Source: Kibdelosporangium persicum (GTDB taxonomy: Bacteria; Actinomycetota; Actinomycetes; Mycobacteriales; Pseudonocardiaceae). From it: 64,000 bases of DNA. Location of the stretch: positions 124,001-188,000 of the forward strand of contig NZ_JAAATY010000015.1 of assembly GCF_013280595.1 (NCBI RefSeq), given 5' to 3'. The position numbers were made by a program, and so were the translations under genes. Positions within the stretch are counted from its first letter, which is position 1. Each line of letters opens with the position of its first letter. Shown piece by piece: positions 1 through 64,000 of this stretch. The notes beneath the pieces are model-generated. The model was given only the letters and a program-made list of their open reading frames with translations, made no database searches and was not told the origin of the DNA.

Positions 1-1
1 G

Positions 2-337
2 GACCGGGTCCCGCAGTTGGCCCTGATGAAGCACATGGACGCGGTGGTCTCGCACGGCGGCCACAACACCGTGTGCGAGACGCTGGGGCACGGGCTTCCG
101 TTGGTCGTCGCCCCGATCCGCGACGACCAGCCGATCATCGCCGAGCAGGTCGTCTCGGCAGGCGCCGGGGTGCGCCTGAAGTACCAGCGAGTGCGGGCAC
201 CGGAGATCCGCACCGCGTTGCGGAACGTGTTGCAGGACCCGGTGTACGCGGTCAACGCGCGCCGGATCCAGGAGTCCTTCCGGCTCGGCGGCGGTGCCCG
301 CACCGCGGCTGATCATCTCGAGGCGGTGGTGGCATGA
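2..337 (+). CDS. glycosyltransferase, GT1/MGT family (3' end only)
   Basis: The reading frame is open from the first base of the window, so only the last 111 codons of the gene are present. The fragment carries the C-terminal nucleotide-sugar binding signature of GT1 (UGT/MGT/CalG-like) glycosyltransferases, VSHGGHNTVCETL, followed by LPLVVAPIRDDQP and an Asp-Gln pair that in this family contacts the donor sugar. The enzyme should transfer a sugar from an NDP-sugar to a small-molecule or lipid acceptor. The acceptor cannot be told because the N-terminal domain lies outside. The stop overlaps the start of the next gene by four bases (ATGA), so it is translationally coupled to the methyltransferase and GHMP kinase that follow. 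Family assignment is firm; substrate unknown. Confidence 0.88.
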   Translation, partial: DRVPQLALMKHMDAVVSHGGHNTVCETLGHGLPLVVAPIRDDQPIIAEQVVSAGAGVRLKYQRVRAPEIRTALRNVLQDPVYAVNARRIQESFRLGGGARTAADHLEAVVA

Positions 338-2139
338 TCGCGTGGATCCTGTTCGGCCTGGTAGTGGCCTGCCTGGTGGTGGACACCCTGCGCCTGCGTG
401 GCAGGGCGAGCGGGTTGCGGGTGCTGCCCGAGGCAGCCGGGGACTCCGAGGACTTCCAGTCCTTCCCGGCGCGGTTGCCCGAAGACGTGCGGCAGTCCGC
501 CGTCGAGTTCGCCAGGGCCGAGGATCTCGGGCTGGTCGACCTGATCCCGGCGAACCTGCCGACCATCGCCGCGCTCGACCTGCTCAACCAGGTCGAGCCC
601 AAGACCTACCGCGGTGACCGCTGGGTGCGGGGGATCAGCGCGGGCGAGGCGATCGTCTTCAGCAGCAAGGCCGTGGACAAGCTGGGCATCAGGCAACCGG
701 CCGATCCCACGGAGTTCGTCACCGTCGCCCGGCGGGTCAAGGACCGGGAAGGCGTGTACGTCGACCTGGCCGTCGCGCCGACCCTGCCGTCAGGGCCCTA
801 TGACCTGTCGAAGCGTGCCGCGCGGCTGCGCAAACTCGGCAAGCGACCGGCGTTGTCGACCTCCGCGTCGGTGATCGGATACCTCGCGGTGCTGGGTGTC
901 ACCTTGTGGACATGGCCATGGGGTTTGATCGCGGCCGGACTCTACAGCCTCCAGCCGGTGCTGGCGTTCGCCGGAACACCCCTGCGGCCCAAGGATCTCT
1001 GGCTGACGTCCGTGCTGCGTGCGGTCTACCAGCCGTACCTCTGGGTCCGGACACTGGGCGGACGGTGGCGCACTGCGGCGGAAATCCAGCAGGAGCAGGA
1101 GATGCTGGCGTCGGTGCCGTCCTATCAGGAGGAGATCGACCGCGGCGTCGACCGGTTCTTCGAGCCGCGCCGGGAGAGTTGCCCGACATGCGGCTCGGCG
1201 GACCTGGAGCAGCTGGTCCGTGCGGTGGACCTGGTGCAGCGCAAGCCCGGTGAGTTCCGGATGGACCGGTGTGTCTCCTGTGGACACGTCTTCCAGAACC
1301 CGAGGCTGTCCACGGCCGGACTCGACTTCTACTACCGTGACTTCTACGACGGCCACGGCGCCGGCGCGGCCGAAGCCGTGTTCGCGGGCAAACCGGACCC
1401 GTACTACGACCGGGCCAGGATGGTCCAGCCGTTCACCACACCACGGAACTGGCTGGACGTCGGCTCCGGGCACGCGCACTTCTGCCTCGGTGCCAAGGAG
1501 ATCCTGCCGGACACCCGCTTCGACGGCCTGGACCAGGGAGCGTCCATTGAGGACGCCGTCACGCTGGGCCGCGTCACGGCGGCCTACCGAGGGAACTTCA
1601 AGGACTTCGCCGACCAGCTGCGCGGCCGCTACGACGTGATCAGCATGCACCACTACCTCGAACACGTCCGTGACCCGTGGGACGAGCTGGACATCGCCGC
1701 GGACACGTTGCCCGACGGCGGCTACCTGCTGATCGAGGTGCCCGACCCGGAATGGCGGCTCGGCAGGCTGTTCGGCAAGTACTGGATGCCGTGGTTCCAG
1801 CCGCAGCACCAGCACATGCTGCCGATCGCCAACCTGAAGCAGGCGCTGGCCGAGCGCGGCCTGCGGCCGGTCGCCGAAGAACGCGGCAAAGCCCATCTCT
1901 GCAACGACTTCGTGCTCTCCAGCTACCTGTTCCTGGCCAGTATCGCGCCTCGCTCACCGGCTCCGTGGCGCCCGGCCGAGCCCAGGCTCAAGGCGCTGCG
2001 CAGCGCGCTCGTGTGGTCGGTCGGCATCCCGTGGCTGGTCGTGGCGGGGCTGCTGGACAAGACCGTGAACCAGGCCATCGCCCGGCGGACCGACCGCGGC
2101 AACGCGTACCGCGTGCTGGCCCGCAAGGAGAGCACATGA
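334..2139 (+). CDS. membrane-anchored zinc-ribbon class I SAM methyltransferase
   Basis: A 601-aa protein. Residues 1-20 form a membrane anchor. The next 180 residues are not recognised. Two further hydrophobic segments lie around 180-215. A zinc-ribbon-like pair CPTC (283-286) and CVSC (313-316) precedes a class I methyltransferase core with motif I WLDVGSGHAHF near 374, and the HHYLEHV stretch seen in type 11/23 methyltransferases near 437. A third hydrophobic helix lies near 565. The ribbon-plus-methyltransferase half resembles C-methyltransferases of sugar and polysaccharide pathways; the N-terminal membrane half resembles the tail of a membrane glycosyltransferase but has no catalytic motif I can identify. 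It lies between a glycosyltransferase (4-bp overlap) and a GHMP kinase (4-bp overlap), so a role in glycoconjugate tailoring at the membrane is inferred. Confidence 0.8.
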   Translation: MIAWILFGLVVACLVVDTLRLRGRASGLRVLPEAAGDSEDFQSFPARLPEDVRQSAVEFARAEDLGLVDLIPANLPTIAALDLLNQVEPKTYRGDRWVRGISAGEAIVFSSKAVDKLGIRQPADPTEFVTVARRVKDREGVYVDLAVAPTLPSGPYDLSKRAARLRKLGKRPALSTSASVIGYLAVLGVTLWTWPWGLIAAGLYSLQPVLAFAGTPLRPKDLWLTSVLRAVYQPYLWVRTLGGRWRTAAEIQQEQEMLASVPSYQEEIDRGVDRFFEPRRESCPTCGSADLEQLVRAVDLVQRKPGEFRMDRCVSCGHVFQNPRLSTAGLDFYYRDFYDGHGAGAAEAVFAGKPDPYYDRARMVQPFTTPRNWLDVGSGHAHFCLGAKEILPDTRFDGLDQGASIEDAVTLGRVTAAYRGNFKDFADQLRGRYDVISMHHYLEHVRDPWDELDIAADTLPDGGYLLIEVPDPEWRLGRLFGKYWMPWFQPQHQHMLPIANLKQALAERGLRPVAEERGKAHLCNDFVLSSYLFLASIAPRSPAPWRPAEPRLKALRSALVWSVGIPWLVVAGLLDKTVNQAIARRTDRGNAYRVLARKEST

Positions 2140-3011
2140 TCGACCTCGCCGACCGGCCGGACGTCGCCCCGGAACTTCGTCTCGTCCCGCACGCGTTCCG
2201 GGAGGCGTACGGCCGTTCGGCCGAAGGTGTCTGGTACGCGCCGGGCGTGGTGAGCCTGATGCCTGGCCTGGCCGTGTGCGGCCGCTGGGGCGCGATCGTC
2301 GCGGCGGGGCGGCGGGATGACGGGGTCGTGGAGCTGGCGTCCATCAACAAGCCCGCTGAGCCCGTTGTCCTTCCCGCGCGGGACATCCCCGCGTGGGCGA
2401 GGCCGGTGGTCCAGGTGGCCGAACGGTTGCGGCCGGCCGGAGTCACCCTGCTGTGCAGTGTGGACCTGCCCGCGGGTGCCGGGTTGTCGTCGCAGACCGC
2501 GTTGGCCTGTGCGGCGGCCTTGGCGCTACGAGACCTCTGCGAGCCGGACATGCCGCTCGACCATCTGGTCGACGTCCTCGTGCGATCGCAGCCGCGATCC
2601 CGTGTGGAGGCCGCATTCGCGGGATATCAGGTGGGTCTCGACATCGGCGACACCAGGCTGCTCGTCGTCGATACCAGGCTGCGACGCGACACGCCGGTAC
2701 GGCTGACCGGCTTCCCCGGGCGCGGGCACGAGTCGATCGAGCAGCTGGGACGGGCTTTGACGGATTTCCACCGTGCGCAGGACGCCGAGGACGAACAGGA
2801 CATCGCGGTGCGGGCCGCGCTGGACGGCGGTGCGCTCGGCGCAACGATGCTGGTGGACGACCCCGGACGGCCCGTTGCCGCGCTCGTCGCCCCGGATCGT
2901 GTCGCGAAAGTCCGCGCCCATGTGTCCGATGCCTTCCGCCGCAAGGAGCGCACCGCGCCCAGGTATCTGACCATCCGGCCGTCCGCCGGAGCCCGCCGGA
3001 TCACCGGATAA
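2136..3011 (+). CDS. GHMP-family small-molecule kinase (galactokinase-like)
   Basis: A 291-aa protein starting at the ATG that overlaps the previous stop (ATGA). The GHMP ATP-binding motif is clear: LPAGAGLSSQTALA at residues 111-124. Residues 35-37 (APG) match the start of the galactokinase-type substrate motif, but the following residues that normally read R-x-N-x-I-G-E-H are replaced by VVSLMPGLA. The third motif, normally a glycine-rich GGGFGG stretch, reads GGALGATMLVDD at 231-242. At 291 residues it is shorter than typical galactokinases (about 380). It probably phosphorylates a sugar or polyol supplied by or for the glycosyltransferase upstream; substrate unknown. The family call is good, but galactokinase proper is unlikely because the substrate motif has diverged. 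Confidence 0.75.
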   Translation: MIDLADRPDVAPELRLVPHAFREAYGRSAEGVWYAPGVVSLMPGLAVCGRWGAIVAAGRRDDGVVELASINKPAEPVVLPARDIPAWARPVVQVAERLRPAGVTLLCSVDLPAGAGLSSQTALACAAALALRDLCEPDMPLDHLVDVLVRSQPRSRVEAAFAGYQVGLDIGDTRLLVVDTRLRRDTPVRLTGFPGRGHESIEQLGRALTDFHRAQDAEDEQDIAVRAALDGGALGATMLVDDPGRPVAALVAPDRVAKVRAHVSDAFRRKERTAPRYLTIRPSAGARRITG

Positions 3012-3021
3012 ATTTCCGTAT

Positions 3022-3050
3022 GCCACTCGTGGCGTTACGTGAACCCGTAA
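3022..3050. promoter_or_regulatory. two adjacent small inverted repeats upstream of the PF04672 methyltransferase
   Basis: GCCAC-TC-GTGGC (3022-3033) is followed directly by TTACG-N6-CGTAA (3035-3050). The first could be a short terminator stem for the GHMP kinase operon, although no T-tract follows. The second looks more like a protein-binding site just upstream of the AGGAGG-like sequence at 3053-3058. Only the symmetry is seen; function is inferred and weak. Confidence 0.25.
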
Positions 3051-3090
3051 TGTAGGAGGCGATCGGCGGCGGACAGACGGGACCAGGCGG

Positions 3091-3930
3091 ATGACTCGGG
3101 GTGATGAATCGTCGGACGTCCGCGACACGCCTGTCCGGATCGACACGACGAGAGCCAGTGTCACCCGGGTCTACGACGCCCTGCTCGGCGGCAAGGACAA
3201 CTTCCAGGCCGACCGGGACGTGCGGGCACGGTTCCTGGAACTGGACCCCGACTTCACCCGGGCGGTGCTGGACCGGCGCGAGTTCATGATGCGCGTCACG
3301 CGCTACCTCGCCGGCGAAGTCGGCATCGCCCAGTTCCTCGACCTCGGCGCGACGCTGCCCGAGGCGGAGAACACCCACGAGATCGCGCAGCGCCTCAACC
3401 GCGAGTCCGCCATGGTGTACGTGTCGCTTGATCACGGCGTGCTGGCCCACGGGCGTGCGCTGCTGGCCGACAACGACCGCACGCACATGGTCGAGGCCGA
3501 TTTCCGCAAGCCACGTCAGGTGATCGAGCATCCGACCGTCGCCAAGCACCTGGACTTCGGCCAGCCGATGGCGGTCTTCCACGTCGGCACCATGCAGCAC
3601 GTGCGTCCCGAGCGTGATCCGGCCGGGATCATCGCCGCCTACATCGACGCCCTGGCGCCCGGTTCGTACCTGGTCTACGGGCACCTGCTCGACCCGGGAC
3701 CGGACCACGAACTGGCCGAACTGGCCAAGGGGGTGCGGGACGTGTACCTCGAAGCCGGTGTCGGTCTGTGGGTGCGGACCCGCGCGGAGATCGAAGGCCA
3801 CCTGTCCGGGCTCGACTTGCTGCCACCCGGTCTGGTCAGGCTCGCCGACTGGTGGCCGGACGGTCCGCGGCTGCACCCGCTGGGCCCTACCCAGCAGATC
3901 GCGCTCGGCGCGGTGGGCCGCAAGCCCTGA
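3091..3930 (+). CDS. S-adenosyl methyltransferase family protein (PF04672/DUF574)
   Basis: A 279-aa protein of the actinobacteria-specific SAM methyltransferase family found in many copies in Streptomyces and Pseudonocardiaceae. Recognisable landmarks are RVYDALLGGKDNF at 26-38, the SAM-binding loop QFLDLGATLP at 81-90, the conserved NTHEIAQ at 94-100, and the stretch ending VLAHGRALL. In the family the loop usually reads FLDIGSGLPT and the acidic adenosine-ribose stretch VDNDP. Here GSG has become GAT and VDNDP has become VSLDH, so SAM binding may be altered. It stands alone with its own leader and no obvious substrate gene beside it. Physiological role of the family is not established. Confidence 0.85.
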   Translation: MTRGDESSDVRDTPVRIDTTRASVTRVYDALLGGKDNFQADRDVRARFLELDPDFTRAVLDRREFMMRVTRYLAGEVGIAQFLDLGATLPEAENTHEIAQRLNRESAMVYVSLDHGVLAHGRALLADNDRTHMVEADFRKPRQVIEHPTVAKHLDFGQPMAVFHVGTMQHVRPERDPAGIIAAYIDALAPGSYLVYGHLLDPGPDHELAELAKGVRDVYLEAGVGLWVRTRAEIEGHLSGLDLLPPGLVRLADWWPDGPRLHPLGPTQQIALGAVGRKP

Positions 3931-3957
3931 TGTCACAACCGTGAGGCCTGTCCCGTC
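3931..3957 (+). promoter_or_regulatory. ECF41-type autoregulated promoter of sigJ
   Basis: TGTCACA (3931-3937) and CGTC (3954-3957) are separated by 16 bases, matching the -35/-10 signature reported for ECF41 sigma factors, which typically transcribe their own operon. The GTG start of the sigma gene lies 9 bases after CGTC, so transcription would begin at or within a base or two of the start codon, giving a leaderless mRNA. That agrees with the absence of a Shine-Dalgarno sequence. The signature lies immediately after the stop of the previous gene. Confidence 0.75.
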
Positions 3958-3965
3958 CTAGTGGT

Positions 3966-4817
3966 GTGCGGGAGTTCCTCGAAGCCAAGGACCGGCTGCT
4001 GGGCATCGCCTACGGCATCACCGGCGATGTCGGTGCGGCCGAGGACATCGTCCAGGAGGCGTGGCTACGGCTGAGCCGGGCCGAGGGCGTCGACGACGTC
4101 ACCGGCTGGCTGGTGGTGGTCACGTCCCGGCTGGCGCTGGATCACGTGCGGTCCGCCCGGTTCCGCCGTGAGCACTACGTCGGGCCGTGGCTGCCGGAAC
4201 CGTTGGTGGACGGCCCGGAAGACCGGGTGACCATGGCGGAGTCGGTGAACATGGCCCTGCTCGTGGTCCTGGAGACGCTGTCCCCGGCGGAGCGGACCGT
4301 TTTCGTGCTGCACGAGGTGTTCGGCATGCCGTTCGCCGAGGTGGCCGAGGCAGTCGGGCGGTCGCCCGCTGCGGTGCGTCAGCTGGCGGCCCGGGCACGC
4401 AAACACGTCGGCGCCAGGACACCGCGCTTCGACCTGGACCACGTCCAGCAGAAGCGCGTGGTCGACGCGTTCGCCAAGGCGTGTGACGGCCGGGACATCG
4501 ACGGGCTGCTGCGGCTGCTCGACCCGGACGTCGTGCTGCACACCGACGGCGGCGGCCGGGTCAGGGCCGCCCGCAGGCCGGTGTACGGCGCCGACAAGGT
4601 CGCCAGGTTCCTGGTCGGCATCTCCCGCACGGTCGCGGTGGACCACCGGCTGGTCCAGGTCAACGGCTGGACCGGGCTGCTGCGGTTCACCGAGACCACG
4701 TTGCACAGCGTCGTGGCACTCACCACGGCGAACGGCCGGGTGACCACGATCGACATCGTGGCCAACCCGGAGAAACTCACGCGCGTGCGCGCTGTGATCC
4801 ACGGAAAGGACAAATGA
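3966..4817 (+). CDS. sigJ: ECF41 RNA polymerase sigma factor (SigJ type) with SnoaL-like tail
   Basis: A 283-aa extracytoplasmic-function sigma factor. Sigma region 2 spans about residues 5-65 and region 4 about 104-147 (helix-turn-helix around FAEVAEAVGRSPAAVRQ). The linker carries WLPEPLV at 75-81, the hallmark of ECF41. The roughly 120-residue SnoaL/NTF2-like C-terminal extension carries the two other hallmark motifs, DGGG at 194-197 and NPEKL at 267-271. No anti-sigma factor is adjacent; in ECF41 the C-terminal domain itself modulates activity. The GTG start is chosen because it sits directly downstream of the matching promoter. The gene overlaps its AhpD-like partner by four bases. The inducing signal is unknown. 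Confidence 0.92.
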   Translation: MREFLEAKDRLLGIAYGITGDVGAAEDIVQEAWLRLSRAEGVDDVTGWLVVVTSRLALDHVRSARFRREHYVGPWLPEPLVDGPEDRVTMAESVNMALLVVLETLSPAERTVFVLHEVFGMPFAEVAEAVGRSPAAVRQLAARARKHVGARTPRFDLDHVQQKRVVDAFAKACDGRDIDGLLRLLDPDVVLHTDGGGRVRAARRPVYGADKVARFLVGISRTVAVDHRLVQVNGWTGLLRFTETTLHSVVALTTANGRVTTIDIVANPEKLTRVRAVIHGKDK

Positions 4818-5275
4818 CTGTGGGACCGCGGATGGAAGCCCCCGCCGAGGTGTACAAGCACATGTTCGCCCTGGAGCGGTGGGAACAGGCCAGCGCTCTG
4901 CCCGAGGACCTCCGGCTGCTGGTCAAACTCCGGGTCAGCCAGCTCAACGGGTGCGCCTTCTGCGTCGACATGCACGCCCACCACGCCAAGGCCGAGGGGG
5001 AGACCGACGAGCGCCTCTTCAGCCTGGTCACGTGGGAGGAGACGCCGTTCTTCACCGAGCGGGAACGGGCGGCGCTCCGGCTCGCCGAGGAAGGCACCCG
5101 GCTGACCACCGGCCGCGTGTCCGACGACACCTGGGACGAGGCCAAGAAGCACTTCACCGACGAGGAACTGGGCGCGCTCGTCGTGACGATCGCGACCATC
5201 AACGCGTGGAACCGCTACGGGGTCATTCTCGAGAAGGTCCCGGGCTCCCTGCGTAAGGCGAACGCGTCAGCCTGA
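4814..5275 (+). CDS. carboxymuconolactone decarboxylase/AhpD-like protein (ECF41 partner)
   Basis: A 153-aa protein of the CMD/alkylhydroperoxidase-like fold. The redox-active pair C47-A-F-C50 followed by H54 (CAFCVDMH) is the AhpD-type catalytic motif, in which the two cysteines reduce a peroxide and are recharged by a dithiol donor. In the ECF41 group the gene next to the sigma factor is typically a carboxymuconolactone decarboxylase, oxidoreductase or epimerase; this one is the first type. The ATGA overlap with sigJ makes co-expression certain in practice. A peroxidase role is likely from the motif; the physiological substrate is not known. Its last 9 bp overlap the convergent symporter gene. 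Confidence 0.9.
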   Translation: MTVGPRMEAPAEVYKHMFALERWEQASALPEDLRLLVKLRVSQLNGCAFCVDMHAHHAKAEGETDERLFSLVTWEETPFFTERERAALRLAEEGTRLTTGRVSDDTWDEAKKHFTDEELGALVVTIATINAWNRYGVILEKVPGSLRKANASA

Positions 5276-6862
5276 GCCGATCCCGGTCATCGACCGGACC
5301 TCCAGCTCGTCACGGCGATCGGGGTCGTCGACGCCTTTGCGCTCACCGACGAAGGTGCCGGCGATCCCGAGCACGAACCCGAGCGGGATGGACACGATCC
5401 CCGGGTTGGACAGCGGGAACAACGCGAAGTCGATGCCGCTGATGATCGAGGTCTCGGTGCCGGACATCACCGGCGAGAACACGATCAGCACCAGGCAGCT
5501 CGCCAGGCCGCCGTAGATCGCCCACAGCGTGCCGGTGGTGTTGAACCTGCGCCAGAACAACGTGTAGAGGATGGCGGGCAGGTTGGCCGACGCGGCCAGC
5601 GCGAAGGCCAGCGACACCAGGAAGGCGACGTTCTGGCCGATGGCCAGGATGCCGCCGCCGACGGCCAGGCAGCCGACCACGACCGCGGTCAGCCGGGCGA
5701 CCCGGACCTCCGAGCCCGGCTCCGGGTTGCCGTGCTTCATCACGTTCGCGTACACGTCGTGCGCGAACGAGGCCGACGCGGTCAGCGTCAGACCGGCCAC
5801 CACGGCGAGGATCGTGGTGAACGCGATCGCCGAGACCAGGCCGAGCAGGGCCGCGCCACCGATGTGGAACGCGAGCAGCGGCACAGCGGAGTTCTCGCCG
5901 CCGGGCGCGTCGAGGATCGCGTCCGTGCCGACGATCGCGCTCGCGCCGTAACCGATGAGCAGCGTGCTCAGGTAGAACAGCACCATGGCCCAGATGGCCC
6001 AGACGACCGAGCGGCGGGCCTGGTGGGCGTTCGGCACGGTGTAGAAGCGCATCAGCACGTGCGGCAGGGCTGCGGTGCCGAGCACCAGGGCCAGCGACAG
6101 GGAGACGAAGTCGAGCTTGGCCGTCTCGGTCCGGCCGTAGCGCGCGCCGGGTTCCAGGATCAGGTCGCTCAGCGCGTTCTTCTCGGCGGCCCGGCCGAGC
6201 AGCGACCCGAGGTCGAAGCCGAACTTGCCGAGGATGAACACGCTCATCAGGCTCACGCAGACCAGCAGCAGGACCGCTTTCACGATCTGCACCCACGTGG
6301 TGCCCTTCATGCCGCCGACCAGCACGTACAGCACCATGATCACGCCGACCACGGTGATCACCAGTGCCTGCCCGCTCGCGGTGTGCACGTCCAGCAGCAG
6401 CGCCACCAGGCCGCCGGCACCTGCCATCTGGGCGAGCATGTAGAAGAACGAGATCACCAGGGTGGCGTTGGCCGCCGCGGCGCGCACCGGGCGCTGCTTC
6501 ATGCGGTAGCTGACGACGTCGCCCATGGTGAACCGGCCGGTGTTGCGGATCCGCTCGGCGACCAGCAGCAGCGGGATCAGCCAGGCGACCAGGAAGCCGA
6601 CGGAGTAGAGGAAGCCGTCGTAGCCGTAGACCGCGATGGCGCCGGAGACGCCCAGGAAGGACGCCGCGGACAGGTAGTCCCCGGACAGCGCGATGCCGTT
6701 CTGCCTACCGGTGAACCCGCCGCCCGCCGCGTAGTAGTCCGCCGCGGTGGTATTCCTCGTGCTCACGCGATAGACGATGAACAGCGTTATCGCGACGACG
6801 GCGACGAAGATCGTGACATTAAGGGTCGGATTACCCGCGGTTGCCGCCAGATTAACCGTCAT
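5267..6862 (-). CDS. solute:sodium symporter, ActP-like (cation/acetate)
   Basis: A 531-aa integral membrane protein of the SSS family with about 13 hydrophobic segments. After the first helix (TIFVAVVAITLFIVYRV) comes TAADYYAAGGGFTGRQNGIA, the conserved start of SSS helix 2 seen in ActP and MctC. Such transporters import acetate, pyruvate or other short monocarboxylates with Na+ or H+. The start is placed at the ATG giving MTVNLAATAG, two bases after the stop of the DUF485 gene; a longer frame upstream is only read-through. The DUF485-SSS pair is the usual yjcH-actP arrangement, which supports acetate-type substrates. Substrate is inferred from family and pairing, not proven. Confidence 0.88.
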   Translation of the reverse strand: MTVNLAATAGNPTLNVTIFVAVVAITLFIVYRVSTRNTTAADYYAAGGGFTGRQNGIALSGDYLSAASFLGVSGAIAVYGYDGFLYSVGFLVAWLIPLLLVAERIRNTGRFTMGDVVSYRMKQRPVRAAAANATLVISFFYMLAQMAGAGGLVALLLDVHTASGQALVITVVGVIMVLYVLVGGMKGTTWVQIVKAVLLLVCVSLMSVFILGKFGFDLGSLLGRAAEKNALSDLILEPGARYGRTETAKLDFVSLSLALVLGTAALPHVLMRFYTVPNAHQARRSVVWAIWAMVLFYLSTLLIGYGASAIVGTDAILDAPGGENSAVPLLAFHIGGAALLGLVSAIAFTTILAVVAGLTLTASASFAHDVYANVMKHGNPEPGSEVRVARLTAVVVGCLAVGGGILAIGQNVAFLVSLAFALAASANLPAILYTLFWRRFNTTGTLWAIYGGLASCLVLIVFSPVMSGTETSIISGIDFALFPLSNPGIVSIPLGFVLGIAGTFVGERKGVDDPDRRDELEVRSMTGIGSG

Positions 6863-6864
6863 CT

Positions 6865-7224
6865 TCAGTTCGCACCCACCCGGTCGCGCAAGTGCTTCAC
6901 CTGTGGATCGATACGGCGTTTCGCGAAGATCCGGTAGCCGATCATGATCGCGATCGTGGTCACGAACTGGGACAACCCCAGCAGAAGGCCCACGGTGATG
7001 TTGTCGGTGACCCGCCGGCTCATGAACTCCGGAGCGTACGCGGCAAGCAGGACATAGCTCAGATACCACGTGAGGAACAACAGGGTCATCGGGACGACGA
7101 ACCGTCGTACCTGCTTGCGCAGCCGGACGAATTCCGCGCTCCGGGCGATCGCCGCGAAGTCGGGTTGACCGTCGTCGTGCTCCGCGAAATCATGCTCCCG
7201 TGAAAAGGACGGCATCGTTTTCAT
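6865..7224 (-). CDS. DUF485 membrane protein (YjcH-like symporter partner)
   Basis: A 119-aa protein with a polar N-terminal 45 residues and two transmembrane helices (about 48-68 and 80-102). The stretch RRFVVPMTLLFLTWYLSYV followed by an acidic/aromatic turn is typical of DUF485. Members are usually encoded immediately upstream of an acetate/solute:Na+ symporter, as here (2-bp gap), and are thought to help assembly or activity of that transporter. It is the first gene of the two-gene operon; its promoter must lie in the 282-bp region shared with the divergent histidine kinase gene. Confidence 0.85.
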   Translation of the reverse strand: MKTMPSFSREHDFAEHDDGQPDFAAIARSAEFVRLRKQVRRFVVPMTLLFLTWYLSYVLLAAYAPEFMSRRVTDNITVGLLLGLSQFVTTIAIMIGYRIFAKRRIDPQVKHLRDRVGAN

Positions 7225-7355
7225 CGGGGTTGTCCTCCGCGGGGATCTTGTCGGCCTGGATCGATACCGGGGTGAGCGGGCCGGTGGCGGAAGTCAAGCT
7301 AGGCTGTCGTCCCTACGACGTCAAGCGGCATCCCAGGAAGGTTTTGACTCAGTGC

Positions 7356-7368
7356 TCACACGGTGTGA
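7356..7368. promoter_or_regulatory. candidate operator TCACAC-G-GTGTGA in the DUF485/cvnA divergent region
   Basis: A perfect 6+6 palindrome with a one-base centre, 132 bp from the DUF485 start and 139 bp from the cvnA start. A TTGACT hexamer precedes it at 7344-7349. Position between two divergently transcribed genes makes it a plausible regulator site for one or both. No regulator gene adjoins it, so the binding protein is unknown. Confidence 0.35.
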
Positions 7369-7443
7369 AAAGTTCCAACGTGGTTACTGGTCTGAATGCT
7401 GAGCCATTGACCGACCGTACCGGGATCGTGGCGTATTTGATAC

Positions 7444-7473
7444 TTGAACAAATGGGCGACAGTTACCTAGGTT
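7444..7473 (+). promoter_or_regulatory. candidate promoter of the cvnABC operon
   Basis: TTGAAC (7444-7449) and TAGGTT (7468-7473) are spaced by 18 bases, a fair match to the housekeeping actinobacterial consensus. Transcription would start near 7480, leaving about 27 bases before the GTG of cvnA. The surrounding 150 bp are noticeably less G+C rich than the genes, as expected for a promoter region. Inference from sequence only. Confidence 0.35.
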
Positions 7474-7506
7474 ATCCGCGATGTCCTATTTGTATTTGAG
7501 GTTCTC

Positions 7507-10029
7507 GTGACCGCACGGCGCTCTTGGTCCAGGGTGACCGTCCAGTGGCGGAACTGGCCTGTGCTCGTCAAGATCGGCGCCGTGCTGGTGGTGCCGGTCC
7601 TTGGCGCGATGACGCTCGGCACCCTCCGGGTCCAGGCCGACCTCGAGCTGGCCGACTCGTACGCCGAGGTGGAACGGCTCGCCCAGCTGCGTGAGGAGCT
7701 GGTTCCCACCCTGGGGCTGCTCCAGGGCGAGCGCAACCTGGCGATGGAGACTCCCGGCGACGCGTACCGCGCCCAGTGGGCCCGGACGGACACGCTGATG
7801 GAGACCGTGGACTGGATGGTGCGCAACACCCCGGACCTCGGCCCGACGGCGACGGCGGGCTACGAGAAGCTCAAGCGCGAGATGGGCTCCCTGCCCGCCC
7901 TGCGCCAGCAGGTGCTCGCCAACACCGACAGCCAGGTCGTGCTGTCCGGCTACGCCACGCTGACCCAGGCGATGCTCGACTTCGACCGGTCACTGGTCAG
8001 CAAGTTCCCCGACCAGGAGCTCACCGGTGCGTCCACCGCGCTGTTCGACCTGCAGGTGGCGCGTGAGCAGGTGTCGTTCCAGCAGTCGATGGTGCTGGTC
8101 GGCATCCGCCGGGGTGAGCTCAGCGGGCCGGAACGTGAACGCCTGATCGAGGCGGACGTCCGGCTCGCCGACGTGATCACCGACATGCGCTCGGTCGCCC
8201 CGCCGCACCTGTGGCAGCAGTACGTCGACACGGTCGCCGGTTCCGAGGTCGCCCAGCGCCAGGACTACGTGCGGCAGGCCCGCAGCGAGGTCCCGCAGAC
8301 GCAGCGTCGCCAGGGTGTCCGGCCGACGATGCCGTTCACCGCGGCGGACTGGACCCGCACCTCGGACCAGACGACAGCGCTGATGACGTTCGTGCTCAAG
8401 GCCGCGGCGACCGAGCTGCGCAACGGCGCGACCCGCCTGCAGGACGAGACGAGCAGCCGCGCCGGCACGCAGTCCGTGCTGCTGCTGGCGATGGTGTTGC
8501 TCGCCGCCGCCATCGGTGGCGTCGTCGGCCGGTACCTGTTGCGCTCGTTGAGTTCGCTGCGCAACGCGGCGCTGGACGTCGCGTCCAGCAAACTGCCCGC
8601 GGCCGTGGCGGACATCCGGGCGGGCCGTCCGGCGAAGCTCGACCCGATGCCGGTGAAGACGACCGAGGAGTTCGGCCAGCTGGCCCGTGCCTTCGACACC
8701 GTGCAGAACCAGGCGGTGCGCTCGGCGGAGGAAGAAGCCGAGCTGCGCGGGAACCTGCGCAACATCTTCGTCAACCTGTCGCGCCGCAGCCAGGGCCTGG
8801 TGGAACGGCAGCTGCGGCTGATGGAACAGCTGGAGCAGAAGGAGAACGACCCCGACCAGCTGGCCAACCTGTTCAAGCTGGACCACCTGGCCACCCGGAT
8901 GCGGCGCAACAACGAGAACCTCGTCGTGCTGTCCGGTGCGGAGCTCGGCCGCCGGTTCACCGAACACGTGCCGCTCGCGGACGTGCTGCGGGCCGCCGTG
9001 TCCGAAGTGGAGCACTACGAGCGGGCCATGGTCCGGTCGGTTCCGCGCGTGGAGGTGCTCGGCTACGCCGCCGGTGACCTGGTCCGCTCGGTGGCCGAGC
9101 TGGTGGAGAACGCCACCGCCTTCTCACCGCCGGACTCCCAGGTGGTCATTCAGACCTCGATCAGGGACGACCGGTCGGTGCTGATCGAGATCATCGACGA
9201 CGGCATCGGCATGGGCGACGCCGAACTGGCCGAGGCCAACGCGCGTGTGGGCGCGAGCGGCGACGTCGACGTCCCGGTGTCCCGGCAGATGGGTCTGTTC
9301 GTCGTCGGCAGTCTCGCCAACCGGCACGGCATCGGTGTGCGGCTGGCGCGCCGGGAGAACGGCGAGGACGGACTGGTCGCGTCCGTCACCGTGCCGCCCG
9401 ACCTGATCACCAGCGTGGTGCCCGTCCCGGCCGGTTCGCCGGAGGAGACCGTGCTGATGGAGCCGGTCACCGTCGAGCCGGTCAGGGCCGAGCCGGGACT
9501 GACCGGCAGGCTCAGCTCGGTCGGCATTTCCGTGCGGCTGCCTGACCTGCCGGTGGCGAGCTCGCCCGCGTCGATCCTGTTCCGGTCGCACAAGCCGGTG
9601 CCCGAACCGGAGCCGGAACCCGTGGCGGTCGCGGCCCAGCCGCAGGCACAACCGCAACCGCAGGCACAACCGCAACCCCAACCGCAACCGCAGCACCGAG
9701 ACGAGTTCGCGTGGCTGGGCGGGCCCGGTGGCGGCGCCACCGGAGCTCCGGCCAAGCACGCGGCACCGTCGGTCCCGGCACAGGCCAGGCCAGCAGCACC
9801 ACCTCCGCCGCCGCAGAAGGAAGGGGAGCTGCCCAAGCGGGTTCCCAAAGCGCAGTTGTTCGTCCCGCCGATGACCGACCAGCCCAGCGCCGGGCCGGGC
9901 AACGGCAAGCGCGCCGCCGTCCAGGCGAAAGGGCCGGGCAACGCCGAGCGCGCCAGGGGATTGCTGAGCAGCTTCCAGGCGGGTATCCGCCAGAGCACGA
10001 CCGATGATCAGGGGGAGGAGAAGTCATGA
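7507..10029 (+). CDS. cvnA: conservon sensor histidine kinase with nitrate/nitrite-sensing domain
   Basis: An 840-aa membrane kinase. TM1 spans about residues 20-41, an extracytoplasmic NIT (nitrate/nitrite sensing) domain about 50-315, TM2 about 322-345, then HAMP. A dimerisation helix follows containing NLFKLDHLATRMRRNNEN, then an HATPase_c domain with N-box ELVENATAF at 531, G1 box DDGIGMG at 564 and a G2-like GLFVVGSLANRHGIG. The last 200 residues are Pro/Gln/Glu-rich and probably disordered, with PEPEPEP and repeated Pro-Gln units. This is the CvnA architecture of actinobacterial conservons, G-protein-like signalling operons that in Streptomyces affect development and secondary metabolism. 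The GTG start fits the length of the N-terminal basic segment. The stop overlaps cvnB by four bases. Confidence 0.92.
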   Translation: MTARRSWSRVTVQWRNWPVLVKIGAVLVVPVLGAMTLGTLRVQADLELADSYAEVERLAQLREELVPTLGLLQGERNLAMETPGDAYRAQWARTDTLMETVDWMVRNTPDLGPTATAGYEKLKREMGSLPALRQQVLANTDSQVVLSGYATLTQAMLDFDRSLVSKFPDQELTGASTALFDLQVAREQVSFQQSMVLVGIRRGELSGPERERLIEADVRLADVITDMRSVAPPHLWQQYVDTVAGSEVAQRQDYVRQARSEVPQTQRRQGVRPTMPFTAADWTRTSDQTTALMTFVLKAAATELRNGATRLQDETSSRAGTQSVLLLAMVLLAAAIGGVVGRYLLRSLSSLRNAALDVASSKLPAAVADIRAGRPAKLDPMPVKTTEEFGQLARAFDTVQNQAVRSAEEEAELRGNLRNIFVNLSRRSQGLVERQLRLMEQLEQKENDPDQLANLFKLDHLATRMRRNNENLVVLSGAELGRRFTEHVPLADVLRAAVSEVEHYERAMVRSVPRVEVLGYAAGDLVRSVAELVENATAFSPPDSQVVIQTSIRDDRSVLIEIIDDGIGMGDAELAEANARVGASGDVDVPVSRQMGLFVVGSLANRHGIGVRLARRENGEDGLVASVTVPPDLITSVVPVPAGSPEETVLMEPVTVEPVRAEPGLTGRLSSVGISVRLPDLPVASSPASILFRSHKPVPEPEPEPVAVAAQPQAQPQPQAQPQPQPQPQHRDEFAWLGGPGGGATGAPAKHAAPSVPAQARPAAPPPPPQKEGELPKRVPKAQLFVPPMTDQPSAGPGNGKRAAVQAKGPGNAERARGLLSSFQAGIRQSTTDDQGEEKS
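9600..9694 (+). repeat. tandem Pro-Glu / Pro-Gln codon repeat inside cvnA
   Basis: Short tandem units built from CCGGAGCCGGAACCC and CAACCGCAACCGCAGGCA encode a PEPEPEP run followed by alternating Pro-Gln and Ala-Gln in the cytoplasmic tail of the kinase. The units are nearly identical at the DNA level, so replication slippage could change the tail length between strains. Flexible Pro/Gln tails are common in this kinase family. Confidence 0.6.
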
Positions 10030-10457
10030 CCGAGACTCCGATGAAGGGTCGCCAGATCAGCCGGTTCGGCTGGCTGGTGGACAACTTCGCCGAACGTGTG
10101 CCCGGCGTGGCGCATGCCGTGGTGATCTCCGTGGACGGACTGTTGCTCACCGCGTCCAAGAGGCTGCCCCAGGACCGGGCCGACCAGATGGCCGCGATCG
10201 CCGCGGGCATCCACAGCCTGAACATGGGGGCGGCGAAATGCCTCGGCGCGGAAGTGGTGAACCGCGCGATCGTGGAGATGGACTACGGCGTGCTGTTGCT
10301 GACGTCCATCAAGGACGGTTCGTGCCTCGCTGTGCTCGCCCGTCGTGACAGCGACATCGCACAGATCGCGTATGAGATGACCGTCCTGGTCGACCAGGTC
10401 GGTCAGATGTTGACTCCGGAACTGCGTGCCGAGCTGAGTGGGTCAGTCCGGCGATAA
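10026..10457 (+). CDS. cvnB: roadblock/LC7-domain protein of the conservon
   Basis: A 143-aa roadblock/LC7 protein, the second component of conservons. The core GVAHAVVISVDGLLLTASK and the later LLLTSIKDGSCLAVLA strands match the MglB-like fold, which in other systems regulates small Ras-like GTPases. It overlaps cvnA by four bases and is followed by cvnC after 14 bases, so the three are one operon. What is odd is the context: the GTPase partner that CvnB is expected to regulate is not encoded next in the operon. Confidence 0.92.
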   Translation: MTETPMKGRQISRFGWLVDNFAERVPGVAHAVVISVDGLLLTASKRLPQDRADQMAAIAAGIHSLNMGAAKCLGAEVVNRAIVEMDYGVLLLTSIKDGSCLAVLARRDSDIAQIAYEMTVLVDQVGQMLTPELRAELSGSVRR

Positions 10458-10471
10458 GCGAGGTGATCGGC

Positions 10472-10957
10472 ATGAGCACTGAGGATCAGGGATTCGCCGA
10501 TGTGCTCAACGGATTCAGCCTGAACTTCCGTTCAGGCGCCCGTCGGACCGCGCCACCCGCTGAATCGATAACGCCGAAGCCGGCCGCCGCGCCGGCCGTC
10601 GAGCCCGACTACCCGGTCGAGCAGGCGGCCAGCGTCCGGGCGTACGCCTGGACCGGCGGCCGGACCCGGTCGAACCACCGGCTGGAGATCGAGACCCTGG
10701 TCTCCACCAGCGCACGGGCGCTCGACCGGATGTGGGAGCTCAAGGGCGAGCACCAGGAGGTGGCCGAGCTGTGCCGCCAGTCCAGGTCCGTCGCCGAGGT
10801 CGGCGCGATGCTGAACCTGCCGCTCGGCGTGGTGAAGGTGCTGCTGGGCGACATGGCCGGGCTCGGCCTGGTCGTGGTCCACGAGAGCACGTCCACCAGC
10901 CCGGACATGGAACTGCTCGAACGTGTCCTGAGAGGACTGACCAACCTCCGGACCTGA
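10472..10957 (+). CDS. cvnC: DUF742 protein of the conservon
   Basis: A 161-aa protein. The N-terminal 50 residues are Ala/Pro-rich. The DUF742 domain starts at VRAYAWTGGRTRSNH and contains the winged-helix-like part with SRSVAEVGAMLNLPLGVVKVLLGDM. DUF742 is the CvnC component of conservons and may link the kinase to the GTPase. The ATG at 10472 is preferred over a GTG at 10463 because GAGGTG at 10460-10465 gives a Shine-Dalgarno with 6-base spacing. The usual fourth gene (cvnD, Ras-like GTPase) would start a few bases downstream, but instead a 50-bp palindromic repeat and an unrelated permease operon follow. Confidence 0.9.
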   Translation: MSTEDQGFADVLNGFSLNFRSGARRTAPPAESITPKPAAAPAVEPDYPVEQAASVRAYAWTGGRTRSNHRLEIETLVSTSARALDRMWELKGEHQEVAELCRQSRSVAEVGAMLNLPLGVVKVLLGDMAGLGLVVVHESTSTSPDMELLERVLRGLTNLRT

Positions 10958-10972
10958 CCCAGCCCCCAAACC

Positions 10973-11022
10973 CCCTCGTGAGTGTTTATCGGTGTTCTAA
11001 CCCTGATAAACACTCACGAGGG
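10973..11022 (+). repeat. 50-bp palindromic element, copy 1
   Basis: Left arm CCCTCGTGAGTGTTTATC is matched perfectly by the right arm over 18 bp. The inner part GGTGTT-CT-AACCCT is imperfect (one G-T and one T-C opposition). The centre reads CT on the plus strand. It lies between cvnC and the NCS1 permease promoter, both on the plus strand, so it could end the conservon transcript as an RNA hairpin, but there is no T-tract. Identical in sequence to copy 7 read on the other strand. Confidence 0.95.
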
Positions 11023-11065
11023 ATGAGCAGGGGTTTTTGTGGATGCTGGCCCTGTCGGCGCGACC

Positions 11066-11094
11066 TTGACGGGGCAGGGGCCGGGGCCTAGCGT
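11066..11094 (+). promoter_or_regulatory. promoter of the NCS1 permease/GntR operon
   Basis: TTGACG (11066-11071) and TAGCGT (11089-11094) with a 17-base spacer match the actinobacterial housekeeping consensus well. The start of transcription would be near 11101, about 35 bases before the ATG. A direct repeat TGAAC-N5-TGAAC (11105-11119) lies just downstream in the leader and could be part of the site recognised by the GntR regulator encoded second in the operon (inference). Confidence 0.5.
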
Positions 11095-11135
11095 CCACAG
11101 GCAGTTGAACAGGTCTGAACCGGATCGGGTGGGCC

Positions 11136-12578
11136 ATGGCGCACGAGGTAGCGGCCGGGAAGAAGCCGTTCCAGGTCGAGGCGAACGGCATCAACGTGAT
11201 CAGCGACGCCGAGCGCAAAGGCACTCCGCGCCAGCTGTTCTGGCCGTGGTTCGCGGCCAACGTGTCGGTGTTCGGCCTGAGCTACGGCTCCTTCGTGCTC
11301 GGCTTCGGCATCTCCTTCTGGCAGGCCGCGATCGTCGGGCTGATCGGCATCACGGTGTCGTTCCTGCTCTGCGGGCTGGTGGCGGTGGCGGGCAAACGCG
11401 GGTCCGCGCCGACCATGGTGCTCTCACGCGCGGCCTTCGGCGTGCGCGGCAACCGGCTGCCGTCGTTGATCTCCTGGATGCTCACGGTCGGCTGGGAGAC
11501 GGTGCTGACGATCCTGGCGACGTTCGCGACGGCGACCGTGTTCGAGCGGCTCGGCTGGGGCGGCGGCACCCCGACGAAGATCATCGCGCTGATCGTGGTG
11601 ACCGTGCTGACCATCGCCGGTGGTGTGCTCGGGTTCGACCTGATCATGCGGATGCAGACGTGGATCACGGTGATCACCGGTGTGCTGACGGTCGTCTACA
11701 TCGGGTTCGTCGCCCACCGCGTCGACTGGTCCGCGGTCTCCGCCCTGCCCGCGGGATCGGCGCAGAACGTGATCGGCGCGCTGGTGTTCCTGATGACCGG
11801 CTTCGGGCTGGGCTGGGTGAACGCCGCCGCGGACTACTCCAGATACCTGCCGCGCGGTACGTCCGGGCGCGCGGTCGTCGGCTGGACCGCGTTCTCCTCG
11901 TCGCTCGCGCCGATCGTGCTGCTGCTGTTCGGCCTGTTGCTGGCGGGGTCGTCGGCGGACCTGAACGAGTCGATCGCCGCCGACCCGATCGGCGCGCTGG
12001 CCGCGATCCTGCCGACGTGGTACCTCGTGCCGTTCGCGCTGGTCGCCGTGCTCGGCCTGGTCGGCGGTGCGGTGCTGAACATCTATTCGTCCGGCTTGAC
12101 CCTGCTCGCGCTCGGCGTACGAATCCCGCGTTACGCGGCGTCCTTCGTGGACGGCATCGTCGTCGTGGTGGGCACGGTGTACGTGGTGTTCTTCGCGGAC
12201 ACGTTCTTCGGGCAGTTCCAGGGATTCCTCATCACACTCGGTGTGCCGATCGCGGTATGGTGCGGCGTCATGTTGGCCGACATAGCTCTGCGTCGACGCG
12301 ACTACGCGGAGGAAGACCTCTACAAGCCGTCCGGACGGTACGGCGACGTACGCGCGTTGCCCATCGTCACGGTGCTCGCCGGGACCGCGATCGGCTGGGG
12401 ACTGGTCACCAACGCCAACGCGGCTTGGCTTGCGTGGCAAGGGTATCTGCTGTCACCGTTGGGCCTGGCGGACGGCTGGTCCGGTGCCAACCTCGGCGTG
12501 CTGGTGGCCTTGGTGGTCGGCTTCCTCGTCACGGTGCTGTTCAGCCGCCGCCGGGTCAGGGCGCAGGAGCAGGTGTGA
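11136..12578 (+). CDS. purine/cytosine permease family (NCS1) transporter
   Basis: A 480-aa protein with about 12 transmembrane helices and the NCS1 layout (CodB/PurP relatives). A polar N-terminus is followed by FWPWFAANVSVFGLSYGSFV in helix 1 and AAADYSRYLPR, the typical NCS1 stretch after helix 6. NCS1 carriers use H+ or Na+ to import nucleobases, hydantoins, thiamine or related compounds. The exact substrate cannot be read from the sequence. The stop overlaps the GntR gene by four bases (GTGA), so the regulator probably controls this transporter. No catabolic gene accompanies it. Confidence 0.88.
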   Translation: MAHEVAAGKKPFQVEANGINVISDAERKGTPRQLFWPWFAANVSVFGLSYGSFVLGFGISFWQAAIVGLIGITVSFLLCGLVAVAGKRGSAPTMVLSRAAFGVRGNRLPSLISWMLTVGWETVLTILATFATATVFERLGWGGGTPTKIIALIVVTVLTIAGGVLGFDLIMRMQTWITVITGVLTVVYIGFVAHRVDWSAVSALPAGSAQNVIGALVFLMTGFGLGWVNAAADYSRYLPRGTSGRAVVGWTAFSSSLAPIVLLLFGLLLAGSSADLNESIAADPIGALAAILPTWYLVPFALVAVLGLVGGAVLNIYSSGLTLLALGVRIPRYAASFVDGIVVVVGTVYVVFFADTFFGQFQGFLITLGVPIAVWCGVMLADIALRRRDYAEEDLYKPSGRYGDVRALPIVTVLAGTAIGWGLVTNANAAWLAWQGYLLSPLGLADGWSGANLGVLVALVVGFLVTVLFSRRRVRAQEQV

Positions 12579-13282
12579 GCGACCGGGTCGGCAGGCTCAA
12601 GCACGAGCGGATCGTCGAGCAACTGGCCAAGGAGATCCAGTCCGGCAGGCTGGCGCACGGCGCGCGGTTGCCGGGGGAGAACGCGCTCGCGGCGAGGTTC
12701 AGCGTCAGCCGCAACACTGTCCGGCAGGCGTTGACGCAGCTGGGCAACCAGGGCCTGATCGCCACGCATTCCGGCAAGGGCTCGTTCGTCACGTTCGACG
12801 ACCGCCCGATAGACGACCGTCTCGGCTGGACCCGTGCGTTGGCCGACCAGGGCGTGCGGACCGCGGTCGTGCGCGTCGACCTGGTCGAGGACGTCGGCCT
12901 GGCCGAGTGGGTGGGCGGCCTGGAATCGGCCGAGTTCGTCGCGGTGGACCGGCTGCGCTCCACTGTGGATGGATCGCCGGTCTCGTTCGAGCGCAGCCGG
13001 GTCCCGGCCATCGGGACGTTGCGCGAGCTGCCGTCCCGTGGCCTGGAGGGCTCGTTGTACGACGAGTTGCGCGCGGTCGGCCTGGTACCCGACTCGGGCG
13101 AGGAGTGGTGTGATCTCGCCCGGCTGTCCGCGGCCGACGCGCAACTGCTGGGACGGCCGGAAGGCGAACGTTTCCTGCGCACCCGGCGGCTGACCCGGGA
13201 CGCCAACGGGCAGTTCGTGGAACACGTGGAAAGCCTGCTGGACCCCGACAGGTTCCGCCTGCACCTGGTCTTCGGCGGCTAG
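12575..13282 (+). CDS. GntR-family regulator with UTRA ligand domain (HutC subfamily)
   Basis: A 235-aa regulator. The winged-helix domain covers residues 5-70 with the GntR signature LPGENALAARFSVSRNTVRQ, followed by the UTRA ligand-binding domain (about 85-230), including RTRRLTRDANGQFVEHVES near the end. The start is the GTG in the GTGAGC overlap with the permease stop; the much longer open frame upstream is only the permease read out of frame. As the second gene of the permease operon it is likely an autorepressor that responds to the imported compound or a product of it. Effector unknown. Confidence 0.9.
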   Translation: MSDRVGRLKHERIVEQLAKEIQSGRLAHGARLPGENALAARFSVSRNTVRQALTQLGNQGLIATHSGKGSFVTFDDRPIDDRLGWTRALADQGVRTAVVRVDLVEDVGLAEWVGGLESAEFVAVDRLRSTVDGSPVSFERSRVPAIGTLRELPSRGLEGSLYDELRAVGLVPDSGEEWCDLARLSAADAQLLGRPEGERFLRTRRLTRDANGQFVEHVESLLDPDRFRLHLVFGG

Positions 13283-13384
13283 ATAGCGGCTACATCGCGA
13301 CAGTGCCACAGGCGACGGTGCGGGCGATCATCGGAGACCAGGCGCCCCACCGGCTTCAGGACCACGCGAGACTACGCTGGCCCG

Positions 13385-13792
13385 GTGGCCTGCTTGTTCT
13401 GTGAGATAGTCGCCGGGCGTGAGCCCGCCTTCGTCGTCGCCGCCGAACCGGCCGGAACGGCGTTCCTCGACACCAGACCGGTCTTCAAGGGGCACACGCT
13501 CGTGGTGCCGCCCGTCCACATCGAGACCCTCGCGGATCTGCCGGTCGCGGATCTCGCGGGATACTTCGGCTTCGTGCAACGAATAGCGGTCGCCGTCAAG
13601 GAAGGCCTCGGCGCCCAGGGCACCTTCGTGGCGATGAACAACACCGTCAGCCAGAGCGTTCCCCACCTGCACACGCACGTCGTGCCCCGCACCAAGGGCG
13701 ACGGCCTGCGCGGATTCTTCTGGCCACGAACCAAATACGCCGCCGACGAGGAAGCCGAGTCCTACGCCGCCGACATCCGAGCGAAGGTGTGA
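13385..13792 (+). CDS. HIT (histidine triad) family hydrolase
   Basis: A 135-aa HIT protein with the N-terminal CLFCEIVAG typical of HinT-like members and the active-site triad HLHTH at residues 94-98. HIT proteins hydrolyse nucleoside phosphoramidates, dinucleoside polyphosphates or similar nucleotide conjugates. The GTG start has a TACGCT -10-like hexamer (13373-13378) ending 6 bases upstream and no Shine-Dalgarno, suggesting a leaderless mRNA. One base separates its stop from the next ATG, so it is co-transcribed with the PLP enzyme. The metabolic link between the two is not evident. Confidence 0.92.
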   Translation: MACLFCEIVAGREPAFVVAAEPAGTAFLDTRPVFKGHTLVVPPVHIETLADLPVADLAGYFGFVQRIAVAVKEGLGAQGTFVAMNNTVSQSVPHLHTHVVPRTKGDGLRGFFWPRTKYAADEEAESYAADIRAKV

Positions 13793-13793
13793 C

Positions 13794-14807
13794 ATGCCGA
13801 TCGACCTGTCCGGACAGCCCCGAGTCGGCCTCGGCCACTGGCCGACCCCGCTGGAGGACTGCCCACGGCTGACCGAAGCCCTCGGCGGCCCGCGAATCCT
13901 GGTCAAGCGCGACGACGTCAACGGGCTCGGCGTCGGCGGGAACAAGCTGCGCAAGGCCGAGTTCCTGCTCGGCAAGGCGCTTGCCGAAGGCGCGGACACC
14001 GTCATCACGTTCGGTGCCGTCCAGACCAACCACGGACGTCAGATCGCAGCCGCCTGCGCCCGTCTCGGCCTGCGCTGCGAGCTCGTGCTGACGAGGTCCG
14101 TGCCGATGTCCGGGGAAGCCTACGAACGATCCGGCAACATAGCCCTTGACGGCTTGTACGGCGCCCACGTGCACGTGTGTGACACGCCGGAACAGGCCGG
14201 CGAGGTGTACGACAAGGTCGTCGCGGCTGCCAGGGCGGACGGCCGCAAAACCGCGACGTTTCCCGTCGGCGGCTCCAACGGTGTCGGCGTGCTGGGCTAC
14301 GTCGCCGCCGTGGACGAGCTGCACACCCAGCTGGACGGCACCAAGGTCAACCGGATCGTGGTGGCCGTGGGCAGTGCGGGGACCGCGGCCGGGCTGGCCG
14401 TGGGGATCGCCCTGCTCGACTGGCCGGTGGTGCTCGACGGCCAGTGCATCTCGCACACGGCCGGCGAATCCCTCGCCGACATCCGCAGGCTCGCCGGTGA
14501 GGTCTCGGACGTGCTCGGCACGCCGGTAGGAGACCTGGCGCACGTCCAGGTCGGCGATGGCGCGGTCGGCCCTGGTTACGGCGTGCCGACGGCCGAAATG
14601 TGGGAAGCGCTGCGGCTGTTCGCCCGGACCGAGGGGATCACGCTCGACCCGGTCTATTCCGGCAAAGCCGCCGCGGCTGTTGTGGCTGGTGTGCGCAGTG
14701 GGGCGATTGGGGCTGACGAAACGGTGGTCTTCCTGCACACGGGCGGTTTGCCGGGTCTGTTCGCCTATGCTCCGGAACTGGTTCGTTCGAGCGAAAACCA
14801 GCCGTAG
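13794..14807 (+). CDS. PLP-dependent ACC deaminase / D-cysteine desulfhydrase family enzyme
   Basis: A 337-aa fold-type II PLP enzyme. The cofactor lysine is K51 in GVGGNKLRKAEFLL, followed by the conserved GAVQTNHGRQIAAACA, the serine- or asparagine-containing loop of this family. The phosphate-binding loop and C-terminal TGGLPGLFAY, close to the family ending HTGGxPALF, are present. Family members are 1-aminocyclopropane-1-carboxylate deaminases, D-cysteine desulfhydrases or related sulfonate lyases; sequence inspection does not distinguish these safely. D-cysteine desulfhydrase-like is the more general label. The gene follows the HIT gene by one base. Confidence 0.87.
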   Translation: MPIDLSGQPRVGLGHWPTPLEDCPRLTEALGGPRILVKRDDVNGLGVGGNKLRKAEFLLGKALAEGADTVITFGAVQTNHGRQIAAACARLGLRCELVLTRSVPMSGEAYERSGNIALDGLYGAHVHVCDTPEQAGEVYDKVVAAARADGRKTATFPVGGSNGVGVLGYVAAVDELHTQLDGTKVNRIVVAVGSAGTAAGLAVGIALLDWPVVLDGQCISHTAGESLADIRRLAGEVSDVLGTPVGDLAHVQVGDGAVGPGYGVPTAEMWEALRLFARTEGITLDPVYSGKAAAAVVAGVRSGAIGADETVVFLHTGGLPGLFAYAPELVRSSENQP

Positions 14808-14872
14808 GTATCCCGCGCGAGCACGCGAGCCGGGAACATGGGCCCGGGTGGGGCTGACGAAAGGCAGGTCCC

Positions 14873-15775
14873 ATGGGGCACAGTGACAAGACCCGGTTCG
14901 CCTTGTTGTCGGCGGTGCTGACGACCATTGTCGTATTGGCGTTGAGCCTGGTGTTCCCCGGACCGGTGTGGTTGTGGGCGGCGATCTTCGTCAGCGCGAA
15001 CGGAATTGCCGTTCTGGTGGCCAGACGAGTGGTGCACAGGCGGGAGCAGGCCGAATTGCGTAAAGCGATGGAAGAACAGCGCGCGGCCAGGGACGCCGCC
15101 GAGGCAGTCGCCGAACACCAGGGGCAGTCCGGGGCGCCGGCGGAACCGGAGCAGCCCGCGCACGTGCAGTACCCGGTTTCCGCCGTGCCGTTGCCCAGCT
15201 CCGAGGTGGACTACCGCTTCCTGTTCTCGGCGACCGTGTGCTGGCGCCAGACGAGCCCGAAGGCCACGGTGCCGCACGCGAGCCCCGGTGACCTGGCCGT
15301 GCACTGGATCCTGACGCGGGCCCGCGAGCTGACCGTGCTGGAGAAGCCCGAGGACTACCGCGTCGTGCAGCACCGGCTGGCGGTCGCGTTGGGCACGGCA
15401 CTGGCCGAGCCGTACGGGCACGTGGTGGCCTGGGCGGTGGACGTCTCACTGGCCATGTCGGACGAGGACGCCCGGCGCCTGGAGCGCCTCGCCGAGCTGC
15501 GGAAACACGAGCGCATGTGGGAGCAGGAACGGCGGATGGAGATCAGCATGCGCCGCTACCTCAGCGAGGACGTGCTGAAGGACACCGGCAGCGCGGTGGT
15601 CTGGTGGCTGGCCCGGCACACCGACCAGATCGAGGACAGCGTGAAGATGATCGGCCACCTCGCTCAGCTGACGGCCGCGGCCAACAGCAGGGAGATCCCG
15701 GGGCCCGATCTGATCCGCGCGATCCAGGCGGCCGAGAACGGCAGGCACATCAACGGCTCGGCGCAGGATCTCTGA
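14873..15775 (+). CDS. unknown two-helix membrane protein with cytoplasmic domain
   Basis: A 300-aa protein that I cannot assign to a family. Residues 9-29 and 32-50 are two adjacent transmembrane helices. A charged coiled-coil segment rich in Glu, Arg and Ala runs from about 53 to 85. A soluble domain of 200 residues follows, with tryptophans at conserved-looking positions (VCWRQTS, VVWWLARHTDQ) and an Arg/Glu-rich helix EQERRMEISMRRYL. An AAAGG-like ribosome site precedes the ATG by a few bases. It stands alone. The layout suggests a membrane-tethered scaffold or a regulator, but there is no direct evidence for a function. Confidence 0.75.
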   Translation: MGHSDKTRFALLSAVLTTIVVLALSLVFPGPVWLWAAIFVSANGIAVLVARRVVHRREQAELRKAMEEQRAARDAAEAVAEHQGQSGAPAEPEQPAHVQYPVSAVPLPSSEVDYRFLFSATVCWRQTSPKATVPHASPGDLAVHWILTRARELTVLEKPEDYRVVQHRLAVALGTALAEPYGHVVAWAVDVSLAMSDEDARRLERLAELRKHERMWEQERRMEISMRRYLSEDVLKDTGSAVVWWLARHTDQIEDSVKMIGHLAQLTAAANSREIPGPDLIRAIQAAENGRHINGSAQDL

Positions 15776-16236
15776 CGCGCCACACCGAGCCGGGCCAGTT
15801 CGGCGTCCCGGCTCACGGCCGAGCCGCTGGGCCTGCACCGCGGACGCCGGTCTCTTCCGGCTGCGCCACCTCGATCAGCGCCGCCCGGCGCGATCGGGGC
15901 CGTCGGCCTGATCCTGCCGTGGCGACCGGGATCGTCGAAGCGCGCACGCCGCTCACGGCGGCCGGACTCGGAGTGTGCGGATTCCGGCGGGAGTCGTGCG
16001 CGCCCGGCGAAGCGGGTTCGAAATTCCCGCCTGCCAACGTGATTCGCTCCCTGCCGGTATTTCTGTTGCCATCGGCCGGTTTGCGACCGTGTGATCATGA
16101 ATGGCAGCGGTCCGTAGTGTGAGCGCGGACACCCGGTATTGCCTTTGGTCACAAGGATGTGCCACGGATAGGGTTTCGGTCGTCTGACCCGCGCACGGGG
16201 GCGGCGGGTGATCCATGAACTCTGGGGAGATTCCTC
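15776..16236. other. 461-bp stretch without a convincing gene
   Basis: Open frames cross this region on the minus strand but have no start, no ribosome site and no recognisable motif. The first 200 bp are as G+C rich as coding DNA, so it may contain a decayed gene; the last 100 bp are less G+C rich and contain the likely DHA2 exporter promoter. A T-arm-like hairpin at 16012-16030 is not part of a tRNA. Confidence 0.5.
16145..16174 (+). promoter_or_regulatory. candidate promoter of the DHA2 exporter
   Basis: TTGGTC (16145-16150) and TAGGGT (16169-16174) with an 18-base spacer lie about 60 bp upstream of the GTG start in a lower-G+C stretch. Match to the housekeeping consensus is moderate. Confidence 0.3.
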
Positions 16237-17784
16237 GTGACCAACTCGGCCCTGCCTGGGACCGACAAACTCGACGCCGGCGTGCTCAAGATCGCCGGTG
16301 TCGTCATTCTCGGCGCCGTCATGGCGATTCTGGACACCACCGTCGTCAACGTCGCACTGCAGGCGCTGGCCCTGGAATTCCAGACCTCGTTCGACACCAT
16401 CCAATGGGTCGCCACCGGCTACATGCTGGCGCTGGCGACCGTCATCCCGGTCACCGGCTGGGCGTCCGACCGGTTCGGCACCAAGCGGCTCTACATGCTC
16501 GCGATCGTGTTGTTCCTGGCCGGTTCCGTGCTCGCGGGCATGGCGTGGGACATCACGTCCCTGATCGTGTTCCGGGTGGTGCAGGGCCTCGGCGGCGGCA
16601 TGCTGATGCCCGCGGGCATGACGATCATGACGAAGGCCGCGGGCCCGCAGCGGGTCGGCCGGGTCATGTCGGTGCTGGGCGTGCCGATGCTGCTCGGCCC
16701 GATCGGTGGCCCGATCCTCGGCGGCTGGCTGGTCGACGAGGTCAGCTGGCGCTGGATCTTCTACATCAACGTGCCGATCGGCGCGATCGCGCTGCTGCTG
16801 GCGTGGCGGCTGCTGCCCAAGGACGACCCGCAGCCGGCGGAGCGGTTCGACTTCGCCGGCATGCTGATGCTCTCGCCCGGCCTGGCCGCGCTGATCTACG
16901 GCGTGTCGAACATCCCGTCCGCGGGCGGCGTGGGGGAGACCAAGGTCTGGCTGCCGACCATCGCGGGCATCGCGCTGATCGTGGGCTTCGTCCTCAGGGC
17001 GGCCAGGGTCGAGAACCCGCTCGTCGACCTGAAGCTGTTCCGCAACAAGAACTTCTCCGTCTCGGTGCTGGCGACGGCGTTCTTCGCGGTGGCCTTCTTC
17101 GGCGCGATGCTGCTGTTCCCGACGTACTTCCTGCTGGTCCGCGGGGAAACCGCGCTGGACGCCGGGCTGTTGCTGGCGCCGCAGGGCCTCGGCGCGATGC
17201 TGACCATGCCGATCGCGGGCGCGCTCGCCGACCGGATCGGTGTCCGCAAGGTCGCGTTGCCAGGTCTTGTCCTGATCGTCGCGGGGATGGTGATGTTCAC
17301 ACAGATCGGTGCGGACACTCCTTACTGGCAGATCCTCACCGCGCTCTTCGTGATCGGTCTCGGCATGGGTGGCACGATGATGCCGATCATGTCGGCGGCG
17401 TTGCAGACGCTCACCCAGCGCACCGTCGCCCGGGCCTCGACCGCGATGAACATCATCCAGCAGGCTTTCGGCGCGATCGGCGGTGCGGTCATGTCGATCA
17501 TCCTGGCCGCTCTTCTCGCCGGGAAGTTCGGTGTGCCGACGCAGTTGGGCCAGGTCACCGCGACGGCGGCGATCGCCGACCCGCGCACGCACGACATGGC
17601 CGCCGCGGCCGCCGCGGACGCGTTCGCGTCGACGTTCCTGTGGGCGCTTATCCTGATCGCCGTGTGTGTCGTGCCCGCGATGTTCCTGCCCGGGGCCCGC
17701 AAGCAGGTATCGTCGGGCCCAGCGGGTGACAGCGGCCGGCAGGGAGAGGACGAGGGCACCACACCGGTGATGCTCGGGCACTGA
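16237..17784 (+). CDS. MFS drug exporter, DHA2 (EmrB/QacA) family
   Basis: A 515-aa transporter with the 14-helix DHA2 layout. The DHA2 motif LDTTVVNVALQ lies in helix 1, WVATGYMLA begins helix 2, motif A (GWASDRFGTKRLYM) lies in the first cytoplasmic loop, and motif C-like GPIGGPILGGWL is in helix 5. Proton-driven export of drugs or secondary metabolites is expected. No regulator is adjacent. The GTG start follows a GGGGAGA ribosome site. The C-terminal 40 residues are polar and poorly conserved. Confidence 0.9.
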   Translation: MTNSALPGTDKLDAGVLKIAGVVILGAVMAILDTTVVNVALQALALEFQTSFDTIQWVATGYMLALATVIPVTGWASDRFGTKRLYMLAIVLFLAGSVLAGMAWDITSLIVFRVVQGLGGGMLMPAGMTIMTKAAGPQRVGRVMSVLGVPMLLGPIGGPILGGWLVDEVSWRWIFYINVPIGAIALLLAWRLLPKDDPQPAERFDFAGMLMLSPGLAALIYGVSNIPSAGGVGETKVWLPTIAGIALIVGFVLRAARVENPLVDLKLFRNKNFSVSVLATAFFAVAFFGAMLLFPTYFLLVRGETALDAGLLLAPQGLGAMLTMPIAGALADRIGVRKVALPGLVLIVAGMVMFTQIGADTPYWQILTALFVIGLGMGGTMMPIMSAALQTLTQRTVARASTAMNIIQQAFGAIGGAVMSIILAALLAGKFGVPTQLGQVTATAAIADPRTHDMAAAAAADAFASTFLWALILIAVCVVPAMFLPGARKQVSSGPAGDSGRQGEDEGTTPVMLGH

Positions 17785-17878
17785 CGGGGCCATGCCTGGG
17801 CTGGATATCCCGATCGGCCGAAGGTCGTTGTGTGATATCGAGGTGTACGAACGTCCCGGCTAAGGGAGCGCGGAGGAA

Positions 17879-18445
17879 ATGATCCGGATCGGTCTCGGCG
17901 TGATGGCGTGCATAGTCTTGCTGGGTGGCTGCGCTTCGCGTGACACCCAAGGCATCACCATGGCGACACCGCCGCCGAGCCCGAGCCGGCTCGCCCCGGA
18001 AATCCCCCTGCCGCTGGACATCGAGCAGTACGCCGACGCCCCCTGTTCGATGCTCAAGCCGGGCCAGGCGATCACCAGGGACCTGGCCGAAGGCGTCAAC
18101 GAGGGCGGCAACACGTGCACGTGGCGCGCGAAGACGCCGCAGCAGCCGCAGATGACCGCGACCATCGACCTGGCCTCCGGCGGCCTGGAAGGCCTGTACC
18201 GCAAGCGGGTCCGGCTGCCGTACTTCGAACCGACCGACGTGCGGAACTACCCGGCGGTGCGTTACGACCCCGACCGCTCCGTGCCTGACCAGGGCCGCTG
18301 CACGGTCAGCGTCGGGGTGGCCGAGAACGCGTTGCTGACCGTGACCACGACGATCGCCGACCCGAAGACCCTCAACTACCCCGTTCCCTGCCCGGACGCG
18401 GAGTTGCTGGCCAACGCCATCATCTCGGACATCGCCAGGAGCTGA
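17879..18445 (+). CDS. DUF3558 family lipoprotein
   Basis: A 188-aa secreted lipoprotein. A short basic start and hydrophobic segment lead to the lipobox LLGGC with Cys19 as the lipidation site. A Thr/Pro-rich linker follows, then the DUF3558 domain with its conserved cysteines: PCSML, the CTW near residue 80, GRCTVSVGV, and PCPDAELLA near the end. DUF3558 lipoproteins are abundant in Pseudonocardiaceae and mycobacteria; their function is unknown. GGAGG ends only two bases before the ATG, an unusually tight spacing, but no other in-frame start leaves a complete signal peptide. Confidence 0.85.
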   Translation: MIRIGLGVMACIVLLGGCASRDTQGITMATPPPSPSRLAPEIPLPLDIEQYADAPCSMLKPGQAITRDLAEGVNEGGNTCTWRAKTPQQPQMTATIDLASGGLEGLYRKRVRLPYFEPTDVRNYPAVRYDPDRSVPDQGRCTVSVGVAENALLTVTTTIADPKTLNYPVPCPDAELLANAIISDIARS

Positions 18446-18450
18446 CGGGA

Positions 18451-21057
18451 TCAGGCCAGGTTCTCCGCGCCCCACCTGGCCAGGGCGACCCGGGAGCCCA
18501 GCCCGAGCTTCGCGTAACTGTTCCGCAGGTGGGTCTCCACGGTCCGCTGGCTCAGAAACAGCCGGGCGGCGATGTCCGCATTGGACAAGCCCTCGGCGAG
18601 CAGCCGTACGACATCGGTCTCCCGTGTGGACAACGGGCCGGCCACGCGGAGCCCAGGGATTCGTACGCCCAATGACCGGGCGAGCCGACGGGCACGGTTG
18701 GCCCAGGGGACGGCCCCGGCCCGCTCGAACACCTCCAGCGCCCGCACGGCGGCGCGGGAATCCCGGTTCCGCTCGGCCACGTCCAGGCGCGTCTGGGCGG
18801 CGAACAGGACCGCCCCCATGGACTCCAACCGCTCGGCATCGCGGTCGGTTACGGCGATCGCCAGGTCCGCTTCTGGTCCGAACGCACGCAACGCATCCGT
18901 CGACCGGGTGAACACCGGTCGCATCATGGCCGTGTACGGATCGCAGAACAACGAGAAGAACCGGAAGTCGCCGGCCTCGGCAGGCCGGTCCTGGTGCACG
19001 GCGATCACGGCCTCCGCCAGCCGGATCGCCTCGATCGCGCCGAGATCGGGCGCCGGGCACACTTCGCGGGCCCTGATCAGCACTGCCGAGGCTTCGGTGA
19101 GTTTTCCCTGCTCGGCGAGGAGGAACGCACGCAAGGCCGAGACGCGGGCCTGATATCGCGGCAGCTCCGCCGCCGACGCCAGGGCCATGTCCGTTTCCCG
19201 GAGCGCGGCGGCGATGTCGCCCGACAGATACCGCGCGCAGGAAAGCACGTATCGCGAATAGCACGTGTGCGTCGGCGTTTCGATCGAATACGGGGAACGC
19301 ACTGCCGCCAGCGCGGCGTCGATCGCGCCGGAAACGTTTCCCGTCAACGCTCGCAAGGGGCTCAGCACAAGGCTCGTGTACTGCACGTGGATCGGGTCCT
19401 CGGCTTCGCAGAGTTCCGCTTGGGCGACGGCCTGTTCGGCCTGCGCGAGCGCGGCGTGGAACCGCCCGTCGAGCATCGAGCGGATCGCCGCGCCCAGATT
19501 GCCCACCGCTTGGGCGGCACTGGGCCGGTCCGGTCGCGCGAGCGCCGCCATTTTTGTGGTCACCGCACGCAGGTCCGCCTCCTGCTCGTGCCGCATGACG
19601 AAGGCGAAGTGGTGCGCGGCCGCCTCGGGGAAGTGCGGCTGGATCGCCGCCGCCTCGGCGGCGAGGTGATTCACGGCGGCGTCGCTGCCCTGGCGTTCCG
19701 CGTTGAGGACGGCCAGGTGGAAGCGGAGCTTGCCGGCGATGGCGGCCAGGTCGTGCCGACGGGCCGCGACGAGCCCGGTGGTCCAGGCGTCGACCGCGGC
19801 GTCGAACTGGCCGAGCGCTTGGTGTGCGAGGCCGAGACCATCGAGGAGCACCGGCACGTCCTCCGGCGCGGCGATCTCGGCGGCCGGGCGAAGGTAGCGG
19901 ATCGCCTCGTCGGGCGCGCGCATCGCCAAGGCACGCCAACCGGCCTGGCCCATGATCCGCGCCGCCCGGCCGCGGTCGACGAGGTCACCGGCCTCCCGGT
20001 AGTGCGGCGCCAACGTGAGCACGTCGTCGGGGTGGACCCGCTCGATCGCCCTGATCACCGCCGCGTGCAGCGCCCGCCGATCACCGAGCGTCATCTCGGC
20101 GTAGGCGACCTCGGCGTACAGCGGGTGCGCCACCCGGTAGGCCAGCCCACGACCGGCCGTGTGCTCGGTGATCAGACCTGCGGTGATCAGCTTTTTCAGC
20201 ACGGCCGGGGCGTCGCACACCGCTGCGAGCACTTCACTCGTGGCGGCTTCGCCTGCCACCGCGACGGTTTCGACGAGCCGGCGTTCGGGAGCCGTCAGCA
20301 TCCGCAGGCGGTCGAGCACGACGTCACGGACGATCACCGGAACCGTGCCGGAGCGGTTAAGACCACTGTGGACAAGGGCGGTGACGAACAGCGGGACACC
20401 CTTGGCGCGCCTGGTGATGTTGTCGAGCAACGAAGGCGCCGGGGTCTGCCCCAGCAGATCTCCGGTCAGCCGCGCGACGGAGTCGTCGGTCAACGGCGGC
20501 AACGCCAGTTCGGTCCCGGTCCGCCGGACCGCGGCGGCCAGGTCGTCGAGTGCCGGATTGGCTTCACCCGGCCGGTATGCGGCGAGCACCAGCACGCGCT
20601 CGGTGTTGCGGCCGAGGTAGTGCACCAGTTCGATCGTGCCGCGGTCGGCCCAGTGCAGGTCGTCGACGAAGAACACGGCCGGCGCCAAGTGCTGGACGAG
20701 CCGTGTCACGGCCTCGAACATCCTCGTGCGGTTGAGGTCCGGGTCGCCGCCCAGCGGAGCGATCGGGGTCTGCCGGGAAGCGAGCAACTCGCCGATGCCC
20801 TCGTCCGGCAACGCGTCCGCGAACGGCCGGATCGCCTCGACGATCGGCGCGTACGCCAGCCCGGCGTGCAACGGGTGAGCCTGCCCCCGCAGAACGGTCA
20901 GGCCTTGGGCCGCCGCGAGCTCAAGGGCGTGCTGGGCCAGCGCCGACTTGCCGATTCCCGCCTGCCCGCGCAGCAGAATCGTCCCGCCCGGTCGGTCCAG
21001 CGCTCGCGCGAGCGCCGCGAGCTCCGGATCACGCCCGATGACCTGGGATTTCATCAA
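18451..21057 (-). CDS. LuxR-family LAL transcriptional regulator with AAA ATPase domain
   Basis: An 868-aa LAL (large ATP-binding LuxR) regulator. Walker A GQAGIGKS is at residues 31-38, Walker B ending VFFVDDLHWAD is near 130, a long TPR-like helical middle follows, and a C-terminal LuxR helix-turn-helix starts at LSTRETDVVRLLAEGLSNAD. LAL regulators often activate secondary-metabolite or sugar-utilisation genes in actinomycetes. The start may be the first or second Met (21057 or 21054). It overlaps the DUF1015 gene by 29 bp on the same strand, so the two are likely co-transcribed. No pathway genes lie close by to suggest its target. Confidence 0.9.
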   Translation of the reverse strand: MMKSQVIGRDPELAALARALDRPGGTILLRGQAGIGKSALAQHALELAAAQGLTVLRGQAHPLHAGLAYAPIVEAIRPFADALPDEGIGELLASRQTPIAPLGGDPDLNRTRMFEAVTRLVQHLAPAVFFVDDLHWADRGTIELVHYLGRNTERVLVLAAYRPGEANPALDDLAAAVRRTGTELALPPLTDDSVARLTGDLLGQTPAPSLLDNITRRAKGVPLFVTALVHSGLNRSGTVPVIVRDVVLDRLRMLTAPERRLVETVAVAGEAATSEVLAAVCDAPAVLKKLITAGLITEHTAGRGLAYRVAHPLYAEVAYAEMTLGDRRALHAAVIRAIERVHPDDVLTLAPHYREAGDLVDRGRAARIMGQAGWRALAMRAPDEAIRYLRPAAEIAAPEDVPVLLDGLGLAHQALGQFDAAVDAWTTGLVAARRHDLAAIAGKLRFHLAVLNAERQGSDAAVNHLAAEAAAIQPHFPEAAAHHFAFVMRHEQEADLRAVTTKMAALARPDRPSAAQAVGNLGAAIRSMLDGRFHAALAQAEQAVAQAELCEAEDPIHVQYTSLVLSPLRALTGNVSGAIDAALAAVRSPYSIETPTHTCYSRYVLSCARYLSGDIAAALRETDMALASAAELPRYQARVSALRAFLLAEQGKLTEASAVLIRAREVCPAPDLGAIEAIRLAEAVIAVHQDRPAEAGDFRFFSLFCDPYTAMMRPVFTRSTDALRAFGPEADLAIAVTDRDAERLESMGAVLFAAQTRLDVAERNRDSRAAVRALEVFERAGAVPWANRARRLARSLGVRIPGLRVAGPLSTRETDVVRLLAEGLSNADIAARLFLSQRTVETHLRNSYAKLGLGSRVALARWGAENLA

Positions 21058-22237
21058 CCCCTGAGTCTACTCGCGGAGTCGACGGGATATCGGCCAGCAA
21101 CAGCCCACTGCGCGGTTTGGGCGTGAAGTACGTGGCCTTGCGGGGCATCCGCCGGCCGGCCGCGTGCACCGCGAGCACGTCGGGCAACGGCACGGGCGCG
21201 ATCAGCAGGACGGCGTCGGCATCCGACCGTGGCGGACGGCCCTGCGGCAGCGGCCGTACGTTGGGCCCGGCTGGGTCCAAACCCAACGCACGCTCGATCA
21301 TCAGCTGTTCGACCAGCCGGTGGTCGAGGTCGTCACCGGGCAGCTTCACCTGCACGGCGTCTGGCCCCGCGACGGCCACGACTGTCCCCGGAGTCCGTGG
21401 GGCGGTGCGCTCACCGGTCGGCTGGACGTCCAGCCCCGCCTGCCGCCAGCGGCCGGCCAACTCCGCGAGACCGAGGCCGGTGCCGGTGAGCACCCGGTGG
21501 ATCGGGCCGATCCGCAGGTCAGGACCTGCGGTGATGAGCGCGAGCAGCGAACCGTGCCCGGCTCGCGTGGCCGCGGCGACCCGATGGTTGCCGTCGGCCA
21601 CGAGCAGGGACTGCGCACACGCGGCCTCGATCAGCGTGTCCTGCAAGTCGCCCTGCCCGGCCAGCCACATCCGGCTCCGGCGGCCCGACGCATCGGTCAG
21701 CGACACGGTAGGCGCGCCGAGTCGCGCGACAGCGTCACACAACAGCCGCGTGAACTGCTCACCGCCATCCGTGGGTACGAGCATCGCCGCACTTGTCGCG
21801 CACCGCAGCCCGCTGAGCACCGCGGCTCGTTCGGCCACGACGTCCGGGTAGACCTCCTCGGTGTGGCGCACGAACGTCAGCCCATCGGCGTTCACCGCGG
21901 CGGGATCGACCACGCACATCAAGCCCAGCGCGGATCCCTCCGGCCCGTCACCCCACGCCACCCCGACGACATCCGTGACCTGGTCGTAGTGGCTGGCCCG
22001 CAACTGGTCCAAGGCGGTGTGCGCGATCGGCAACGCCTCCCGCAGCGCCAGTCCCTGCCTGCGGGCGGCCGGAGTCCGGTGCGGATGCTGCACGGCGAGC
22101 AGCGTGCCGTCCGCGGCGCCGGGCTGGGCCAGGGCGGTGATCACCTGGTCGGGTTCGGCGAACTCGTCCACGTCCGGGCCGGGCACGGTGTCGCGTACCA
22201 CCCAGCCGTGCCGGACCGGCGAAACCCAGGCGTCCAT
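21029..22237 (-). CDS. DUF1015 family protein
   Basis: A 402-aa DUF1015 protein. The conserved core is seen as VADGNHRVAAA (usually VADGHHRYETA), and the C-terminal family signature as MPRKATYFTPKPRSGL (usually MPPKSTYFYPKL-SGLV). DUF1015 proteins resemble kinases or hydrolases of unknown substrate; one member is reported near serine metabolism. The start at 22237 gives the typical N-terminus close to a proline-rich segment; the longer open frame upstream covers the SDR gene in antisense and is not credible. It overlaps the LAL regulator downstream by 29 bp. Confidence 0.82.
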   Translation of the reverse strand: MDAWVSPVRHGWVVRDTVPGPDVDEFAEPDQVITALAQPGAADGTLLAVQHPHRTPAARRQGLALREALPIAHTALDQLRASHYDQVTDVVGVAWGDGPEGSALGLMCVVDPAAVNADGLTFVRHTEEVYPDVVAERAAVLSGLRCATSAAMLVPTDGGEQFTRLLCDAVARLGAPTVSLTDASGRRSRMWLAGQGDLQDTLIEAACAQSLLVADGNHRVAAATRAGHGSLLALITAGPDLRIGPIHRVLTGTGLGLAELAGRWRQAGLDVQPTGERTAPRTPGTVVAVAGPDAVQVKLPGDDLDHRLVEQLMIERALGLDPAGPNVRPLPQGRPPRSDADAVLLIAPVPLPDVLAVHAAGRRMPRKATYFTPKPRSGLLLADIPSTPRVDSGVDEIPGHRA

Positions 22238-22304
22238 ACCGATCAACGGTATACCGCTTCCGGCCCGGCGAACCCCCGTGCATACGCCCTGTAAGAATCG
22301 CCGG

Positions 22305-23033
22305 GTGACCGTACTCGTACTCGGCGGACGTAGTGAGATCGGTGTGGCAGTGGCCCGGCGCCTCGCGTCCGGCACAGTCGTGCTGGCCGCCCGGCGTAGC
22401 GCTTCGCTCGATGCGCAATCGCAGGCGCTCCTGGACGCCGGAGCGTCCCGGGTGGAACGAGTGGAGTTCGACGCGGACGCCCTCGAAACCCATGGCCCGT
22501 TGCTCGAGGACGTCTTCTCCCGGTTCGGCCCGGTGTCCGTTGTGGTCACCGCGTTCGGCGTCCTCGGCTCGCAGGAGAAGGCGGAAGTGGACGCCGTGCA
22601 CGCGGTGTCGATCGTCCACACTGACTACGTGGCGCACGTGAGCGTGCTGACTCACCTGGCACGGCTGATGAAGGCGCAGGGGAGTGGCACGATCGTGGTG
22701 TTCTCCTCGGTCGCCGGTGTCCGGGTTCGCCGGGCCAACTACGTCTATGGTTCGGCCAAGGCCGGATTGGACGGATTCGCGTCCGGGCTGACCGACGCCT
22801 TGCACGCGAGCGGTGTCCGGGTGCTGACCGTGCGGCCGGGCTTCGTGATCGGCCGGATGACCGAGGGGATGGCCCCCGCGCCGTTCTCCAGTACGCCGGA
22901 CCAGGTCGCTGACGCGACGGTGAAAGCGTTGCGGCGCAAGAAGCCCGAGGTGTGGGTGCCCGGAATCCTCCGGTGGGTCTTCGCGGTCATGCGGCTGGTG
23001 CCCCGAGCCGTCTGGCGGCGCATGCCGAGGTGA
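22305..23033 (+). CDS. dprE2: SDR reductase resembling DprE2 (decaprenylphosphoryl-2-keto-ribose reductase)
   Basis: A 242-aa classical short-chain dehydrogenase. The cofactor loop is GGRSEIG (7-13). The catalytic site is Y148-x3-K152 in YVYGSAKAGLDGF, with the serine in VFSSVAG. The order and spacing of SSVAGVRVRRANYVYGSAKA and the C-terminal end MRLVPRAVWRRMPR closely recall mycobacterial DprE2, the NADH-dependent second step in making decaprenylphosphoryl-arabinose for cell-wall arabinan. DprE1, the oxidase partner usually encoded next to it, is absent from this window. The GTG start is chosen because it begins exactly at the first beta strand. DprE2 is likely but a generic SDR paralogue cannot be excluded. 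Confidence 0.75.
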   Translation: MTVLVLGGRSEIGVAVARRLASGTVVLAARRSASLDAQSQALLDAGASRVERVEFDADALETHGPLLEDVFSRFGPVSVVVTAFGVLGSQEKAEVDAVHAVSIVHTDYVAHVSVLTHLARLMKAQGSGTIVVFSSVAGVRVRRANYVYGSAKAGLDGFASGLTDALHASGVRVLTVRPGFVIGRMTEGMAPAPFSSTPDQVADATVKALRRKKPEVWVPGILRWVFAVMRLVPRAVWRRMPR

Positions 23034-23053
23034 CCGGCGGTGGCCCAGGACGG

Positions 23054-24184
23054 TCAGACCACGTTGTGCTCCCGCCGTACGGCTTCGGTCGCGAACCGCG
23101 TCACGTCCAAAGAGGACACGTCGACCACGGGAGTGCGGCCGAGGACGAGGTCACGCAGTACTTCGCCGATGGCCGGTCCCTGCAGGAAACCGTGACCGGA
23201 GAACCCGGTCGCGTACAGGAACCGGCTCACCGTGGCGGATTCCCCGACGATGGCGTTGTGATCGGGCGAGACCTCGTACAACCCGGCCCAGCCGCGTGCG
23301 ATTCCCACGTCGGTCAGCGCGGGCGCACGCCTCGTGGCCGCGGCGCCGAGCCGTTCCAGCCATTCGTCGGACACCCTTGTGTCGAAGCCGAAGTCCTGCT
23401 CCGGATCGGACATCCCGATCAGCAGTCCCGGGCCTTCCGGGTGGAAGTAGAACGTGCTGCCGAAGTCGATCGTGAACGGCAGATCCGGCGGCACCGGCAT
23501 CGGTCCGGTGACCCGGATCTGCCTGCGCAACGGCCGGACCGGCAACAAAACCCCGGCCATCTCGCCGATCGCCGCGGACCACGCGCCCGCCGCGCACACC
23601 ACGGTGGAAGTCCGGACGAACTCCTGATCGGTCTGCACGCCGACGATTTCGCCGTCCTCGACACGGATTCCCGTGACCCGGCAACGCTGCCGGATCGTGG
23701 CACCCAACCGCCGGGCGGCCCGCGCGTAACCCTGCACCACGGCTTCAGGTGTGCAATGCCCGTCACGCGGGGAGAAAGCCGCGCCGAGCAGGCCCTCGGC
23801 CGAGATCAAGGGCGAGAGCTCACGCGCCTCCTCGACTGAGATCATCCGGCTCGGCACGCCGAGCGAGTTCTGCAGCCGCACACTGGTTTCGAACGCCGCC
23901 ACGTCGTCCGCGTCGTCCAACAGGAACAGATAGCCGTGCTGCCGCAGGTCGATCTCGGCGCCCGGCCGCGTGCCGAACCGTTCGAACGCCTCCAGGCTCC
24001 GCAGCCCCAGCGCGATGTTCACCGGATCGGAGAACTGCGCACGCACCCCACCCGCCGCACGGCTGGTGCTGCCGGAGCCGAGCGTGTCCCGCTCCAGCAG
24101 CACCACGTCCACGCCGGCCTCGGCGAGATGGAACGCGGTGCTCACACCCATCACGCCACCGCCGATGATGACGACCTCGGTCAC
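23054..24184 (-). CDS. FAD-dependent amine/amino-acid oxidoreductase (DAO family)
   Basis: A 376-aa DAO-family flavoprotein. The FAD-binding Rossmann motif VIIGGGVMGVSTAFHL starts at residue 4, and the GSGSTSRAAGGVRAQF stretch is typical of sarcosine oxidase/glycine oxidase relatives. The C-terminal half has ATGFSGHGFLQGPAIGEVL. It oxidises a secondary or primary amine, possibly proline- or pipecolate-like. The start is the GTG of a GTGA overlap with the aldehyde dehydrogenase upstream; the extra N-terminal residues of the longer frame belong to that gene out of frame. As last gene of the operon it may supply an imine/aldehyde for the dehydrogenase (inference). Confidence 0.85.
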   Translation of the reverse strand: MTEVVIIGGGVMGVSTAFHLAEAGVDVVLLERDTLGSGSTSRAAGGVRAQFSDPVNIALGLRSLEAFERFGTRPGAEIDLRQHGYLFLLDDADDVAAFETSVRLQNSLGVPSRMISVEEARELSPLISAEGLLGAAFSPRDGHCTPEAVVQGYARAARRLGATIRQRCRVTGIRVEDGEIVGVQTDQEFVRTSTVVCAAGAWSAAIGEMAGVLLPVRPLRRQIRVTGPMPVPPDLPFTIDFGSTFYFHPEGPGLLIGMSDPEQDFGFDTRVSDEWLERLGAAATRRAPALTDVGIARGWAGLYEVSPDHNAIVGESATVSRFLYATGFSGHGFLQGPAIGEVLRDLVLGRTPVVDVSSLDVTRFATEAVRREHNVV

Positions 24185-25725
24185 AGCCGGAAGCTCTCGT
24201 CCGGGTCGATCACGGCGACGTCCATCTGCGCCTTCTGCAGCCTGCCGGAGAAGTCCCAGTTCATCGACTGCCACCGGGTGAACTGGTCGAGCACCCAGAT
24301 CCCGGACTGGCGGCTGCCGTTGCCGGACTTGCCGTTGCCGCCGAACGGAAGGTGCGCCTCGGCGCCGGACGTCGAGTTGTTCACGCTGACCATGCCGGCG
24401 CCGATGCCCTGCCGGAAGCGGAAAGCGGTCGCCGGGCTGGTGGTGTAGACCGAGGCGGACAGCCCGTAGCCCGGCTTGCCGGCCAGCTCGATCGCCTCGC
24501 CGAACGTGCTGTAGGTGGTCACGCCGACGATCGGGCCGAACGTCTCCTCCAGGAACACCCGGTCGTCCGGCCGGACGCCGTCGAGGATCACCGGGTGGTA
24601 GAACAGACCCTTCTCCGGGTCGCCCACGAAGCCGTCACGCGGGTTGTCCGCGGTGATCCGGCCGATTCCGGTCGAACCGAGCACCGTGTGGTGCTCGCCG
24701 ATCCATCCCAGGTACCGCTCGTAGGACTCGGCGAACTTCCGGTCCAGCAACGGTCCGAAAAGGACGTCGTCGTCCGGTGCGCCCGCCTTGGCGGCACGAA
24801 CCGCGGCGTCGAACCGGCGGACGAACTCGTCGTGCACGCTCTCGTGGACGATGACCGTGCCGAGCGACGTGCAGCGCTGACCGGCCGTGCCGAACCCGGA
24901 GAACAACGCGCCTTCGACAGCCAGGTCGAGATCGGCGTCCTCGGTGATCACCATCGGGTTCTTGCCGCCCAGTTCCAGGCACGGCGACTGCAGGTGTCGT
25001 CCGCACAGCTCGCCGATCCGCGCGCCGACCGCGCTCGACCCGGTGAAACCGACCTTGTCGACCAGGCCGGCGCCGAGCGAGTCCCGCAGACCGTCGAAAG
25101 TGGACTGTCCGTCGGCGAACACCAGGTTCAGCACGCCTCGCGGCAACCCGGCGTGCCAGATCAGGTCGGCGAACGCCCGCGCGCTCGCGGCCGCGTACTG
25201 CGCCGGCTTCCACACCACGGCGTTGCCGCACAGCAGGGCGGGCACGAGGTACCAGGAGGGCACCGCGACCGGGAAGTTGCCCGCCGTGATGATCGTGGCG
25301 ACACCGACCGGCACCCGGAACGTGAACAACTGCTTGTCCGGCATCTCCGACGGCACGGTCTGGCCGTAGAGCCGCCGCCCCTCGCCGAGGAAGAAGTCGC
25401 ACGTGTCCACGATCTCCTGCACCTCGCCGCGGGCCTCGGCGATCGGCTTGCCGATCTCCCGGGTGACCAGCCGCGCGAGCGTTTCCTTGTTGGCCGCGAC
25501 CAACCGGCCGAGAGCGGCGACGAACTGGCCGCGGACAGGCGCCGGTACGGCGGCCCATTCGCGTTGCGCCCGCCTGCCGGATTCGGCGGCGGCCCTCAGG
25601 GCGTCCGGGCCGGCCAGCCGGACCGTCGCCACCACGTCGTCGAGATTCGCGGGGTTGAGCGACTGGTAGTCGGTTCCCGCTGACCAGGTTTCGCCTGCGA
25701 TCGTCGTTTCGAGCACGGATCTCAC
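24181..25725 (-). CDS. NAD(P)-dependent aldehyde dehydrogenase, ALDH7-like
   Basis: A 514-aa aldehyde dehydrogenase. Cofactor and catalytic landmarks are ITAGNFPVAVPSWYLVP, VWKPAQY, the glutamate in CLELGGKNPMV and the nucleophilic cysteine in GTAGQRCTSLG. The GTAGQRCTSL signature and the C-terminal GNGKSGNGSRQSGIW resemble ALDH7-type alpha-aminoadipate-semialdehyde or piperideine-6-carboxylate dehydrogenases. With the amine oxidase downstream, a lysine/pipecolate-type oxidation is a reasonable hypothesis but not proven. The GTG start lies in a 4-bp overlap with the monooxygenase stop, and its own stop overlaps the oxidase start, so translation of all three is coupled. Confidence 0.87.
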   Translation of the reverse strand: MRSVLETTIAGETWSAGTDYQSLNPANLDDVVATVRLAGPDALRAAAESGRRAQREWAAVPAPVRGQFVAALGRLVAANKETLARLVTREIGKPIAEARGEVQEIVDTCDFFLGEGRRLYGQTVPSEMPDKQLFTFRVPVGVATIITAGNFPVAVPSWYLVPALLCGNAVVWKPAQYAAASARAFADLIWHAGLPRGVLNLVFADGQSTFDGLRDSLGAGLVDKVGFTGSSAVGARIGELCGRHLQSPCLELGGKNPMVITEDADLDLAVEGALFSGFGTAGQRCTSLGTVIVHESVHDEFVRRFDAAVRAAKAGAPDDDVLFGPLLDRKFAESYERYLGWIGEHHTVLGSTGIGRITADNPRDGFVGDPEKGLFYHPVILDGVRPDDRVFLEETFGPIVGVTTYSTFGEAIELAGKPGYGLSASVYTTSPATAFRFRQGIGAGMVSVNNSTSGAEAHLPFGGNGKSGNGSRQSGIWVLDQFTRWQSMNWDFSGRLQKAQMDVAVIDPDESFRL

Positions 25726-27152
25726 GTTAGGACATAGGACCCCATGTCCGCGGTCTTCGTCCGGCGGTCGTACTCGGCCACCAGACCGGGCCAGTTGCTG
25801 ACCACACGCCCGGAAGCGGTCCGGTACCAGCTACCGCACGAGGTCCAGACCGTGCCGGCGAGCCGTTGCCGCATCTCGTCGTCGAAGCGCTCGGCCACGT
25901 CGGCGCGGACCTCGATCGCCTGCCCCGGCCGCATGGCGCGGACGAGTCGCGCGATGTACCGGGCCTGGCGTTCGATCATGTAGATGATCGACCCGGCGCC
26001 CAGGTTGGTGTTCGGGCCGTACATCAGGAACAGGTTCGGGAATTCCGGCACCGAGATTCCCAGGTACGCGCGAGCGCCCTCGGCCCACGCGTCCGCCCGC
26101 AGGTCCCGGCCCGTACGGCCACGGATGTGCAGCGGGGCAAGGAAATCGGTGGTGTCGAAACCGGTTCCGTAGATGATCGTGTCGGCCTCGTGCACGGCCC
26201 CGTCCACGGTTCTGACGCCCCGGGGCGTGATCTCGGCGATCCCGGTGGTCTCCAGGTGCACGTTCGGCCTGGCCAGCGTGGGGTAGTAGTCGGTGGCGAA
26301 CAGGATCCGCTTGCATCCGGCCGGGTAGTCCGGGGTGAGCTTCTCCCGCAGTGCCCGATCCTTGACCTGAATCGTCAGGAACGTCAGGGCCGTGCGCTGG
26401 ACGGTCCTCGCGATGGCCTGGTTGCCGACCAAGCCTTTGGTCAGCAGCTCGCAGACCGCCCAGATCCCGCCGCGGCCGGCTGACTGCACCGGTGGCACAC
26501 GCCGGAACAGCTCGTGGTGCCACCACCGGTACTGCCGGTCGAGCCTCGGCAGCAGGTACGGCGCCGTGCGCTGGAACAGCGTCAGTGACCGGACCAGCGG
26601 CTGGATCCTTGGCACGAACTGGATCGCGCTCGCACCGGTGCCGATGACCGCGACACGTCTGCCGCTCAGGTCGTGGTCGTGGTCCCAGCGCGCGGAGTGG
26701 AAGCTGTGGCCCTGGAACGTGTCCGTCCCCGGGATGTCGGGCATCGCGGGACGGGACAGCTGGCCGACGGCCGGGATCAGCACGTCGAACTCGAACGTGT
26801 CGCCCGATGCGGTGGCCACGCGCCAGCGGCCGTCCCACTCGGCCGCGGTGACCTCGGTGTTGTACCTGATGTGCTCGTCGATGCCGTACTTCTTCGCGGT
26901 GGCCCTCAGGTAATCGTGAATCTCCGCCTGGGTGGAGTACCGGCGTGGCCACGTGCGATGCGGCTCGTAGGAGAAGCTGTACAGCGGCGACGGGATGTCG
27001 CAGGCCGCGCCCGGATACGTGTTCTCGCGCCACACCCCGCCCAGTTCGGCGGCCTTCTCCAGCAGGGTGACGTCGGTGACCCCGGCTCGCCGCAGCTCGA
27101 TGGCGACACCGATTCCGGCGAATCCCGACCCGATGATCCCAACCTTGGTCAT
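25722..27152 (-). CDS. flavin-containing monooxygenase (Baeyer-Villiger type)
   Basis: A 476-aa class B flavin monooxygenase. FAD motif GIIGSGFAGIG is at residues 5-15. The Baeyer-Villiger/FMO fingerprint F-x-G-x3-H-x3-W is exact at 146-156 (FQGHSFHSARW). The NADPH motif VIGTGASAIQFVP follows at about 169. A C-terminal IYGTGFDTTDF is the conserved ATG-like motif. It should insert oxygen into a ketone or oxidise an N or S atom with NADPH and O2. It starts 9 bases after the DUF2993 stop and overlaps the aldehyde dehydrogenase by 4 bp. The substrate is unknown. Confidence 0.9.
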   Translation of the reverse strand: MTKVGIIGSGFAGIGVAIELRRAGVTDVTLLEKAAELGGVWRENTYPGAACDIPSPLYSFSYEPHRTWPRRYSTQAEIHDYLRATAKKYGIDEHIRYNTEVTAAEWDGRWRVATASGDTFEFDVLIPAVGQLSRPAMPDIPGTDTFQGHSFHSARWDHDHDLSGRRVAVIGTGASAIQFVPRIQPLVRSLTLFQRTAPYLLPRLDRQYRWWHHELFRRVPPVQSAGRGGIWAVCELLTKGLVGNQAIARTVQRTALTFLTIQVKDRALREKLTPDYPAGCKRILFATDYYPTLARPNVHLETTGIAEITPRGVRTVDGAVHEADTIIYGTGFDTTDFLAPLHIRGRTGRDLRADAWAEGARAYLGISVPEFPNLFLMYGPNTNLGAGSIIYMIERQARYIARLVRAMRPGQAIEVRADVAERFDDEMRQRLAGTVWTSCGSWYRTASGRVVSNWPGLVAEYDRRTKTADMGSYVLT

Positions 27153-27161
27153 CCGGCGACG

Positions 27162-27929
27162 TTAACGGCGTCCAGGGAAAGCCGGAAGAGTGAACGTGGC
27201 TGCGGCTGTCGCGAGCCAGGTCAGCAGGTCGATCAGCGGGATTCGCTCGTGCCACCGCTCGGCCTCGCCCCGCAGCACGAGCCGGCTCTCGCCGAGCTCG
27301 ACCCCGGTGAGCCGCAGCCCGCGCGGCAGATCCGGGATCTCCACGACCGCCGGCCGCAGCCGGTCCACCGCCCGGAACCGGAAGTTCCTGACCTGCAACA
27401 CCTTCGGCCGCAGGTGCACGCCGCCGCCGGCGACGACCGGCTCGACCTCGACGTGGCCCCACGAACGGCGCGGTGCCCAGCGCACCCGCATCACGCTGTC
27501 GTCGCCGATGTCCACGACCAGATCGGGTTGCAGCTCCGCGACCTTGGCCCGGACCACGTCAGCGGCCAGCGTGATCTCCACGGACACCTCGTTGGCCTGC
27601 ACGCTGGGCATCGGCAACGACTGGAACCGCACGTCGCTCGCGGTGACCGCGAGCAGCTGGACCGGGGTGCCCGGCCAGGTCACGTCCTGGGCCACGACCC
27701 GCAGCCACGGCACCTGGCCGAGCGCCAGCCCGACCGTGTCCAGTTCGGTGTCGATCTCGACCGGGACGAGCGTGACGTCCGCGTCGGCGACGCGCATCGT
27801 CACCTCGCGGCCGATGACCCGGTCACCCGCGGCGCGGACGGCGGCCTGCAGCACCGTCGCCGGGCTGCCCGGCACCAGGGCCTTCCCGGCGGCGAACAGA
27901 CCTTCCAGCTCGCGCCACGGCCACGTCAC
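27162..27929 (-). CDS. DUF2993 (LmeA-like) phospholipid-binding protein
   Basis: A 255-aa protein of the DUF2993 family, whose best-known member is mycobacterial LmeA, a lipid-binding protein needed for lipomannan elongation. Alternating beta strands such as VTMRVADADVTLVPVEIDT and LTGVELGESRLVLRGEAERW are typical. Unlike LmeA, no signal peptide is visible at the N-terminus (MTWPWRELEGLFAAGK), so it may act in the cytoplasm or use another route. The C-terminus is hydrophobic (LIDLLTWLATAAATFTLPAF) and could be a membrane tail. Its start overlaps the 56-aa protein gene by four bases. Confidence 0.8.
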   Translation of the reverse strand: MTWPWRELEGLFAAGKALVPGSPATVLQAAVRAAGDRVIGREVTMRVADADVTLVPVEIDTELDTVGLALGQVPWLRVVAQDVTWPGTPVQLLAVTASDVRFQSLPMPSVQANEVSVEITLAADVVRAKVAELQPDLVVDIGDDSVMRVRWAPRRSWGHVEVEPVVAGGGVHLRPKVLQVRNFRFRAVDRLRPAVVEIPDLPRGLRLTGVELGESRLVLRGEAERWHERIPLIDLLTWLATAAATFTLPAFPGRR

Positions 27930-28096
27930 TCGGCCGGGTCCCGGGGTTCGTCCGGCTTGCGTGCGCGCGGCCGGATGCGCACGACGCCGGAATCCAGGTC
28001 GAGCGGGCCGTGCTCGAACCGCTCGCCGTCGCCCTGGTCGTCGGAGCTCTCCTTGCGCAGCTTCGGAGCGCCGAACAGTTCGCCGAACTGTGCCAT
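27926..28096 (-). CDS. 56-aa charged hypothetical protein
   Basis: MAQFGELFGAPKLRKESSDD begins a 56-residue, highly charged protein with an Asp/Glu-rich middle and an Arg/Pro-rich end. It is not a family I can name, but the N-terminus looks conserved-type (hydrophobic patch, then KLRKE). The ATG is chosen because GTAGAGGGATGG-type sequence (AGAGGG) precedes it with good spacing. Its stop overlaps DUF2993 by four bases, so it opens the five-gene minus-strand operon that runs to 23054. Function unknown. Confidence 0.6.
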   Translation of the reverse strand: MAQFGELFGAPKLRKESSDDQGDGERFEHGPLDLDSGVVRIRPRARKPDEPRDPAE

Positions 28097-28145
28097 CCCT
28101 CTACCGTAGCGATTGTCGGCGGCTCGTGCGGGGTACCCGTGCGCC

Positions 28146-28649
28146 GTGGAGGACGACAGAAACTTACTCGACCGGGCGCGAGCCGGCGCCCGGGAGCTGG
28201 TGCACGTGGCCAGGGAAGGGGACACGGACGGCGTTTTCGAAGCGCTCCGCAGGCTCACCGGCCACCAGGGCGTCGTCGGGCCGGACACCCGCCTGATCGT
28301 CGGGCAGTTGGTCTCCGCGTCGGCTCAGATGATGTTGTTGCGAGTGGGCTCGCCGCCCCCGGACGTCACGTACGCGGTGGATCTGCGTGACGACGACGAG
28401 TTCGCGGTGCCGATCGACGAGCTGGAACCTCCGCTGCGGGCCACCGTCAGGGCCCTGCTGGCCGAGCTGAACGGCCGGCCGGAGGAGGCCGATTTCCAGC
28501 TCGACCTGGCTTTGCGTGAGCGGACCGTGCCCACCACCCTGGATGTCGTCGTGCATTCGCTGCTGTGGACCATCGGGCTGCTGGAGTGGTGTGAGGCCGA
28601 ACGGCAGCCCGCTCCCGAGTGGTTGTCGGCCGGCTGGTCCTGCAACTAG
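28146..28649 (+). CDS. hypothetical protein, 167 aa
   Basis: A soluble 167-aa protein with no family I recognise. It begins with a charged helix (VEDDRNLLDRARAGARELVH), has a central DLRDDDEFAVPIDELEPPLR acidic stretch, and ends with two Trp-containing segments (LLWTIGLLEW and WLSAGWSCN). It is transcribed divergently from the 56-aa/DUF2993 operon, with about 50 bp between the starts. The GTG at 28146 is preferred because the longer frame would run into the shared promoter region. It is followed by palindromic repeat copy 2. Confidence 0.7.
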   Translation: MEDDRNLLDRARAGARELVHVAREGDTDGVFEALRRLTGHQGVVGPDTRLIVGQLVSASAQMMLLRVGSPPPDVTYAVDLRDDDEFAVPIDELEPPLRATVRALLAELNGRPEEADFQLDLALRERTVPTTLDVVVHSLLWTIGLLEWCEAERQPAPEWLSAGWSCN

Positions 28650-28673
28650 CGCCGGTCACCTTCCAGCGTGGGG

Positions 28674-28717
28674 TCGTGAGTGTTTATCCGGGTTCTAACC
28701 CTGATAAACGCTCACGA
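28674..28717 (+). repeat. 50-bp palindromic element, copy 2 (44 bp of it)
   Basis: TCGTGAGTGTTTATCCGGGTT, centre CT, then AACCCTGATAAACGCTCACGA. Compared with the consensus the outermost CCC/GGG is degenerate. One arm position is T opposite G, one is C opposite T. It lies between two convergent genes. A separate GC-rich terminator hairpin follows 7 bases later. Confidence 0.9.
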
Positions 28718-28723
28718 GGAAAA

Positions 28724-28743
28724 GGGCGGCCCGGAGGCCGCCC
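28724..28743 (-). terminator. hairpin terminator of the MT0933-like gene
   Basis: GGGCGGCC-CGGA-GGCCGCCC is a perfect 8-bp stem with a 4-base loop 14 bp after the stop of the minus-strand gene. There is no long T-tract, as is common in actinomycetes. It could also stop plus-strand transcription from the 167-aa gene. Confidence 0.6.
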
Positions 28744-28757
28744 ATCGCCGAGGCTGA

Positions 28758-28979
28758 TCAGTACGGACTCTGCCCAGGCGCGCCCGGACCCGGACGACCC
28801 TTGACCTTACGGACCGCGTTCTCGATCTGGTGGTGGTACTTGCCCTTGGTCTGCCGGTCGACGAACTTGCCGGCCTTGTCGGCCATCTGCGCGACCTTCT
28901 CCGGGTTCTTCTTGGCGTACCGTCGAGCGGCCTCCGCCGCACCGGCAAGCACGGTCAGCTTTCGGAACATTCGGGCCAT
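28758..28979 (-). CDS. MT0933-like antitoxin family protein, 73 aa
   Basis: A 73-aa basic protein starting MARMFRKLTVLAGAAEAARR. The stretch KVAQMADKAGKFVDRQTKGK followed by H-x3-E-x2-V matches the amphipathic repeat of the MT0933/Rv0909-like antitoxin family (PF14013), in which DKAGDxVDxKTGGKY is typical. AAAGG six bases upstream of the ATG is a clear ribosome site. No toxin gene of the Rv0910 type adjoins it, so antitoxin function is doubtful here; in actinomycetes many orphan members exist and may be stress-related small proteins. Confidence 0.7.
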   Translation of the reverse strand: MARMFRKLTVLAGAAEAARRYAKKNPEKVAQMADKAGKFVDRQTKGKYHHQIENAVRKVKGRPGPGAPGQSPY

Positions 28980-29232
28980 GACGAACCTTTCGCAAGCGGT
29001 GCTTTCGTCCTCTCAACGTCTGAGGTACCCACTGCCGTTCCCGTCAAATCGCCCGTTCGGCGGTATTGATCATCCCGGCGGGCCGGTGCGGCTCTCACCC
29101 AGCGTCATCGGCACGGACTTCACATCGGACTCAGACCGGATCTGGCAGGCTCTGGGCCGAAGGTCGGTGCCACGGACCGGGTTGATCGGGAACAATGGCG
29201 CGGGCGGAGACGGTGAGGCAAGGGGGACGACT

Positions 29233-30297
29233 GTGGGAGTGCTGGTCCGGTCGGGTGGCTGGCGGGGTGCCTTGGTGCGCAAGGTCATGCTTGCCGCGCT
29301 GGGGACCCTGATCGCCGGTCTGCTGAGCGCGGTGCCCGCAGCGGGGGACGAGAACGAACAGCCCACCACTGTCGCGGGTCTGCTCGGCCACTACAAGGAC
29401 CTGAGCAACAAGGCCGAACGTGTCAACGAGGAACTGCTGCGCATCCAGGAGGAACTGGAGGCCAAGCGCCAGGAGTCCCGCGGAGCGGGCCAGCGTGCCG
29501 ACGCCGCCCGCAAGCAGGCCGACGACTTCCGCGCCCGCGTGTCCCAGGCGCAGCAGGACAAGTCACGCGTCGACGCGTTATTAGGCGGTACCGGCGACCT
29601 GAACGCGATGAACGCGTTCCTCACCGGCAGCAGCCGCGACGACGTCGTCTCCCGGATGCAGGCCGCCAGCATGGCCTCACAGCTCAGCGGGACCGCCGCG
29701 GAGCAGGGCCGCAAGGCGATCGTGGAGGCCGAGCGGGCCGCCAAGGACGCGGCCGCCGCGCAGAACGACGTCCGCCGGTCCGAGGCGGCGTTGCAGGCGG
29801 GCGCCACCCAGGTGCAGCGCTACCGCGACGAGCTGGCCAAGCAGATCGAGCAGGTCAAGGCCGCGATCGACCGGCTGACGCCCGAGCAGAAGGCGATGCT
29901 GTCCGACAACGGCGACAGCGCCAGCACGGTCCGGATTCCGGACGGCGACGTCGGCGCCGTGCTGCGCTACGCGCTGGCGCAGATCGGCCGCCCGTACGTG
30001 TGGGGCGCTGTCGGGCCGGAATCGTTCGACTGCTCCGGGTTGATGATGACCGCGTACCGGGTCGCCAACGTCAACCTGCCGCGGGTGTCGATCCAGCAGT
30101 CCGCCGTGGGACAGGCGATCCCGCGCGACCAGGTCCGCCCTGGCGACATGATCTTCTACTACACCCCGGTGCACCACGTGGCGATGGCCATCGACGGCAA
30201 CCGCGCCGTGCACGCGCCCAGCGCGGGCCAGAACGTCAAGATCGCGCCGATCGACTCGATCGGTCCGATCACCGTGATCCGGCGCGTGATGAACTAG
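29233..30297 (+). CDS. secreted NlpC/P60 peptidoglycan endopeptidase with coiled coil (RipA-like)
   Basis: A 354-aa exported cell-wall hydrolase. A basic start and hydrophobic signal segment (VMLAALGTLIAGLLSAVPAAG) end near residue 37. A long coiled coil (about 50-220) rich in Ala, Glu, Lys and Gln follows. The C-terminal NlpC/P60 domain has catalytic Cys267 in ESFDCSGLMMTAY and the histidine in HHVAMAIDGNRAVHAP. It cleaves gamma-D-Glu-meso-DAP type bonds in the peptide stem, as in RipA/RipC, and the coiled coil usually keeps the enzyme inactive until activated. The GTG start has AGGGGG 6 bases upstream. The last 4 bp overlap the convergent ROK gene. Confidence 0.92.
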   Translation: MGVLVRSGGWRGALVRKVMLAALGTLIAGLLSAVPAAGDENEQPTTVAGLLGHYKDLSNKAERVNEELLRIQEELEAKRQESRGAGQRADAARKQADDFRARVSQAQQDKSRVDALLGGTGDLNAMNAFLTGSSRDDVVSRMQAASMASQLSGTAAEQGRKAIVEAERAAKDAAAAQNDVRRSEAALQAGATQVQRYRDELAKQIEQVKAAIDRLTPEQKAMLSDNGDSASTVRIPDGDVGAVLRYALAQIGRPYVWGAVGPESFDCSGLMMTAYRVANVNLPRVSIQQSAVGQAIPRDQVRPGDMIFYYTPVHHVAMAIDGNRAVHAPSAGQNVKIAPIDSIGPITVIRRVMN

Positions 30298-31478
30298 CCC
30301 ACCGAGGCCGTGATGAACGGGTCCGGGTCGGCCACGATGGCCCGGACCGCCGCCGAAGCCGCGCCGCGGACGGCCGCTTCGGTGCCGAGCGTGGAACGCA
30401 GGACTTGTACTCGCGACCAGGCCGCGCTGACCACGCGCAGGTTCAGTTCGTCGAGCAGCAGCTCGTGCAGCCACGGTTCGAGGCGAGCGTAGGTGCCGCC
30501 GAGCACGATCGTCGGCACGTCCAGCAGGTTGACCACATTGGACAACGCGGTGCCGAGCCACTTGGCCACCGAGCGGGCCGCGCTGATCGCCTTGCGGTCG
30601 TTGGCTTCCAGCCGCAGTACGAGCGTGTCCACGTCCGGCACGCCGGCCTGCCGCAGGATCGCGTCCTGGCCCGCCATCGCCTCCAGGCAGCCGCGGGCAC
30701 CGCAGGAGCATCGCGGGCCTTTGGAATCCACCGGCAGGTGACCGATCTCGCCGCCGAAGCCACGGACTCCTTCGAACAGCACGCCGTCCATCACGATGCC
30801 CGCGCCGATGCCGATCTCGCCGGACACGTGCACGAAGTCGCGCAGGTCCTCGTGACCGCCGCCCCACAGCTCGCCGAGCGCGGCGAAGTTCGCCTCGTTG
30901 CCGACCATGATCGCGCTGTCGCCCAGGTCGGTCCGGTCGCGCAGCTCCGCCCGCACGTCCACGTCGCGCCAGCCGAGGTTCGGGGCCGTGCGCAGGAAGC
31001 CGCTGGACGAGTCGACCAGGCCGGGAACGGCGACGCCGACGCCGCCCACCCGGGCGGGCAGTTCGGCGACCGCGGTCCGGATGGCACGGGCCACTTTGAC
31101 CAGCACGCGGTTGGCCGGCTGGGACCGGTTGTCCACTGGTCGGATGCGTCGGCTCGCGACCGAACCGGTCAAATCGACCAAGCAGGTGGCGATGTAGTCG
31201 ACGCCGATCTCCACGCCGAGTCCGTGCGGGCCCGCGGGCGACAACGACAACGCCGTGCCGCGCCTGCCGGGGCCTTCGCGCCGTGCCGGCTCCCCGTCGA
31301 CGACGAGGTTCGCCGCGATCGCGCGGTCGACGAGGCTGGACACGGTGGCCTTGGTCAGTCCGGTTCGTGCGGCGACTCCGGCACGCGAGATACCGGGGGA
31401 GTCCGCGATCGCGCCGACGACGAGCGCGGAGTTGTGCCGGCGGACGGTGTGCTGGCCGGCTGGCCTCGGCTGGGTCAC
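30294..31478 (-). CDS. ROK-family transcriptional repressor (XylR type)
   Basis: A 394-aa ROK regulator. The N-terminal winged helix-turn-helix (about 18-65, SRAGVAARTGLTKATVSSLV) is followed by a ROK sugar-kinase-like domain with the zinc site CSCGARGCLEA and the typical ending strand IVLGGTYARL. It is divergent from xylA with 107 bp between starts, the standard arrangement for the xylose repressor. It should release its operator on xylose or a xylose-derived ligand. The ATP-binding DxGxT motif is altered (EIGVDYIAT), as in regulators that bind sugar without phosphorylating it. Confidence 0.9.
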   Translation of the reverse strand: MTQPRPAGQHTVRRHNSALVVGAIADSPGISRAGVAARTGLTKATVSSLVDRAIAANLVVDGEPARREGPGRRGTALSLSPAGPHGLGVEIGVDYIATCLVDLTGSVASRRIRPVDNRSQPANRVLVKVARAIRTAVAELPARVGGVGVAVPGLVDSSSGFLRTAPNLGWRDVDVRAELRDRTDLGDSAIMVGNEANFAALGELWGGGHEDLRDFVHVSGEIGIGAGIVMDGVLFEGVRGFGGEIGHLPVDSKGPRCSCGARGCLEAMAGQDAILRQAGVPDVDTLVLRLEANDRKAISAARSVAKWLGTALSNVVNLLDVPTIVLGGTYARLEPWLHELLLDELNLRVVSAAWSRVQVLRSTLGTEAAVRGAASAAVRAIVADPDPFITASVG

Positions 31479-31514
31479 GCCGTCATGCTAGTGGGGACAG
31501 GTGTGCGCCAGCGG

Positions 31515-31560
31515 TTGCCTCACCAGTGTGACGCAGATAAGTTTAGGCATCGAACTATTA
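31515..31560 (+). promoter_or_regulatory. xylA promoter with overlapping ROK operator candidate
   Basis: TTGCCT (31515-31520) and TAAGTT (31538-31543) are spaced by 17 bases. From the -10 onward runs a partly symmetric A+T-rich stretch, TAAGTT...AACTATTA, with AGTT and AACT arms 9 bases apart. A+T-rich imperfect palindromes overlapping the -10 are typical ROK repressor sites. Symmetry is weak, so the operator call is tentative. Confidence 0.4.
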
Positions 31561-31585
31561 ACGGCTCGATCCCGGGAGACACACC

Positions 31586-32755
31586 GTGACAGACTCGCCT
31601 ACTCGTGCGGACAGGTTCAGCTTCGGCTTGTGGACCGTGGGGTGGCGGGCGGTCGACCCGTTCGGCGAGGCGACCAGGCCCGCGCTCGACCCGGTCGAGA
31701 CCGTGCACCGGCTTGCGGAACTGGGCGCCTACGGCGTCACGTTCCACGACGACGACCTGATCCCGTTCGGCTCCGACGACGCCGAACGTGACCGCCACAT
31801 CAGCCGGTTCAAGCAGGCGCTGCAGGACACCGGTCTCGTCGTGCCGATGGCCACGACGAACCTGTTCAACCACCCGGTGTTCCGCGACGGCGGCCTGACC
31901 AGCAACGACCGTGCGGTCCGGCGGTACGCGCTGCGCAAGATCATGCGCAACATGGACCTCGCCGCCGAACTCGGCGCGCAGACGTACGTGCTGTGGGGCG
32001 GACGCGAAGGTTCGGAGACCGACGCGGCCAAGGACGTCGCGGCCGCGCTGGACCGGTACCGCGAAGGCATCGACCTGCTCGCGCAGTACTCGATCGACCA
32101 GGGGTACGGCCTGCGGCTGGCGCTGGAGCCCAAGCCGAACGAGCCGCGCGGCGACATCTTCCTGCCCACGATCGGGCACGCGCTGGCGTTCATCTCGACG
32201 CTGCAGCACCACGAGATCGTCGGCCTCAACCCGGAGGTCGGGCACGAGCAGATGGCCGGCCTGAACTTCGTGCACGGCATCGGCCAGGCGCTGTGGCAGG
32301 GCAAGCTGTTCCACATCGACCTCAACGGCCAGAAGGGCCCGCGCTACGACCAGGACCTGATCTTCGGGCACGGCGACCTGCTGTCCGCGTTCTTCCTCGT
32401 GGACCTGTTGGAGAACGGCGGATACGAAGGCCCGCGGCACTTCGACTACAAGCCGCTGCGTACCGAGGACATCGACGGCGTCTGGGCGAGCGCGGCCGCG
32501 TGCATGCGCAGCTACTTGCTGCTGCGTGACCGTGCCAAGGCCTTCCGGGCGGACCCGGAGGTGCAGGAAGCGCTGGCGGCCTCGCGCGTGCCGGAGCTGG
32601 CCGTGCCGACGCTGTCTTCCGGGGAGACCTGGGAGCAGCTGCGCGCGGACCGTTCGGCGTACGAGGACTTCGACCCCGAGAAGGCAGCCGAGCGCGGCTA
32701 CGGCTTCGCCCGGCTGTCGCAGCTGGCCTTCGAGCACGCGGTCGGCGCCCGCTGA
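31586..32755 (+). CDS. xylA: xylose isomerase
   Basis: A 389-aa class I xylose isomerase of the actinobacterial (Streptomyces) type; it interconverts D-xylose/D-xylulose and D-glucose/D-fructose. Active-site numbering agrees exactly with the well-studied Streptomyces enzymes: His54 and Asp57 in TFHDDD, Glu181 and Lys183 in [12 protein letters not shown], Glu217 and His220 in NPEVGH. The GTG start has GGGAG about 9 bases upstream. It is divergent from the ROK repressor. No xylulokinase gene (xylB) follows in this window; palindromic repeat copy 3 and a convergent gene come next. Confidence 0.98.
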
Positions 32756-32761
32756 ACCACC

Positions 32762-32811
32762 CCCTCGTGAGTGGTTGTCCGGGTTCTAACCCGGATAACC
32801 ACTCACGAGGG
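32762..32811 (+). repeat. 50-bp palindromic element, copy 3
   Basis: The most perfect copy: left 24 bases start CCCTCGTGAGTGGTTGTC, then GGGTT-CT-AACCC and a right arm that pairs at 23 of 24 positions plus one G-T. Compared with copies 1, 4, 5 and 7 the base pair after GAGTG is G-C instead of T-A, changed on both arms. It lies between the convergent xylA and cysteine-desulfurase-like genes, and its right end encodes the last two residues and the stop codon of the latter. Confidence 0.97.
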
Positions 32812-34002
32812 TTTCAGGTCGTGGATCGCGGTGATCAGCCTGTCTACATCGGACTCGTCGGTGTACGGGGCGATCCCGGCGCGCACGGCGCCGCCCTCGG
32901 CGAGCCCCAGGTGACGTGCGCACTCCAGTGCGTAGAACGTCCCCGCCGGGGCATTCACGCCACGGACCGCCAGTTCCTTGTACACCGTCGCGGACGGGAC
33001 GCCGTCCACTGTGAACAACGCGGTCGGCGTCCGGTCGCGCCGGGGTGAACCGTACAGGCGGGTCACCCCCGACAGGCCTGCTTCCAGGCGTTTGAGCATC
33101 GCGCTCTCGTGCTGCTCCAGGACCTGCATCGACTGGGCGAGCCGCGTCCGGCGCGGTCCGGTGCCCGGGGTGAGGTCCGCGAGGAAGTCGATGGCCGCGG
33201 TCGTCCCGGCGAGCAGTTCGTACGGCAGGGTGCCGTACTCGAAACGTTCCGGGACCGCGTTCGACGCGGGCAGCAGCTTGTCCGGCCGCAGGGATTCCAG
33301 CAGCGCCGGACGGGCCGCGACGATTCCCAGGTGCGGGCCGAGGAACTTGTACGGCGAGCACGCGTAGAAGTCCGCGCCCATCGCCTCGACGTCCACCCAG
33401 GCGTGTGGGGTGAGGTGCACGCCGTCCACGTACACCAAGGCGCCAGCCTCATGGGCGCGTGGCGTGATACGGGCGATGGCCGGCCTGGTGCCCAGCAGGT
33501 TCGAGGCGGCGGTCACCGCGACGACGCGGGTCCGCTCGGTGAGCAGGCTGGTGACCGCCGAGACGGGCAGCTCGCCGGTGGTCCGGTCGAACTCGGCCCA
33601 CCGGACGCGGACGTCGTGCGCTTCGGCGGCCTGCACCCAGGGGCGCACGTTGGCGTCGTGGTCCAGCTTGGTCACGATCACCTCGTCGCCCGCGCGCCAC
33701 TGCTTGGCCAGCGTGCGGGACAGGTCGTAGGTCAGCTGGGTCATGCTGCGGCCGAAGATGATGCCGGCCGGCTGGGCGCCGAGCAGGTCGGCCGCCGCCT
33801 GCCTGGCCGTCGCGACGACGAACTCCGCTCTCAGTTCGGAGGCGGTGACGGAACCCCGGTTGGAGATCCCCGACCGCAGGGTGTTCGCCACCGCGTCCGC
33901 CACCACGTCGGGGACCTGGGATCCGCCCGGTCCGTCGAAATGGGCGACGCCCTCCTGCAAGGCCGGGAAATGCGCACGCACAGCCGCTACGTCGAATGGC
34001 AC
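32803..34002 (-). CDS. cysteine desulfurase-like PLP protein
   Basis: A 399-aa fold-type I PLP enzyme of the cysteine-desulfurase-like group (NifS/SufS relatives). FDGPGGSQVP near residue 22 and SMTQLTYDLSRTLA near 86 match this subfamily, and the PLP lysine is in CSPYKFLGPHLG. The active-site cysteine loop typical of true desulfurases is not obvious, so the substrate may differ. The gene ends inside palindromic element copy 3: the reading frame closes with CCC TCG TGA supplied by the repeat. It is divergent from a TetR gene with about 50 bp between the starts. Confidence 0.85.
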   Translation of the reverse strand: MPFDVAAVRAHFPALQEGVAHFDGPGGSQVPDVVADAVANTLRSGISNRGSVTASELRAEFVVATARQAAADLLGAQPAGIIFGRSMTQLTYDLSRTLAKQWRAGDEVIVTKLDHDANVRPWVQAAEAHDVRVRWAEFDRTTGELPVSAVTSLLTERTRVVAVTAASNLLGTRPAIARITPRAHEAGALVYVDGVHLTPHAWVDVEAMGADFYACSPYKFLGPHLGIVAARPALLESLRPDKLLPASNAVPERFEYGTLPYELLAGTTAAIDFLADLTPGTGPRRTRLAQSMQVLEQHESAMLKRLEAGLSGVTRLYGSPRRDRTPTALFTVDGVPSATVYKELAVRGVNAPAGTFYALECARHLGLAEGGAVRAGIAPYTDESDVDRLITAIHDLKPS

Positions 34003-34029
34003 ATCCGCGAGAGTACTTGCGTGAAGATG

Positions 34030-34046
34030 TGAATCACTGGTTCACT
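34030..34046. promoter_or_regulatory. candidate TetR operator GTGAA-N7-TTCAC
   Basis: GTGAATCACTGGTTCAC is a 5+5 inverted repeat located in the 50-bp gap between the divergent desulfurase-like and TetR genes, 6 bases before the chosen TetR start. Size, spacing and position are typical of autoregulatory TetR sites. It also explains why the longer TetR reading frame starting at 33996 is unlikely to be used. Confidence 0.5.
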
Positions 34047-34052
34047 TCTTGG

Positions 34053-34652
34053 GTGCCGTACCGCCGGACCCCGCGAGTGCAGGCGCGCATGGACAACCTG
34101 CGCGCCGCGATCCTCGCCGCGGGCGTGGAACTGCTGGCTGAGCAGGGCTACGCCGGGTGTTCGGTGGCCGCTGTGGCAGCGCGCGCGGGCATCGCCACCG
34201 GGAGCGTCTACAAGCACTTCGCGAGCAAGGCCGAGCTGTCGGTCGAGCTGTTCCGATTCGTGGTCAACCACGAGGTCGACGCGGTCGCCAAAGCCGCCGC
34301 GCAGCCCGGTGACCTGGTGGACCGGATCGTCTCGGTCGCCGTGACGTTCGCTTCGCGCGCCCTGCGGTCGCCGCGGCTGGCGTACGCGTTGCTCGTCGAA
34401 CCGGTGGATCTGCCGGTCGAGCAGGAGCGGCTGGTGTTCCGGCGCGCGTTCCGGGACATCGCCGCCGAGCGGATCGCGCACGCCGTCGACGCCGGCGCCC
34501 TGCCCGCGCAGAACCCCGAGTTCACCGCCGCCGCGCTGATCGGCGCGATGAGCGAGCTGCTGGTCGGGCCGTTGGCCGAGCGGGCTTCCGAAGCCGACGT
34601 CCTGCCTGCCCTGACCACATTCTGTCTGCGTGCTTTGGGAGGTCATACGTGA
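34053..34652 (+). CDS. TetR-family regulator next to acyl-CoA dehydrogenase
   Basis: A 199-aa TetR regulator. The helix-turn-helix covers about residues 14-60 (AVAARAGIATGSVYKHFASKAEL); the rest is the all-helical ligand domain. The GTG at 34053 is chosen because the palindromic site lies directly upstream. It overlaps the acyl-CoA dehydrogenase gene by four bases (GTGA), so it most likely represses itself and that gene in response to an acyl-CoA or fatty-acid-like ligand (inference from partner). Confidence 0.88.
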   Translation: MPYRRTPRVQARMDNLRAAILAAGVELLAEQGYAGCSVAAVAARAGIATGSVYKHFASKAELSVELFRFVVNHEVDAVAKAAAQPGDLVDRIVSVAVTFASRALRSPRLAYALLVEPVDLPVEQERLVFRRAFRDIAAERIAHAVDAGALPAQNPEFTAAALIGAMSELLVGPLAERASEADVLPALTTFCLRALGGHT

Positions 34653-36256
34653 GTGCCACACACGAGGTCACCAACCAGGTCCCGCCGCTCGTCGGCCACG
34701 ACGTGGCCGAGGACCCGGTGCTGCTGGAGGCGTTGCACCGGGAAGGGGCCGGCTGGGCCGAGCCCGACCTGCGCGCACTGGGCCGGTTGGCGGGCAGTGA
34801 ACAGGCTCAGGAGTGGGGCCGGGTCGTCAACGACAACGAACCCGTTCTGCGCACGCACGACCGGTACGGCAACCGGATCGACGAGGTCGAGTTCCACCCG
34901 TACTGGCACTCGTTGATGACGGTCGCGGTCGAGAACGGCATGCATGCGACGCCGTGGACGGACCCGACGCCCGGCGCGCACGTCGCCCGCGCGGCCAAGA
35001 TGTTCGTCTGGACCCAGGTCGAGGCCGGGCACTCGTGCCCGATCAGCATGACCTACGCCGTGATCCCGACGCTGCGCTCGAATCCCGAGCTCGCCGCGCG
35101 GTACGAGCCGTTGCTCACGGCCAGGCAGTACGACTTCGGCCTGCGCGTGCCGACGGAGAAGCGTGGCCTCATCGCCGGCATGTCCATGACCGAGAAACAG
35201 GGCGGTTCGGACGTACGGGCCAACACTACCCGGGCCACTCCGGCAGGCGACGGGACCTATCGCCTGGTCGGCCACAAGTGGTTCACTTCGGCACCGATGT
35301 CCGACGTCTTCGCCACGCTCGCGCAGGCTCCGGGCGGACTGACGTGTTTCCTGCTGCCTCGCGTGCTGCCGGACGGCACCCGCAACCGGATGCACATCCA
35401 GCGGTTGAAGGACAAGCTGGGCAACAGGTCCAACGCGTCGGCCGAGCTGGAGTACGACGAGGCGGTCGGCTGGCGGCTCGGCGAAGAGGGCGAGGGCGTG
35501 AAGGTCATCCTCCGGATGGTCAACAACACCCGGCTCGACTGCCTGCTGAGCAGCGCCGCCGGGATGCGGTACGGCGCCGTGCAGGCGATCCACCACGCTC
35601 GCCACCGCGGCGCGTTCGGTTCGGTACTGATCGAGAAACCGTTGATGCGCAACGTGTTGGCGGACCTCGTGGTGGAGTCCGAGGCCGCGACCCTGGTCGG
35701 CATGCGGCTGGCAGGCGCGACCGATCGCGGCGAGGAGGTCATCCGCCGGATCGGGCTCGCGGTGAGCAAGTACTGGGTCTGCAAGCGTGGCCCGGCGCAC
35801 GCCGCCGAGGCGCTGGAGTGCTTCGGCGGCAACGGGTACATCGAGGAGTCCGGGATGCCGCGGCTCTACCGCGAGGCGCCGCTGCAGTCCATCTGGGAGG
35901 GCTCGGGCAACGTGGCCGCGCTGGACGCGCTGCGGGCGATGGCGCGGCAGCCGGAGACCGTCGAGGCGTTCTTCACCGAGGTCGACCAGGCCTCCGGTGC
36001 CGACCCCAGGCTTGACGACGCGATCGAGGGACTGCGCAAGGAACTGTCCGACCTGGCGGACATCGAGTTCCGGGCGCGCCGCGTCGTCGAGACCATGGCG
36101 TTGGTGTTGCAGGGTTCCCTGCTCGTCCGGCACGGCTCGGCCGCGGTCGCCGACGCGTTCTGCGCGTCCAGGCTCGCCGGTGACTGGGGCGTCGCCCTCG
36201 GCACCCTGCCGTCCGGCGTGGACACCGAAGCGATCATCGCGCGTGCCGCGGTGTGA
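34649..36256 (+). CDS. acyl-CoA dehydrogenase family protein, AidB-like
   Basis: A 535-aa flavoprotein, longer than ordinary acyl-CoA dehydrogenases (about 380) and in the range of AidB-type proteins (about 540). Landmarks are GMSMTEKQGGSDVRANTT (FAD/substrate loop), HKWFTSAPM, and the C-terminal ECFGGNGYIEESGMPRLYR plus IWEGSGN typical of this group. E. coli AidB is induced by alkylation and binds DNA; family members may act as isovaleryl-CoA-like dehydrogenases. Which applies here is unknown. It is the second gene of the TetR operon. Confidence 0.9.
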   Translation: MSATHEVTNQVPPLVGHDVAEDPVLLEALHREGAGWAEPDLRALGRLAGSEQAQEWGRVVNDNEPVLRTHDRYGNRIDEVEFHPYWHSLMTVAVENGMHATPWTDPTPGAHVARAAKMFVWTQVEAGHSCPISMTYAVIPTLRSNPELAARYEPLLTARQYDFGLRVPTEKRGLIAGMSMTEKQGGSDVRANTTRATPAGDGTYRLVGHKWFTSAPMSDVFATLAQAPGGLTCFLLPRVLPDGTRNRMHIQRLKDKLGNRSNASAELEYDEAVGWRLGEEGEGVKVILRMVNNTRLDCLLSSAAGMRYGAVQAIHHARHRGAFGSVLIEKPLMRNVLADLVVESEAATLVGMRLAGATDRGEEVIRRIGLAVSKYWVCKRGPAHAAEALECFGGNGYIEESGMPRLYREAPLQSIWEGSGNVAALDALRAMARQPETVEAFFTEVDQASGADPRLDDAIEGLRKELSDLADIEFRARRVVETMALVLQGSLLVRHGSAAVADAFCASRLAGDWGVALGTLPSGVDTEAIIARAAV

Positions 36257-36314
36257 CCAGGCCGATCCGCCCGTGCTCGTGACGGTCACCGACCGCGAAC
36301 ACCTGGCGAAGCGC

Positions 36315-36346
36315 AACGCCCCCGGGAGGTGAGTCCCGGGGGCGTT
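36315..36346. terminator. strong bidirectional hairpin terminator
   Basis: AACGCCCCCGGGA, loop GGTGAG, TCCCGGGGGCGTT: a perfect 13-bp stem between the convergent acyl-CoA dehydrogenase gene (stop 36256) and the 78-aa gene (stop 36354). The outer A-A and T-T give a short U-run on both strands. Well placed to end both transcripts. Confidence 0.75.
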
Positions 36347-36353
36347 CGCGACA

Positions 36354-36590
36354 TCAGCCGCCGCTGCGGCGGCTGGTGAAGTTGCGGTGGGTCGGCGTCG
36401 GCTGGCTGCGCAGGTTCTGCACCTTGCCGTACGTCTTGGCCTGCGGTTTCGCCGCGCGGCGTTCGGCCCGGCTGAGCTTGGGCGCCTCGTCGGCGTCGGC
36501 GCGCTGCTCGATCGGCTTCATGAACGACAGGCCTTCGGACGCCTGCTTGTCCGCGGACTTCTTACCGTTCTTCTTGGCGTTGGCAGCCAT
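36354..36590 (-). CDS. small basic hypothetical protein, 78 aa
   Basis: A 78-residue, very basic protein beginning MAANAKKNGKKSADKQ and ending NFTSRRSGG. It has no predicted membrane segment and is probably largely disordered; lysine and arginine make up about a quarter of it. GGAGG six bases upstream of the ATG is a strong ribosome site, and a dedicated terminator follows, which supports a real gene. Similar Lys/Ala-rich small proteins in actinomycetes are nucleic-acid or ribosome associated, but I cannot name a family. Confidence 0.7.
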   Translation of the reverse strand: MAANAKKNGKKSADKQASEGLSFMKPIEQRADADEAPKLSRAERRAAKPQAKTYGKVQNLRSQPTPTHRNFTSRRSGG

Positions 36591-36720
36591 CAGGAACCTC
36601 CAGCGAGGGTGAATGGGGGGATGCCACGCGGCGGCAACTCAGCCTGCGATGGCGTGGAAAGTCAAGGAGAATGCGCGATCCGCGCGGAGGTTCTCAGATG
36701 CCCATGGCAAGACCATAGCA

Positions 36721-36738
36721 GCGCCCCTCGCGGGGCGC
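36721..36738 (-). terminator. hairpin terminator of the PPTase operon
   Basis: GCGCCCC-TCGC-GGGGCGC, a perfect 7-bp stem, lies 8 bp beyond the stop of the minus-strand phosphopantetheinyl transferase gene. Confidence 0.6.
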
Positions 36739-36746
36739 ACCCCCAT

Positions 36747-37403
36747 TTAGCCCACCGGGATCGCGATCGCGGTGATGACCAGGCCGTCGCCGACGAGCCA
36801 GCGGCCGGTGAAGCCGTCCACCTGCTCCCCGGCGATCACCGGGCCGGGCACCAGCAGCTTGGCCTCGAACGTGCCGTCGCGGCCCAGCGTGATCGACGCC
36901 TCCTCGAACCCGAGCCACTTGTGCGTCAGCGGATACCAGGCCTTGTAGACGGTCTCCTTGGCGCAGAACAGCATCCGGTCCCAGTGCACCGCGCTGTCCG
37001 CGGCCGTCAGCTCCGTGAGCCGGACTTTCTCCTCGTCACGGGCGATCACGCCGAGGACGCCGTCGGGCAGCGGGCCGTGTGGCTCCGCGTCGATGCCGAG
37101 CGTGTGGACGTCGCTCGAACGGGCGACGACCGCGGCTCGATAACCGGCGCAGTGCGTCATGCTGCCCACGACTCCCGTGGGCCATTGCGGCGCTCCGCGT
37201 TCGCCGTTGAGCAGCGGCGCGGGCGGGATGCCGAGCTCGGCGAACGCCTGGCGGGCGCAGTGCCGGACCGTCGCGTACTCGCGCTTGCGCTTGTCCACGG
37301 CGTTGGCGACGCGCTCGGCCTCCTCGGGGAACATCGTCGACTCGGGCACGTCGGAGAACGTGTCGCGGCCGACCACGCCCGCCGGCATCAGCTTCTCGAT
37401 CAC
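36747..37403 (-). CDS. 4'-phosphopantetheinyl transferase (EntD/Sfp-like)
   Basis: A 218-aa PPTase of the EntD-like type. It moves phosphopantetheine from CoA to carrier proteins of polyketide, nonribosomal peptide or fatty-acid synthases. The magnesium/CoA motif is GIDAEP and the second is WDRMLFCAKETVYKAWYP, matching the family F(S/C)xKE-x3-K. An upstream motif GVVGSMTHCAGY corresponds to the CoA-binding SxTHC. The GTG start gives MIEKLMPAGVVGRDTFSD, the usual EntD-like N-terminus, and overlaps the metallophosphoesterase stop (GTGA). The chromosome of such actinomycetes usually holds one broad-range enzyme of this kind. Confidence 0.92.
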   Translation of the reverse strand: MIEKLMPAGVVGRDTFSDVPESTMFPEEAERVANAVDKRKREYATVRHCARQAFAELGIPPAPLLNGERGAPQWPTGVVGSMTHCAGYRAAVVARSSDVHTLGIDAEPHGPLPDGVLGVIARDEEKVRLTELTAADSAVHWDRMLFCAKETVYKAWYPLTHKWLGFEEASITLGRDGTFEAKLLVPGPVIAGEQVDGFTGRWLVGDGLVITAIAIPVG

Positions 37404-38245
37404 GGTGCCACCCTCACCGGCAGAACGGGCTTCAGGAGCTTCTCCGGCAGGCCACGCGGCTTCCACTCACGCGGGTAGCCCAGCGAGACCTCCTCGAACG
37501 GCACTCCGTCGTACACGGTGTGCCGGGGGATGTGCAGGTGGCCGTACACCACGCTCGCGGTGTTGAACCTGGTGTGCCAGTCGGCTGACAACTCGGTGCC
37601 GCACCACTGGGCGAACTCCGGGTACCGCAGGACCCGCGTGGGCTGGCGGACCAGCGGCCAGTGGTTGACCAGCACCAACGGCACGTCCGGGTCGCACGCG
37701 GCGAGCCTGCGTTCGGTGTACTCGACCCGTGCATGGCACCAGGCGTCGATCGACGGGTACGGGTCGGGGTGCAGGAAGTACTCGTCGGTGCACACGATCC
37801 CGGCCTCGTGCGCGATGGCCAGCGACTCCTCCTTGGTGGTCGCGCCGTCCGGCCGGAACGTGTAGTCGTACAGCGCGAATAGCGGCGCGATCCGCACCGG
37901 TCCGCCGTCACCGGTCCAGACCGGGAACTCGTCCTCGGGTGTGTGCACGCCCAGCCGGCGGCATATCTCGACCAGGTGCTCGTAGCGTTGGACGCCACGC
38001 AGCTGCACGGGGTCCTTGGTCGTGGTCCACAGCTCGTGGTTGCCGGGCACCCAGATCACCGTGTCGAACCGCGACTTCAGCAGCGACAGCGCCCACTCGA
38101 CGTCCGGGACCGTCTCGGCGACGTCGCCCGCGACGATCAGCCAGTCGCCCGGGTGGCCCGGCCGCAGGCCCTCGACGATCGGCCGGTTCTCGGCATGGCC
38201 GACGTGGATGTCGCTGATGGCCAGCAGTTGTGGTGTCGCGCTCAC
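37400..38245 (-). CDS. calcineurin-like metallophosphoesterase
   Basis: A 281-aa phosphoesterase with all five calcineurin-type motifs in order: SDIHVGH (10-16), AGDVAE, VPGNHELW, NHWPL and YGHLHIP. It should bind two divalent metals and hydrolyse a phosphomonoester or phosphodiester. It is translationally coupled to the PPTase gene, a pairing often seen in actinomycetes; a role in turning over phosphopantetheine or CoA-related esters is a guess. The GTG start puts the first motif at residue 10, normal for the family. Confidence 0.9.
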   Translation of the reverse strand: MSATPQLLAISDIHVGHAENRPIVEGLRPGHPGDWLIVAGDVAETVPDVEWALSLLKSRFDTVIWVPGNHELWTTTKDPVQLRGVQRYEHLVEICRRLGVHTPEDEFPVWTGDGGPVRIAPLFALYDYTFRPDGATTKEESLAIAHEAGIVCTDEYFLHPDPYPSIDAWCHARVEYTERRLAACDPDVPLVLVNHWPLVRQPTRVLRYPEFAQWCGTELSADWHTRFNTASVVYGHLHIPRHTVYDGVPFEEVSLGYPREWKPRGLPEKLLKPVLPVRVAP

Positions 38246-38366
38246 CTGACCGAGCTTAGCGAGCGTGATCGCGCCGGAAGCGCCTTTCGCTGTGACGCCC
38301 GCCTCTGGTAGACCCGTGAGGACGTCCGACGCCGCCGCCACCGACATGGATGTGAGGACTTCCCCG

Positions 38367-40016
38367 ATGGCGTTCGACCGGCGGAATTTCCTGGTAGGCA
38401 GCGCGGCGACGGCCGCGTACCTGGCGACAGCGGGCCAGGCGGAAGCGGCGGCACCCCAGGTGTGGGACGAGTTCGTCGCCAACCCCTATGACCACCCCCA
38501 GATCCCCAACATCGCGTACGCCGGCTACCGGATGGGCGACAAGCCGCCCGTGAGGCCCGCGCGCACCAACGTCCTGCGGTACGGCGCGAAGCCCGACGGC
38601 TCCGCGGACGCCTCGGCCGCGATCAACCAGGCGATCGAGGACGCCGGCCGGGCCGGCGGCGGCGTGGTGTTCGTGCCGGCCGGCACGTTCCGGATCGACG
38701 ACATCGTCGAGATCGGCTACGACAACGTCGTGCTCAGGGGTGCGGGCAGCGACCGGACCACGCTGTTCGCCCCGCGCTCGCTCGAACAGATCGTCGGCGT
38801 CAACCGCAGCCGTTACGGCGGTGAGAGCTCGGCGTGGAGCTGGTGCGGCGGCCTGGTCTGGGTCTGCCACCGTGACCGGCGGCGTCCGCTGGTCGACGCG
38901 ATCAAGGCACGCGAGTGGCCGCTGGAAGGGTGGATCGGCAACGAGGGCACCGATGGCAGCGTGATCACGTCGGTCGTCGGAGCTGTGCCGCGTGGGTCGT
39001 TCACGGTCACCGTCGCGGACACCAGTGGCCTCGCGCCGGGACAGCGGGTGTTGTTGCAGGTCGACGACGATCCGGGGCACGGGCTGCTCAAGCACATGTG
39101 CGGCGACATCCCGGGCACGTCGTCCTATGTCTGGACCGACAAGACCAAGCTTCTGTCGTACAAGCCGTTCATGTGGCCGGTGCGTGTCGCCGCCGTGCAC
39201 GGCTCTGAGGTGACGCTCGCCCAGCCGCTGCCTGTGGAGCTACGGCCGGAGTGGAACGCCCGGCTGACCACGAGCGCGCCCGCGATCACCGGGGCGGGGG
39301 TGGAAGGGCTCACCATCCGGATGGTCAAGACCGTCCGCCCTGCCCACCTGCGGGACAAGGGCTACAACGGCCTGGTGTTCCAATGCGCGTGGGACTGCTG
39401 GGCCGACGACGTGTCCGTTGTGGACAGTGACAACGCGTTCCTGCTGGTCTCGGCCAAAGGCGTGACGCTTTCCCGGACCCGGGTGAGCGGCCGCGGCCAG
39501 CACCATTCGTACGCGTGCCGCGAGCAGTCGCACGACAACCTGGTCGAGGACTTCGCCATCGGGAAGTTCACCGAGCCGCCGACGCCGGGCTCCGGGCACC
39601 ACGGGATCAACGTGGAAGGCCTGTCCTGTGGCAACGTCTGGTCGCGCGGCCGGATGGCGGCGGGCACGTTCGACACGCACCGCGGGCTGCCGTTCGGCAA
39701 CGTGCGGACCGAGATCGAGATCTTCAACGACGGGTCGCACGGCGGCAGCGCCGACGCGGGTCCGTTGTACGGCGCCCGATTCGCGCACTGGAACATCACG
39801 GTCACCAACGAGCGGGCGGGCTGCGTCAAGATCGACCACGTCGCGCCGCGCAGCGCGACCGTTGGTATTTCCCCGGTTCGCGAGTTCGGCCAGATCGACC
39901 GGCCGGACTTCACCGGACCGCTTGAGTCCAAGCTGGAGAGCTACGGGTCCACCGCGGTGCACCCGCCGAACCTGTACCGCGCCCAGCGAGCTTTGCGAGG
40001 TTTCATCCGGCCGTAG
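38367..40016 (+). CDS. Tat-exported right-handed beta-helix protein (pectate-lyase-like)
   Basis: A 549-aa exported protein. The Tat signal has the twin arginine at R5-R6 (FDRRNFLVGSAATAAYLA), cleaved after the Ala-rich GQAEAAA near residue 30. The mature part starts a pectate-lyase superfamily domain (PF12708 type): VLRYGAKPDGSADASAAINQ, GGGVVFVPAGTFRIDD and VVLRGAGSDRTTLF. Beta-helix repeats continue to about residue 500. Such proteins bind or cleave polysaccharides. No catalytic residue set could be assigned, so substrate and activity are open. GAGGA 8 bases upstream supports the ATG at 38367; the longer frame lacks a signal at its start. Confidence 0.85.
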   Translation: MAFDRRNFLVGSAATAAYLATAGQAEAAAPQVWDEFVANPYDHPQIPNIAYAGYRMGDKPPVRPARTNVLRYGAKPDGSADASAAINQAIEDAGRAGGGVVFVPAGTFRIDDIVEIGYDNVVLRGAGSDRTTLFAPRSLEQIVGVNRSRYGGESSAWSWCGGLVWVCHRDRRRPLVDAIKAREWPLEGWIGNEGTDGSVITSVVGAVPRGSFTVTVADTSGLAPGQRVLLQVDDDPGHGLLKHMCGDIPGTSSYVWTDKTKLLSYKPFMWPVRVAAVHGSEVTLAQPLPVELRPEWNARLTTSAPAITGAGVEGLTIRMVKTVRPAHLRDKGYNGLVFQCAWDCWADDVSVVDSDNAFLLVSAKGVTLSRTRVSGRGQHHSYACREQSHDNLVEDFAIGKFTEPPTPGSGHHGINVEGLSCGNVWSRGRMAAGTFDTHRGLPFGNVRTEIEIFNDGSHGGSADAGPLYGARFAHWNITVTNERAGCVKIDHVAPRSATVGISPVREFGQIDRPDFTGPLESKLESYGSTAVHPPNLYRAQRALRGFIRP

Positions 40017-40075
40017 CGTGGAATTGGTCTGAAAAGATCACCGCATCGGTTGTGCCGGACACCGGTGTGCGGGTA

Positions 40076-40098
40076 CCTCTATGGGATAGAGGCTTTTT
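40076..40098 (+). terminator. intrinsic terminator with U-tract in the ATPase leader
   Basis: CCTCTA-TGGGA-TAGAGG followed by CTTTTT is a textbook intrinsic terminator, rare in this G+C-rich genome. It is 60 bp after the stop of the beta-helix gene and 22 bp before the ATG of the ATPase-like gene. It may simply end the upstream transcript, or act as an attenuator if the ATPase mRNA starts further upstream. Confidence 0.7.
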
Positions 40099-40119
40099 GC
40101 TACAGCTGGGAGATCCGGC

Positions 40120-42156
40120 ATGATCACCGCTCCGGACCGCCAACCATGGCGGCTGATCAGCGTGCCCGCGCTCGTCGCGGCCGTCCTGCTCGCGGTGCTG
40201 GCTGGTCTGCTGTGGTTACTCGGCATGCCGGACGCCTCTCTACTGTGGACGATCGCGGCGGTGGCCGGGCTCGCCCCGCTGACCGTGTGGGCGGCCGAGG
40301 ACGTGGTGCTGGATCGCCGGGTGGGCGGGGCGCTGCTGACCCTCCCGGTGATCGCGGGCGCGTTGCTGGTCGGTGAGCACGAAGTCGGTACGGCGGCGGG
40401 GATGCTGGCGTGCGCGATGCGTGGCGCTGAGACGCTGGTGCGCAGGCGGGCGAGCCGCGAGGTCGCCGCGGTGGCCCGTGCCGCGGACGAGACCAGGATC
40501 CACACCGGTGACCGGGTCAGGGTCGCGACCGGCGAGGTCGTGCCGGTGGACGGCAGGCTGCTGCACGACGCCGTGCTCGACGAGTCGCCGCTGTCGGGCG
40601 ACCCGATCCGGGTGCGGCGCAAGGAAGGCGAGCCGGTCCGCAGTGGTGTGATCAACGCGGGGGAGCCGGTCGAGGTGATCGCGGCGGTGCCCGACACTGA
40701 GGGAACGTGGGCCGCGATGGCACGCCTCGCGCACCGTGCGGTGACCGATGGCGCGGGACCGCTGCGTCGCGCCAACCGTGCCGGGTTGGTGTTCGCGTCC
40801 TTGGCGATCGTCGCGGCTGTGGTGGTGTGGCTCGTCACCGCGAACCCGCTGGCCGCGTATGGTGTGCTGGTTGTGGCCGCCGCTGGTCCGGTGCTGCTGG
40901 CGGTGCCGTTGTCACTGATCGCGGGGCTGACGAGGGCCGCTCGGCAGGGTGTGGTGGTCGGCGACGTCGGTGTGCTTGAACTGTTGGGCCGTGCGAAGGT
41001 CGGCGTGATCGACGCGTCCGGCGTGGTGTACTCGGGCACGTTGTCGGTCACGGAGGTGGTGGCCGCGCCGGGCTGGCTGACCAACGACGTGCTCGCGTGC
41101 GCGGCGTCGGCGCAACGCCTGCGGCCGGACGCGTTCGCCGGAGCCGTCGCGCGCGCCGCGAAAGCCGCCGGCCTGGGGATCTGCACCCAGCCGGGCAAAG
41201 TGACGTTCGCCGAGACCCAGCCCGACGGGGCACATGACTGGGTGAAGGTGGCGTTGGCCCGGGCGAGCCTGGACAACGCGAGCGTCGCGTGGGTGACCGT
41301 CGACGGCCAGCCCGTCGGAGCCTTGCTGGTCCGTGACGAGGTCCGGCCGGAGGCGGCGAAGTCGCTGCGGGCGCTGCGGCGCGCCGGGATGCGGCGGCTG
41401 GTGCTCGTCATGCGCGGGCACCTCAACGATCCCGAGGATGTCGGCGCTGTCCTGGGCGTCGACGAGCTGTGGACGCGATGCGGCACGGCGGACAAGGTCG
41501 AGCGCGTGCGTGAGGAACGCCGTCGTGGCCTGACGTTGATGGTCGGTGACGATCCCGCCGTCGGCGCGGCCGATGTCGGTGTCGCGTTGAGCGGCCGGGG
41601 CGCGTGCGTCGCCGACGTGATCATCGCCGATGGCCAGGTCGCACGCCTGGCCGACGCGATCCGGACGGCCCGGCGGACCCGGTGGATCGGGCTGGTCACC
41701 ACGGCTGTGGGGCTGCTCGTGATCGCGGCCGGGATCGCTGCGTCGGTGATGGGCTGGCTCGCGCCGTTGTTCGCGGTGCTGATCCGGACCGGCATCGACG
41801 GCCTGGTCATGGCTTCCGCCCTGCGGGCCTTGCGGCCCGGCCGCCCCGCCGGTGGTCCGTACATGCCCGAGCCGGACCACCTCAGCCCGGTGCGGCACGC
41901 CGTGCGCCAGGCCGCCGACGACCTGTCCACCGGACTGACCCCGCAGGCCCAGCAGTCCGTGCTGCGGGCCTACCACCTGATGTCCGACCACCTGGTCCCC
42001 GCGCAGCGAATCGTCGAGATCGAGCGTCAGGTCCGGCGGCTCGGCGCACACCTGACGGCACCGGACGCCCGGGTGGACGACCTGCGGGCGACCTTGTACG
42101 GCCTCAACGCGGTGCTGAACGAACGCCTGATCGCGTCCCGGCGCGGACGGCTGTAG
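40120..42156 (+). CDS. degenerate P-type ATPase-like membrane protein
   Basis: A 678-aa protein with the P-type ATPase fold order: two N-terminal helix pairs, an actuator domain (about 110-210), a helix pair (about 225-275), a phosphorylation/nucleotide domain and C-terminal helices (about 525-570). Only parts of the hallmarks remain. The actuator reads LDESPLSGDP (TGE lost, positions 158-162). The metal-site CPC is A255-G256-P257. The phosphorylation loop keeps Asp298 but reads DASGVVYSG instead of DKTGTLT. GDGxND is GDDPAVG at 476. It resembles P1B/P1-type cation pumps in layout but is probably not a transport-competent pump. A 95-residue helical tail follows the last helix. Codon use looks normal, so it is a maintained gene, not a fresh pseudogene. 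Confidence 0.8.
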   Translation: MITAPDRQPWRLISVPALVAAVLLAVLAGLLWLLGMPDASLLWTIAAVAGLAPLTVWAAEDVVLDRRVGGALLTLPVIAGALLVGEHEVGTAAGMLACAMRGAETLVRRRASREVAAVARAADETRIHTGDRVRVATGEVVPVDGRLLHDAVLDESPLSGDPIRVRRKEGEPVRSGVINAGEPVEVIAAVPDTEGTWAAMARLAHRAVTDGAGPLRRANRAGLVFASLAIVAAVVVWLVTANPLAAYGVLVVAAAGPVLLAVPLSLIAGLTRAARQGVVVGDVGVLELLGRAKVGVIDASGVVYSGTLSVTEVVAAPGWLTNDVLACAASAQRLRPDAFAGAVARAAKAAGLGICTQPGKVTFAETQPDGAHDWVKVALARASLDNASVAWVTVDGQPVGALLVRDEVRPEAAKSLRALRRAGMRRLVLVMRGHLNDPEDVGAVLGVDELWTRCGTADKVERVREERRRGLTLMVGDDPAVGAADVGVALSGRGACVADVIIADGQVARLADAIRTARRTRWIGLVTTAVGLLVIAAGIAASVMGWLAPLFAVLIRTGIDGLVMASALRALRPGRPAGGPYMPEPDHLSPVRHAVRQAADDLSTGLTPQAQQSVLRAYHLMSDHLVPAQRIVEIERQVRRLGAHLTAPDARVDDLRATLYGLNAVLNERLIASRRGRL

Positions 42157-42160
42157 ACGC

Positions 42161-42757
42161 ATGCCGAACCTCGACTTCTACGCCACCGGCGAAGACTGGT
42201 CCGCGGTCCTGGAGGCGGTGTTCGAGCTCGGCTCGTTCCGTGTCTTCGAGGCTTACTCGGCGCCGGACCACGAACTGCGTGAGTTCCACGCCGCCACGGA
42301 GATCCCCGAGGGCAGGGCCGGGCGACACCTGCAACTGCTGGTGATCGGTGCCGGCCCGGACCCCGTCGCGAAGCGGATCGATGTGCTTCCGGGAACGCTG
42401 GGCGACGCGACCTTCCGCTACTGCTGCGAGGGCTGGGGACTCGTCCAGCTCCAGCACGGTGTGCCGGACGGGACGCGGGAGCTGCGATGGAGCCATACGA
42501 ACCACAACACCGAGAAGCGCGCCCGGGCGTGGTCGGGCACACTGTCGCGGCTCGGTGATCCCGCCGAGTGGGACTGGCGTGCGATTACCAGTGCGTCCGG
42601 GCGGCTCAACCGTGCCGTTCGCCGGATGGCCGTGAGCAAGATCGGCTCCCACCCCGTTCTGCCGCATGCCGCGCGCTTCATCGCGGACGCCGGTTTGCGG
42701 TACGAGTACGGCAGGGGCATCCACGCGACTCGCGCCTTCGGCGCGACTCCCCGCTGA
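42161..42757 (+). CDS. conserved-type hypothetical protein, 198 aa
   Basis: A 198-aa soluble protein starting 4 bases after the ATPase-like stop, so co-transcribed. It begins MPNLDFYATGEDWSAVLEAVF, contains several Trp/Tyr/Phe-rich strands (RYCCEGWGLVQLQH, RWSHTNHNTEKRARAW) and ends in a helix. Similar proteins occur scattered in Streptomyces and relatives without known function (from memory of the N-terminus only, not searched). No catalytic motif is visible. Confidence 0.75.
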   Translation: MPNLDFYATGEDWSAVLEAVFELGSFRVFEAYSAPDHELREFHAATEIPEGRAGRHLQLLVIGAGPDPVAKRIDVLPGTLGDATFRYCCEGWGLVQLQHGVPDGTRELRWSHTNHNTEKRARAWSGTLSRLGDPAEWDWRAITSASGRLNRAVRRMAVSKIGSHPVLPHAARFIADAGLRYEYGRGIHATRAFGATPR

Positions 42758-42824
42758 CATCGCCGCTGTCGCGGCTCGGCTGACCACGGTTACCCCGGAG
42801 CGACTCACTTCACATTCTGAAAGT

Positions 42825-42854
42825 TTGCAGGCTCTGCAAGATCCTCGGTAGCCT
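42825..42854 (+). promoter_or_regulatory. TetR operator and leaderless promoter of the TetR/DHA2 operon
   Basis: TTGCAG-GCT-CTGCAA (42825-42839) is a perfect 6+6 palindrome 21 bp before the TetR ATG. A TAGCCT -10-like hexamer at 42849-42854 ends 6 bases before the ATG, so the mRNA is probably leaderless, and the palindrome covers the -35 region. That is a typical autorepression layout. Confidence 0.5.
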
Positions 42855-42860
42855 GGCGTC

Positions 42861-43508
42861 ATGACCGAGGGGGAACCGCCGTTGGGCCTGCGCGAGCGCA
42901 AAAAGCGCGAAACGCGGGCCAAGCTGGTGAAGATCGCGATCCGCCTCGCGGCCGAGCGGGGGCTGGAGAACGTCACGGTCGACGACATCGCGGCCGAGGC
43001 CGGAGTGTCCGCGCGGACCTTCTTCAACTACTTCCCGGCCAAGGAAGACGTCATCCTGCACGCGGACCCCGATCCGATCGGGCAGACGCGCCGGATCGCG
43101 GCCGCGCTGCTGGCCGCACCCGCCGGGCTGAGCCCGGTGCGGGCGGTGGCCCACGCGATGCGTCCGTACATCGACGAGGTCGACGACGACCGGGACCAGT
43201 GGCTGGCCCGCATCACGATCATCGAACGGGATCCGGCGCTGATGGTGCGGATGTTCGCCACGCACAAGGAGTCCGAGCGGATCCTCGTCGACGCCGTCGC
43301 CGAGCGGACCGGCCTCGACGCGTCCGGGGACTTCTATCCGATGTTGCTGTTCAAAGTCGTTGGCGGGGCCATGCAGGCGGCCACCCAACGCTGGCATGAG
43401 CTGGGGGGCTCGGTCCGGCTGGCCGAGTTGTTCGACGCGGCGATCGAGACGATCGCCGCGGGATTGCCCGTGCCCGTGGGCACGGCCGTTCTCGAGGGGA
43501 AAACATGA
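42861..43508 (+). CDS. TetR-family regulator of the downstream exporter
   Basis: A 215-aa TetR regulator. LRERKKRETRAKLVKIAIRL leads into the helix-turn-helix (VDDIAAEAGVSARTFFNYFP), the AcrR/MtrR-like type often paired with drug exporters. Its last four bases (ATGA) overlap the DHA2 exporter gene, so it should repress its own operon and be released by a substrate of the pump. The ATG has no ribosome site, agreeing with a leaderless message. Confidence 0.92.
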   Translation: MTEGEPPLGLRERKKRETRAKLVKIAIRLAAERGLENVTVDDIAAEAGVSARTFFNYFPAKEDVILHADPDPIGQTRRIAAALLAAPAGLSPVRAVAHAMRPYIDEVDDDRDQWLARITIIERDPALMVRMFATHKESERILVDAVAERTGLDASGDFYPMLLFKVVGGAMQAATQRWHELGGSVRLAELFDAAIETIAAGLPVPVGTAVLEGKT

Positions 43509-45067
43509 CAGTCACGGCAGATCCGCCGGTCGACGGCGTGAAACCGAGCCGTGCGCAAGTGGTGCAGGCGCTGTCCGGCCTGATGATGGGCATGTTCGTG
43601 GCCATCCTGGCCTCGACCGTCGTGGCCAACGCGCTGCCGCGGATCGTCGCGGACCTGGGCGGCTCGCAGTCGTCCTACACCTGGGTGGTCACCACCGAAC
43701 TGCTCGCGATGACCGCGACGGTTCCGCTCTGGGGCAAGCTCTCCGACCTCTACAACAAGAAGCTGCTGATCCAGCTGTCGCTGGGGATGTTCGTGGCCGG
43801 TTCGCTGGTCGCCGGGTTCTCCGGGGACATCGGCACGCTGATCGCCAGCCGGGTCGTGCAGGGCATCGGCGCGGGCGGCCTGACCGCGTTGGCGCAGGTC
43901 GTCATGGCGGCCATGGTGTCGCCGCGGGAACTGGGCCGCTACATGGGCATCTTCGGCGCCGTGTTCGCGGTCGGCACGGTGGCGGGCCCGCTGATCGGCG
44001 GCCTCATGGTGGACACCTCGTGGCTCGGCTGGCGCTGGTGCTTCTTCCTCGGTGTCCCGTTCGCGGTCCTGGCGATCCTGCTGCTGCAGCGAACCCTGAA
44101 CATCCCGACGGTCCGGCGGGAGGGCGCGAAGGTCGACTACCTCGGCGCGTTCCTGATCATGCTCGGCGTGTCTACGCTGCTGGTGTGGACCACGCTGGCC
44201 GGCCACCAGTTCGACTGGCTGTCGGGCTGGACGTTCTTCCTGGTCGGCGGCGGTGTCGTGGTGCTCGCGCTGGCCGTGTGGGTGGAGTCGCGGGTGGCCG
44301 AGCCGATCGTGCCGCTGAGCATCTTCCGCAACCGCACGATCTCGCTCACCACGATCGTCAGCTTCCTCGTCGGTATCGCGATGTTCGGCGGCACCGTCTT
44401 CCTGTCCCAGTACTTCCAGCTGTCGCTGGGCAAGTCGCCGACCGTGGCCGGGCTGATGGGCCTGCCGATGATCTTCGGCCTGCTGGTCTCCTCGACCCTG
44501 TCCGGGCAGATCATCAGCCGGACCGGCAAGTGGAAGAGTCATCTGATCATCGGTGGCGTGTTCATGATCGCCGGGTTCGCGTTGCTGGCCACGATCGACC
44601 GCGGCACCAGCATCGTGGTGCTCAGCGGGTACATGATCGTGCTCGGCATCGGCGTCGGCATGCTGATGCAGAACCTCGTGCTGGTCGCGCAGAACGACGT
44701 GGCCGCGCAGGACCTGGGCGCGGCGACCTCGGTGCTGTCGTTCTTCCGCAGCCTCGGCGGCTCGATCGGCGTCAGCGTGCTGGGCGCGGTCCTGGCCAAC
44801 CGGGTGACCGGTGAGATCACCTCGCACCTCGGCCCGCTGCCGGGCGGCTCGTCCACGTCCGCGGTGCCCGACCTGAGCACCCTGCCCGAGCCGATCGCGA
44901 CCGTGATCAGGGACGCGTACGCCGTCGCGACCAGCGAGATCTTCCTGTACTGCCTGCCGTTCGCGGTGCTGGCGGTGGCGTTGATCTTCTTCCTGAGGCA
45001 GATCCCGCTCAAGACCCAGACCGGCGCCGAGCGGCTCGCCGAGGAAACCGCAGGTACCCCCTCGTGA
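43505..45067 (+). CDS. MFS drug exporter, DHA2 family (TetR-controlled)
   Basis: A 520-aa, 14-helix DHA2 exporter. Helix 1 has LASTVVANALPRIV (DHA2 motif), WVVTTELLAMTATVPLWGKL begins helix 2 and motif A, and GPLIGGLMVDTSWLGWRW covers motif C and the following loop. It should export drugs or the organism's own antibiotic by H+ antiport. It is coupled to the TetR gene upstream. The last codons (CCC TCG TGA) are part of palindromic element copy 4, so the repeat provides the stop. Confidence 0.93.
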   Translation: MTVTADPPVDGVKPSRAQVVQALSGLMMGMFVAILASTVVANALPRIVADLGGSQSSYTWVVTTELLAMTATVPLWGKLSDLYNKKLLIQLSLGMFVAGSLVAGFSGDIGTLIASRVVQGIGAGGLTALAQVVMAAMVSPRELGRYMGIFGAVFAVGTVAGPLIGGLMVDTSWLGWRWCFFLGVPFAVLAILLLQRTLNIPTVRREGAKVDYLGAFLIMLGVSTLLVWTTLAGHQFDWLSGWTFFLVGGGVVVLALAVWVESRVAEPIVPLSIFRNRTISLTTIVSFLVGIAMFGGTVFLSQYFQLSLGKSPTVAGLMGLPMIFGLLVSSTLSGQIISRTGKWKSHLIIGGVFMIAGFALLATIDRGTSIVVLSGYMIVLGIGVGMLMQNLVLVAQNDVAAQDLGAATSVLSFFRSLGGSIGVSVLGAVLANRVTGEITSHLGPLPGGSSTSAVPDLSTLPEPIATVIRDAYAVATSEIFLYCLPFAVLAVALIFFLRQIPLKTQTGAERLAEETAGTPS

Positions 45068-45108
45068 GTGTTTATCAGGGTTAGAACCCTGACAAACACT
45101 CACGAGGG
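45059..45108 (-). repeat. 50-bp palindromic element, copy 4
   Basis: Left arm CCCTCGTGAGTGTTTATC, then AGGGTT-AG-AACCCT and the right arm; 23 of 24 arm positions pair and the other is A opposite C on the plus strand (G opposite T on the minus). The centre reads AG here, so by the CT rule it is in minus orientation. It supplies the stop of the DHA2 gene at one end and abuts the first possible GTG of the COG0523 gene at the other. Confidence 0.97.
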
Positions 45109-45128
45109 TGAGCAGTACAGTCGGGGGC

Positions 45129-46160
45129 GTGATCCCGGTTGTACTGCTCACCGGCTTCCTCGGCTCCGGCAAGACCACGCTGCTCAACCACCTGCTGCGC
45201 AGTGCGCGCGGCACCCGGATCGGCGTGATCGTCAACGACTTCGGGCAGATCAACGTCGACGCGATGGCCGTCGCCGGCCAGGTCGACTCGATGGTCTCGC
45301 TGAGCAACGGCTGCCTGTGCTGCGTGGCCGACACCTCGGACATCGACGAGATGCTCGGCAAGCTCGCCGGCGCCAAGCTGGACGTGATCGTCATCGAGGC
45401 CAGTGGCCTGGCCGATCCGCAGACCATGGTGCGCAAGCTCCTGGCCAGCACCGACACCCGGGTGCGGTACGGCGGGCTGGTCACGGTCCTCGACGCGGCC
45501 GAGTTCACCAGGACCCACGCCGAGCACCCGGAACTGGTCAAGGCGCTGCGGATCGCGGACCTGCTCGTGCTCAACAAGATCGACCGGGCCGGGGCCGCCA
45601 CCGAGCTGATCGACACGATCCGCACGCACAACGGCGTATCACCGATCATGCCGGTGAGCCACGGCCGGGTCGATCCCGAGCTGCTGTTCGACCGCGCGCC
45701 GGAACTGCCGGTCGCGCGGCAGTTGTCGTTCGACGACCTGGACGATCACTCGGACCACGCGCACGCCGTGTACGACACGGTCACGTTCACCTCGGCCGAG
45801 CCGATGCACCCGGTCCTGCTGATGGACTTCCTGGACAACCGGCCGGCCGGGCTGTACCGGATGAAGGGCTTCGTCCACTTCGGACTGCCCGGCCACACCG
45901 ACCGGTTCGAGGTCCAGACCGTCGGCAACTACCTGCGCTTCCACCGTTCACCGTGGCCGCGTGGCAGCACACCGCGGACCGAGCTCGTGCTCATCGGCAA
46001 GGACGTCGACGCGACCGCGGCCGACTGGCTCGAAGCCTGCCGGCAGACCGGGCCGGTCGACGTCGACGACATGCTGTGGGTGACGCGGTATCTGGACTCA
46101 GTGGACGCCGTGCATGAACCGCCGGAGGACGGGCCGCAGGCCGAGCAGGACGAGACCTAG
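45129..46160 (+). CDS. COG0523 (CobW-like) P-loop GTPase, metal-homeostasis family
   Basis: A 343-aa G3E GTPase. Walker A GFLGSGKTTLL begins at residue 9, the metal-binding CxCC motif is GCLCC, the base-recognition motif is NKID, and a His/Asp-rich linker (DDLDDHSDHAH) follows. The C-terminal CobW_C domain is RMKGFVHFG onward. Members insert or traffic zinc or cobalt. The start at 45129 gives MIPVVLLTGFLGSGK, the normal family N-terminus; an in-frame GTG at 45108 would add 7 residues and begin exactly at the repeat edge. The 3' end overlaps the convergent peptide transporter by 63 bp. No Zur box was recognised. Confidence 0.9.
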   Translation: MIPVVLLTGFLGSGKTTLLNHLLRSARGTRIGVIVNDFGQINVDAMAVAGQVDSMVSLSNGCLCCVADTSDIDEMLGKLAGAKLDVIVIEASGLADPQTMVRKLLASTDTRVRYGGLVTVLDAAEFTRTHAEHPELVKALRIADLLVLNKIDRAGAATELIDTIRTHNGVSPIMPVSHGRVDPELLFDRAPELPVARQLSFDDLDDHSDHAHAVYDTVTFTSAEPMHPVLLMDFLDNRPAGLYRMKGFVHFGLPGHTDRFEVQTVGNYLRFHRSPWPRGSTPRTELVLIGKDVDATAADWLEACRQTGPVDVDDMLWVTRYLDSVDAVHEPPEDGPQAEQDET

Positions 46161-47558
46161 CACGATCGCCGCACCGCCGAGGATGCCGAAGTAGCCCGGC
46201 TCGTTGTCGGCCGAGTAGTAGGCGGCGAGCTCACCCGCGACCGACGAGCCCAGCGCGATGGACAGGAAGAACAACGCGACCATCTGCGCGCCGAACGCCT
46301 TGGGCGCCAGTTTGGTGCTGACCGACAGGCCGACCGGCGACAGGCACATTTCCGCCATCGCGAAGACCACCAGGATCAACGCCAGCAGAAGCGGGTTCAC
46401 CGCAGGCCCGGACCCGGTCGCGCTGACCGCGACCATCAACAGGAAAGCAACGCCCATTCCGATCACGCCGAGCGAGAACTTGACGGTCGTGCTCGGCTGG
46501 CGTTCGCCCAGTCTGGTCCACAGATAGGCGAACAACGGCGCCAGCACGATCACGAACGCCGGTTCCACCGAGTTGAACACCGCGGGCGGGATGGGGAAAC
46601 CGAGCGCGTCCAGGTCGACCCGGGTGTCGGCGAAGATCGGCAGCACGGTGAACTGCTGCTGGAACAACGCCCAGAACCCGAAGCTGATGACGAAAAGCGG
46701 GATGAACGCGAACACCCTGCCGCGTTCCACCGAGGTGATCTTGCGGCTGGACAGGATGACCGCGAAGTAGGCGATCGCGGCCGCCAGCACCACCCACGTG
46801 ACGACCGTGGGCAGGTTCTCGGGTGTGATCGCGCCGAAGATCACCAGCAGCGCGACCGCGACGACACCGGCGGCGATGATGACCAGGGCCCGCACGCGCG
46901 CCGCGCCGGTCAGCGGGTTGGGCACGACCCGGGCGTCCGGGCCGAGGTTGCGGCGGCCGAGCACGTACTGGACCAGCCCGGCGGCCATGCCGACGGCCGC
47001 CGCGCCGAAGCCGAGGTGGAAGCTCACGCTGGTCTGCAGCCAGCCGGTGACGATCGGGCCGAACATCGCCCCGAGGTTGATGCCCATGTAGAACAGCGAG
47101 AACCCGGCGTCCCTGCGGTCGTCGTCCTTGGCGTACAACGTGCCGACCAGCGCGCTGACGTTCGACTTCAGCCCGCCGGTGCCGATGATGACCAGCACCA
47201 GCCCGATCGCCACGCCGGCCAGGCCCGGGATCAGCGCCAGCGCGATGTGGCCGCACATGATGAACACGCCGCCGAAGAACACGGTCCGTTCCGCGCCGAG
47301 CAGCCTGTCCGCCACCCACGCCCCGCCGACCGAGGCCAGGTACACCAGACCGCCGTAGGCGCCGACGATGCCCGCGGCGGTCGCCTTCGGCAGGCCGAGA
47401 CCACCCTCGGTGACGCTGTAGTACAGGTAGAACGCCAGGATCGCCTGCATCCCGTAGAAGGAGAACCGTTCCCACATCTCGGTGCCGAACAGGTTCGCCA
47501 GCGCACGGGGATGTCCGAAGAATCCGCGTTGTGGTGTTTCAGTAGACGGCGATGTCAC
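46098..47558 (-). CDS. POT/PTR family proton-coupled peptide transporter
   Basis: A 486-aa POT-family transporter with 12-14 helices. The family motif E-x2-E-R-F-x2-Y-G is visible as EMWERFSFYGMQ near residue 27, and FYMGINLGAMFGPIV matches the PTR2 signature on helix 5. It imports di- and tripeptides with protons. Its own promoter lies in the 98-bp gap before the divergent recD2. The 3' end runs 63 bp into the convergent COG0523 gene, which is unusual but both frames are well supported. Confidence 0.93.
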   Translation of the reverse strand: MTSPSTETPQRGFFGHPRALANLFGTEMWERFSFYGMQAILAFYLYYSVTEGGLGLPKATAAGIVGAYGGLVYLASVGGAWVADRLLGAERTVFFGGVFIMCGHIALALIPGLAGVAIGLVLVIIGTGGLKSNVSALVGTLYAKDDDRRDAGFSLFYMGINLGAMFGPIVTGWLQTSVSFHLGFGAAAVGMAAGLVQYVLGRRNLGPDARVVPNPLTGAARVRALVIIAAGVVAVALLVIFGAITPENLPTVVTWVVLAAAIAYFAVILSSRKITSVERGRVFAFIPLFVISFGFWALFQQQFTVLPIFADTRVDLDALGFPIPPAVFNSVEPAFVIVLAPLFAYLWTRLGERQPSTTVKFSLGVIGMGVAFLLMVAVSATGSGPAVNPLLLALILVVFAMAEMCLSPVGLSVSTKLAPKAFGAQMVALFFLSIALGSSVAGELAAYYSADNEPGYFGILGGAAIVLGLVLLGLRPVLRRFMHGVH

Positions 47559-47656
47559 GGTGAGTCACCTTACGCCGAACGGTCTAGACCTGCTCAACGG
47601 CCGTTCGTAGGTCATCCGCCGACCGCGGCGGCCGCGCCTTGTGATAACCCTGTCGG

Positions 47657-49870
47657 GTGGGTACGAACGAGCCGTTCAGGGGTGCCGTACTGGAAGCGGT
47701 CCTGGAGCGGATCACCTACGCCAACGAGGACACCGGCTACACGGTCGCCCGTGTCGACACCGGGCGGGGCGGTGACCTGGTCACCGTCGTCGGCGCCCTG
47801 CTCGGCGCGCAGCCGGGGGAGTCGATCCGGATGCGCGGCCGATGGGGTTCGCATCCGCAGTACGGCAAGCAGTTCCACGTCGACGACTACACGACTGTGC
47901 TGCCCGCGACCGTGCAGGGCATCCGCCGGTATCTGGGATCCGGGCTGATCAAGGGGATCGGGCCACGGCTGGCCGACCGGATCGTCGAGCACTTCGGCGT
48001 CGACTCGCTCGACGTGATCGAGCAGAACCCCGAACGGCTGATCGAGGTGCCCAAGCTGGGCCCCAAACGCACCAAGCTGATCGCCGCGGCGTGGGAGGAG
48101 CAGAAGGCCATCAAGGAGGTGATGGTCTTCCTGCAGGGCGTCGGCGTGTCGACCTCGCTGGCGGTGCGGATCTACAAGCAGTACGACGACAAGTCGATCG
48201 ACGTGGTGCGCACCGAGCCCTACCGGCTCGCCTCGGACGTGTGGGGGATCGGGTTCCGTACCGCCGACACCATCGCCAAGGCCGTCGGCATCCCGCACGA
48301 CAGTCCACAACGGATCAAGGCGGGCCTGCAGTTCACCTTGTCGGAGTCCACCGGTGACGGGCACTGCTACCTGCCGGAGCAGCGGCTGATCGCCGAGGCG
48401 GTCAAGATCCTCCAGGTGGACACCGGCGCCGTGATCGACTGTCTCGCCGAGCTGGTCGAGGAGGAGGGCGTCGTGCGCGAGCTGGTGCCCGGCGAGGACA
48501 CCGAGGTCGACGAGGTGGCGATCTACCTCGTGCCGTTCCACCGCGCCGAGATCTCGTTGGCGGGGCAGCTGACCAGGCTGTTGCGCTCCGAACAGGACAG
48601 GATGGCGGCGTTCGCGGCCGTCGACTGGGACCGTGCGCTCGCCTGGTTGCGCAAGAGGACCGGCGCGGAGCTGGCGCCGGAGCAGGAACAGGCCGTCAAG
48701 CTGGCGCTGACGAGCAAGGTGGCCGTGCTGACCGGTGGTCCCGGCTGCGGCAAGAGCTTCACCGTCCGGTCCATTGTGGAGCTGGCGACGGCGAAGCGCG
48801 CTCGTGTCGTGCTCGCCGCGCCGACGGGCCGTGCCGCGAAGCGGTTGAGCGAACTGACCGGGCACGAGGCCAGCACCGTGCACCGCCTGCTCGAACTCAA
48901 GCCGGGCGGCGATGCGGCCTACGACAAGGACCGGCCGCTGGAGGCCGACCTGGTGGTCGTGGACGAGGCGTCCATGGTGGACCTGCTGCTGGCGAACAAA
49001 CTGGTCAAGGCGCTGGCGCCGGGCACACACCTGCTGATGGTCGGAGACGTCGACCAGCTGCCGTCGGTCGGCGCCGGCGAAGTGCTGCGTGACCTGCTCG
49101 CCGAGGGCACGCCGATCCCGCACGTCCGGCTCACGCACATCTTCCGCCAGGCCCAGCAGTCCGGTGTGGTCACCAACGCGCACCGGATCAACGCGGGCGA
49201 ACACCCGCACACCAAAGGGCTCGACGACTTCTTCCTGTTCTCCGTCGACGACACCGAGCAGACCGCGGCGCTCACAGTGGACATCGTGGCCAACCGGATC
49301 CCCCGCAAGTTCGGCATCGATCCGCGCCGTGACGTGCAGGTGCTCGTCCCGACACACCGCGGCCCGGCCGGTGCGGCGGCGCTGAACACCCTGCTGCAGG
49401 AGGCTTTGACACCGTCCAGGCCGAACCTGCCGGAACGGCGGTTCGGCGGCCGGGTGTTCCGGGTCGGCGACAAGGTCACCCAGATCCGGAACAATTACGA
49501 CAAAGGTGAGAACGGTGTGTTCAACGGCACCATGGGCGTGGTGACCGGCCTGGACGCCGAGGAACAGACGCTGACGGTCCGGACCGATGAGGACGAAGAG
49601 GTCGGCTACGAGTTCAGCGAGCTGGACGAGCTGACCCACGCCTACGCGGTGACTATTCACCGGTCGCAAGGAAGTGAGTACCCGTGCGTGGTCATCCCGA
49701 TCACCACGAGCGCGTGGATGATGTTGCAGCGAAATCTGCTGTACACGGCCGTCACCAGGGCGAAGAAGCTGGTCGTGCTGGTCGGTTCGGCCAGGGCGAT
49801 CGGGCAGGCGGTGCGCACCGCCAGTACCGGGCGCCGGTACACCGCCCTTGACCACCGGCTTCGGGCGTGA
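47657..49870 (+). CDS. recD2: RecD2-like SF1B 5'-3' DNA helicase
   Basis: A 737-aa RecD2 helicase (RecD-like, not part of RecBCD). An N-terminal OB-like region and helix-hairpin-helix units (GLIKGIGPRLADRIV, VPKLGPKRTKLI) are followed by the two RecA folds: Walker A GGPGCGKSFTVRS, Walker B VVVDEASMVD, motif III GDVDQLPSVGAG and motif VI AVTIHRSQGSEYP. RecD2 unwinds 5'-3' and acts in repair and replication-fork handling. The GTG start gives the typical short basic N-terminus. It is divergent from the peptide transporter. Confidence 0.95.
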   Translation: MGTNEPFRGAVLEAVLERITYANEDTGYTVARVDTGRGGDLVTVVGALLGAQPGESIRMRGRWGSHPQYGKQFHVDDYTTVLPATVQGIRRYLGSGLIKGIGPRLADRIVEHFGVDSLDVIEQNPERLIEVPKLGPKRTKLIAAAWEEQKAIKEVMVFLQGVGVSTSLAVRIYKQYDDKSIDVVRTEPYRLASDVWGIGFRTADTIAKAVGIPHDSPQRIKAGLQFTLSESTGDGHCYLPEQRLIAEAVKILQVDTGAVIDCLAELVEEEGVVRELVPGEDTEVDEVAIYLVPFHRAEISLAGQLTRLLRSEQDRMAAFAAVDWDRALAWLRKRTGAELAPEQEQAVKLALTSKVAVLTGGPGCGKSFTVRSIVELATAKRARVVLAAPTGRAAKRLSELTGHEASTVHRLLELKPGGDAAYDKDRPLEADLVVVDEASMVDLLLANKLVKALAPGTHLLMVGDVDQLPSVGAGEVLRDLLAEGTPIPHVRLTHIFRQAQQSGVVTNAHRINAGEHPHTKGLDDFFLFSVDDTEQTAALTVDIVANRIPRKFGIDPRRDVQVLVPTHRGPAGAAALNTLLQEALTPSRPNLPERRFGGRVFRVGDKVTQIRNNYDKGENGVFNGTMGVVTGLDAEEQTLTVRTDEDEEVGYEFSELDELTHAYAVTIHRSQGSEYPCVVIPITTSAWMMLQRNLLYTAVTRAKKLVVLVGSARAIGQAVRTASTGRRYTALDHRLRA

Positions 49871-49919
49871 TGTTGTAGCCTGCGTTCAGGTCTGCTTGTT
49901 GTTGCTGGTGAGGTGTGCG

Positions 49920-50312
49920 GTGATCTCTGGCAAAGTGTTGCGGTTCGATGATGTTCGTGGATATGGCTTCATCGCCCCGGATGACGGTGGCGAGGACGTG
50001 TTCATGCATGCGAACGACCTGCGTGACGAGAAGTTCCTGTTCACGCCGGGGACCGCGGTGGAGTTCGACGTCGTCGAGGGGGACCGGGGCCTGAAGGCCT
50101 CGTCGGTGAAGATCCTCGACCGCGGTCAGGCCAGAACGGCGGCCACGCAGGACGACGAGGTGCTGTGCGACGTGCTGTCACCCCGCGAACTGATGCAGGA
50201 GCTGACCGAGGCGTTGCTGGAGGCGGCCCCCACCCTCACCGCGGCCCAGATCGTCCAGGTGCGACAGCGCATCGCCAAGCTCGCGCACGCCCACGGCTGG
50301 CTGGAGAGCTGA
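49920..50312 (+). CDS. cold-shock-domain protein with C-terminal helical extension
   Basis: A 130-aa protein. The cold-shock domain covers residues 1-66 with RNP1 RGYGFIAP and RNP2 DVFMHA, in a variant form (no Lys-Gly-x-Gly-Phe-Gly-Phe-Ile). A linker and a 60-residue helical tail follow (ELMQELTEALLEAAPTLTAAQIVQVRQRIA), absent from classic 67-aa Csp proteins. It should bind single-stranded RNA or DNA; the tail may dimerise it or recruit a partner. GAGGTG four bases upstream and the match to the domain start support the GTG at 49920. It follows recD2 by 49 bp. Confidence 0.88.
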   Translation: MISGKVLRFDDVRGYGFIAPDDGGEDVFMHANDLRDEKFLFTPGTAVEFDVVEGDRGLKASSVKILDRGQARTAATQDDEVLCDVLSPRELMQELTEALLEAAPTLTAAQIVQVRQRIAKLAHAHGWLES

Positions 50313-50339
50313 CCGTCGCGGAGTGGACAGCGGCGTGAG

Positions 50340-50702
50340 TCAGTGGGCGAGCAGCACGAGAACCAGGCCGATGGTGGCCGGAACCGTTTGCACGAACAGG
50401 ATCCGCTTGCTCGCGGTGGCCGCGCCGTAGAGGCCCGCGATCATGACGCAGATCAGGAAGAACACGGCGAACTGGTAGCCGGCCGTGCCGCCGGCGATCA
50501 GCGCCCACACCAGACCGGCGGCCAGGAAACCGTTGTACAGGCCCTGGTTCGCGCCGAGCACGGCGGTCTGTCTGGCGAACTCCGGTGTCAGGCCGAAGGC
50601 CTTCCGGCCGCGTGGCGTCGTCCACAGGAACATCTCGAGCACCAGGATGTAGGCGTGGATCGCGGCGACGACGCCGATCACGATGTTCGCGGCCACCTGC
50701 AT
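50340..50702 (-). CDS. DUF1304 membrane protein
   Basis: A 120-aa integral membrane protein of four helices, DUF1304 family. The N-terminal HAYILVLEMFLWTTPRGRKAFGL and the central NQGLYNGFLAAGLVWAL are characteristic. Function is unknown. GGGAGGAAG at good spacing before the ATG supports this start; the longer frame upstream is non-coding. It is transcribed away from the region holding the promoter candidate and palindromic copy 5. Confidence 0.85.
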   Translation of the reverse strand: MQVAANIVIGVVAAIHAYILVLEMFLWTTPRGRKAFGLTPEFARQTAVLGANQGLYNGFLAAGLVWALIAGGTAGYQFAVFFLICVMIAGLYGAATASKRILFVQTVPATIGLVLVLLAH

Positions 50703-50795
50703 CGGAGCTTCCTCCCACATCCCGGCTAACGGAGAACGCCTCCGATTCGCGCGCATCTTACCTGGTCGAACGGCGTCTTGCCGGGTCGCCGCGAC

Positions 50796-50825
50796 TTCGT
50801 TCGTGACTACGACCACCGTTATAAT
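50796..50825 (+). promoter_or_regulatory. candidate promoter with perfect TATAAT
   Basis: TATAAT at 50820-50825 is a perfect -10 hexamer, rare in DNA of this composition. TTCGTT at 50796-50801 with an 18-base spacer is a weak -35. The overlapping TATAAC on the minus strand could also serve DUF1304. Confidence 0.4.
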
Positions 50826-50949
50826 CAGTGTGACGAAACGGCAAGCTGGATTGCGCACGTGCCGGGGCATCCGGCAGAGGTGGAACCGCGCTGCGGGAGG
50901 CACTCGCGGTCAACGTTTGTGTCCATCCGCGACTGTCCACTCACGTCAA

Positions 50950-50998
50950 CCCTCGTGAGTGTTTATCGGTGTTCTAACCCGGATAAACACTCACGAGG
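50950..50998 (+). repeat. 50-bp palindromic element, copy 5
   Basis: Left arm CCCTCGTGAGTGTTTATC, inner GGTGTT-CT-AACCCG, right arm ending CTCACGAGG. The outer 17-18 bp pair perfectly; the inner part has two mismatches (G-G and T-C). It sits between divergent genes, so it cannot be the terminator of either; it could lie within the ArsR leader. Confidence 0.95.
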
Positions 50999-51128
50999 CT
51001 TATCAGGGCTTTCGGCGGGGATCACGTCGAGTTGTCGCTCTTGAGGTTGGCGCTGAACGGATATCCGCTCCGACCGCGACATGACAGCATCGGTGTGCAC
51101 GACTGGCTGTGCTACACCGGGGGACGAT

Positions 51129-52145
51129 GTGCTGCGCATTCATTTCACTGCGGCGGATTTGATGCGTGTTCGCATCAGGACCGAACCAGATCCGTTATGG
51201 GAGGTGCTACTCAGTCTGCACATGCTGCAGACCCGGCAGGGCGCCGTGGAGTTCGACGGCTGGCGCAGGCAGGTGCGGCGGCAGTTGCGGCCGTCGGTGA
51301 GCCTGCTGACAGCACTCGCGCGGCCGAGCGGTTACTCACCGGATTTCCTCACACCTGACTGTGACAGCGCGGATATCGAGCACGGATTGGACCTCATGCT
51401 CGCCACTCCGCCGCACGAGCTTCGCACGGACATCCTCAAGCTCGCCGCGCAATCGCCTGTGCCGCAGTGGACTTCGTCGCTGGCGGACGGTGATCTCGGG
51501 GTGCTGAAGGACATCGTGGCGGCGATCAGGGTGTATCACTCGATCGCGTTACGACCGTACTGGGCGAGTATCAGGACACACATCCGTGCGGATCGTGACC
51601 GGCGTGCGGATCTGGCGACCGACCGCGGCTTCGAGACTGTGCTCGGCACCCTGCACCCGGGGATGCGGTGGCGGCCACCGGTGCTGGAGGTCGACTACCC
51701 GGTCGATCAGGACCTGGACCTCAAGGGACGCGGCCTGGTGCTGGTTCCGTCGTTCTTCTGCTGGCAGAAGCCGATCAAAACGGCCGATCCGGCGCGGACA
51801 CCCGTCCTGGTGTACCCGGTCGACCGGACGCTGGACTGGATGACGACCGGTGGTGGCGACCACAGTGTGGCATCGCCACGACCGGAATCGTTGACCGCGT
51901 TGATGGGCCGCACCAGGGCGACCGTGCTCAAGGCCATCGCGGACACGCCGTTGCTGAACACGTCCACCCTGGCCAAGACGACGGGAATCTCCCTGTCGGG
52001 TGCCTCGCAGCACGTCACGGTGCTGCGAGACGCCGGTCTTGTGGTGACTCACCGGCACAACGGCGCCGCGGTGCACAAGCTGTCGTCGCGTGGCGCTGTG
52101 TTGCTGGGCGCGGCCCGCAAGGTCTGGACCGGCGAGTGCCCGTAG
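51129..52145 (+). CDS. ArsR-type winged-helix regulator with large N-terminal domain
   Basis: A 338-aa regulator. The first 240 residues are the unknown DUF5937-like domain (VLRIHFTAADLMRVRI, then TRQGAVEFDGWRRQVRRQLR). The C-terminal 80 residues are an ArsR winged helix-turn-helix (TLAKTTGISLSGASQHVTVL). Such regulators are common in actinomycetes, usually as single genes. GGGGGA followed by 4 bases precedes the GTG at 51129, and the protein then starts exactly like the family; a start 16 codons upstream is less likely. The 3' end overlaps the convergent AraC gene by 97 bp. Confidence 0.83.
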   Translation: MLRIHFTAADLMRVRIRTEPDPLWEVLLSLHMLQTRQGAVEFDGWRRQVRRQLRPSVSLLTALARPSGYSPDFLTPDCDSADIEHGLDLMLATPPHELRTDILKLAAQSPVPQWTSSLADGDLGVLKDIVAAIRVYHSIALRPYWASIRTHIRADRDRRADLATDRGFETVLGTLHPGMRWRPPVLEVDYPVDQDLDLKGRGLVLVPSFFCWQKPIKTADPARTPVLVYPVDRTLDWMTTGGGDHSVASPRPESLTALMGRTRATVLKAIADTPLLNTSTLAKTTGISLSGASQHVTVLRDAGLVVTHRHNGAAVHKLSSRGAVLLGAARKVWTGECP

Positions 52146-52759
52146 GTCCGGCGGTACTGCGCGGCGAACCGGCCGAAGTGCGCGAACCCCCACCGGGTCG
52201 CGACGTCGGCGACAGTGCCTTCGGCGTGGCCGGCGGCGATGGCCTGTAGATCGTGGTGTGCTCGTCTGAGCCGGACGCGTTGCAGGTACTCGAGCGGGCT
52301 CATGCCGAGGTATGTACGGAACATCCGTTGCAACGAGCGCACGCTGGTCCGTGCGGCGTGTGCGATGTCCGTCGTGGTGATGGGATCGCCGGCGTGGTCG
52401 GCGCAGAAGCCGACCGCGCGCCGGACGGTGTCGGGTAAGGCGTCCGCCTTGTCCACCAGCGCCTCCGGTTGGCTGTCCAGCAATCCGTGGATAAGGACCT
52501 GCTCGAAGTGCGCGGCCGCCAGCGCGGATCGCTGGAACAGGCCGGCCGCGTCGCCTTCCCTGAGGGCGAACGCGGTCGCCAGCCACGCCTGGCCGACGGA
52601 GCGGCGGGCTCGTGGAGCGCGCGTGCGGCCACGCCTGCCGACGGCCTCGGCGACGGCGGCTCGGCTGACGTGCAGCTCGACCGTCCGTCCTGATCCGGAT
52701 TCGCTGGTCACCGACACGCGCACGGCGACGTCGTCCGGCTCTTCCCCAGTCTTGGACAC
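52049..52759 (-). CDS. AraC-family transcriptional regulator
   Basis: A 236-aa AraC regulator with an N-terminal domain of about 125 residues and a C-terminal double helix-turn-helix: TTTDIAHAARTSVRSLQRMF and VADVATRWGFAHFGRFAAQYR followed by the characteristic YGHSPVQTLR. The ligand is unknown. The last 97 bp run antisense to the end of the ArsR gene; the AraC part in the overlap is a poorly conserved tail (about 32 residues), so the true stop is compatible with the family length. Confidence 0.88.
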   Translation of the reverse strand: MSKTGEEPDDVAVRVSVTSESGSGRTVELHVSRAAVAEAVGRRGRTRAPRARRSVGQAWLATAFALREGDAAGLFQRSALAAAHFEQVLIHGLLDSQPEALVDKADALPDTVRRAVGFCADHAGDPITTTDIAHAARTSVRSLQRMFRTYLGMSPLEYLQRVRLRRAHHDLQAIAAGHAEGTVADVATRWGFAHFGRFAAQYRRTYGHSPVQTLRAAPSNTAPRDDSLCTAAPLCR

Positions 52760-52892
52760 AGGTGTGGTCTCCCCCCGCGACTTCGAGGAACAGCCACAGG
52801 TGAAACATCCCGCCGTCGGTTGACACTGTTCCTCGTTGATCTCGTCCGCCGATACTGGCCAACAGCGTCTTCAGTTCGGCAACAGCTCGGTT

Positions 52893-53900
52893 TCAGCCGC
52901 CGAAGTGCCCGGTCGCCAGCCCGGCGAGCAGGTACGCCGCGGCCGCGATGCCCGCCGAACCGGGGAAGGTCAGCACCCAGCCCTTGACGATGTCGCCGGC
53001 GACGGCCCACCGGACCGCCGAGCGGCGGTGGGTGGCGCCGACGCCGAGCACGGCGGACGTGATCACGTGCGTCGTGGAGATCGGCGCGTGGAAGACGAAC
53101 GCGGTCAGGTAGAGCACGCTCGACGCGGACAGCTCCGCCGCGAAGCCGTGCGGGGGAGTGAGGTGGAAGATCCGGCGGCCGAGCGTGCGCATGATCCGCA
53201 TGCCGCCGGAGTACGTGCCCGCCGCCAGCGCGACGGCGCACACCAGGATCACCCACAGCGGCACGTGGTAGCCGGTCTGGTTGCCGCTGATCACCAGGGC
53301 CAGCACGATCACGCCCATGCTCTTCTGGGCGTCCTGCAGGCCGTGGCCCAGGGCGAGGCTCGCCGCGGACGCGATCTGGGCGCGCCGCATCGCCCGGCCG
53401 ACGCGGTGCGCGTTGGCCTTCCGGAAGAGCCACATGATCGTGGTCATCAGCAGGTAGCCGAGGCCGAAGCCGACCAGCGGCGAGATGATCATCGGCAGGA
53501 CGACCTTCTCGAGCACGCCGTCCCAGCGCACACTCGTCGCCGACGCCAGCGCCGCGCCGACGAGCCCGCCGATCAGCGCGTGTGACGACGAGGACGGCAG
53601 GCCGAAGTACCAGGTGGTCACGTTCCACACGATCGCGCCGACCATGGCCGCGATGACCACCTGTAGTCCGTCGTCGGGTCCCGGCGTCGAGATGACACCG
53701 GCCGCCACGGTGACCGCCACCCCGGTGCCGAGCAGGGCACCGATCAGGTTCATCACGGCCGCGAGCGCCAACGCGGCCCGCAGGCTGAGCGCACGCGTGG
53801 ACACCGCCGGTGCGATGGCGTTGGCCGCGTCATGGAAGCCGTTGGTGAAGTCGAACACCAGAGCCAGCACGATCACCACGAGCAGCCCGGTGGTCAGCAT
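52893..53900 (-). CDS. pit: Pit-type inorganic phosphate transporter
   Basis: A 335-aa low-affinity phosphate:H+ symporter (PiT family). The two inverted halves show the PiT repeats: DFTNGFHDAANAIAPAVSTR after helix 1, LPSSSSHALIGG in the middle, and FHAPISTTHVITSAVLGVG in the second half. It takes up metal-phosphate complexes. The ATG overlaps the last base of the upstream DUF47 stop codon (TGATG), so the two are translationally coupled; the longer open frame upstream is that gene out of frame. Confidence 0.93.
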   Translation of the reverse strand: MLTTGLLVVIVLALVFDFTNGFHDAANAIAPAVSTRALSLRAALALAAVMNLIGALLGTGVAVTVAAGVISTPGPDDGLQVVIAAMVGAIVWNVTTWYFGLPSSSSHALIGGLVGAALASATSVRWDGVLEKVVLPMIISPLVGFGLGYLLMTTIMWLFRKANAHRVGRAMRRAQIASAASLALGHGLQDAQKSMGVIVLALVISGNQTGYHVPLWVILVCAVALAAGTYSGGMRIMRTLGRRIFHLTPPHGFAAELSASSVLYLTAFVFHAPISTTHVITSAVLGVGATHRRSAVRWAVAGDIVKGWVLTFPGSAGIAAAAYLLAGLATGHFGG

Positions 53901-54520
53901 CAGGATTCCTTGACCGCGATCGTGTGCACCACGTCGGCGACGTGCTCGAACGCGTCGGCCGCGGACTCGAGCATGTCGATGATCTCCTTGAGCTTGATCA
54001 CCGTGAGCGCGTCGAGATCGCCGTTGAACAGGGTGGACAGCAGGCGCCGGTACACCTGGTCGGCCTCGTTCTCCAGCTCGTTCACCTTGACCCAGTACTG
54101 GGTGAGGTCGTTCGGTGTGGCCAGGCGCGGCATCGCGTCGGCCGTCAGGCTGGCGGCCTGGCACAGCAGGTCGACCTGGGCGTGCACGCCCTGCGGGAGC
54201 TCGCCGACGTTGTAGAGGGTGGCCAGGTCGACCGCGGCGTCCATGTCGTCGACCACGTCGTCGAGCCGCCCGGCGAGCCGGTAGATGTCCTCGCGGTCGA
54301 ACGGCGTGACGAACGACCGGTCGAGGTGGTCGATGATCGCGTGCGTGGCCTCGTCACCCGCGTGCTCGGCCTCGTGCATCCGGGCCGCGAGCGCCGGGCG
54401 CCGGTCGACCGGCGCGGCGACGAACTCGCGCAGGATCTCGACGCTGTGGCCGATGTTGCGGCCCGCGTCGGCGAACAGTTCGAAGAACCGCTTTCCCGTC
54501 GGTTTCCTGGAGATCTTCAT
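53900..54520 (-). CDS. DUF47 (PhoU-like) partner of the Pit transporter
   Basis: A 206-aa all-helical DUF47 protein, related to PhoU, that in many bacteria is encoded just before Pit and regulates its activity. Conserved stretches are KRFFELFADAGRNI, EAEHAGDEATHAIIDHLD, FDREDIYRLAGRLDDVVDDMD and LENEADQVYRRLLSTLF. The ATG giving MKISRKPTGKRFF is chosen on family grounds; an ATG 12 codons upstream is also possible. First gene of the two-gene operon. Divergent from an aldehyde dehydrogenase gene. Confidence 0.9.
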   Translation of the reverse strand: MKISRKPTGKRFFELFADAGRNIGHSVEILREFVAAPVDRRPALAARMHEAEHAGDEATHAIIDHLDRSFVTPFDREDIYRLAGRLDDVVDDMDAAVDLATLYNVGELPQGVHAQVDLLCQAASLTADAMPRLATPNDLTQYWVKVNELENEADQVYRRLLSTLFNGDLDALTVIKLKEIIDMLESAADAFEHVADVVHTIAVKES

Positions 54521-54591
54521 CAGTACCGGCGGATACCCGTTCCGCCCGGTGGTCATGCGTGCGCCCGGCCATTCAGGGGTAACCCGCCGGT

Positions 54592-55965
54592 ATGGCCATC
54601 GCGACGACCAACCCGGCGACCGGTGAGACGGTCGAGGAGTTCCGGGCATTCGACGCCGAGGAGATCTCCGCGCGGATCGGCAGAGCGGCGGAGGCCTTCG
54701 AGGAGTACCGGCGGACCACGTTCGCCGAGCGGGCGGGCTGGGCGCGGGCGGCCGCGGACGTGCTCGACGGCTCGGCGCGGGCGATCGCCGACGTGATCAC
54801 CCTGGAGATGGGCAAACCCGTCAGACAGGCCCGGGCCGAAGTGGCCAAGTGCGCCAAGGCGCTGCGGTTCTACGCCGGCAAGGCGGAGGGCTTCCTGGCC
54901 GACCAACCGCTGGACGGGAACGCCGTCGGCGCCGCCAGGGCGTACGTCCGGTGGCAGCCGCTCGGCCCGGTGCTGGCGGTGATGCCCTGGAACTTCCCGC
55001 TCTGGCAGGTGATCCGGTTCGCCGCGCCCGCGCTGCTGGCGGGCAACGTCTGCCTGGTGAAACACGCTTCGAACGTGCCGAAGACCGCGCTGCGGCTGCA
55101 GGACGTGTTCCTCGACGCCGGGTTCCCGCCGGACGCGTTCCAGACGCTGCTGGTCGGGTCCGAGGCCATCGACGGCATCATCGCCGACCCGCGGGTGGTG
55201 GCCGTGACGCTCACCGGCAGCGAGCCCGCGGGCCGGTCGGTGGCCGAGGCGGCCGGCCGGCGGATCAAGAAGACCGTGCTGGAGCTGGGCGGCAGCGATC
55301 CGTTCATCGTGATGCCGTCCGCTGACCTCGACCGGGCCGCCGAAGTGGCGACCACGTCACGGACCCAGTGCAACGGGCAGAGCTGCATCGCGGCCAAGCG
55401 GTTCATCGTCCACCGGGCCGTCGCGGCCGAGTTCCGGGAATTGTTCATAAAGAAAATGACGTCGTTGACCGTCGGCGATCCCGCGGACGAAGCGACCGAC
55501 GTCGGCCCGCTCGCGACCGAACAGGGACGGCGGGACGTCGAGGAACTGGTCGCCGACGCGGTCGGTCAGGGCGCCGAAATCCTGTGCGGTGGCAGGAAAC
55601 CGGATCGCCCCGGCTGGTTCTACGAGCCGACCGTGATCACCGGTGTGACGCCGCGGATGCGGATGTACCGCGAAGAGGTCTTCGGCCCCGTCGCCCAGCT
55701 CCACGAGGCCGAGGACATCGGCGAGGCGATCCGGCTGGCCAACGACACGGACTTCGGACTGGGCTCGAACGCGTGGACCACCGACCCGGCCGAGCAGGCC
55801 CGGTTCGTGGAGGATTTGCAGGCCGGGCAGGTTTTCGTGAACGGCATGACGACCTCGTACCCGCACCTGCCGTTCGGCGGGATCAAGCACTCCGGGTACG
55901 GGCGCGAGCTGGCCGATCTCGGTATCCGGGAGTTCTGCAACGCCAAGTCGATCTGGGTCGGGTGA
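54592..55965 (+). CDS. NAD(P)-dependent succinate-semialdehyde dehydrogenase family enzyme
   Basis: A 457-aa aldehyde dehydrogenase, short like the Sad/GabD1 type. Landmarks are MPWNFPLWQVIRFAAPAL, the glutamate in LELGGSDPFIV, and the nucleophilic cysteine in CNGQSCIAAKR. NGQSC and the C-terminal PFGGIKHSGYGRELADLGIR match succinate-semialdehyde or related dehydrogenases. The start is the first ATG after the divergent DUF47 gene. Product name is a family call; substrate is not proven. Confidence 0.88.
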   Translation: MAIATTNPATGETVEEFRAFDAEEISARIGRAAEAFEEYRRTTFAERAGWARAAADVLDGSARAIADVITLEMGKPVRQARAEVAKCAKALRFYAGKAEGFLADQPLDGNAVGAARAYVRWQPLGPVLAVMPWNFPLWQVIRFAAPALLAGNVCLVKHASNVPKTALRLQDVFLDAGFPPDAFQTLLVGSEAIDGIIADPRVVAVTLTGSEPAGRSVAEAAGRRIKKTVLELGGSDPFIVMPSADLDRAAEVATTSRTQCNGQSCIAAKRFIVHRAVAAEFRELFIKKMTSLTVGDPADEATDVGPLATEQGRRDVEELVADAVGQGAEILCGGRKPDRPGWFYEPTVITGVTPRMRMYREEVFGPVAQLHEAEDIGEAIRLANDTDFGLGSNAWTTDPAEQARFVEDLQAGQVFVNGMTTSYPHLPFGGIKHSGYGRELADLGIREFCNAKSIWVG

Positions 55966-56003
55966 CGACGTCGTCCCGCCACGACGCACGTGGACACTCA
56001 CCG

Positions 56004-56017
56004 TGTGACGGGTCACA
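56004..56017. promoter_or_regulatory. perfect palindrome TGTGAC-GG-GTCACA upstream of the AfsR gene
   Basis: A perfect 6+6 palindrome 41 bp before the chosen ATG. The half-sites TGTGA/TCACA are those of CRP/FNR-type regulators, but the spacing is 4 bases between them instead of the usual 6, so a different regulator or autoregulation is possible. Confidence 0.4.
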
Positions 56018-56058
56018 ATGACGCGGATGCGTACGCCGACGACCCGACGAACCACGCC

Positions 56059-58875
56059 ATGAGCGAAGAAGCGGTGCGGTTCGGCGTTCTCGGTCCGCTG
56101 CGGGTCTGGCGCGGCCGGCGGGAGCTGGATCTCGGCCCGCCCCGGCAACGGCTGATCCTCGCGGTTTTGCTGGTCCGGCCCGGCGACATGGTCAGCGCCG
56201 ACGATCTGGTCGACGTGCTGTGGGACAGCGCCGCGCCGGCCAGCGCGAAGAACCTGATCCACCGGTACGTCGGGGCGTTGCGCCGGGTGCTGGAGCCGGA
56301 TCTGCCGCCTCGGGCCGCCGGGCGATGGCTGGTCCGGCAAGGGCCCGGATACGTGCTGCGGGCCGGCAAGGACAGCACGGACATCGCCGCGTTCCGCGAC
56401 CTGGTGGCCACGGCGAGGACCCAGAGCGACGCGGAGGCGTTGCCGACGTACTACCAGGCACTGGAGATGTGGAGCGGCGAATGCGCGGACGGCCTGGCGC
56501 TGACGCCCGCGGCTGAGGCCCTGTTCGCCTCGGTCAACAACGAGTTCACAACCGCGGTCGCGGCCATGGCCGACGCCGCGTTCCGCGTCGGCCGCGCGCC
56601 CGAAGCACTTCGCGCCCTGCACTGGGTCAGCCCGCAGGTCCCGCTCAACGAAGGGATTCAGGCCCGGCTGATGCTCGCGCTGGCCGCGTCCGGCAACCAG
56701 ACGGAGGCGCTGCAGGTCTACCGTGCCACCACCGAACGCCTCGCCGACGAGCTGGGCATCGATCCAGGCCAGGAACTGCGGGCGGCGTACGCCCAGGTAC
56801 GGCAGCAGGTGGAGCAGCCCGGTGACGCGTTGGGAACGAGGCCCGCGCAGTTGCCGATGGACCTCTCCACGTTCGGCGGCAGACGGGCCGAACTGGACTA
56901 TCTGCGATCTCTGCTGGAATCCGGCGACCCGCCGGTGACGATCGTCGCGATCGACGGCATGCCGGGCGCGGGCAAGACGACCACCGCGGTGCACCTCGCG
57001 CACGAGATCGTCGACCGGTACCCGGACGGCCAGCTCTACGTGAACCTGCGCGGCTTCGACCCCAGCGGACTCGCCGTTTCGCCGTCGACCGCGTTGGTCG
57101 GATTCCTGACCGCACTGGGGATACAGGGCGACCGCGTGCCGCCGGACGTCGCGTCACAGTCGGCGTTGTTCCGGACGTGCTTGGCGGGCAAGCGAATGCT
57201 CGTCGTGCTGGACAACGTGCGGGACCGCGAACAGGTTCTGCCGTTGCTGCCCGGGGCACCGAGCTGTCTGGTCATCGTGACCAGCCGCAACCGGATGACC
57301 GGCCTCGTCGCGATGGAAGGCGCCCGACCGTACACTTTGGACCCCGTGCCGGTCGAGGAGGCACGCGAGATCCTTGCCCTGCGGCTGGGTGCGCGCGGAC
57401 GTTCGGACGCGGCGGTCGACACGATCGTGGACGTCTGCGGCGGTCTGCCCCTGGCGCTGGCCATGGTGGCCGCGCGGGCGGCGACCTACCCTGACCTGCC
57501 GCTCAGCGCGATCGCCGAGGAGCTCCACTCCGGACACAGCAACCTGGACGCGCTCAGCCACGACGAAGCACGCGGAGTGCGTGCCGTGTTCTCGTGGTCC
57601 TACGAGGCTTTACGGCCGCAGGCGGCGTTGCTGTTCCGGTTGTTGTCCTGGCATTGGGGACCGGACATCTCGGTGCGCGCCTGCGCCAGTCTGCTGGGTG
57701 TTCCGCTGCGGGAGGCGCAGGCCTCGCTGGCCGAACTGAACCGGACCCGCTTGGTGACCGAGCACGTTCCAGGACGGTTCCTCATGCACGACCTGGTTCG
57801 CGCGTACGCCATGGAACTGAGCAGGGAACTGGACCCGGCTGAGGTTCGCGAGCAGGCCGTGCGCCGCGTCTTCGACTACTACGTGCACTCCGCGGTCGCG
57901 GCCAGCCTCCCGCTGATGCCCCACCGGCCCGTGCCGCTTGAGCCGCTGTCGCCGGGCGTCACACCTGAGCAGGGCTTCGACGACGCCTCGGCCTGCCAGT
58001 GGTTGGGCGCGGAGTACGCGGTGTTACGCACGTCGGTCGGTCAGGCGATCGAACGCGGCGACGCGGGGACGGCCTGGCGGATGGCCTTGGCGTTGCAGAT
58101 CTTCCAGCACTACATGGGATACCTGCGGGACTGGGCGAGCACGGCACGAGCCGCGCTCGAAGCGACCCGTGCCGCGGGGGACCAGCGCGGTCAGTTGTTC
58201 GCCGAACGCAGCCTGGCAGGCGCCTACTACATGTTGGGCGAGGGGCAGTCCGCGCTCCACCACCTGGGCAACATCCTCGAGTTGATCACCGCGGCCGGCC
58301 TGGCCGACGAGGAGAGCGCGTACGTCGAACGCAACATCGGCGAGGTGCTCTCCATGGGAGCCCTGGACATCGAGCCGGACTACCGGGCCGCGACCGAGCA
58401 CTTCGAGCGTGCCCTGACGCTCTACCGGCGGATGGACCACCCGCAAGGCGTCGCGTACTGCCTGGAAGGCATGGCCGTCTGCGCGGTGAAGCTGGGCGCG
58501 GGCGAGCGCGGCATCGAGCTGCTCAACGCGGCGATTCCCTTACACCGCCGGATCAACGACCGTGTCGGCGAGGGCTACGCGTACGCGAAGCTGGCCGAGG
58601 CCTACCTCCAGCTCGGCCGGCTCGACGAGGCCGCGACCTGGCTGGACCAGGCGATCGACCTGCACAGCAAGGGCAACCACCGGCCGATGCAGATGGACGA
58701 CCTGGTGCTGCTCGGCGACATCCGGATCGCCCAGGACGATCCGGACGGCGCGAGGGAGGCCTGGCAGAAGGCGCTGAGAGTGGCCGAGGAGCACGGCGTG
58801 CCCTACAGCGTGCCCGAGCTACAGGCCCGGCTGGCCGCCTTGGCGGGCGATCAGCAGCAGGTCAGCAGGCCTTGA
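56059..58875 (+). CDS. AfsR/SARP-family transcriptional regulator with NB-ARC and TPR domains
   Basis: A 938-aa AfsR-type regulator. An OmpR-like winged helix (about 5-95, VRFGVLGPLRVWRGRRELDL at the start) and the BTAD domain (about 100-250) form the SARP half. An NB-ARC ATPase follows with Walker A GMPGAGKTT at residue 300 and LVVLDNV as Walker B. C-terminal TPR repeats (about 680-930) close the protein. AfsR activates secondary-metabolite or developmental genes, often after phosphorylation by Ser/Thr kinases. The ATG at 56059 is preferred to a GTG at 55990 because the palindrome lies between them. It ends 14 bp inside the convergent carboxypeptidase gene. Confidence 0.93.
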   Translation: MSEEAVRFGVLGPLRVWRGRRELDLGPPRQRLILAVLLVRPGDMVSADDLVDVLWDSAAPASAKNLIHRYVGALRRVLEPDLPPRAAGRWLVRQGPGYVLRAGKDSTDIAAFRDLVATARTQSDAEALPTYYQALEMWSGECADGLALTPAAEALFASVNNEFTTAVAAMADAAFRVGRAPEALRALHWVSPQVPLNEGIQARLMLALAASGNQTEALQVYRATTERLADELGIDPGQELRAAYAQVRQQVEQPGDALGTRPAQLPMDLSTFGGRRAELDYLRSLLESGDPPVTIVAIDGMPGAGKTTTAVHLAHEIVDRYPDGQLYVNLRGFDPSGLAVSPSTALVGFLTALGIQGDRVPPDVASQSALFRTCLAGKRMLVVLDNVRDREQVLPLLPGAPSCLVIVTSRNRMTGLVAMEGARPYTLDPVPVEEAREILALRLGARGRSDAAVDTIVDVCGGLPLALAMVAARAATYPDLPLSAIAEELHSGHSNLDALSHDEARGVRAVFSWSYEALRPQAALLFRLLSWHWGPDISVRACASLLGVPLREAQASLAELNRTRLVTEHVPGRFLMHDLVRAYAMELSRELDPAEVREQAVRRVFDYYVHSAVAASLPLMPHRPVPLEPLSPGVTPEQGFDDASACQWLGAEYAVLRTSVGQAIERGDAGTAWRMALALQIFQHYMGYLRDWASTARAALEATRAAGDQRGQLFAERSLAGAYYMLGEGQSALHHLGNILELITAAGLADEESAYVERNIGEVLSMGALDIEPDYRAATEHFERALTLYRRMDHPQGVAYCLEGMAVCAVKLGAGERGIELLNAAIPLHRRINDRVGEGYAYAKLAEAYLQLGRLDEAATWLDQAIDLHSKGNHRPMQMDDLVLLGDIRIAQDDPDGAREAWQKALRVAEEHGVPYSVPELQARLAALAGDQQQVSRP

Positions 58876-60385
58876 TCCAGCTGCACTCGACGTCAGCGGG
58901 AACGGCGGCGACAGGGAGTCGCGCTGTGCGTGCCGCTGTTGTCTCGTCGGCACGGTACTCGGCCAGCCGGACCGCGACGGCGTCCTCGACCGGTTTGGCC
59001 GTTCCGATGAAGTTGTTGCTCAGCATGGCGAACACGAGTGGCTGCCCGTCGGCGGACGTCACGTAGCCGGACAGTCCGCTGACGCCGGTCAGGGTGCCGG
59101 TTTTGGCGTGCACGTTGCCCGCGGCTGCCGTGCCCGCCATCCGGCTGCGCAGCGTTCCGCCGACGAGCCTGTCCGAGATCCCGGCGACCGGCAGTGAGTT
59201 GTACCAGGTGGTGAACCACGGCTTGGTCCGCACGGCGCGCAGCAGCGCGACCACTTGTTCCGGCGAGATCTGGTTGAACCGGGACAACCCCGACCCGTCA
59301 GCCAGATAGGCGGTGCTCGCGTCGATGCCAAGGCCGCTCAGCCGTTGCCCGAGCGCGGTAAGCCCGGCCTGCCAGGTCCCGGCGCCGGACACCGCGCGTC
59401 CCATGCTCTTGATCAGGATCTCGGCGTGCATGTTGTTGCTCAGCTTCATGAACGGCACCAGCAACTCCGCCAACGGCATCGACTTGTGCTCGGCGACAAG
59501 CCGCGCGCCCGCGGGTGTGGCGCCGGTCTGCGTCGGCCCGGCGACGTGGACTCCGTGACGTTTCAGCGCTTCGCGGAACAACGCCGCCGCCAGGCCGGTG
59601 GGTTCCTTGACACTGGTCCATTTCCGCACCGGTGACGCCTGGTGCGGGATGCTTCCGCTGACCCGTACGACGGCGGAACCGTGCTTGCGCTCGACCGCGA
59701 TGGTGTTGGCGGTGCCCGGCGCACTGGTCACCGTGGCGTTCTCGATGGTGACGTACTTGTTGTCGGGCTGCATCGACACCACAGCGGCCTTGCCGGGCGA
59801 GCCGGGCTGGACCGCCACGATGACGCTCCCGGCGTCGTAGTCGGTGTCCGGGGAGACAGTCAGCGCGGACGTCTCGGCGCTGTAGTAGAAGGGCTCGTCG
59901 TCCCACGCCCAGCCCTTGCCGAGGCGGGTCGCGTCGAACCAGGTGTCGTCGGCGATCAGCTTGCCCGGAAGGGTCTGGACGCCGCTGGCGGCGACGTTCG
60001 CGGCAAGGGCGTCGTAGTCGGCCGCGAGCACGGTCGGGTCGCCCGTGCCCTTCAGGTAGAGGTCCCCGCCGGACTCCAGCACGGACGTGGTGAACCGGTG
60101 ATCAGGACCGAGCACGTCAAGCGCCGCGGCGGAGGTGAGCAGCTTCATGTTCGACGCCGGCTGGCGCCTGGCCTCGGCGTTGGAGCTGAACAGAACCTGC
60201 CCCGTGTCGGCTTTGCGTACCACGAGACCCACGGTCGCGCCGCGCAGGCTGGGGTCGTGCACGAGTGCGTTCAGGTCCGTCACCAGCTTGCTGTCCGCCT
60301 GCGCGGAGCCCGACGCCGGTAATCCGGCCAGCAGCACTGCGGCTGTCGCCAGGCCACACCCCACGAGCACCCTGTTGCGGGTCAT
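58862..60385 (-). CDS. dacB: D-alanyl-D-alanine carboxypeptidase/endopeptidase (PBP4, DacB type)
   Basis: A 507-aa class C penicillin-binding protein, exported by the signal peptide of about 30 residues (NRVLVGCGLATAAVLLAG, cleavage after SAQA). The three active-site motifs are SxxK as S78-N-M-K81, SxN as SNN at 316 and KTG at 428. It trims D-Ala from stem peptides and can cut DD-crosslinks. A cysteine pair at the C-terminus (VECSWIKAC) may form a disulfide. The ATG at 60385 follows a CGGAG ribosome site; the longer frame would put polar residues ahead of the signal. Confidence 0.93.
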   Translation of the reverse strand: MTRNRVLVGCGLATAAVLLAGLPASGSAQADSKLVTDLNALVHDPSLRGATVGLVVRKADTGQVLFSSNAEARRQPASNMKLLTSAAALDVLGPDHRFTTSVLESGGDLYLKGTGDPTVLAADYDALAANVAASGVQTLPGKLIADDTWFDATRLGKGWAWDDEPFYYSAETSALTVSPDTDYDAGSVIVAVQPGSPGKAAVVSMQPDNKYVTIENATVTSAPGTANTIAVERKHGSAVVRVSGSIPHQASPVRKWTSVKEPTGLAAALFREALKRHGVHVAGPTQTGATPAGARLVAEHKSMPLAELLVPFMKLSNNMHAEILIKSMGRAVSGAGTWQAGLTALGQRLSGLGIDASTAYLADGSGLSRFNQISPEQVVALLRAVRTKPWFTTWYNSLPVAGISDRLVGGTLRSRMAGTAAAGNVHAKTGTLTGVSGLSGYVTSADGQPLVFAMLSNNFIGTAKPVEDAVAVRLAEYRADETTAARTARLPVAAVPADVECSWIKAC

Positions 60386-60498
60386 CGACACTCCGAACGA
60401 AGAGGAACAATTCCGGGCTGGATCGCACACCTTACTCACGGTGTCGTCGGACGCCAGGTCGACAGCCGCAACCGGCGTGATGGCCTTCCTGCTCGGGA

Positions 60499-60544
60499 CT
60501 CGTGAGTGGAAAACCGTGTTCTAACCCCGATAACCACTCACGAG
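60499..60544 (+). repeat. 50-bp palindromic element, copy 6 (degenerate)
   Basis: CTCGTGAGTGG and CCACTCACGAG form a perfect 11-bp outer stem (G-C variant as in copy 3). The inner left arm, GAAAACCGTGTT, no longer pairs with CTAACCCCGATAAC at five positions. It lies between the amidase stop and the dacB start, both on the minus strand. Confidence 0.88.
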
Positions 60545-60562
60545 CCCTGAGCTGGGGAAGGG

Positions 60563-61426
60563 CTAGGACTCGTGGGCGAACCGGCCGGCTAAGGTCGAGT
60601 AGAGCTTGCGCGCCGTGGCTTCGGACAGCCCGTTGAGCAACAGTTCGGTCTGCTCGTCGGTCAGGTCGACCTGAGTCGCGTCCCTCCCGATGGCGGCCAG
60701 CAACGTGGCCTGGTCGGTCGTCAGGCTCCCCGCCATCGAATCCAGTTTGGCGTTGGTGACGGCCGTGTTGTTCGCGGCGATCCAGGCGGCGTAGTTGGTC
60801 CACATCACCCAGTCCCGGGCCTGGATCGTGGTGACTTTGCCGTCCGGGGCGGTGAACGTGAGGTTCTCGGTCCAGGACAAGTCGTCCTCCTCGGTGATCG
60901 CGGTGATCGGTGGCCCCGCCGCCAGCGAGTTGATCAGTCCGATGGCGGCGTACGCGTGCTGCCCCGGGCAGCTGGTGGCCTTCACGTCCCGGTGGCCGCC
61001 GTTGAGCCGCGCGTGCCTGATCCAGCCGTGGCGTTGGGCTTCCTGCAATACCCATGCCGCAGCCTGGATCTGGGCGTTGGTGGGACGCTGCACGTCGTAG
61101 TTGCCGATGAAACAGATCGCCCGGGCGATCGAGTTGCGGCCGCCGGTGTGCGCGCCGAGCCTGCCGACGGAATGGCCTTCGAAGATCAGCCCGGATGGCG
61201 TGATCGCCCATGTGTAGGAGATGCCTCTGCCGAACCGTTGCTCGCCGACGGCCTCCAGTGCGCGGACCGCCGCGTAGTCGTCGTCGAACGGCGCCACCAC
61301 GTCGGGTGCGATCGTGACCGAGTGGTGCAGCCACATCTCCGACGCGGGCAGCGGGGCCGAGCCGCTGCCGTTGTCGTGTGCCGCGCCCCATTCTCCGCGA
61401 AGGATGATGCGCGGTGTTCTGGCCAT
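60563..61426 (-). CDS. N-acetylmuramoyl-L-alanine amidase, PGRP/amidase_2 type, endolysin-like
   Basis: A 287-aa zinc amidase. The PGRP fold is recognised by MWLHHSVTIA (zinc histidine at 34/35), RGISYTWAITPSGLIFEG, GAHTGGRNSIARAICFIGN and the second zinc/catalytic set NGGHRDVKATSCPGQ. It cleaves the bond between muramic acid and L-Ala. The last 110 residues form a helical domain with repeated Ala/Asn-rich stretches, resembling tails of actinophage endolysins. No signal peptide is seen, as in phage endolysins. It is flanked on both sides by palindromic elements, with no other phage gene nearby. Confidence 0.88.
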   Translation of the reverse strand: MARTPRIILRGEWGAAHDNGSGSAPLPASEMWLHHSVTIAPDVVAPFDDDYAAVRALEAVGEQRFGRGISYTWAITPSGLIFEGHSVGRLGAHTGGRNSIARAICFIGNYDVQRPTNAQIQAAAWVLQEAQRHGWIRHARLNGGHRDVKATSCPGQHAYAAIGLINSLAAGPPITAITEEDDLSWTENLTFTAPDGKVTTIQARDWVMWTNYAAWIAANNTAVTNAKLDSMAGSLTTDQATLLAAIGRDATQVDLTDEQTELLLNGLSEATARKLYSTLAGRFAHES

Positions 61427-61541
61427 GCTTCACCTCGCTGATCGTCGACCAGTCGGTTACCCGCGGCAGGCGTTGCTCTAAAACACGTATCGGCCGGTCC
61501 GCCGGTTCACTTGACCGGATTACCCCAGTTGGCCGTACGCC

Positions 61542-61590
61542 CCCTCGTGAGTGTTTATCAGGGTTAGAACACCGATAAACACTCACGAGG
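61542..61590 (-). repeat. 50-bp palindromic element, copy 7
   Basis: Left arm CCCTCGTGAGTGTTTATC, inner AGGGTT-AG-AACACC, right arm. The centre reads AG, so it is in minus orientation, and read on that strand it has the same sequence as copy 1. It sits between divergent amidase and methyltransferase genes. Confidence 0.95.
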
Positions 61591-61653
61591 AGTCGCGGCC
61601 AGGGACGTGTGCCGCGCGGGGATCGTCGGCCGCGCGCGGGCACACTGTCACCC

Positions 61654-62442
61654 ATGGCCGACCACAACGAGGCGATCCGCGCTCAGTTCCGGATCCAGGC
61701 CGCGACCTTCGACGACACCGGGTTCGCGGTGGCCGGGCTCGACTGGATCGTCACCGGGCTCGAACCGTCACCGACGGACATGGTGCTCGACGTCGCCGCG
61801 GGTGCCGCGCACGTGGGCCGCGCGCTGGCTCCGCACGTGGCCCACGTGAGCGCCCTCGACCTCACGCCCGAGATGCTGCACCAGGGACAACGCCTGGCCG
61901 TCGGCGCGGGGCTGCGCAACATCGCCTTCCTGACCGGTGACGCGGTCGCGCTGCCGTGGCTGGACGGCCAGTTCGACCTCACCGTGTGCCGGCTGGCCCT
62001 GCATCAGGTCGCCGATCCCGGGGCGGTCGTGCGCGAAATGGTCAGGGTGACCCGGCCGGGCGGGCGGATCGGCGTGATCGACCTGACAGCGGTGGACGAT
62101 CCGGCTGCTGCCGCCGAGGCCGACCGGATTGAGCGCCTCCGTGACCCGAGCCACGCGACAACCCTGACGGCGCAACAGATTCACGACCTGCTTGGCCGAT
62201 CCGGCGCTGAGGTCACGTCGGTGACGGCGCACGATCAACCTGTTGAGGTCGAAGACTGGATGGAACGCACACGCACCGAACCGGTTGTCCGCGACGTCAT
62301 CCGGGCACGCTTCGACGAGGAGTTGCGCGGCGGGCGGCCCAGCGGCCTGCGTCCGTTCCGCGACGACACCGATGCGCTCTGGCTGACCCACACCTGGACC
62401 ATGACTGTCGGGCGCAAGACATCGGACGGATCACCGGCGTGA
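61654..62442 (+). CDS. class I SAM-dependent methyltransferase (type 11)
   Basis: A 262-aa methyltransferase. Motif I is VLDVAAGAAHVGRALA at about 44-59 (the common GxGxG is AAGAAHVG), followed by ALDLTPEMLHQGQ, the GDAVALPW acidic/aromatic motif and the type 11 core FDLTVCRLALHQVADPGA. The tail is a helical cap for the substrate. The substrate is unknown. The ATG is chosen at 61654 on domain grounds, because the longer frame starts in non-coding DNA next to palindromic copy 7. The next gene starts 14 bp downstream. Confidence 0.88.
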   Translation: MADHNEAIRAQFRIQAATFDDTGFAVAGLDWIVTGLEPSPTDMVLDVAAGAAHVGRALAPHVAHVSALDLTPEMLHQGQRLAVGAGLRNIAFLTGDAVALPWLDGQFDLTVCRLALHQVADPGAVVREMVRVTRPGGRIGVIDLTAVDDPAAAAEADRIERLRDPSHATTLTAQQIHDLLGRSGAEVTSVTAHDQPVEVEDWMERTRTEPVVRDVIRARFDEELRGGRPSGLRPFRDDTDALWLTHTWTMTVGRKTSDGSPA

Positions 62443-62456
62443 GACGATGACCCGTC

Positions 62457-64000
62457 ATGGGGAGGTCTCAGACGCGGGCCGTTGTCCTCGGCGTCGTCTG
62501 CGTGGGGTTGCTCGGCGTCGTGACGAATGTCGCCACGGGTGCGTTGCCTGAATCGTGGAATCCGTACTTGTGGATCGCGTGGCCACTGCTCCTGGTGGTG
62601 CTCGGCGTGCTCGTGACGATGGAGATCAGGCGGGTTCGTCCCGAACAGAACCACCTGCACTCCAGTCCCCGGTCTCGGGAGTTGTTGATCGACCGGGTGC
62701 GGCGCTACTGGATCCGTGGCGTTCTGGACGGATCGCTCTACCAGAAGGCCCGCATCGAACTGGGGCTTCAGCTGAGGATCGACGCGCCGCATCCCTGGCA
62801 GGCCCTGGTGGCGCGACCCGGAAGTACCGCACGGGCCGTTCCGCCGGGAACGAGCGTCACCACCGTCTTCGACGAACTCGACCAGCTCATGCTGATCCGT
62901 GGCGCGCCCGGTGCCGGCAAGACCACGATGCTGCTGGAGCTGGTTCGCGACCTCCTGCAACGCGCGACTGACGACGCCCGGCATCCGATCCCGGTGGTGC
63001 TGCCCTTGTCGACGTGGGCACTGACCCGTGAGCCGCTGGGCGAGTGGATCGTGCGCGAACTGGCCGGGCAGTATGAGATCCCCCGCGCGGACGTGGTCCA
63101 GTGGCTGGCGACCGACCAGGTGATGCCGATGCTGGACGGGCTGGACGAGGTCGCGGCCGAACACCAGGACGCGTGCGTCGAGGCGATCAACAAGTTCCGG
63201 GCGGACCGTGGGACCACGCGGCTGGTCGTGACGTGTCGCAGTGAGGACTACGAGCGGATGAAGCGGCCGCTTCGGACGTACGGCACGCTCACCATCCAGC
63301 CGCTGACTCGTGACCAGGTGCGGGAGTTCCTGGAGACGACCGGCCCGCAGCTGGCGGCCGTGCGGCTGGCGCTGAGCCAGGATCCCGTGCTGTGGGAGCT
63401 GCTCGAATCGCCGTTGAACCTGAGCATCATGGTGCTGGCGTACGGCGGCGTGAAGGAAGGCAGCATCCAGACCGGCGGCACGGTGGCCGAACAGCGTGAA
63501 CGGATGCTGGCGACATACGTGCGAACCATGCTGCGCCGTCGTTCCCACGTCAGGTTCCGGCCTCGGCGGACCGCGCGGCGGATGGCCTACCTCGCCGCAC
63601 AGCTCAGCGGAAACGACCAGACCGTGTTCACGTTCGACCAGTTCAACGAGTTCAGCGTGCCGTTCAGGGGAGCCCCGCTCGGTACGGCCGGTTCGCTCCT
63701 GCTGCTCGCCGGTGCCCCGCTGGCCGGGGCCGGCTATCTGACGCTGGGTTTCCCGGGCCTCGTGCTGGGTGCCGCGGCGGCCCTCGCGTTCGCCCTCGGC
63801 GCCGGGCTCGAACTGATCGACAAGATCGACGCGTTCTGGTTCAGGGACCCCTCGAAGCTCAGCGAGATGTCTCATCTGCTGTCCGGGAGGTTCTCCAGCG
63901 ACGACGTGTTCTCGTACCACGAGATGCGTGGGATAACGGCCATTGTGGCTGGTGCGGGCAGCGGGCTTCTGTTCGGGTTGAGCCGTGAACTGGACATATG
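62457..64000 (+). CDS. transmembrane NACHT-domain NTPase (3' end outside the window)
   Basis: An open frame from ATG 62457 to the end of the window (514 codons, no stop). Two N-terminal transmembrane helices (about 8-27 and 36-54) are followed by a short linker and a NACHT NTPase. Walker A is GAPGAGKTT with Lys155, and Walker B is the NACHT-type MLDGLDEV with Asp227, Asp230 and Glu231. The Arg-containing VVTCRSEDY sensor and QPLTRDQVREFL helix follow. Further hydrophobic helices appear after residue 400 (LLLLAGAPLAGAGYLTLGF and LVLGAAAALAFALGAGL). Membrane NACHT proteins with multiple C-terminal helices occur in Streptomyces and relatives; some bacterial NACHT proteins are antiphage defence NTPases. 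Role here is inferred. It is probably co-transcribed with the methyltransferase (14-bp gap). Confidence 0.85.
   Translation, partial: MGRSQTRAVVLGVVCVGLLGVVTNVATGALPESWNPYLWIAWPLLLVVLGVLVTMEIRRVRPEQNHLHSSPRSRELLIDRVRRYWIRGVLDGSLYQKARIELGLQLRIDAPHPWQALVARPGSTARAVPPGTSVTTVFDELDQLMLIRGAPGAGKTTMLLELVRDLLQRATDDARHPIPVVLPLSTWALTREPLGEWIVRELAGQYEIPRADVVQWLATDQVMPMLDGLDEVAAEHQDACVEAINKFRADRGTTRLVVTCRSEDYERMKRPLRTYGTLTIQPLTRDQVREFLETTGPQLAAVRLALSQDPVLWELLESPLNLSIMVLAYGGVKEGSIQTGGTVAEQRERMLATYVRTMLRRRSHVRFRPRRTARRMAYLAAQLSGNDQTVFTFDQFNEFSVPFRGAPLGTAGSLLLLAGAPLAGAGYLTLGFPGLVLGAAAALAFALGAGLELIDKIDAFWFRDPSKLSEMSHLLSGRFSSDDVFSYHEMRGITAIVAGAGSGLLFGLSRELDI

Follow-up and report, generated by a model that had tools for sequence, protein, structure and literature searches.

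The window, a 64,000-nucleotide stretch of the Kibdelosporangium persicum genome, contains seven copies of a 50-bp palindrome with either CT or AG at its centre. All seven palindromes reported in the first-pass annotation were found at the sites given there, except that the copies placed at 28674 and 60499 start three and two bases earlier, with the true 50-mers beginning at 28671 and 60497, respectively. The outer arm sequence CTCGTGAGTG has 12 exact matches in the window, every one within the seven palindromes. The copy at 10973..11022 (CT centre) is located in a co-directional gap, 15 nt past the stop codon of a plus-strand gene ending at 10957. The copy at 28671..28720 (CT) is located in a convergent gap with stops at 28649 (+) and 28758 (−), and has G rather than C as its left outer base and a right arm reading GCTCACGAG. 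The copy at 32762..32811 (CT), also in a convergent gap, overlaps the end of a minus-strand gene at 32803; at the orthologous site, genome G007 has an element with a different stem, and G001, G003, and G004 have other sequence. The copy at 45059..45108 (AG) supplies, with its own TGA, the stop codon of a plus-strand gene ending at 45067; at the orthologous sites, G001 and G003 have elements with other stems, and G004 has an unrelated hairpin. The copies at 50950..50999 (CT) and 61542..61591 (AG) are located in divergent gaps. Finally, the copy at 60497..60546 (CT), in a co-directional gap 16 nt past the stop of the minus-strand gene 60563-61426, has unequal arms (GGAAAACC and GATAACC). Based on our own gene calls and including ORF 45108-46160, which the gene caller left out, the seven gaps comprise two convergent, three co-directional, and two divergent ones. 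Folded as single-stranded DNA, three of the window copies had z-scores of −9 to −11.

Copy number, spread, and anatomy of the palindrome family

In the complete K. persicum assembly (G000; 10.35 Mb in 89 contigs), we identified 394 copies with at most three mismatches, and a reversed-control motif had no matches in the whole genome at the same cut-off. Together with searches of related genomes, this count shows that the palindrome is not confined to the window. It also bears on an earlier extrapolation from one copy per 9 kb: the prediction of hundreds of copies holds, but the density does not extend to the genome, which has one copy per ~26 kb, the window being denser (7 in 64 kb). In C1:1-800000, we found 53 copies, of which 36, 11, 5, and 1 had 0, 1, 2, and 3 mismatches, respectively; the palindrome gave no matches at 4 to 7 mismatches in this region, and the reversed control gave no matches at all.

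Among the samples searched, the palindrome is a feature of the Pseudonocardiaceae, with a single matching genome outside the family. In seven relatives of the window's genus, the copy number ranges from 1 to 396. We considered a transfer to Rhodococcus and rejected it: the matches in Rhodococcus rhodnii NRRL B-16535, among those listed (at least 112 loci, with names given for 80), appear to stem from a mislabelled assembly because its contig 9 and contig C9 of Kibdelosporangium genome G003 both have a length of 492,217 bp. In agreement with the statement that no named actinomycete repeat of this sequence is known, we found no description or published name among the papers listed in our literature searches, and no described repeat family that matches; Rfam had 0 matches in the window at the gathering score.

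The outer arms (CTCGTGAGTG...CACTCACGAG) and the centre (GTT-CT-AAC) are almost invariant. The nine base pairs between arms and centre vary among genomes and form genome-specific stem types, yet remain self-complementary. In this variable stem, 75-94% of the positions pair (33-63% in shuffled sets), and the covariation score of 0.400 (0.109 shuffled), with 200 cells changed on both sides, was reached by 0 of 500 shuffles. The median RNA folding energy of the elements is −33.6 kcal/mol. On the transcript strand, G-U (19) was not commoner than A-C (30), and AG and CT loops are about equally frequent relative to the transcript (37 and 36, respectively), without a preferred orientation; thus, the pairing of the stem has no RNA-strand signature, which counts against the 3'-end hairpin reading given below. 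Loops can differ in orientation in place, as the centre is CT in G278 and AG in G060, G334, and G175 with identical arms and the same mismatch. From position −3 outwards, the flanks have no fixed base.

Placement at gene ends and at orthologous sites

None of the 53 copies in 800 kb of C1, and none of 147 copies in a second count, was located within a gene. In the C1 sample there are 26 copies per 134 convergent pairs versus 27 per 590 for all other pairs, a five-fold difference in odds in favour of convergent neighbours (p = 1e-7). Where an element in C1 faces a stop codon, the two are a median of 5 nt apart; 62 of the 70 stop-facing sides lie within 30 nt of the stop codon, and in 15 of the 70 cases the element's own TGA is the stop codon. 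A stable hairpin this close behind the stop codon is what an intrinsic terminator would have. The first-pass annotation had argued from the occurrence of copies in all gap types that they are not simply terminators. All gap types are indeed represented in the window, but across the genome the copies are heavily skewed towards the 3' ends of genes, and the argument is not supported.

Streptomyces terminators mapped by Term-seq are described as long hairpins of high stability that are followed by few U residues (PMC12207403), and Streptomyces transcript ends are reported at a median of 66-76 nt from the stop codon. The palindromes resemble actinomycete intrinsic terminators in being long, stable hairpins with few downstream U residues, but differ in lying only a few nucleotides from the stop codon and in constituting a symmetric family of related sequences in which the ends and the centre are fixed. 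T-runs of at least four within 15 nt were enriched (7/63 copies versus 2/317 in the control) yet present in a minority, and this paucity of U-tracts counts against the 3'-end hairpin reading. The nine of 53 C1 copies in divergent gaps also count against a 3'-end hairpin; per neighbour pair, divergent gaps (9/134) are not poorer in copies than co-directional ones (18/456; p = 0.24).

In Amycolatopsis, all 30 loci fetched have a hairpin in the gap between the ribonucleotide-reductase genes nrdA and nrdB, and in 22 of the 30 the hairpin has the exact outer arms of the palindrome family. The hairpin is retained although its sequence varies, and unrelated hairpins are among those observed. Of 10 distinct orthologous slots lacking the element (15 rows), 3 slots (6 rows) have an unrelated hairpin of at least 10 bp, versus 1.6% of random segments; the absence of such a stem at the other 7 counts against the 3'-end hairpin reading. 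For the L044 orthologues compared, we obtained no usable element sites. The nrd-gap copy is closest to copies of its own genome in three of four genomes (G364, G022, and G060 but not G138), with arms taken from among the copies listed and with G348 and G278 left out; this sequence comparison tentatively points to within-genome homogenization.

We consider it probable that the palindromes are a RAYT-less, REP-like extragenic family of the Pseudonocardiaceae acting as symmetric 3'-end hairpins. This reading is based on the conserved ends and centre, the variable but self-complementary stem, the position beside stop codons and between convergent genes, the other hairpins at some orthologous slots, and the insertion of unrelated transposons at the loop. 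When transcribed from either side, the hairpin would end or protect the transcript, and it could serve as a terminator, an RNase barrier, or an insulator of convergent genes. Copies may multiply and replace each other inside a genome, perhaps via a DNA hairpin or cruciform. A more far-reaching proposal, which we regard as rather unlikely, is a RAYT-independent hairpin-copying system in which the stem is free, self-complementarity is restored at the DNA level, loops flip, and gene-end hairpins are swapped and partly homogenized per genome; copying would proceed via a cruciform or a single DNA strand, and the loop would have become, independently, a homing site for several transposon families.

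Amycolatopsis and its relatives are producers of clinical antibiotics. A repeat at 26 of 134 convergent C1 gene pairs would supply annotated gene ends and a strain-typing marker as well as a natural safe harbour, already exploited by IS1380- and IS481-family elements. The family would uncouple the REP lifestyle from its customary enzyme and provide a natural series on how a stem changes while pairing persists.

Mobile elements and alternative origins

The palindrome loop is a precise insertion site for unrelated transposons. For an IS1380-family element, all 8 right ends and all 8 left ends that could be read lie exactly at the loop, and IS481-like insertions at four loci have 16-17-bp repeats centred on the loop. 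In agreement with the earlier observation, this repeat of hundreds of copies has no target-site duplication: direct repeats of 3-9 nt at 205 copies were not clearly above shuffles (for 6 nt, 4 versus 1.8, sd 1.3). Likewise, by eye, we found no transposase among the translated genes between four close C1 pairs and one window pair; these genes look ordinary, and an autonomous parent between closely spaced copies was rejected. More generally, neither a copying enzyme nor a parent element was found, which counts against the main reading as well.

One alternative is that the palindrome is a purely selfish miniature mobile element, with the 3'-end bias reflecting least-harm insertion sites or target preference. 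The copy numbers of 1 to 396 in congeneric relatives, the genome-by-genome stem types, the 53 C1 copies without a decayed tail, and a near-clean presence/absence pair (G001 11837 versus G000) are in its favour. Like MITEs, the palindromes are short, non-coding, repeated, and inverted; unlike MITEs, they lack target-site duplications, and no matching autonomous element was found. Moreover, stops a few nucleotides away, other hairpins at some vacated slots, and an nrd hairpin kept at 30/30 loci despite sequence change point to a used function, and we give this alternative a minor chance.

Less likely still, the palindromes could be binding sites for a dimeric duplex-DNA-binding protein, such as a nucleoid or chromosome-organizing factor, reading the fixed arms and centre. 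The unoriented loop and the absence of an RNA-strand signature fit such sites, but an inner stem that is free yet paired is unneeded for duplex reading, and neither the abutment on stop codons with convergent bias nor the unrelated hairpins in the nrd slot are in line with it.

REP/BIME elements of Enterobacteria and Pseudomonas are short, high-copy extragenic palindromes that form hairpins and are targets of site-specific IS elements (PMC1525189, PMC8266576, PMC3733652), and the palindromes share all of these properties. With the G000 copies turned so that the centre reads CT, the two arms also differ, with T on the left and C on the right near the loop (34 mismatched cells in 67 copies examined), which is in favour of true REPs mobilized by a RAYT (Y1 transposase). 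However, the suggested link to a RAYT failed: Y1_Tnp (PF01797), a profile that also takes in other IS200/IS605 transposases, is missing from 13 of the 18 genomes with copies that were tested (G000, G007, G064, G060, G027, and eight more) and present in five (G003, G004, G005, G006, and G034) as well as in 2 of 12 genomes without strict copies. Of the conserved REP tags GTAG, CGTC, and GGAG, none, with its complement included, occurs within 8 nt of the stem in more than 6 of the 205 copies on either side, and unlike REP/BIME, the palindromes have fixed outer arms and centre around an inner stem that varies but stays paired. True REPs are therefore very unlikely.

Least likely of all are joined inverted IS ends (MITE-like), e.g., of the IS1380-family element, whose end begins AACCCTGAT, as do some palindrome arms, and whose left ends read AACCCTGATCC, compared with AACCCTGATAAAC in some G000 arms: the IS lies inside older palindromes with differing arms and loops, the palindrome-bearing G001-G007 had no match to its right-end pattern, and there is no stem match in other genera.

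DNA uptake sequences of Neisseria and Haemophilus pair as terminators, forming gene-end inverted repeats with lineage-specific dialects. The palindromes are likewise gene-end inverted repeats with lineage-specific dialects but were rejected as uptake sequences, since arm motifs outside palindromes are not in excess (two solitary arm 9-mers in 800 kb, with ~3.5 and ~3.2 expected for the two strand forms). Unlike BIMEs, which are paired or clustered, the C1 copies stand singly with a minimum spacing of 1060 bp (n = 53); some Amycolatopsis copies are paired 205-320 bp apart.

Copies, placement and taxonomic range

The seven palindromes of the window, from which the first-pass annotation extrapolated hundreds of copies, are real and belong to a genome-wide family with 394 copies in K. 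persicum (at most 3 mismatches; 0 with the reversed control). Within a continuous 800-kb stretch of the largest contig (C1), all 53 copies had 0 to 3 mismatches at the fixed positions and none had 4 to 7, so no decayed tail was seen in that stretch.

Based on gene calls from our own codon-usage gene caller, none of the 53 C1 copies and none of 147 copies in a second set was inside a gene (13 copies at locus edges were unclassified). Per neighboring gene pair in C1, we counted 26 copies for 134 convergent, 18 for 456 co-directional, and 9 for 134 divergent pairs; convergent pairs were enriched over the rest (p 1e-7), and divergent pairs were not poorer than co-directional pairs (p 0.24). Counted per gap of at least 40 bp, divergent gaps were poor in copies (9 of 53 copies versus 127 of 361 gaps, p 0.008). 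Stop-facing sides were mostly within 30 nt of the stop codon (62 of 70; median, 5), and 13 of 36 start-facing sides were within 40 nt of the start codon (median, 80.5). In 15 of the 70 stop-facing cases, the stop codon was the element's own TGA (tcgTGAgtg).

The strict pattern matched 21 of 120 genomes, K. persicum included, all among the 72 from its family, and none of the 48 from other families of the same order; among seven relatives in the genus, its copy number ranged from 1 to 396. A covariance model matched 190 of 346 family genomes and 27 of 46 genera, many of these matches being weak. In a class-wide sample, 2 of 394 genomes had matches, namely, K. persicum and G779, a genome from another family with two related palindromes, of which one has one mismatch and one has two. 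Among the 80 of 112 loci listed with names, we found Amycolatopsis, Kibdelosporangium, Haloechinothrix, Qaidamihabitans, Prauserella, Actinophytocola, and Pseudonocardia and, doubtfully, Rhodococcus. An assembly labelled Rhodococcus rhodnii NRRL B-16535 (JOAA01 records) seems to correspond to G003, which groups with Kibdelosporangium, and is probably mislabelled.

Pairing within the palindrome

Among 145 distinct copies from K. persicum and the named genomes, the central dinucleotide was CT (in either orientation) in 143 and GG in 2. Because the collecting pattern required TT..AA and an exact outer arm, their fixity in this set is partly by design; a looser scan of C1 agreed with it. The nine positions between arm and center were Watson-Crick paired in 75 to 94% of copies versus 33 to 63% after shuffling, and above-chance pairing extended 2 to 5 nt beyond the arm on the outside. 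When 49 dissimilar copies were aligned (three from the window and 46 of 62 listed), 13 of 23 pairs were changed on both sides, which 8 of 500 shuffles reached, while neither the 200 both-side-changed cells nor the covariation score of 0.400 was reached by any of 500. On the adjoining transcript's strand, G-U (19) did not outnumber A-C (30), and the loop lacked orientation relative to the transcript (37 versus 36), so the symmetry seems to be maintained equally on both strands. When K. persicum copies (window, C1, and C15) were oriented by their CT center, the two arms were unequal, and the mismatch seen most often was T on the left against C on the right near the loop (34 cells in 67 copies).

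Insertion sequences at the loop

Two half-elements in C1 led to an insertion sequence (IS) with an IS1380-family transposase (NCBIfam NF033539, E 6.5e-81). In K. persicum, all eight right ends of this IS and all eight of its readable left ends were inside palindromes at the loop, the ninth left end being a contig end. Because the occupied palindromes vary in arms and loops from copy to copy, the IS inserted into pre-existing copies. None of the seven relatives (G001 to G007) yielded a match to the right end of the IS. K. persicum has about eight or nine copies of this IS (loci L261 to L268 and L272 to L280), and its end sequence AACCCTGAT is similar to one form of the palindrome arm.

A search for half-elements gave matches in 27 of 38 genomes, although some of these matches were just mutated palindromes. 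Four IS481-like insertions had 16-bp direct repeats (17 bp in L296, with one base ambiguous) centered on the loop, and the protein of one of them (L299) matched NF033577. A transposase adjoins a half-element in L304 (best match NF041680, below its cut-off) and in L295 (IS30 family). In the relative G007, 9 of 15 half-element matches run on into CTGGTGTT, and L304 contains a transposase-like ORF; this is probably another loop-targeting IS. Several Amycolatopsis genomes carry a MITE-like short non-coding insert at the palindrome loop (L281, L287, L288, L309, and G354:C32:87169-87407), with ends GGAC(C/T)(G/C)GTATTT...AAATACCGGTCC. REPs are known targets of IS3, IS110, IS4, IS256, and IS5 (PMC1525189); the accessible part of that article does not contain the terms IS481 and IS1380.

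Hairpin exchange and proposed role

The slot orthologous to that of the copy at 45059 holds an element in K. persicum and its relatives G001 and G003, with three different stems, and an unrelated 16-bp hairpin in G004, the flanks of which are 97% and 92% identical to those of G003. The slot of the copy at 32762 holds a copy with another stem in G007, an unrelated hairpin in G001, and, in G004, a 19-nt gap that lacks a strong stem. Over all orthologue comparisons, 8 of 23 target slots held an element. A stem of at least 10 bp was present in 6 of 15 element-free rows (3 of 10 distinct slots) compared to 1.6% of random segments; thus, replacement by another hairpin is frequent, not general.

In Amycolatopsis, the gap that separates the alpha- and beta-subunit genes of ribonucleotide reductase contained a hairpin in all 30 loci fetched out of 80 matching genomes. 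Exact outer arms were present in 22, with eight different inner arms; by reading, the remainder were four variants and four unrelated hairpins. With no loop pattern imposed, 14 of these 22 had TTAGAA or TTCTAA and 8 had other loops. The same imperfect arms enclose AG in G060, G334, and G175 and CT in G278, which looks like an in-place inversion of the loop.

We propose a REP-like family without a RAYT, in which the hairpin would cap gene ends and be readable from both sides. Placement, hairpin stability, and the other hairpins in the same slots suggest that the element may function in termination or 3' protection. A U-tract is present in few copies, as is likewise reported for Streptomyces terminators (PMC12207403). 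The Y1 transposase was missing from most copy-bearing genomes and, as to the copying route, we found neither a target duplication nor a parent element. The loop flips, the strand-symmetric covariation, and the insertions at the loop would all be consistent with the element being extruded as a hairpin of DNA or as a cruciform.

Other strong hairpins, in L258, L259, and L260 and beside nrdB in L232, L233, L236, and L243, resemble further dispersed Amycolatopsis families (GTGAAGGACTCCTTGAGG... and TACATGAAGGCCCCCTTCC...CTAGG...), which occupy the same kind of slot as the palindrome.
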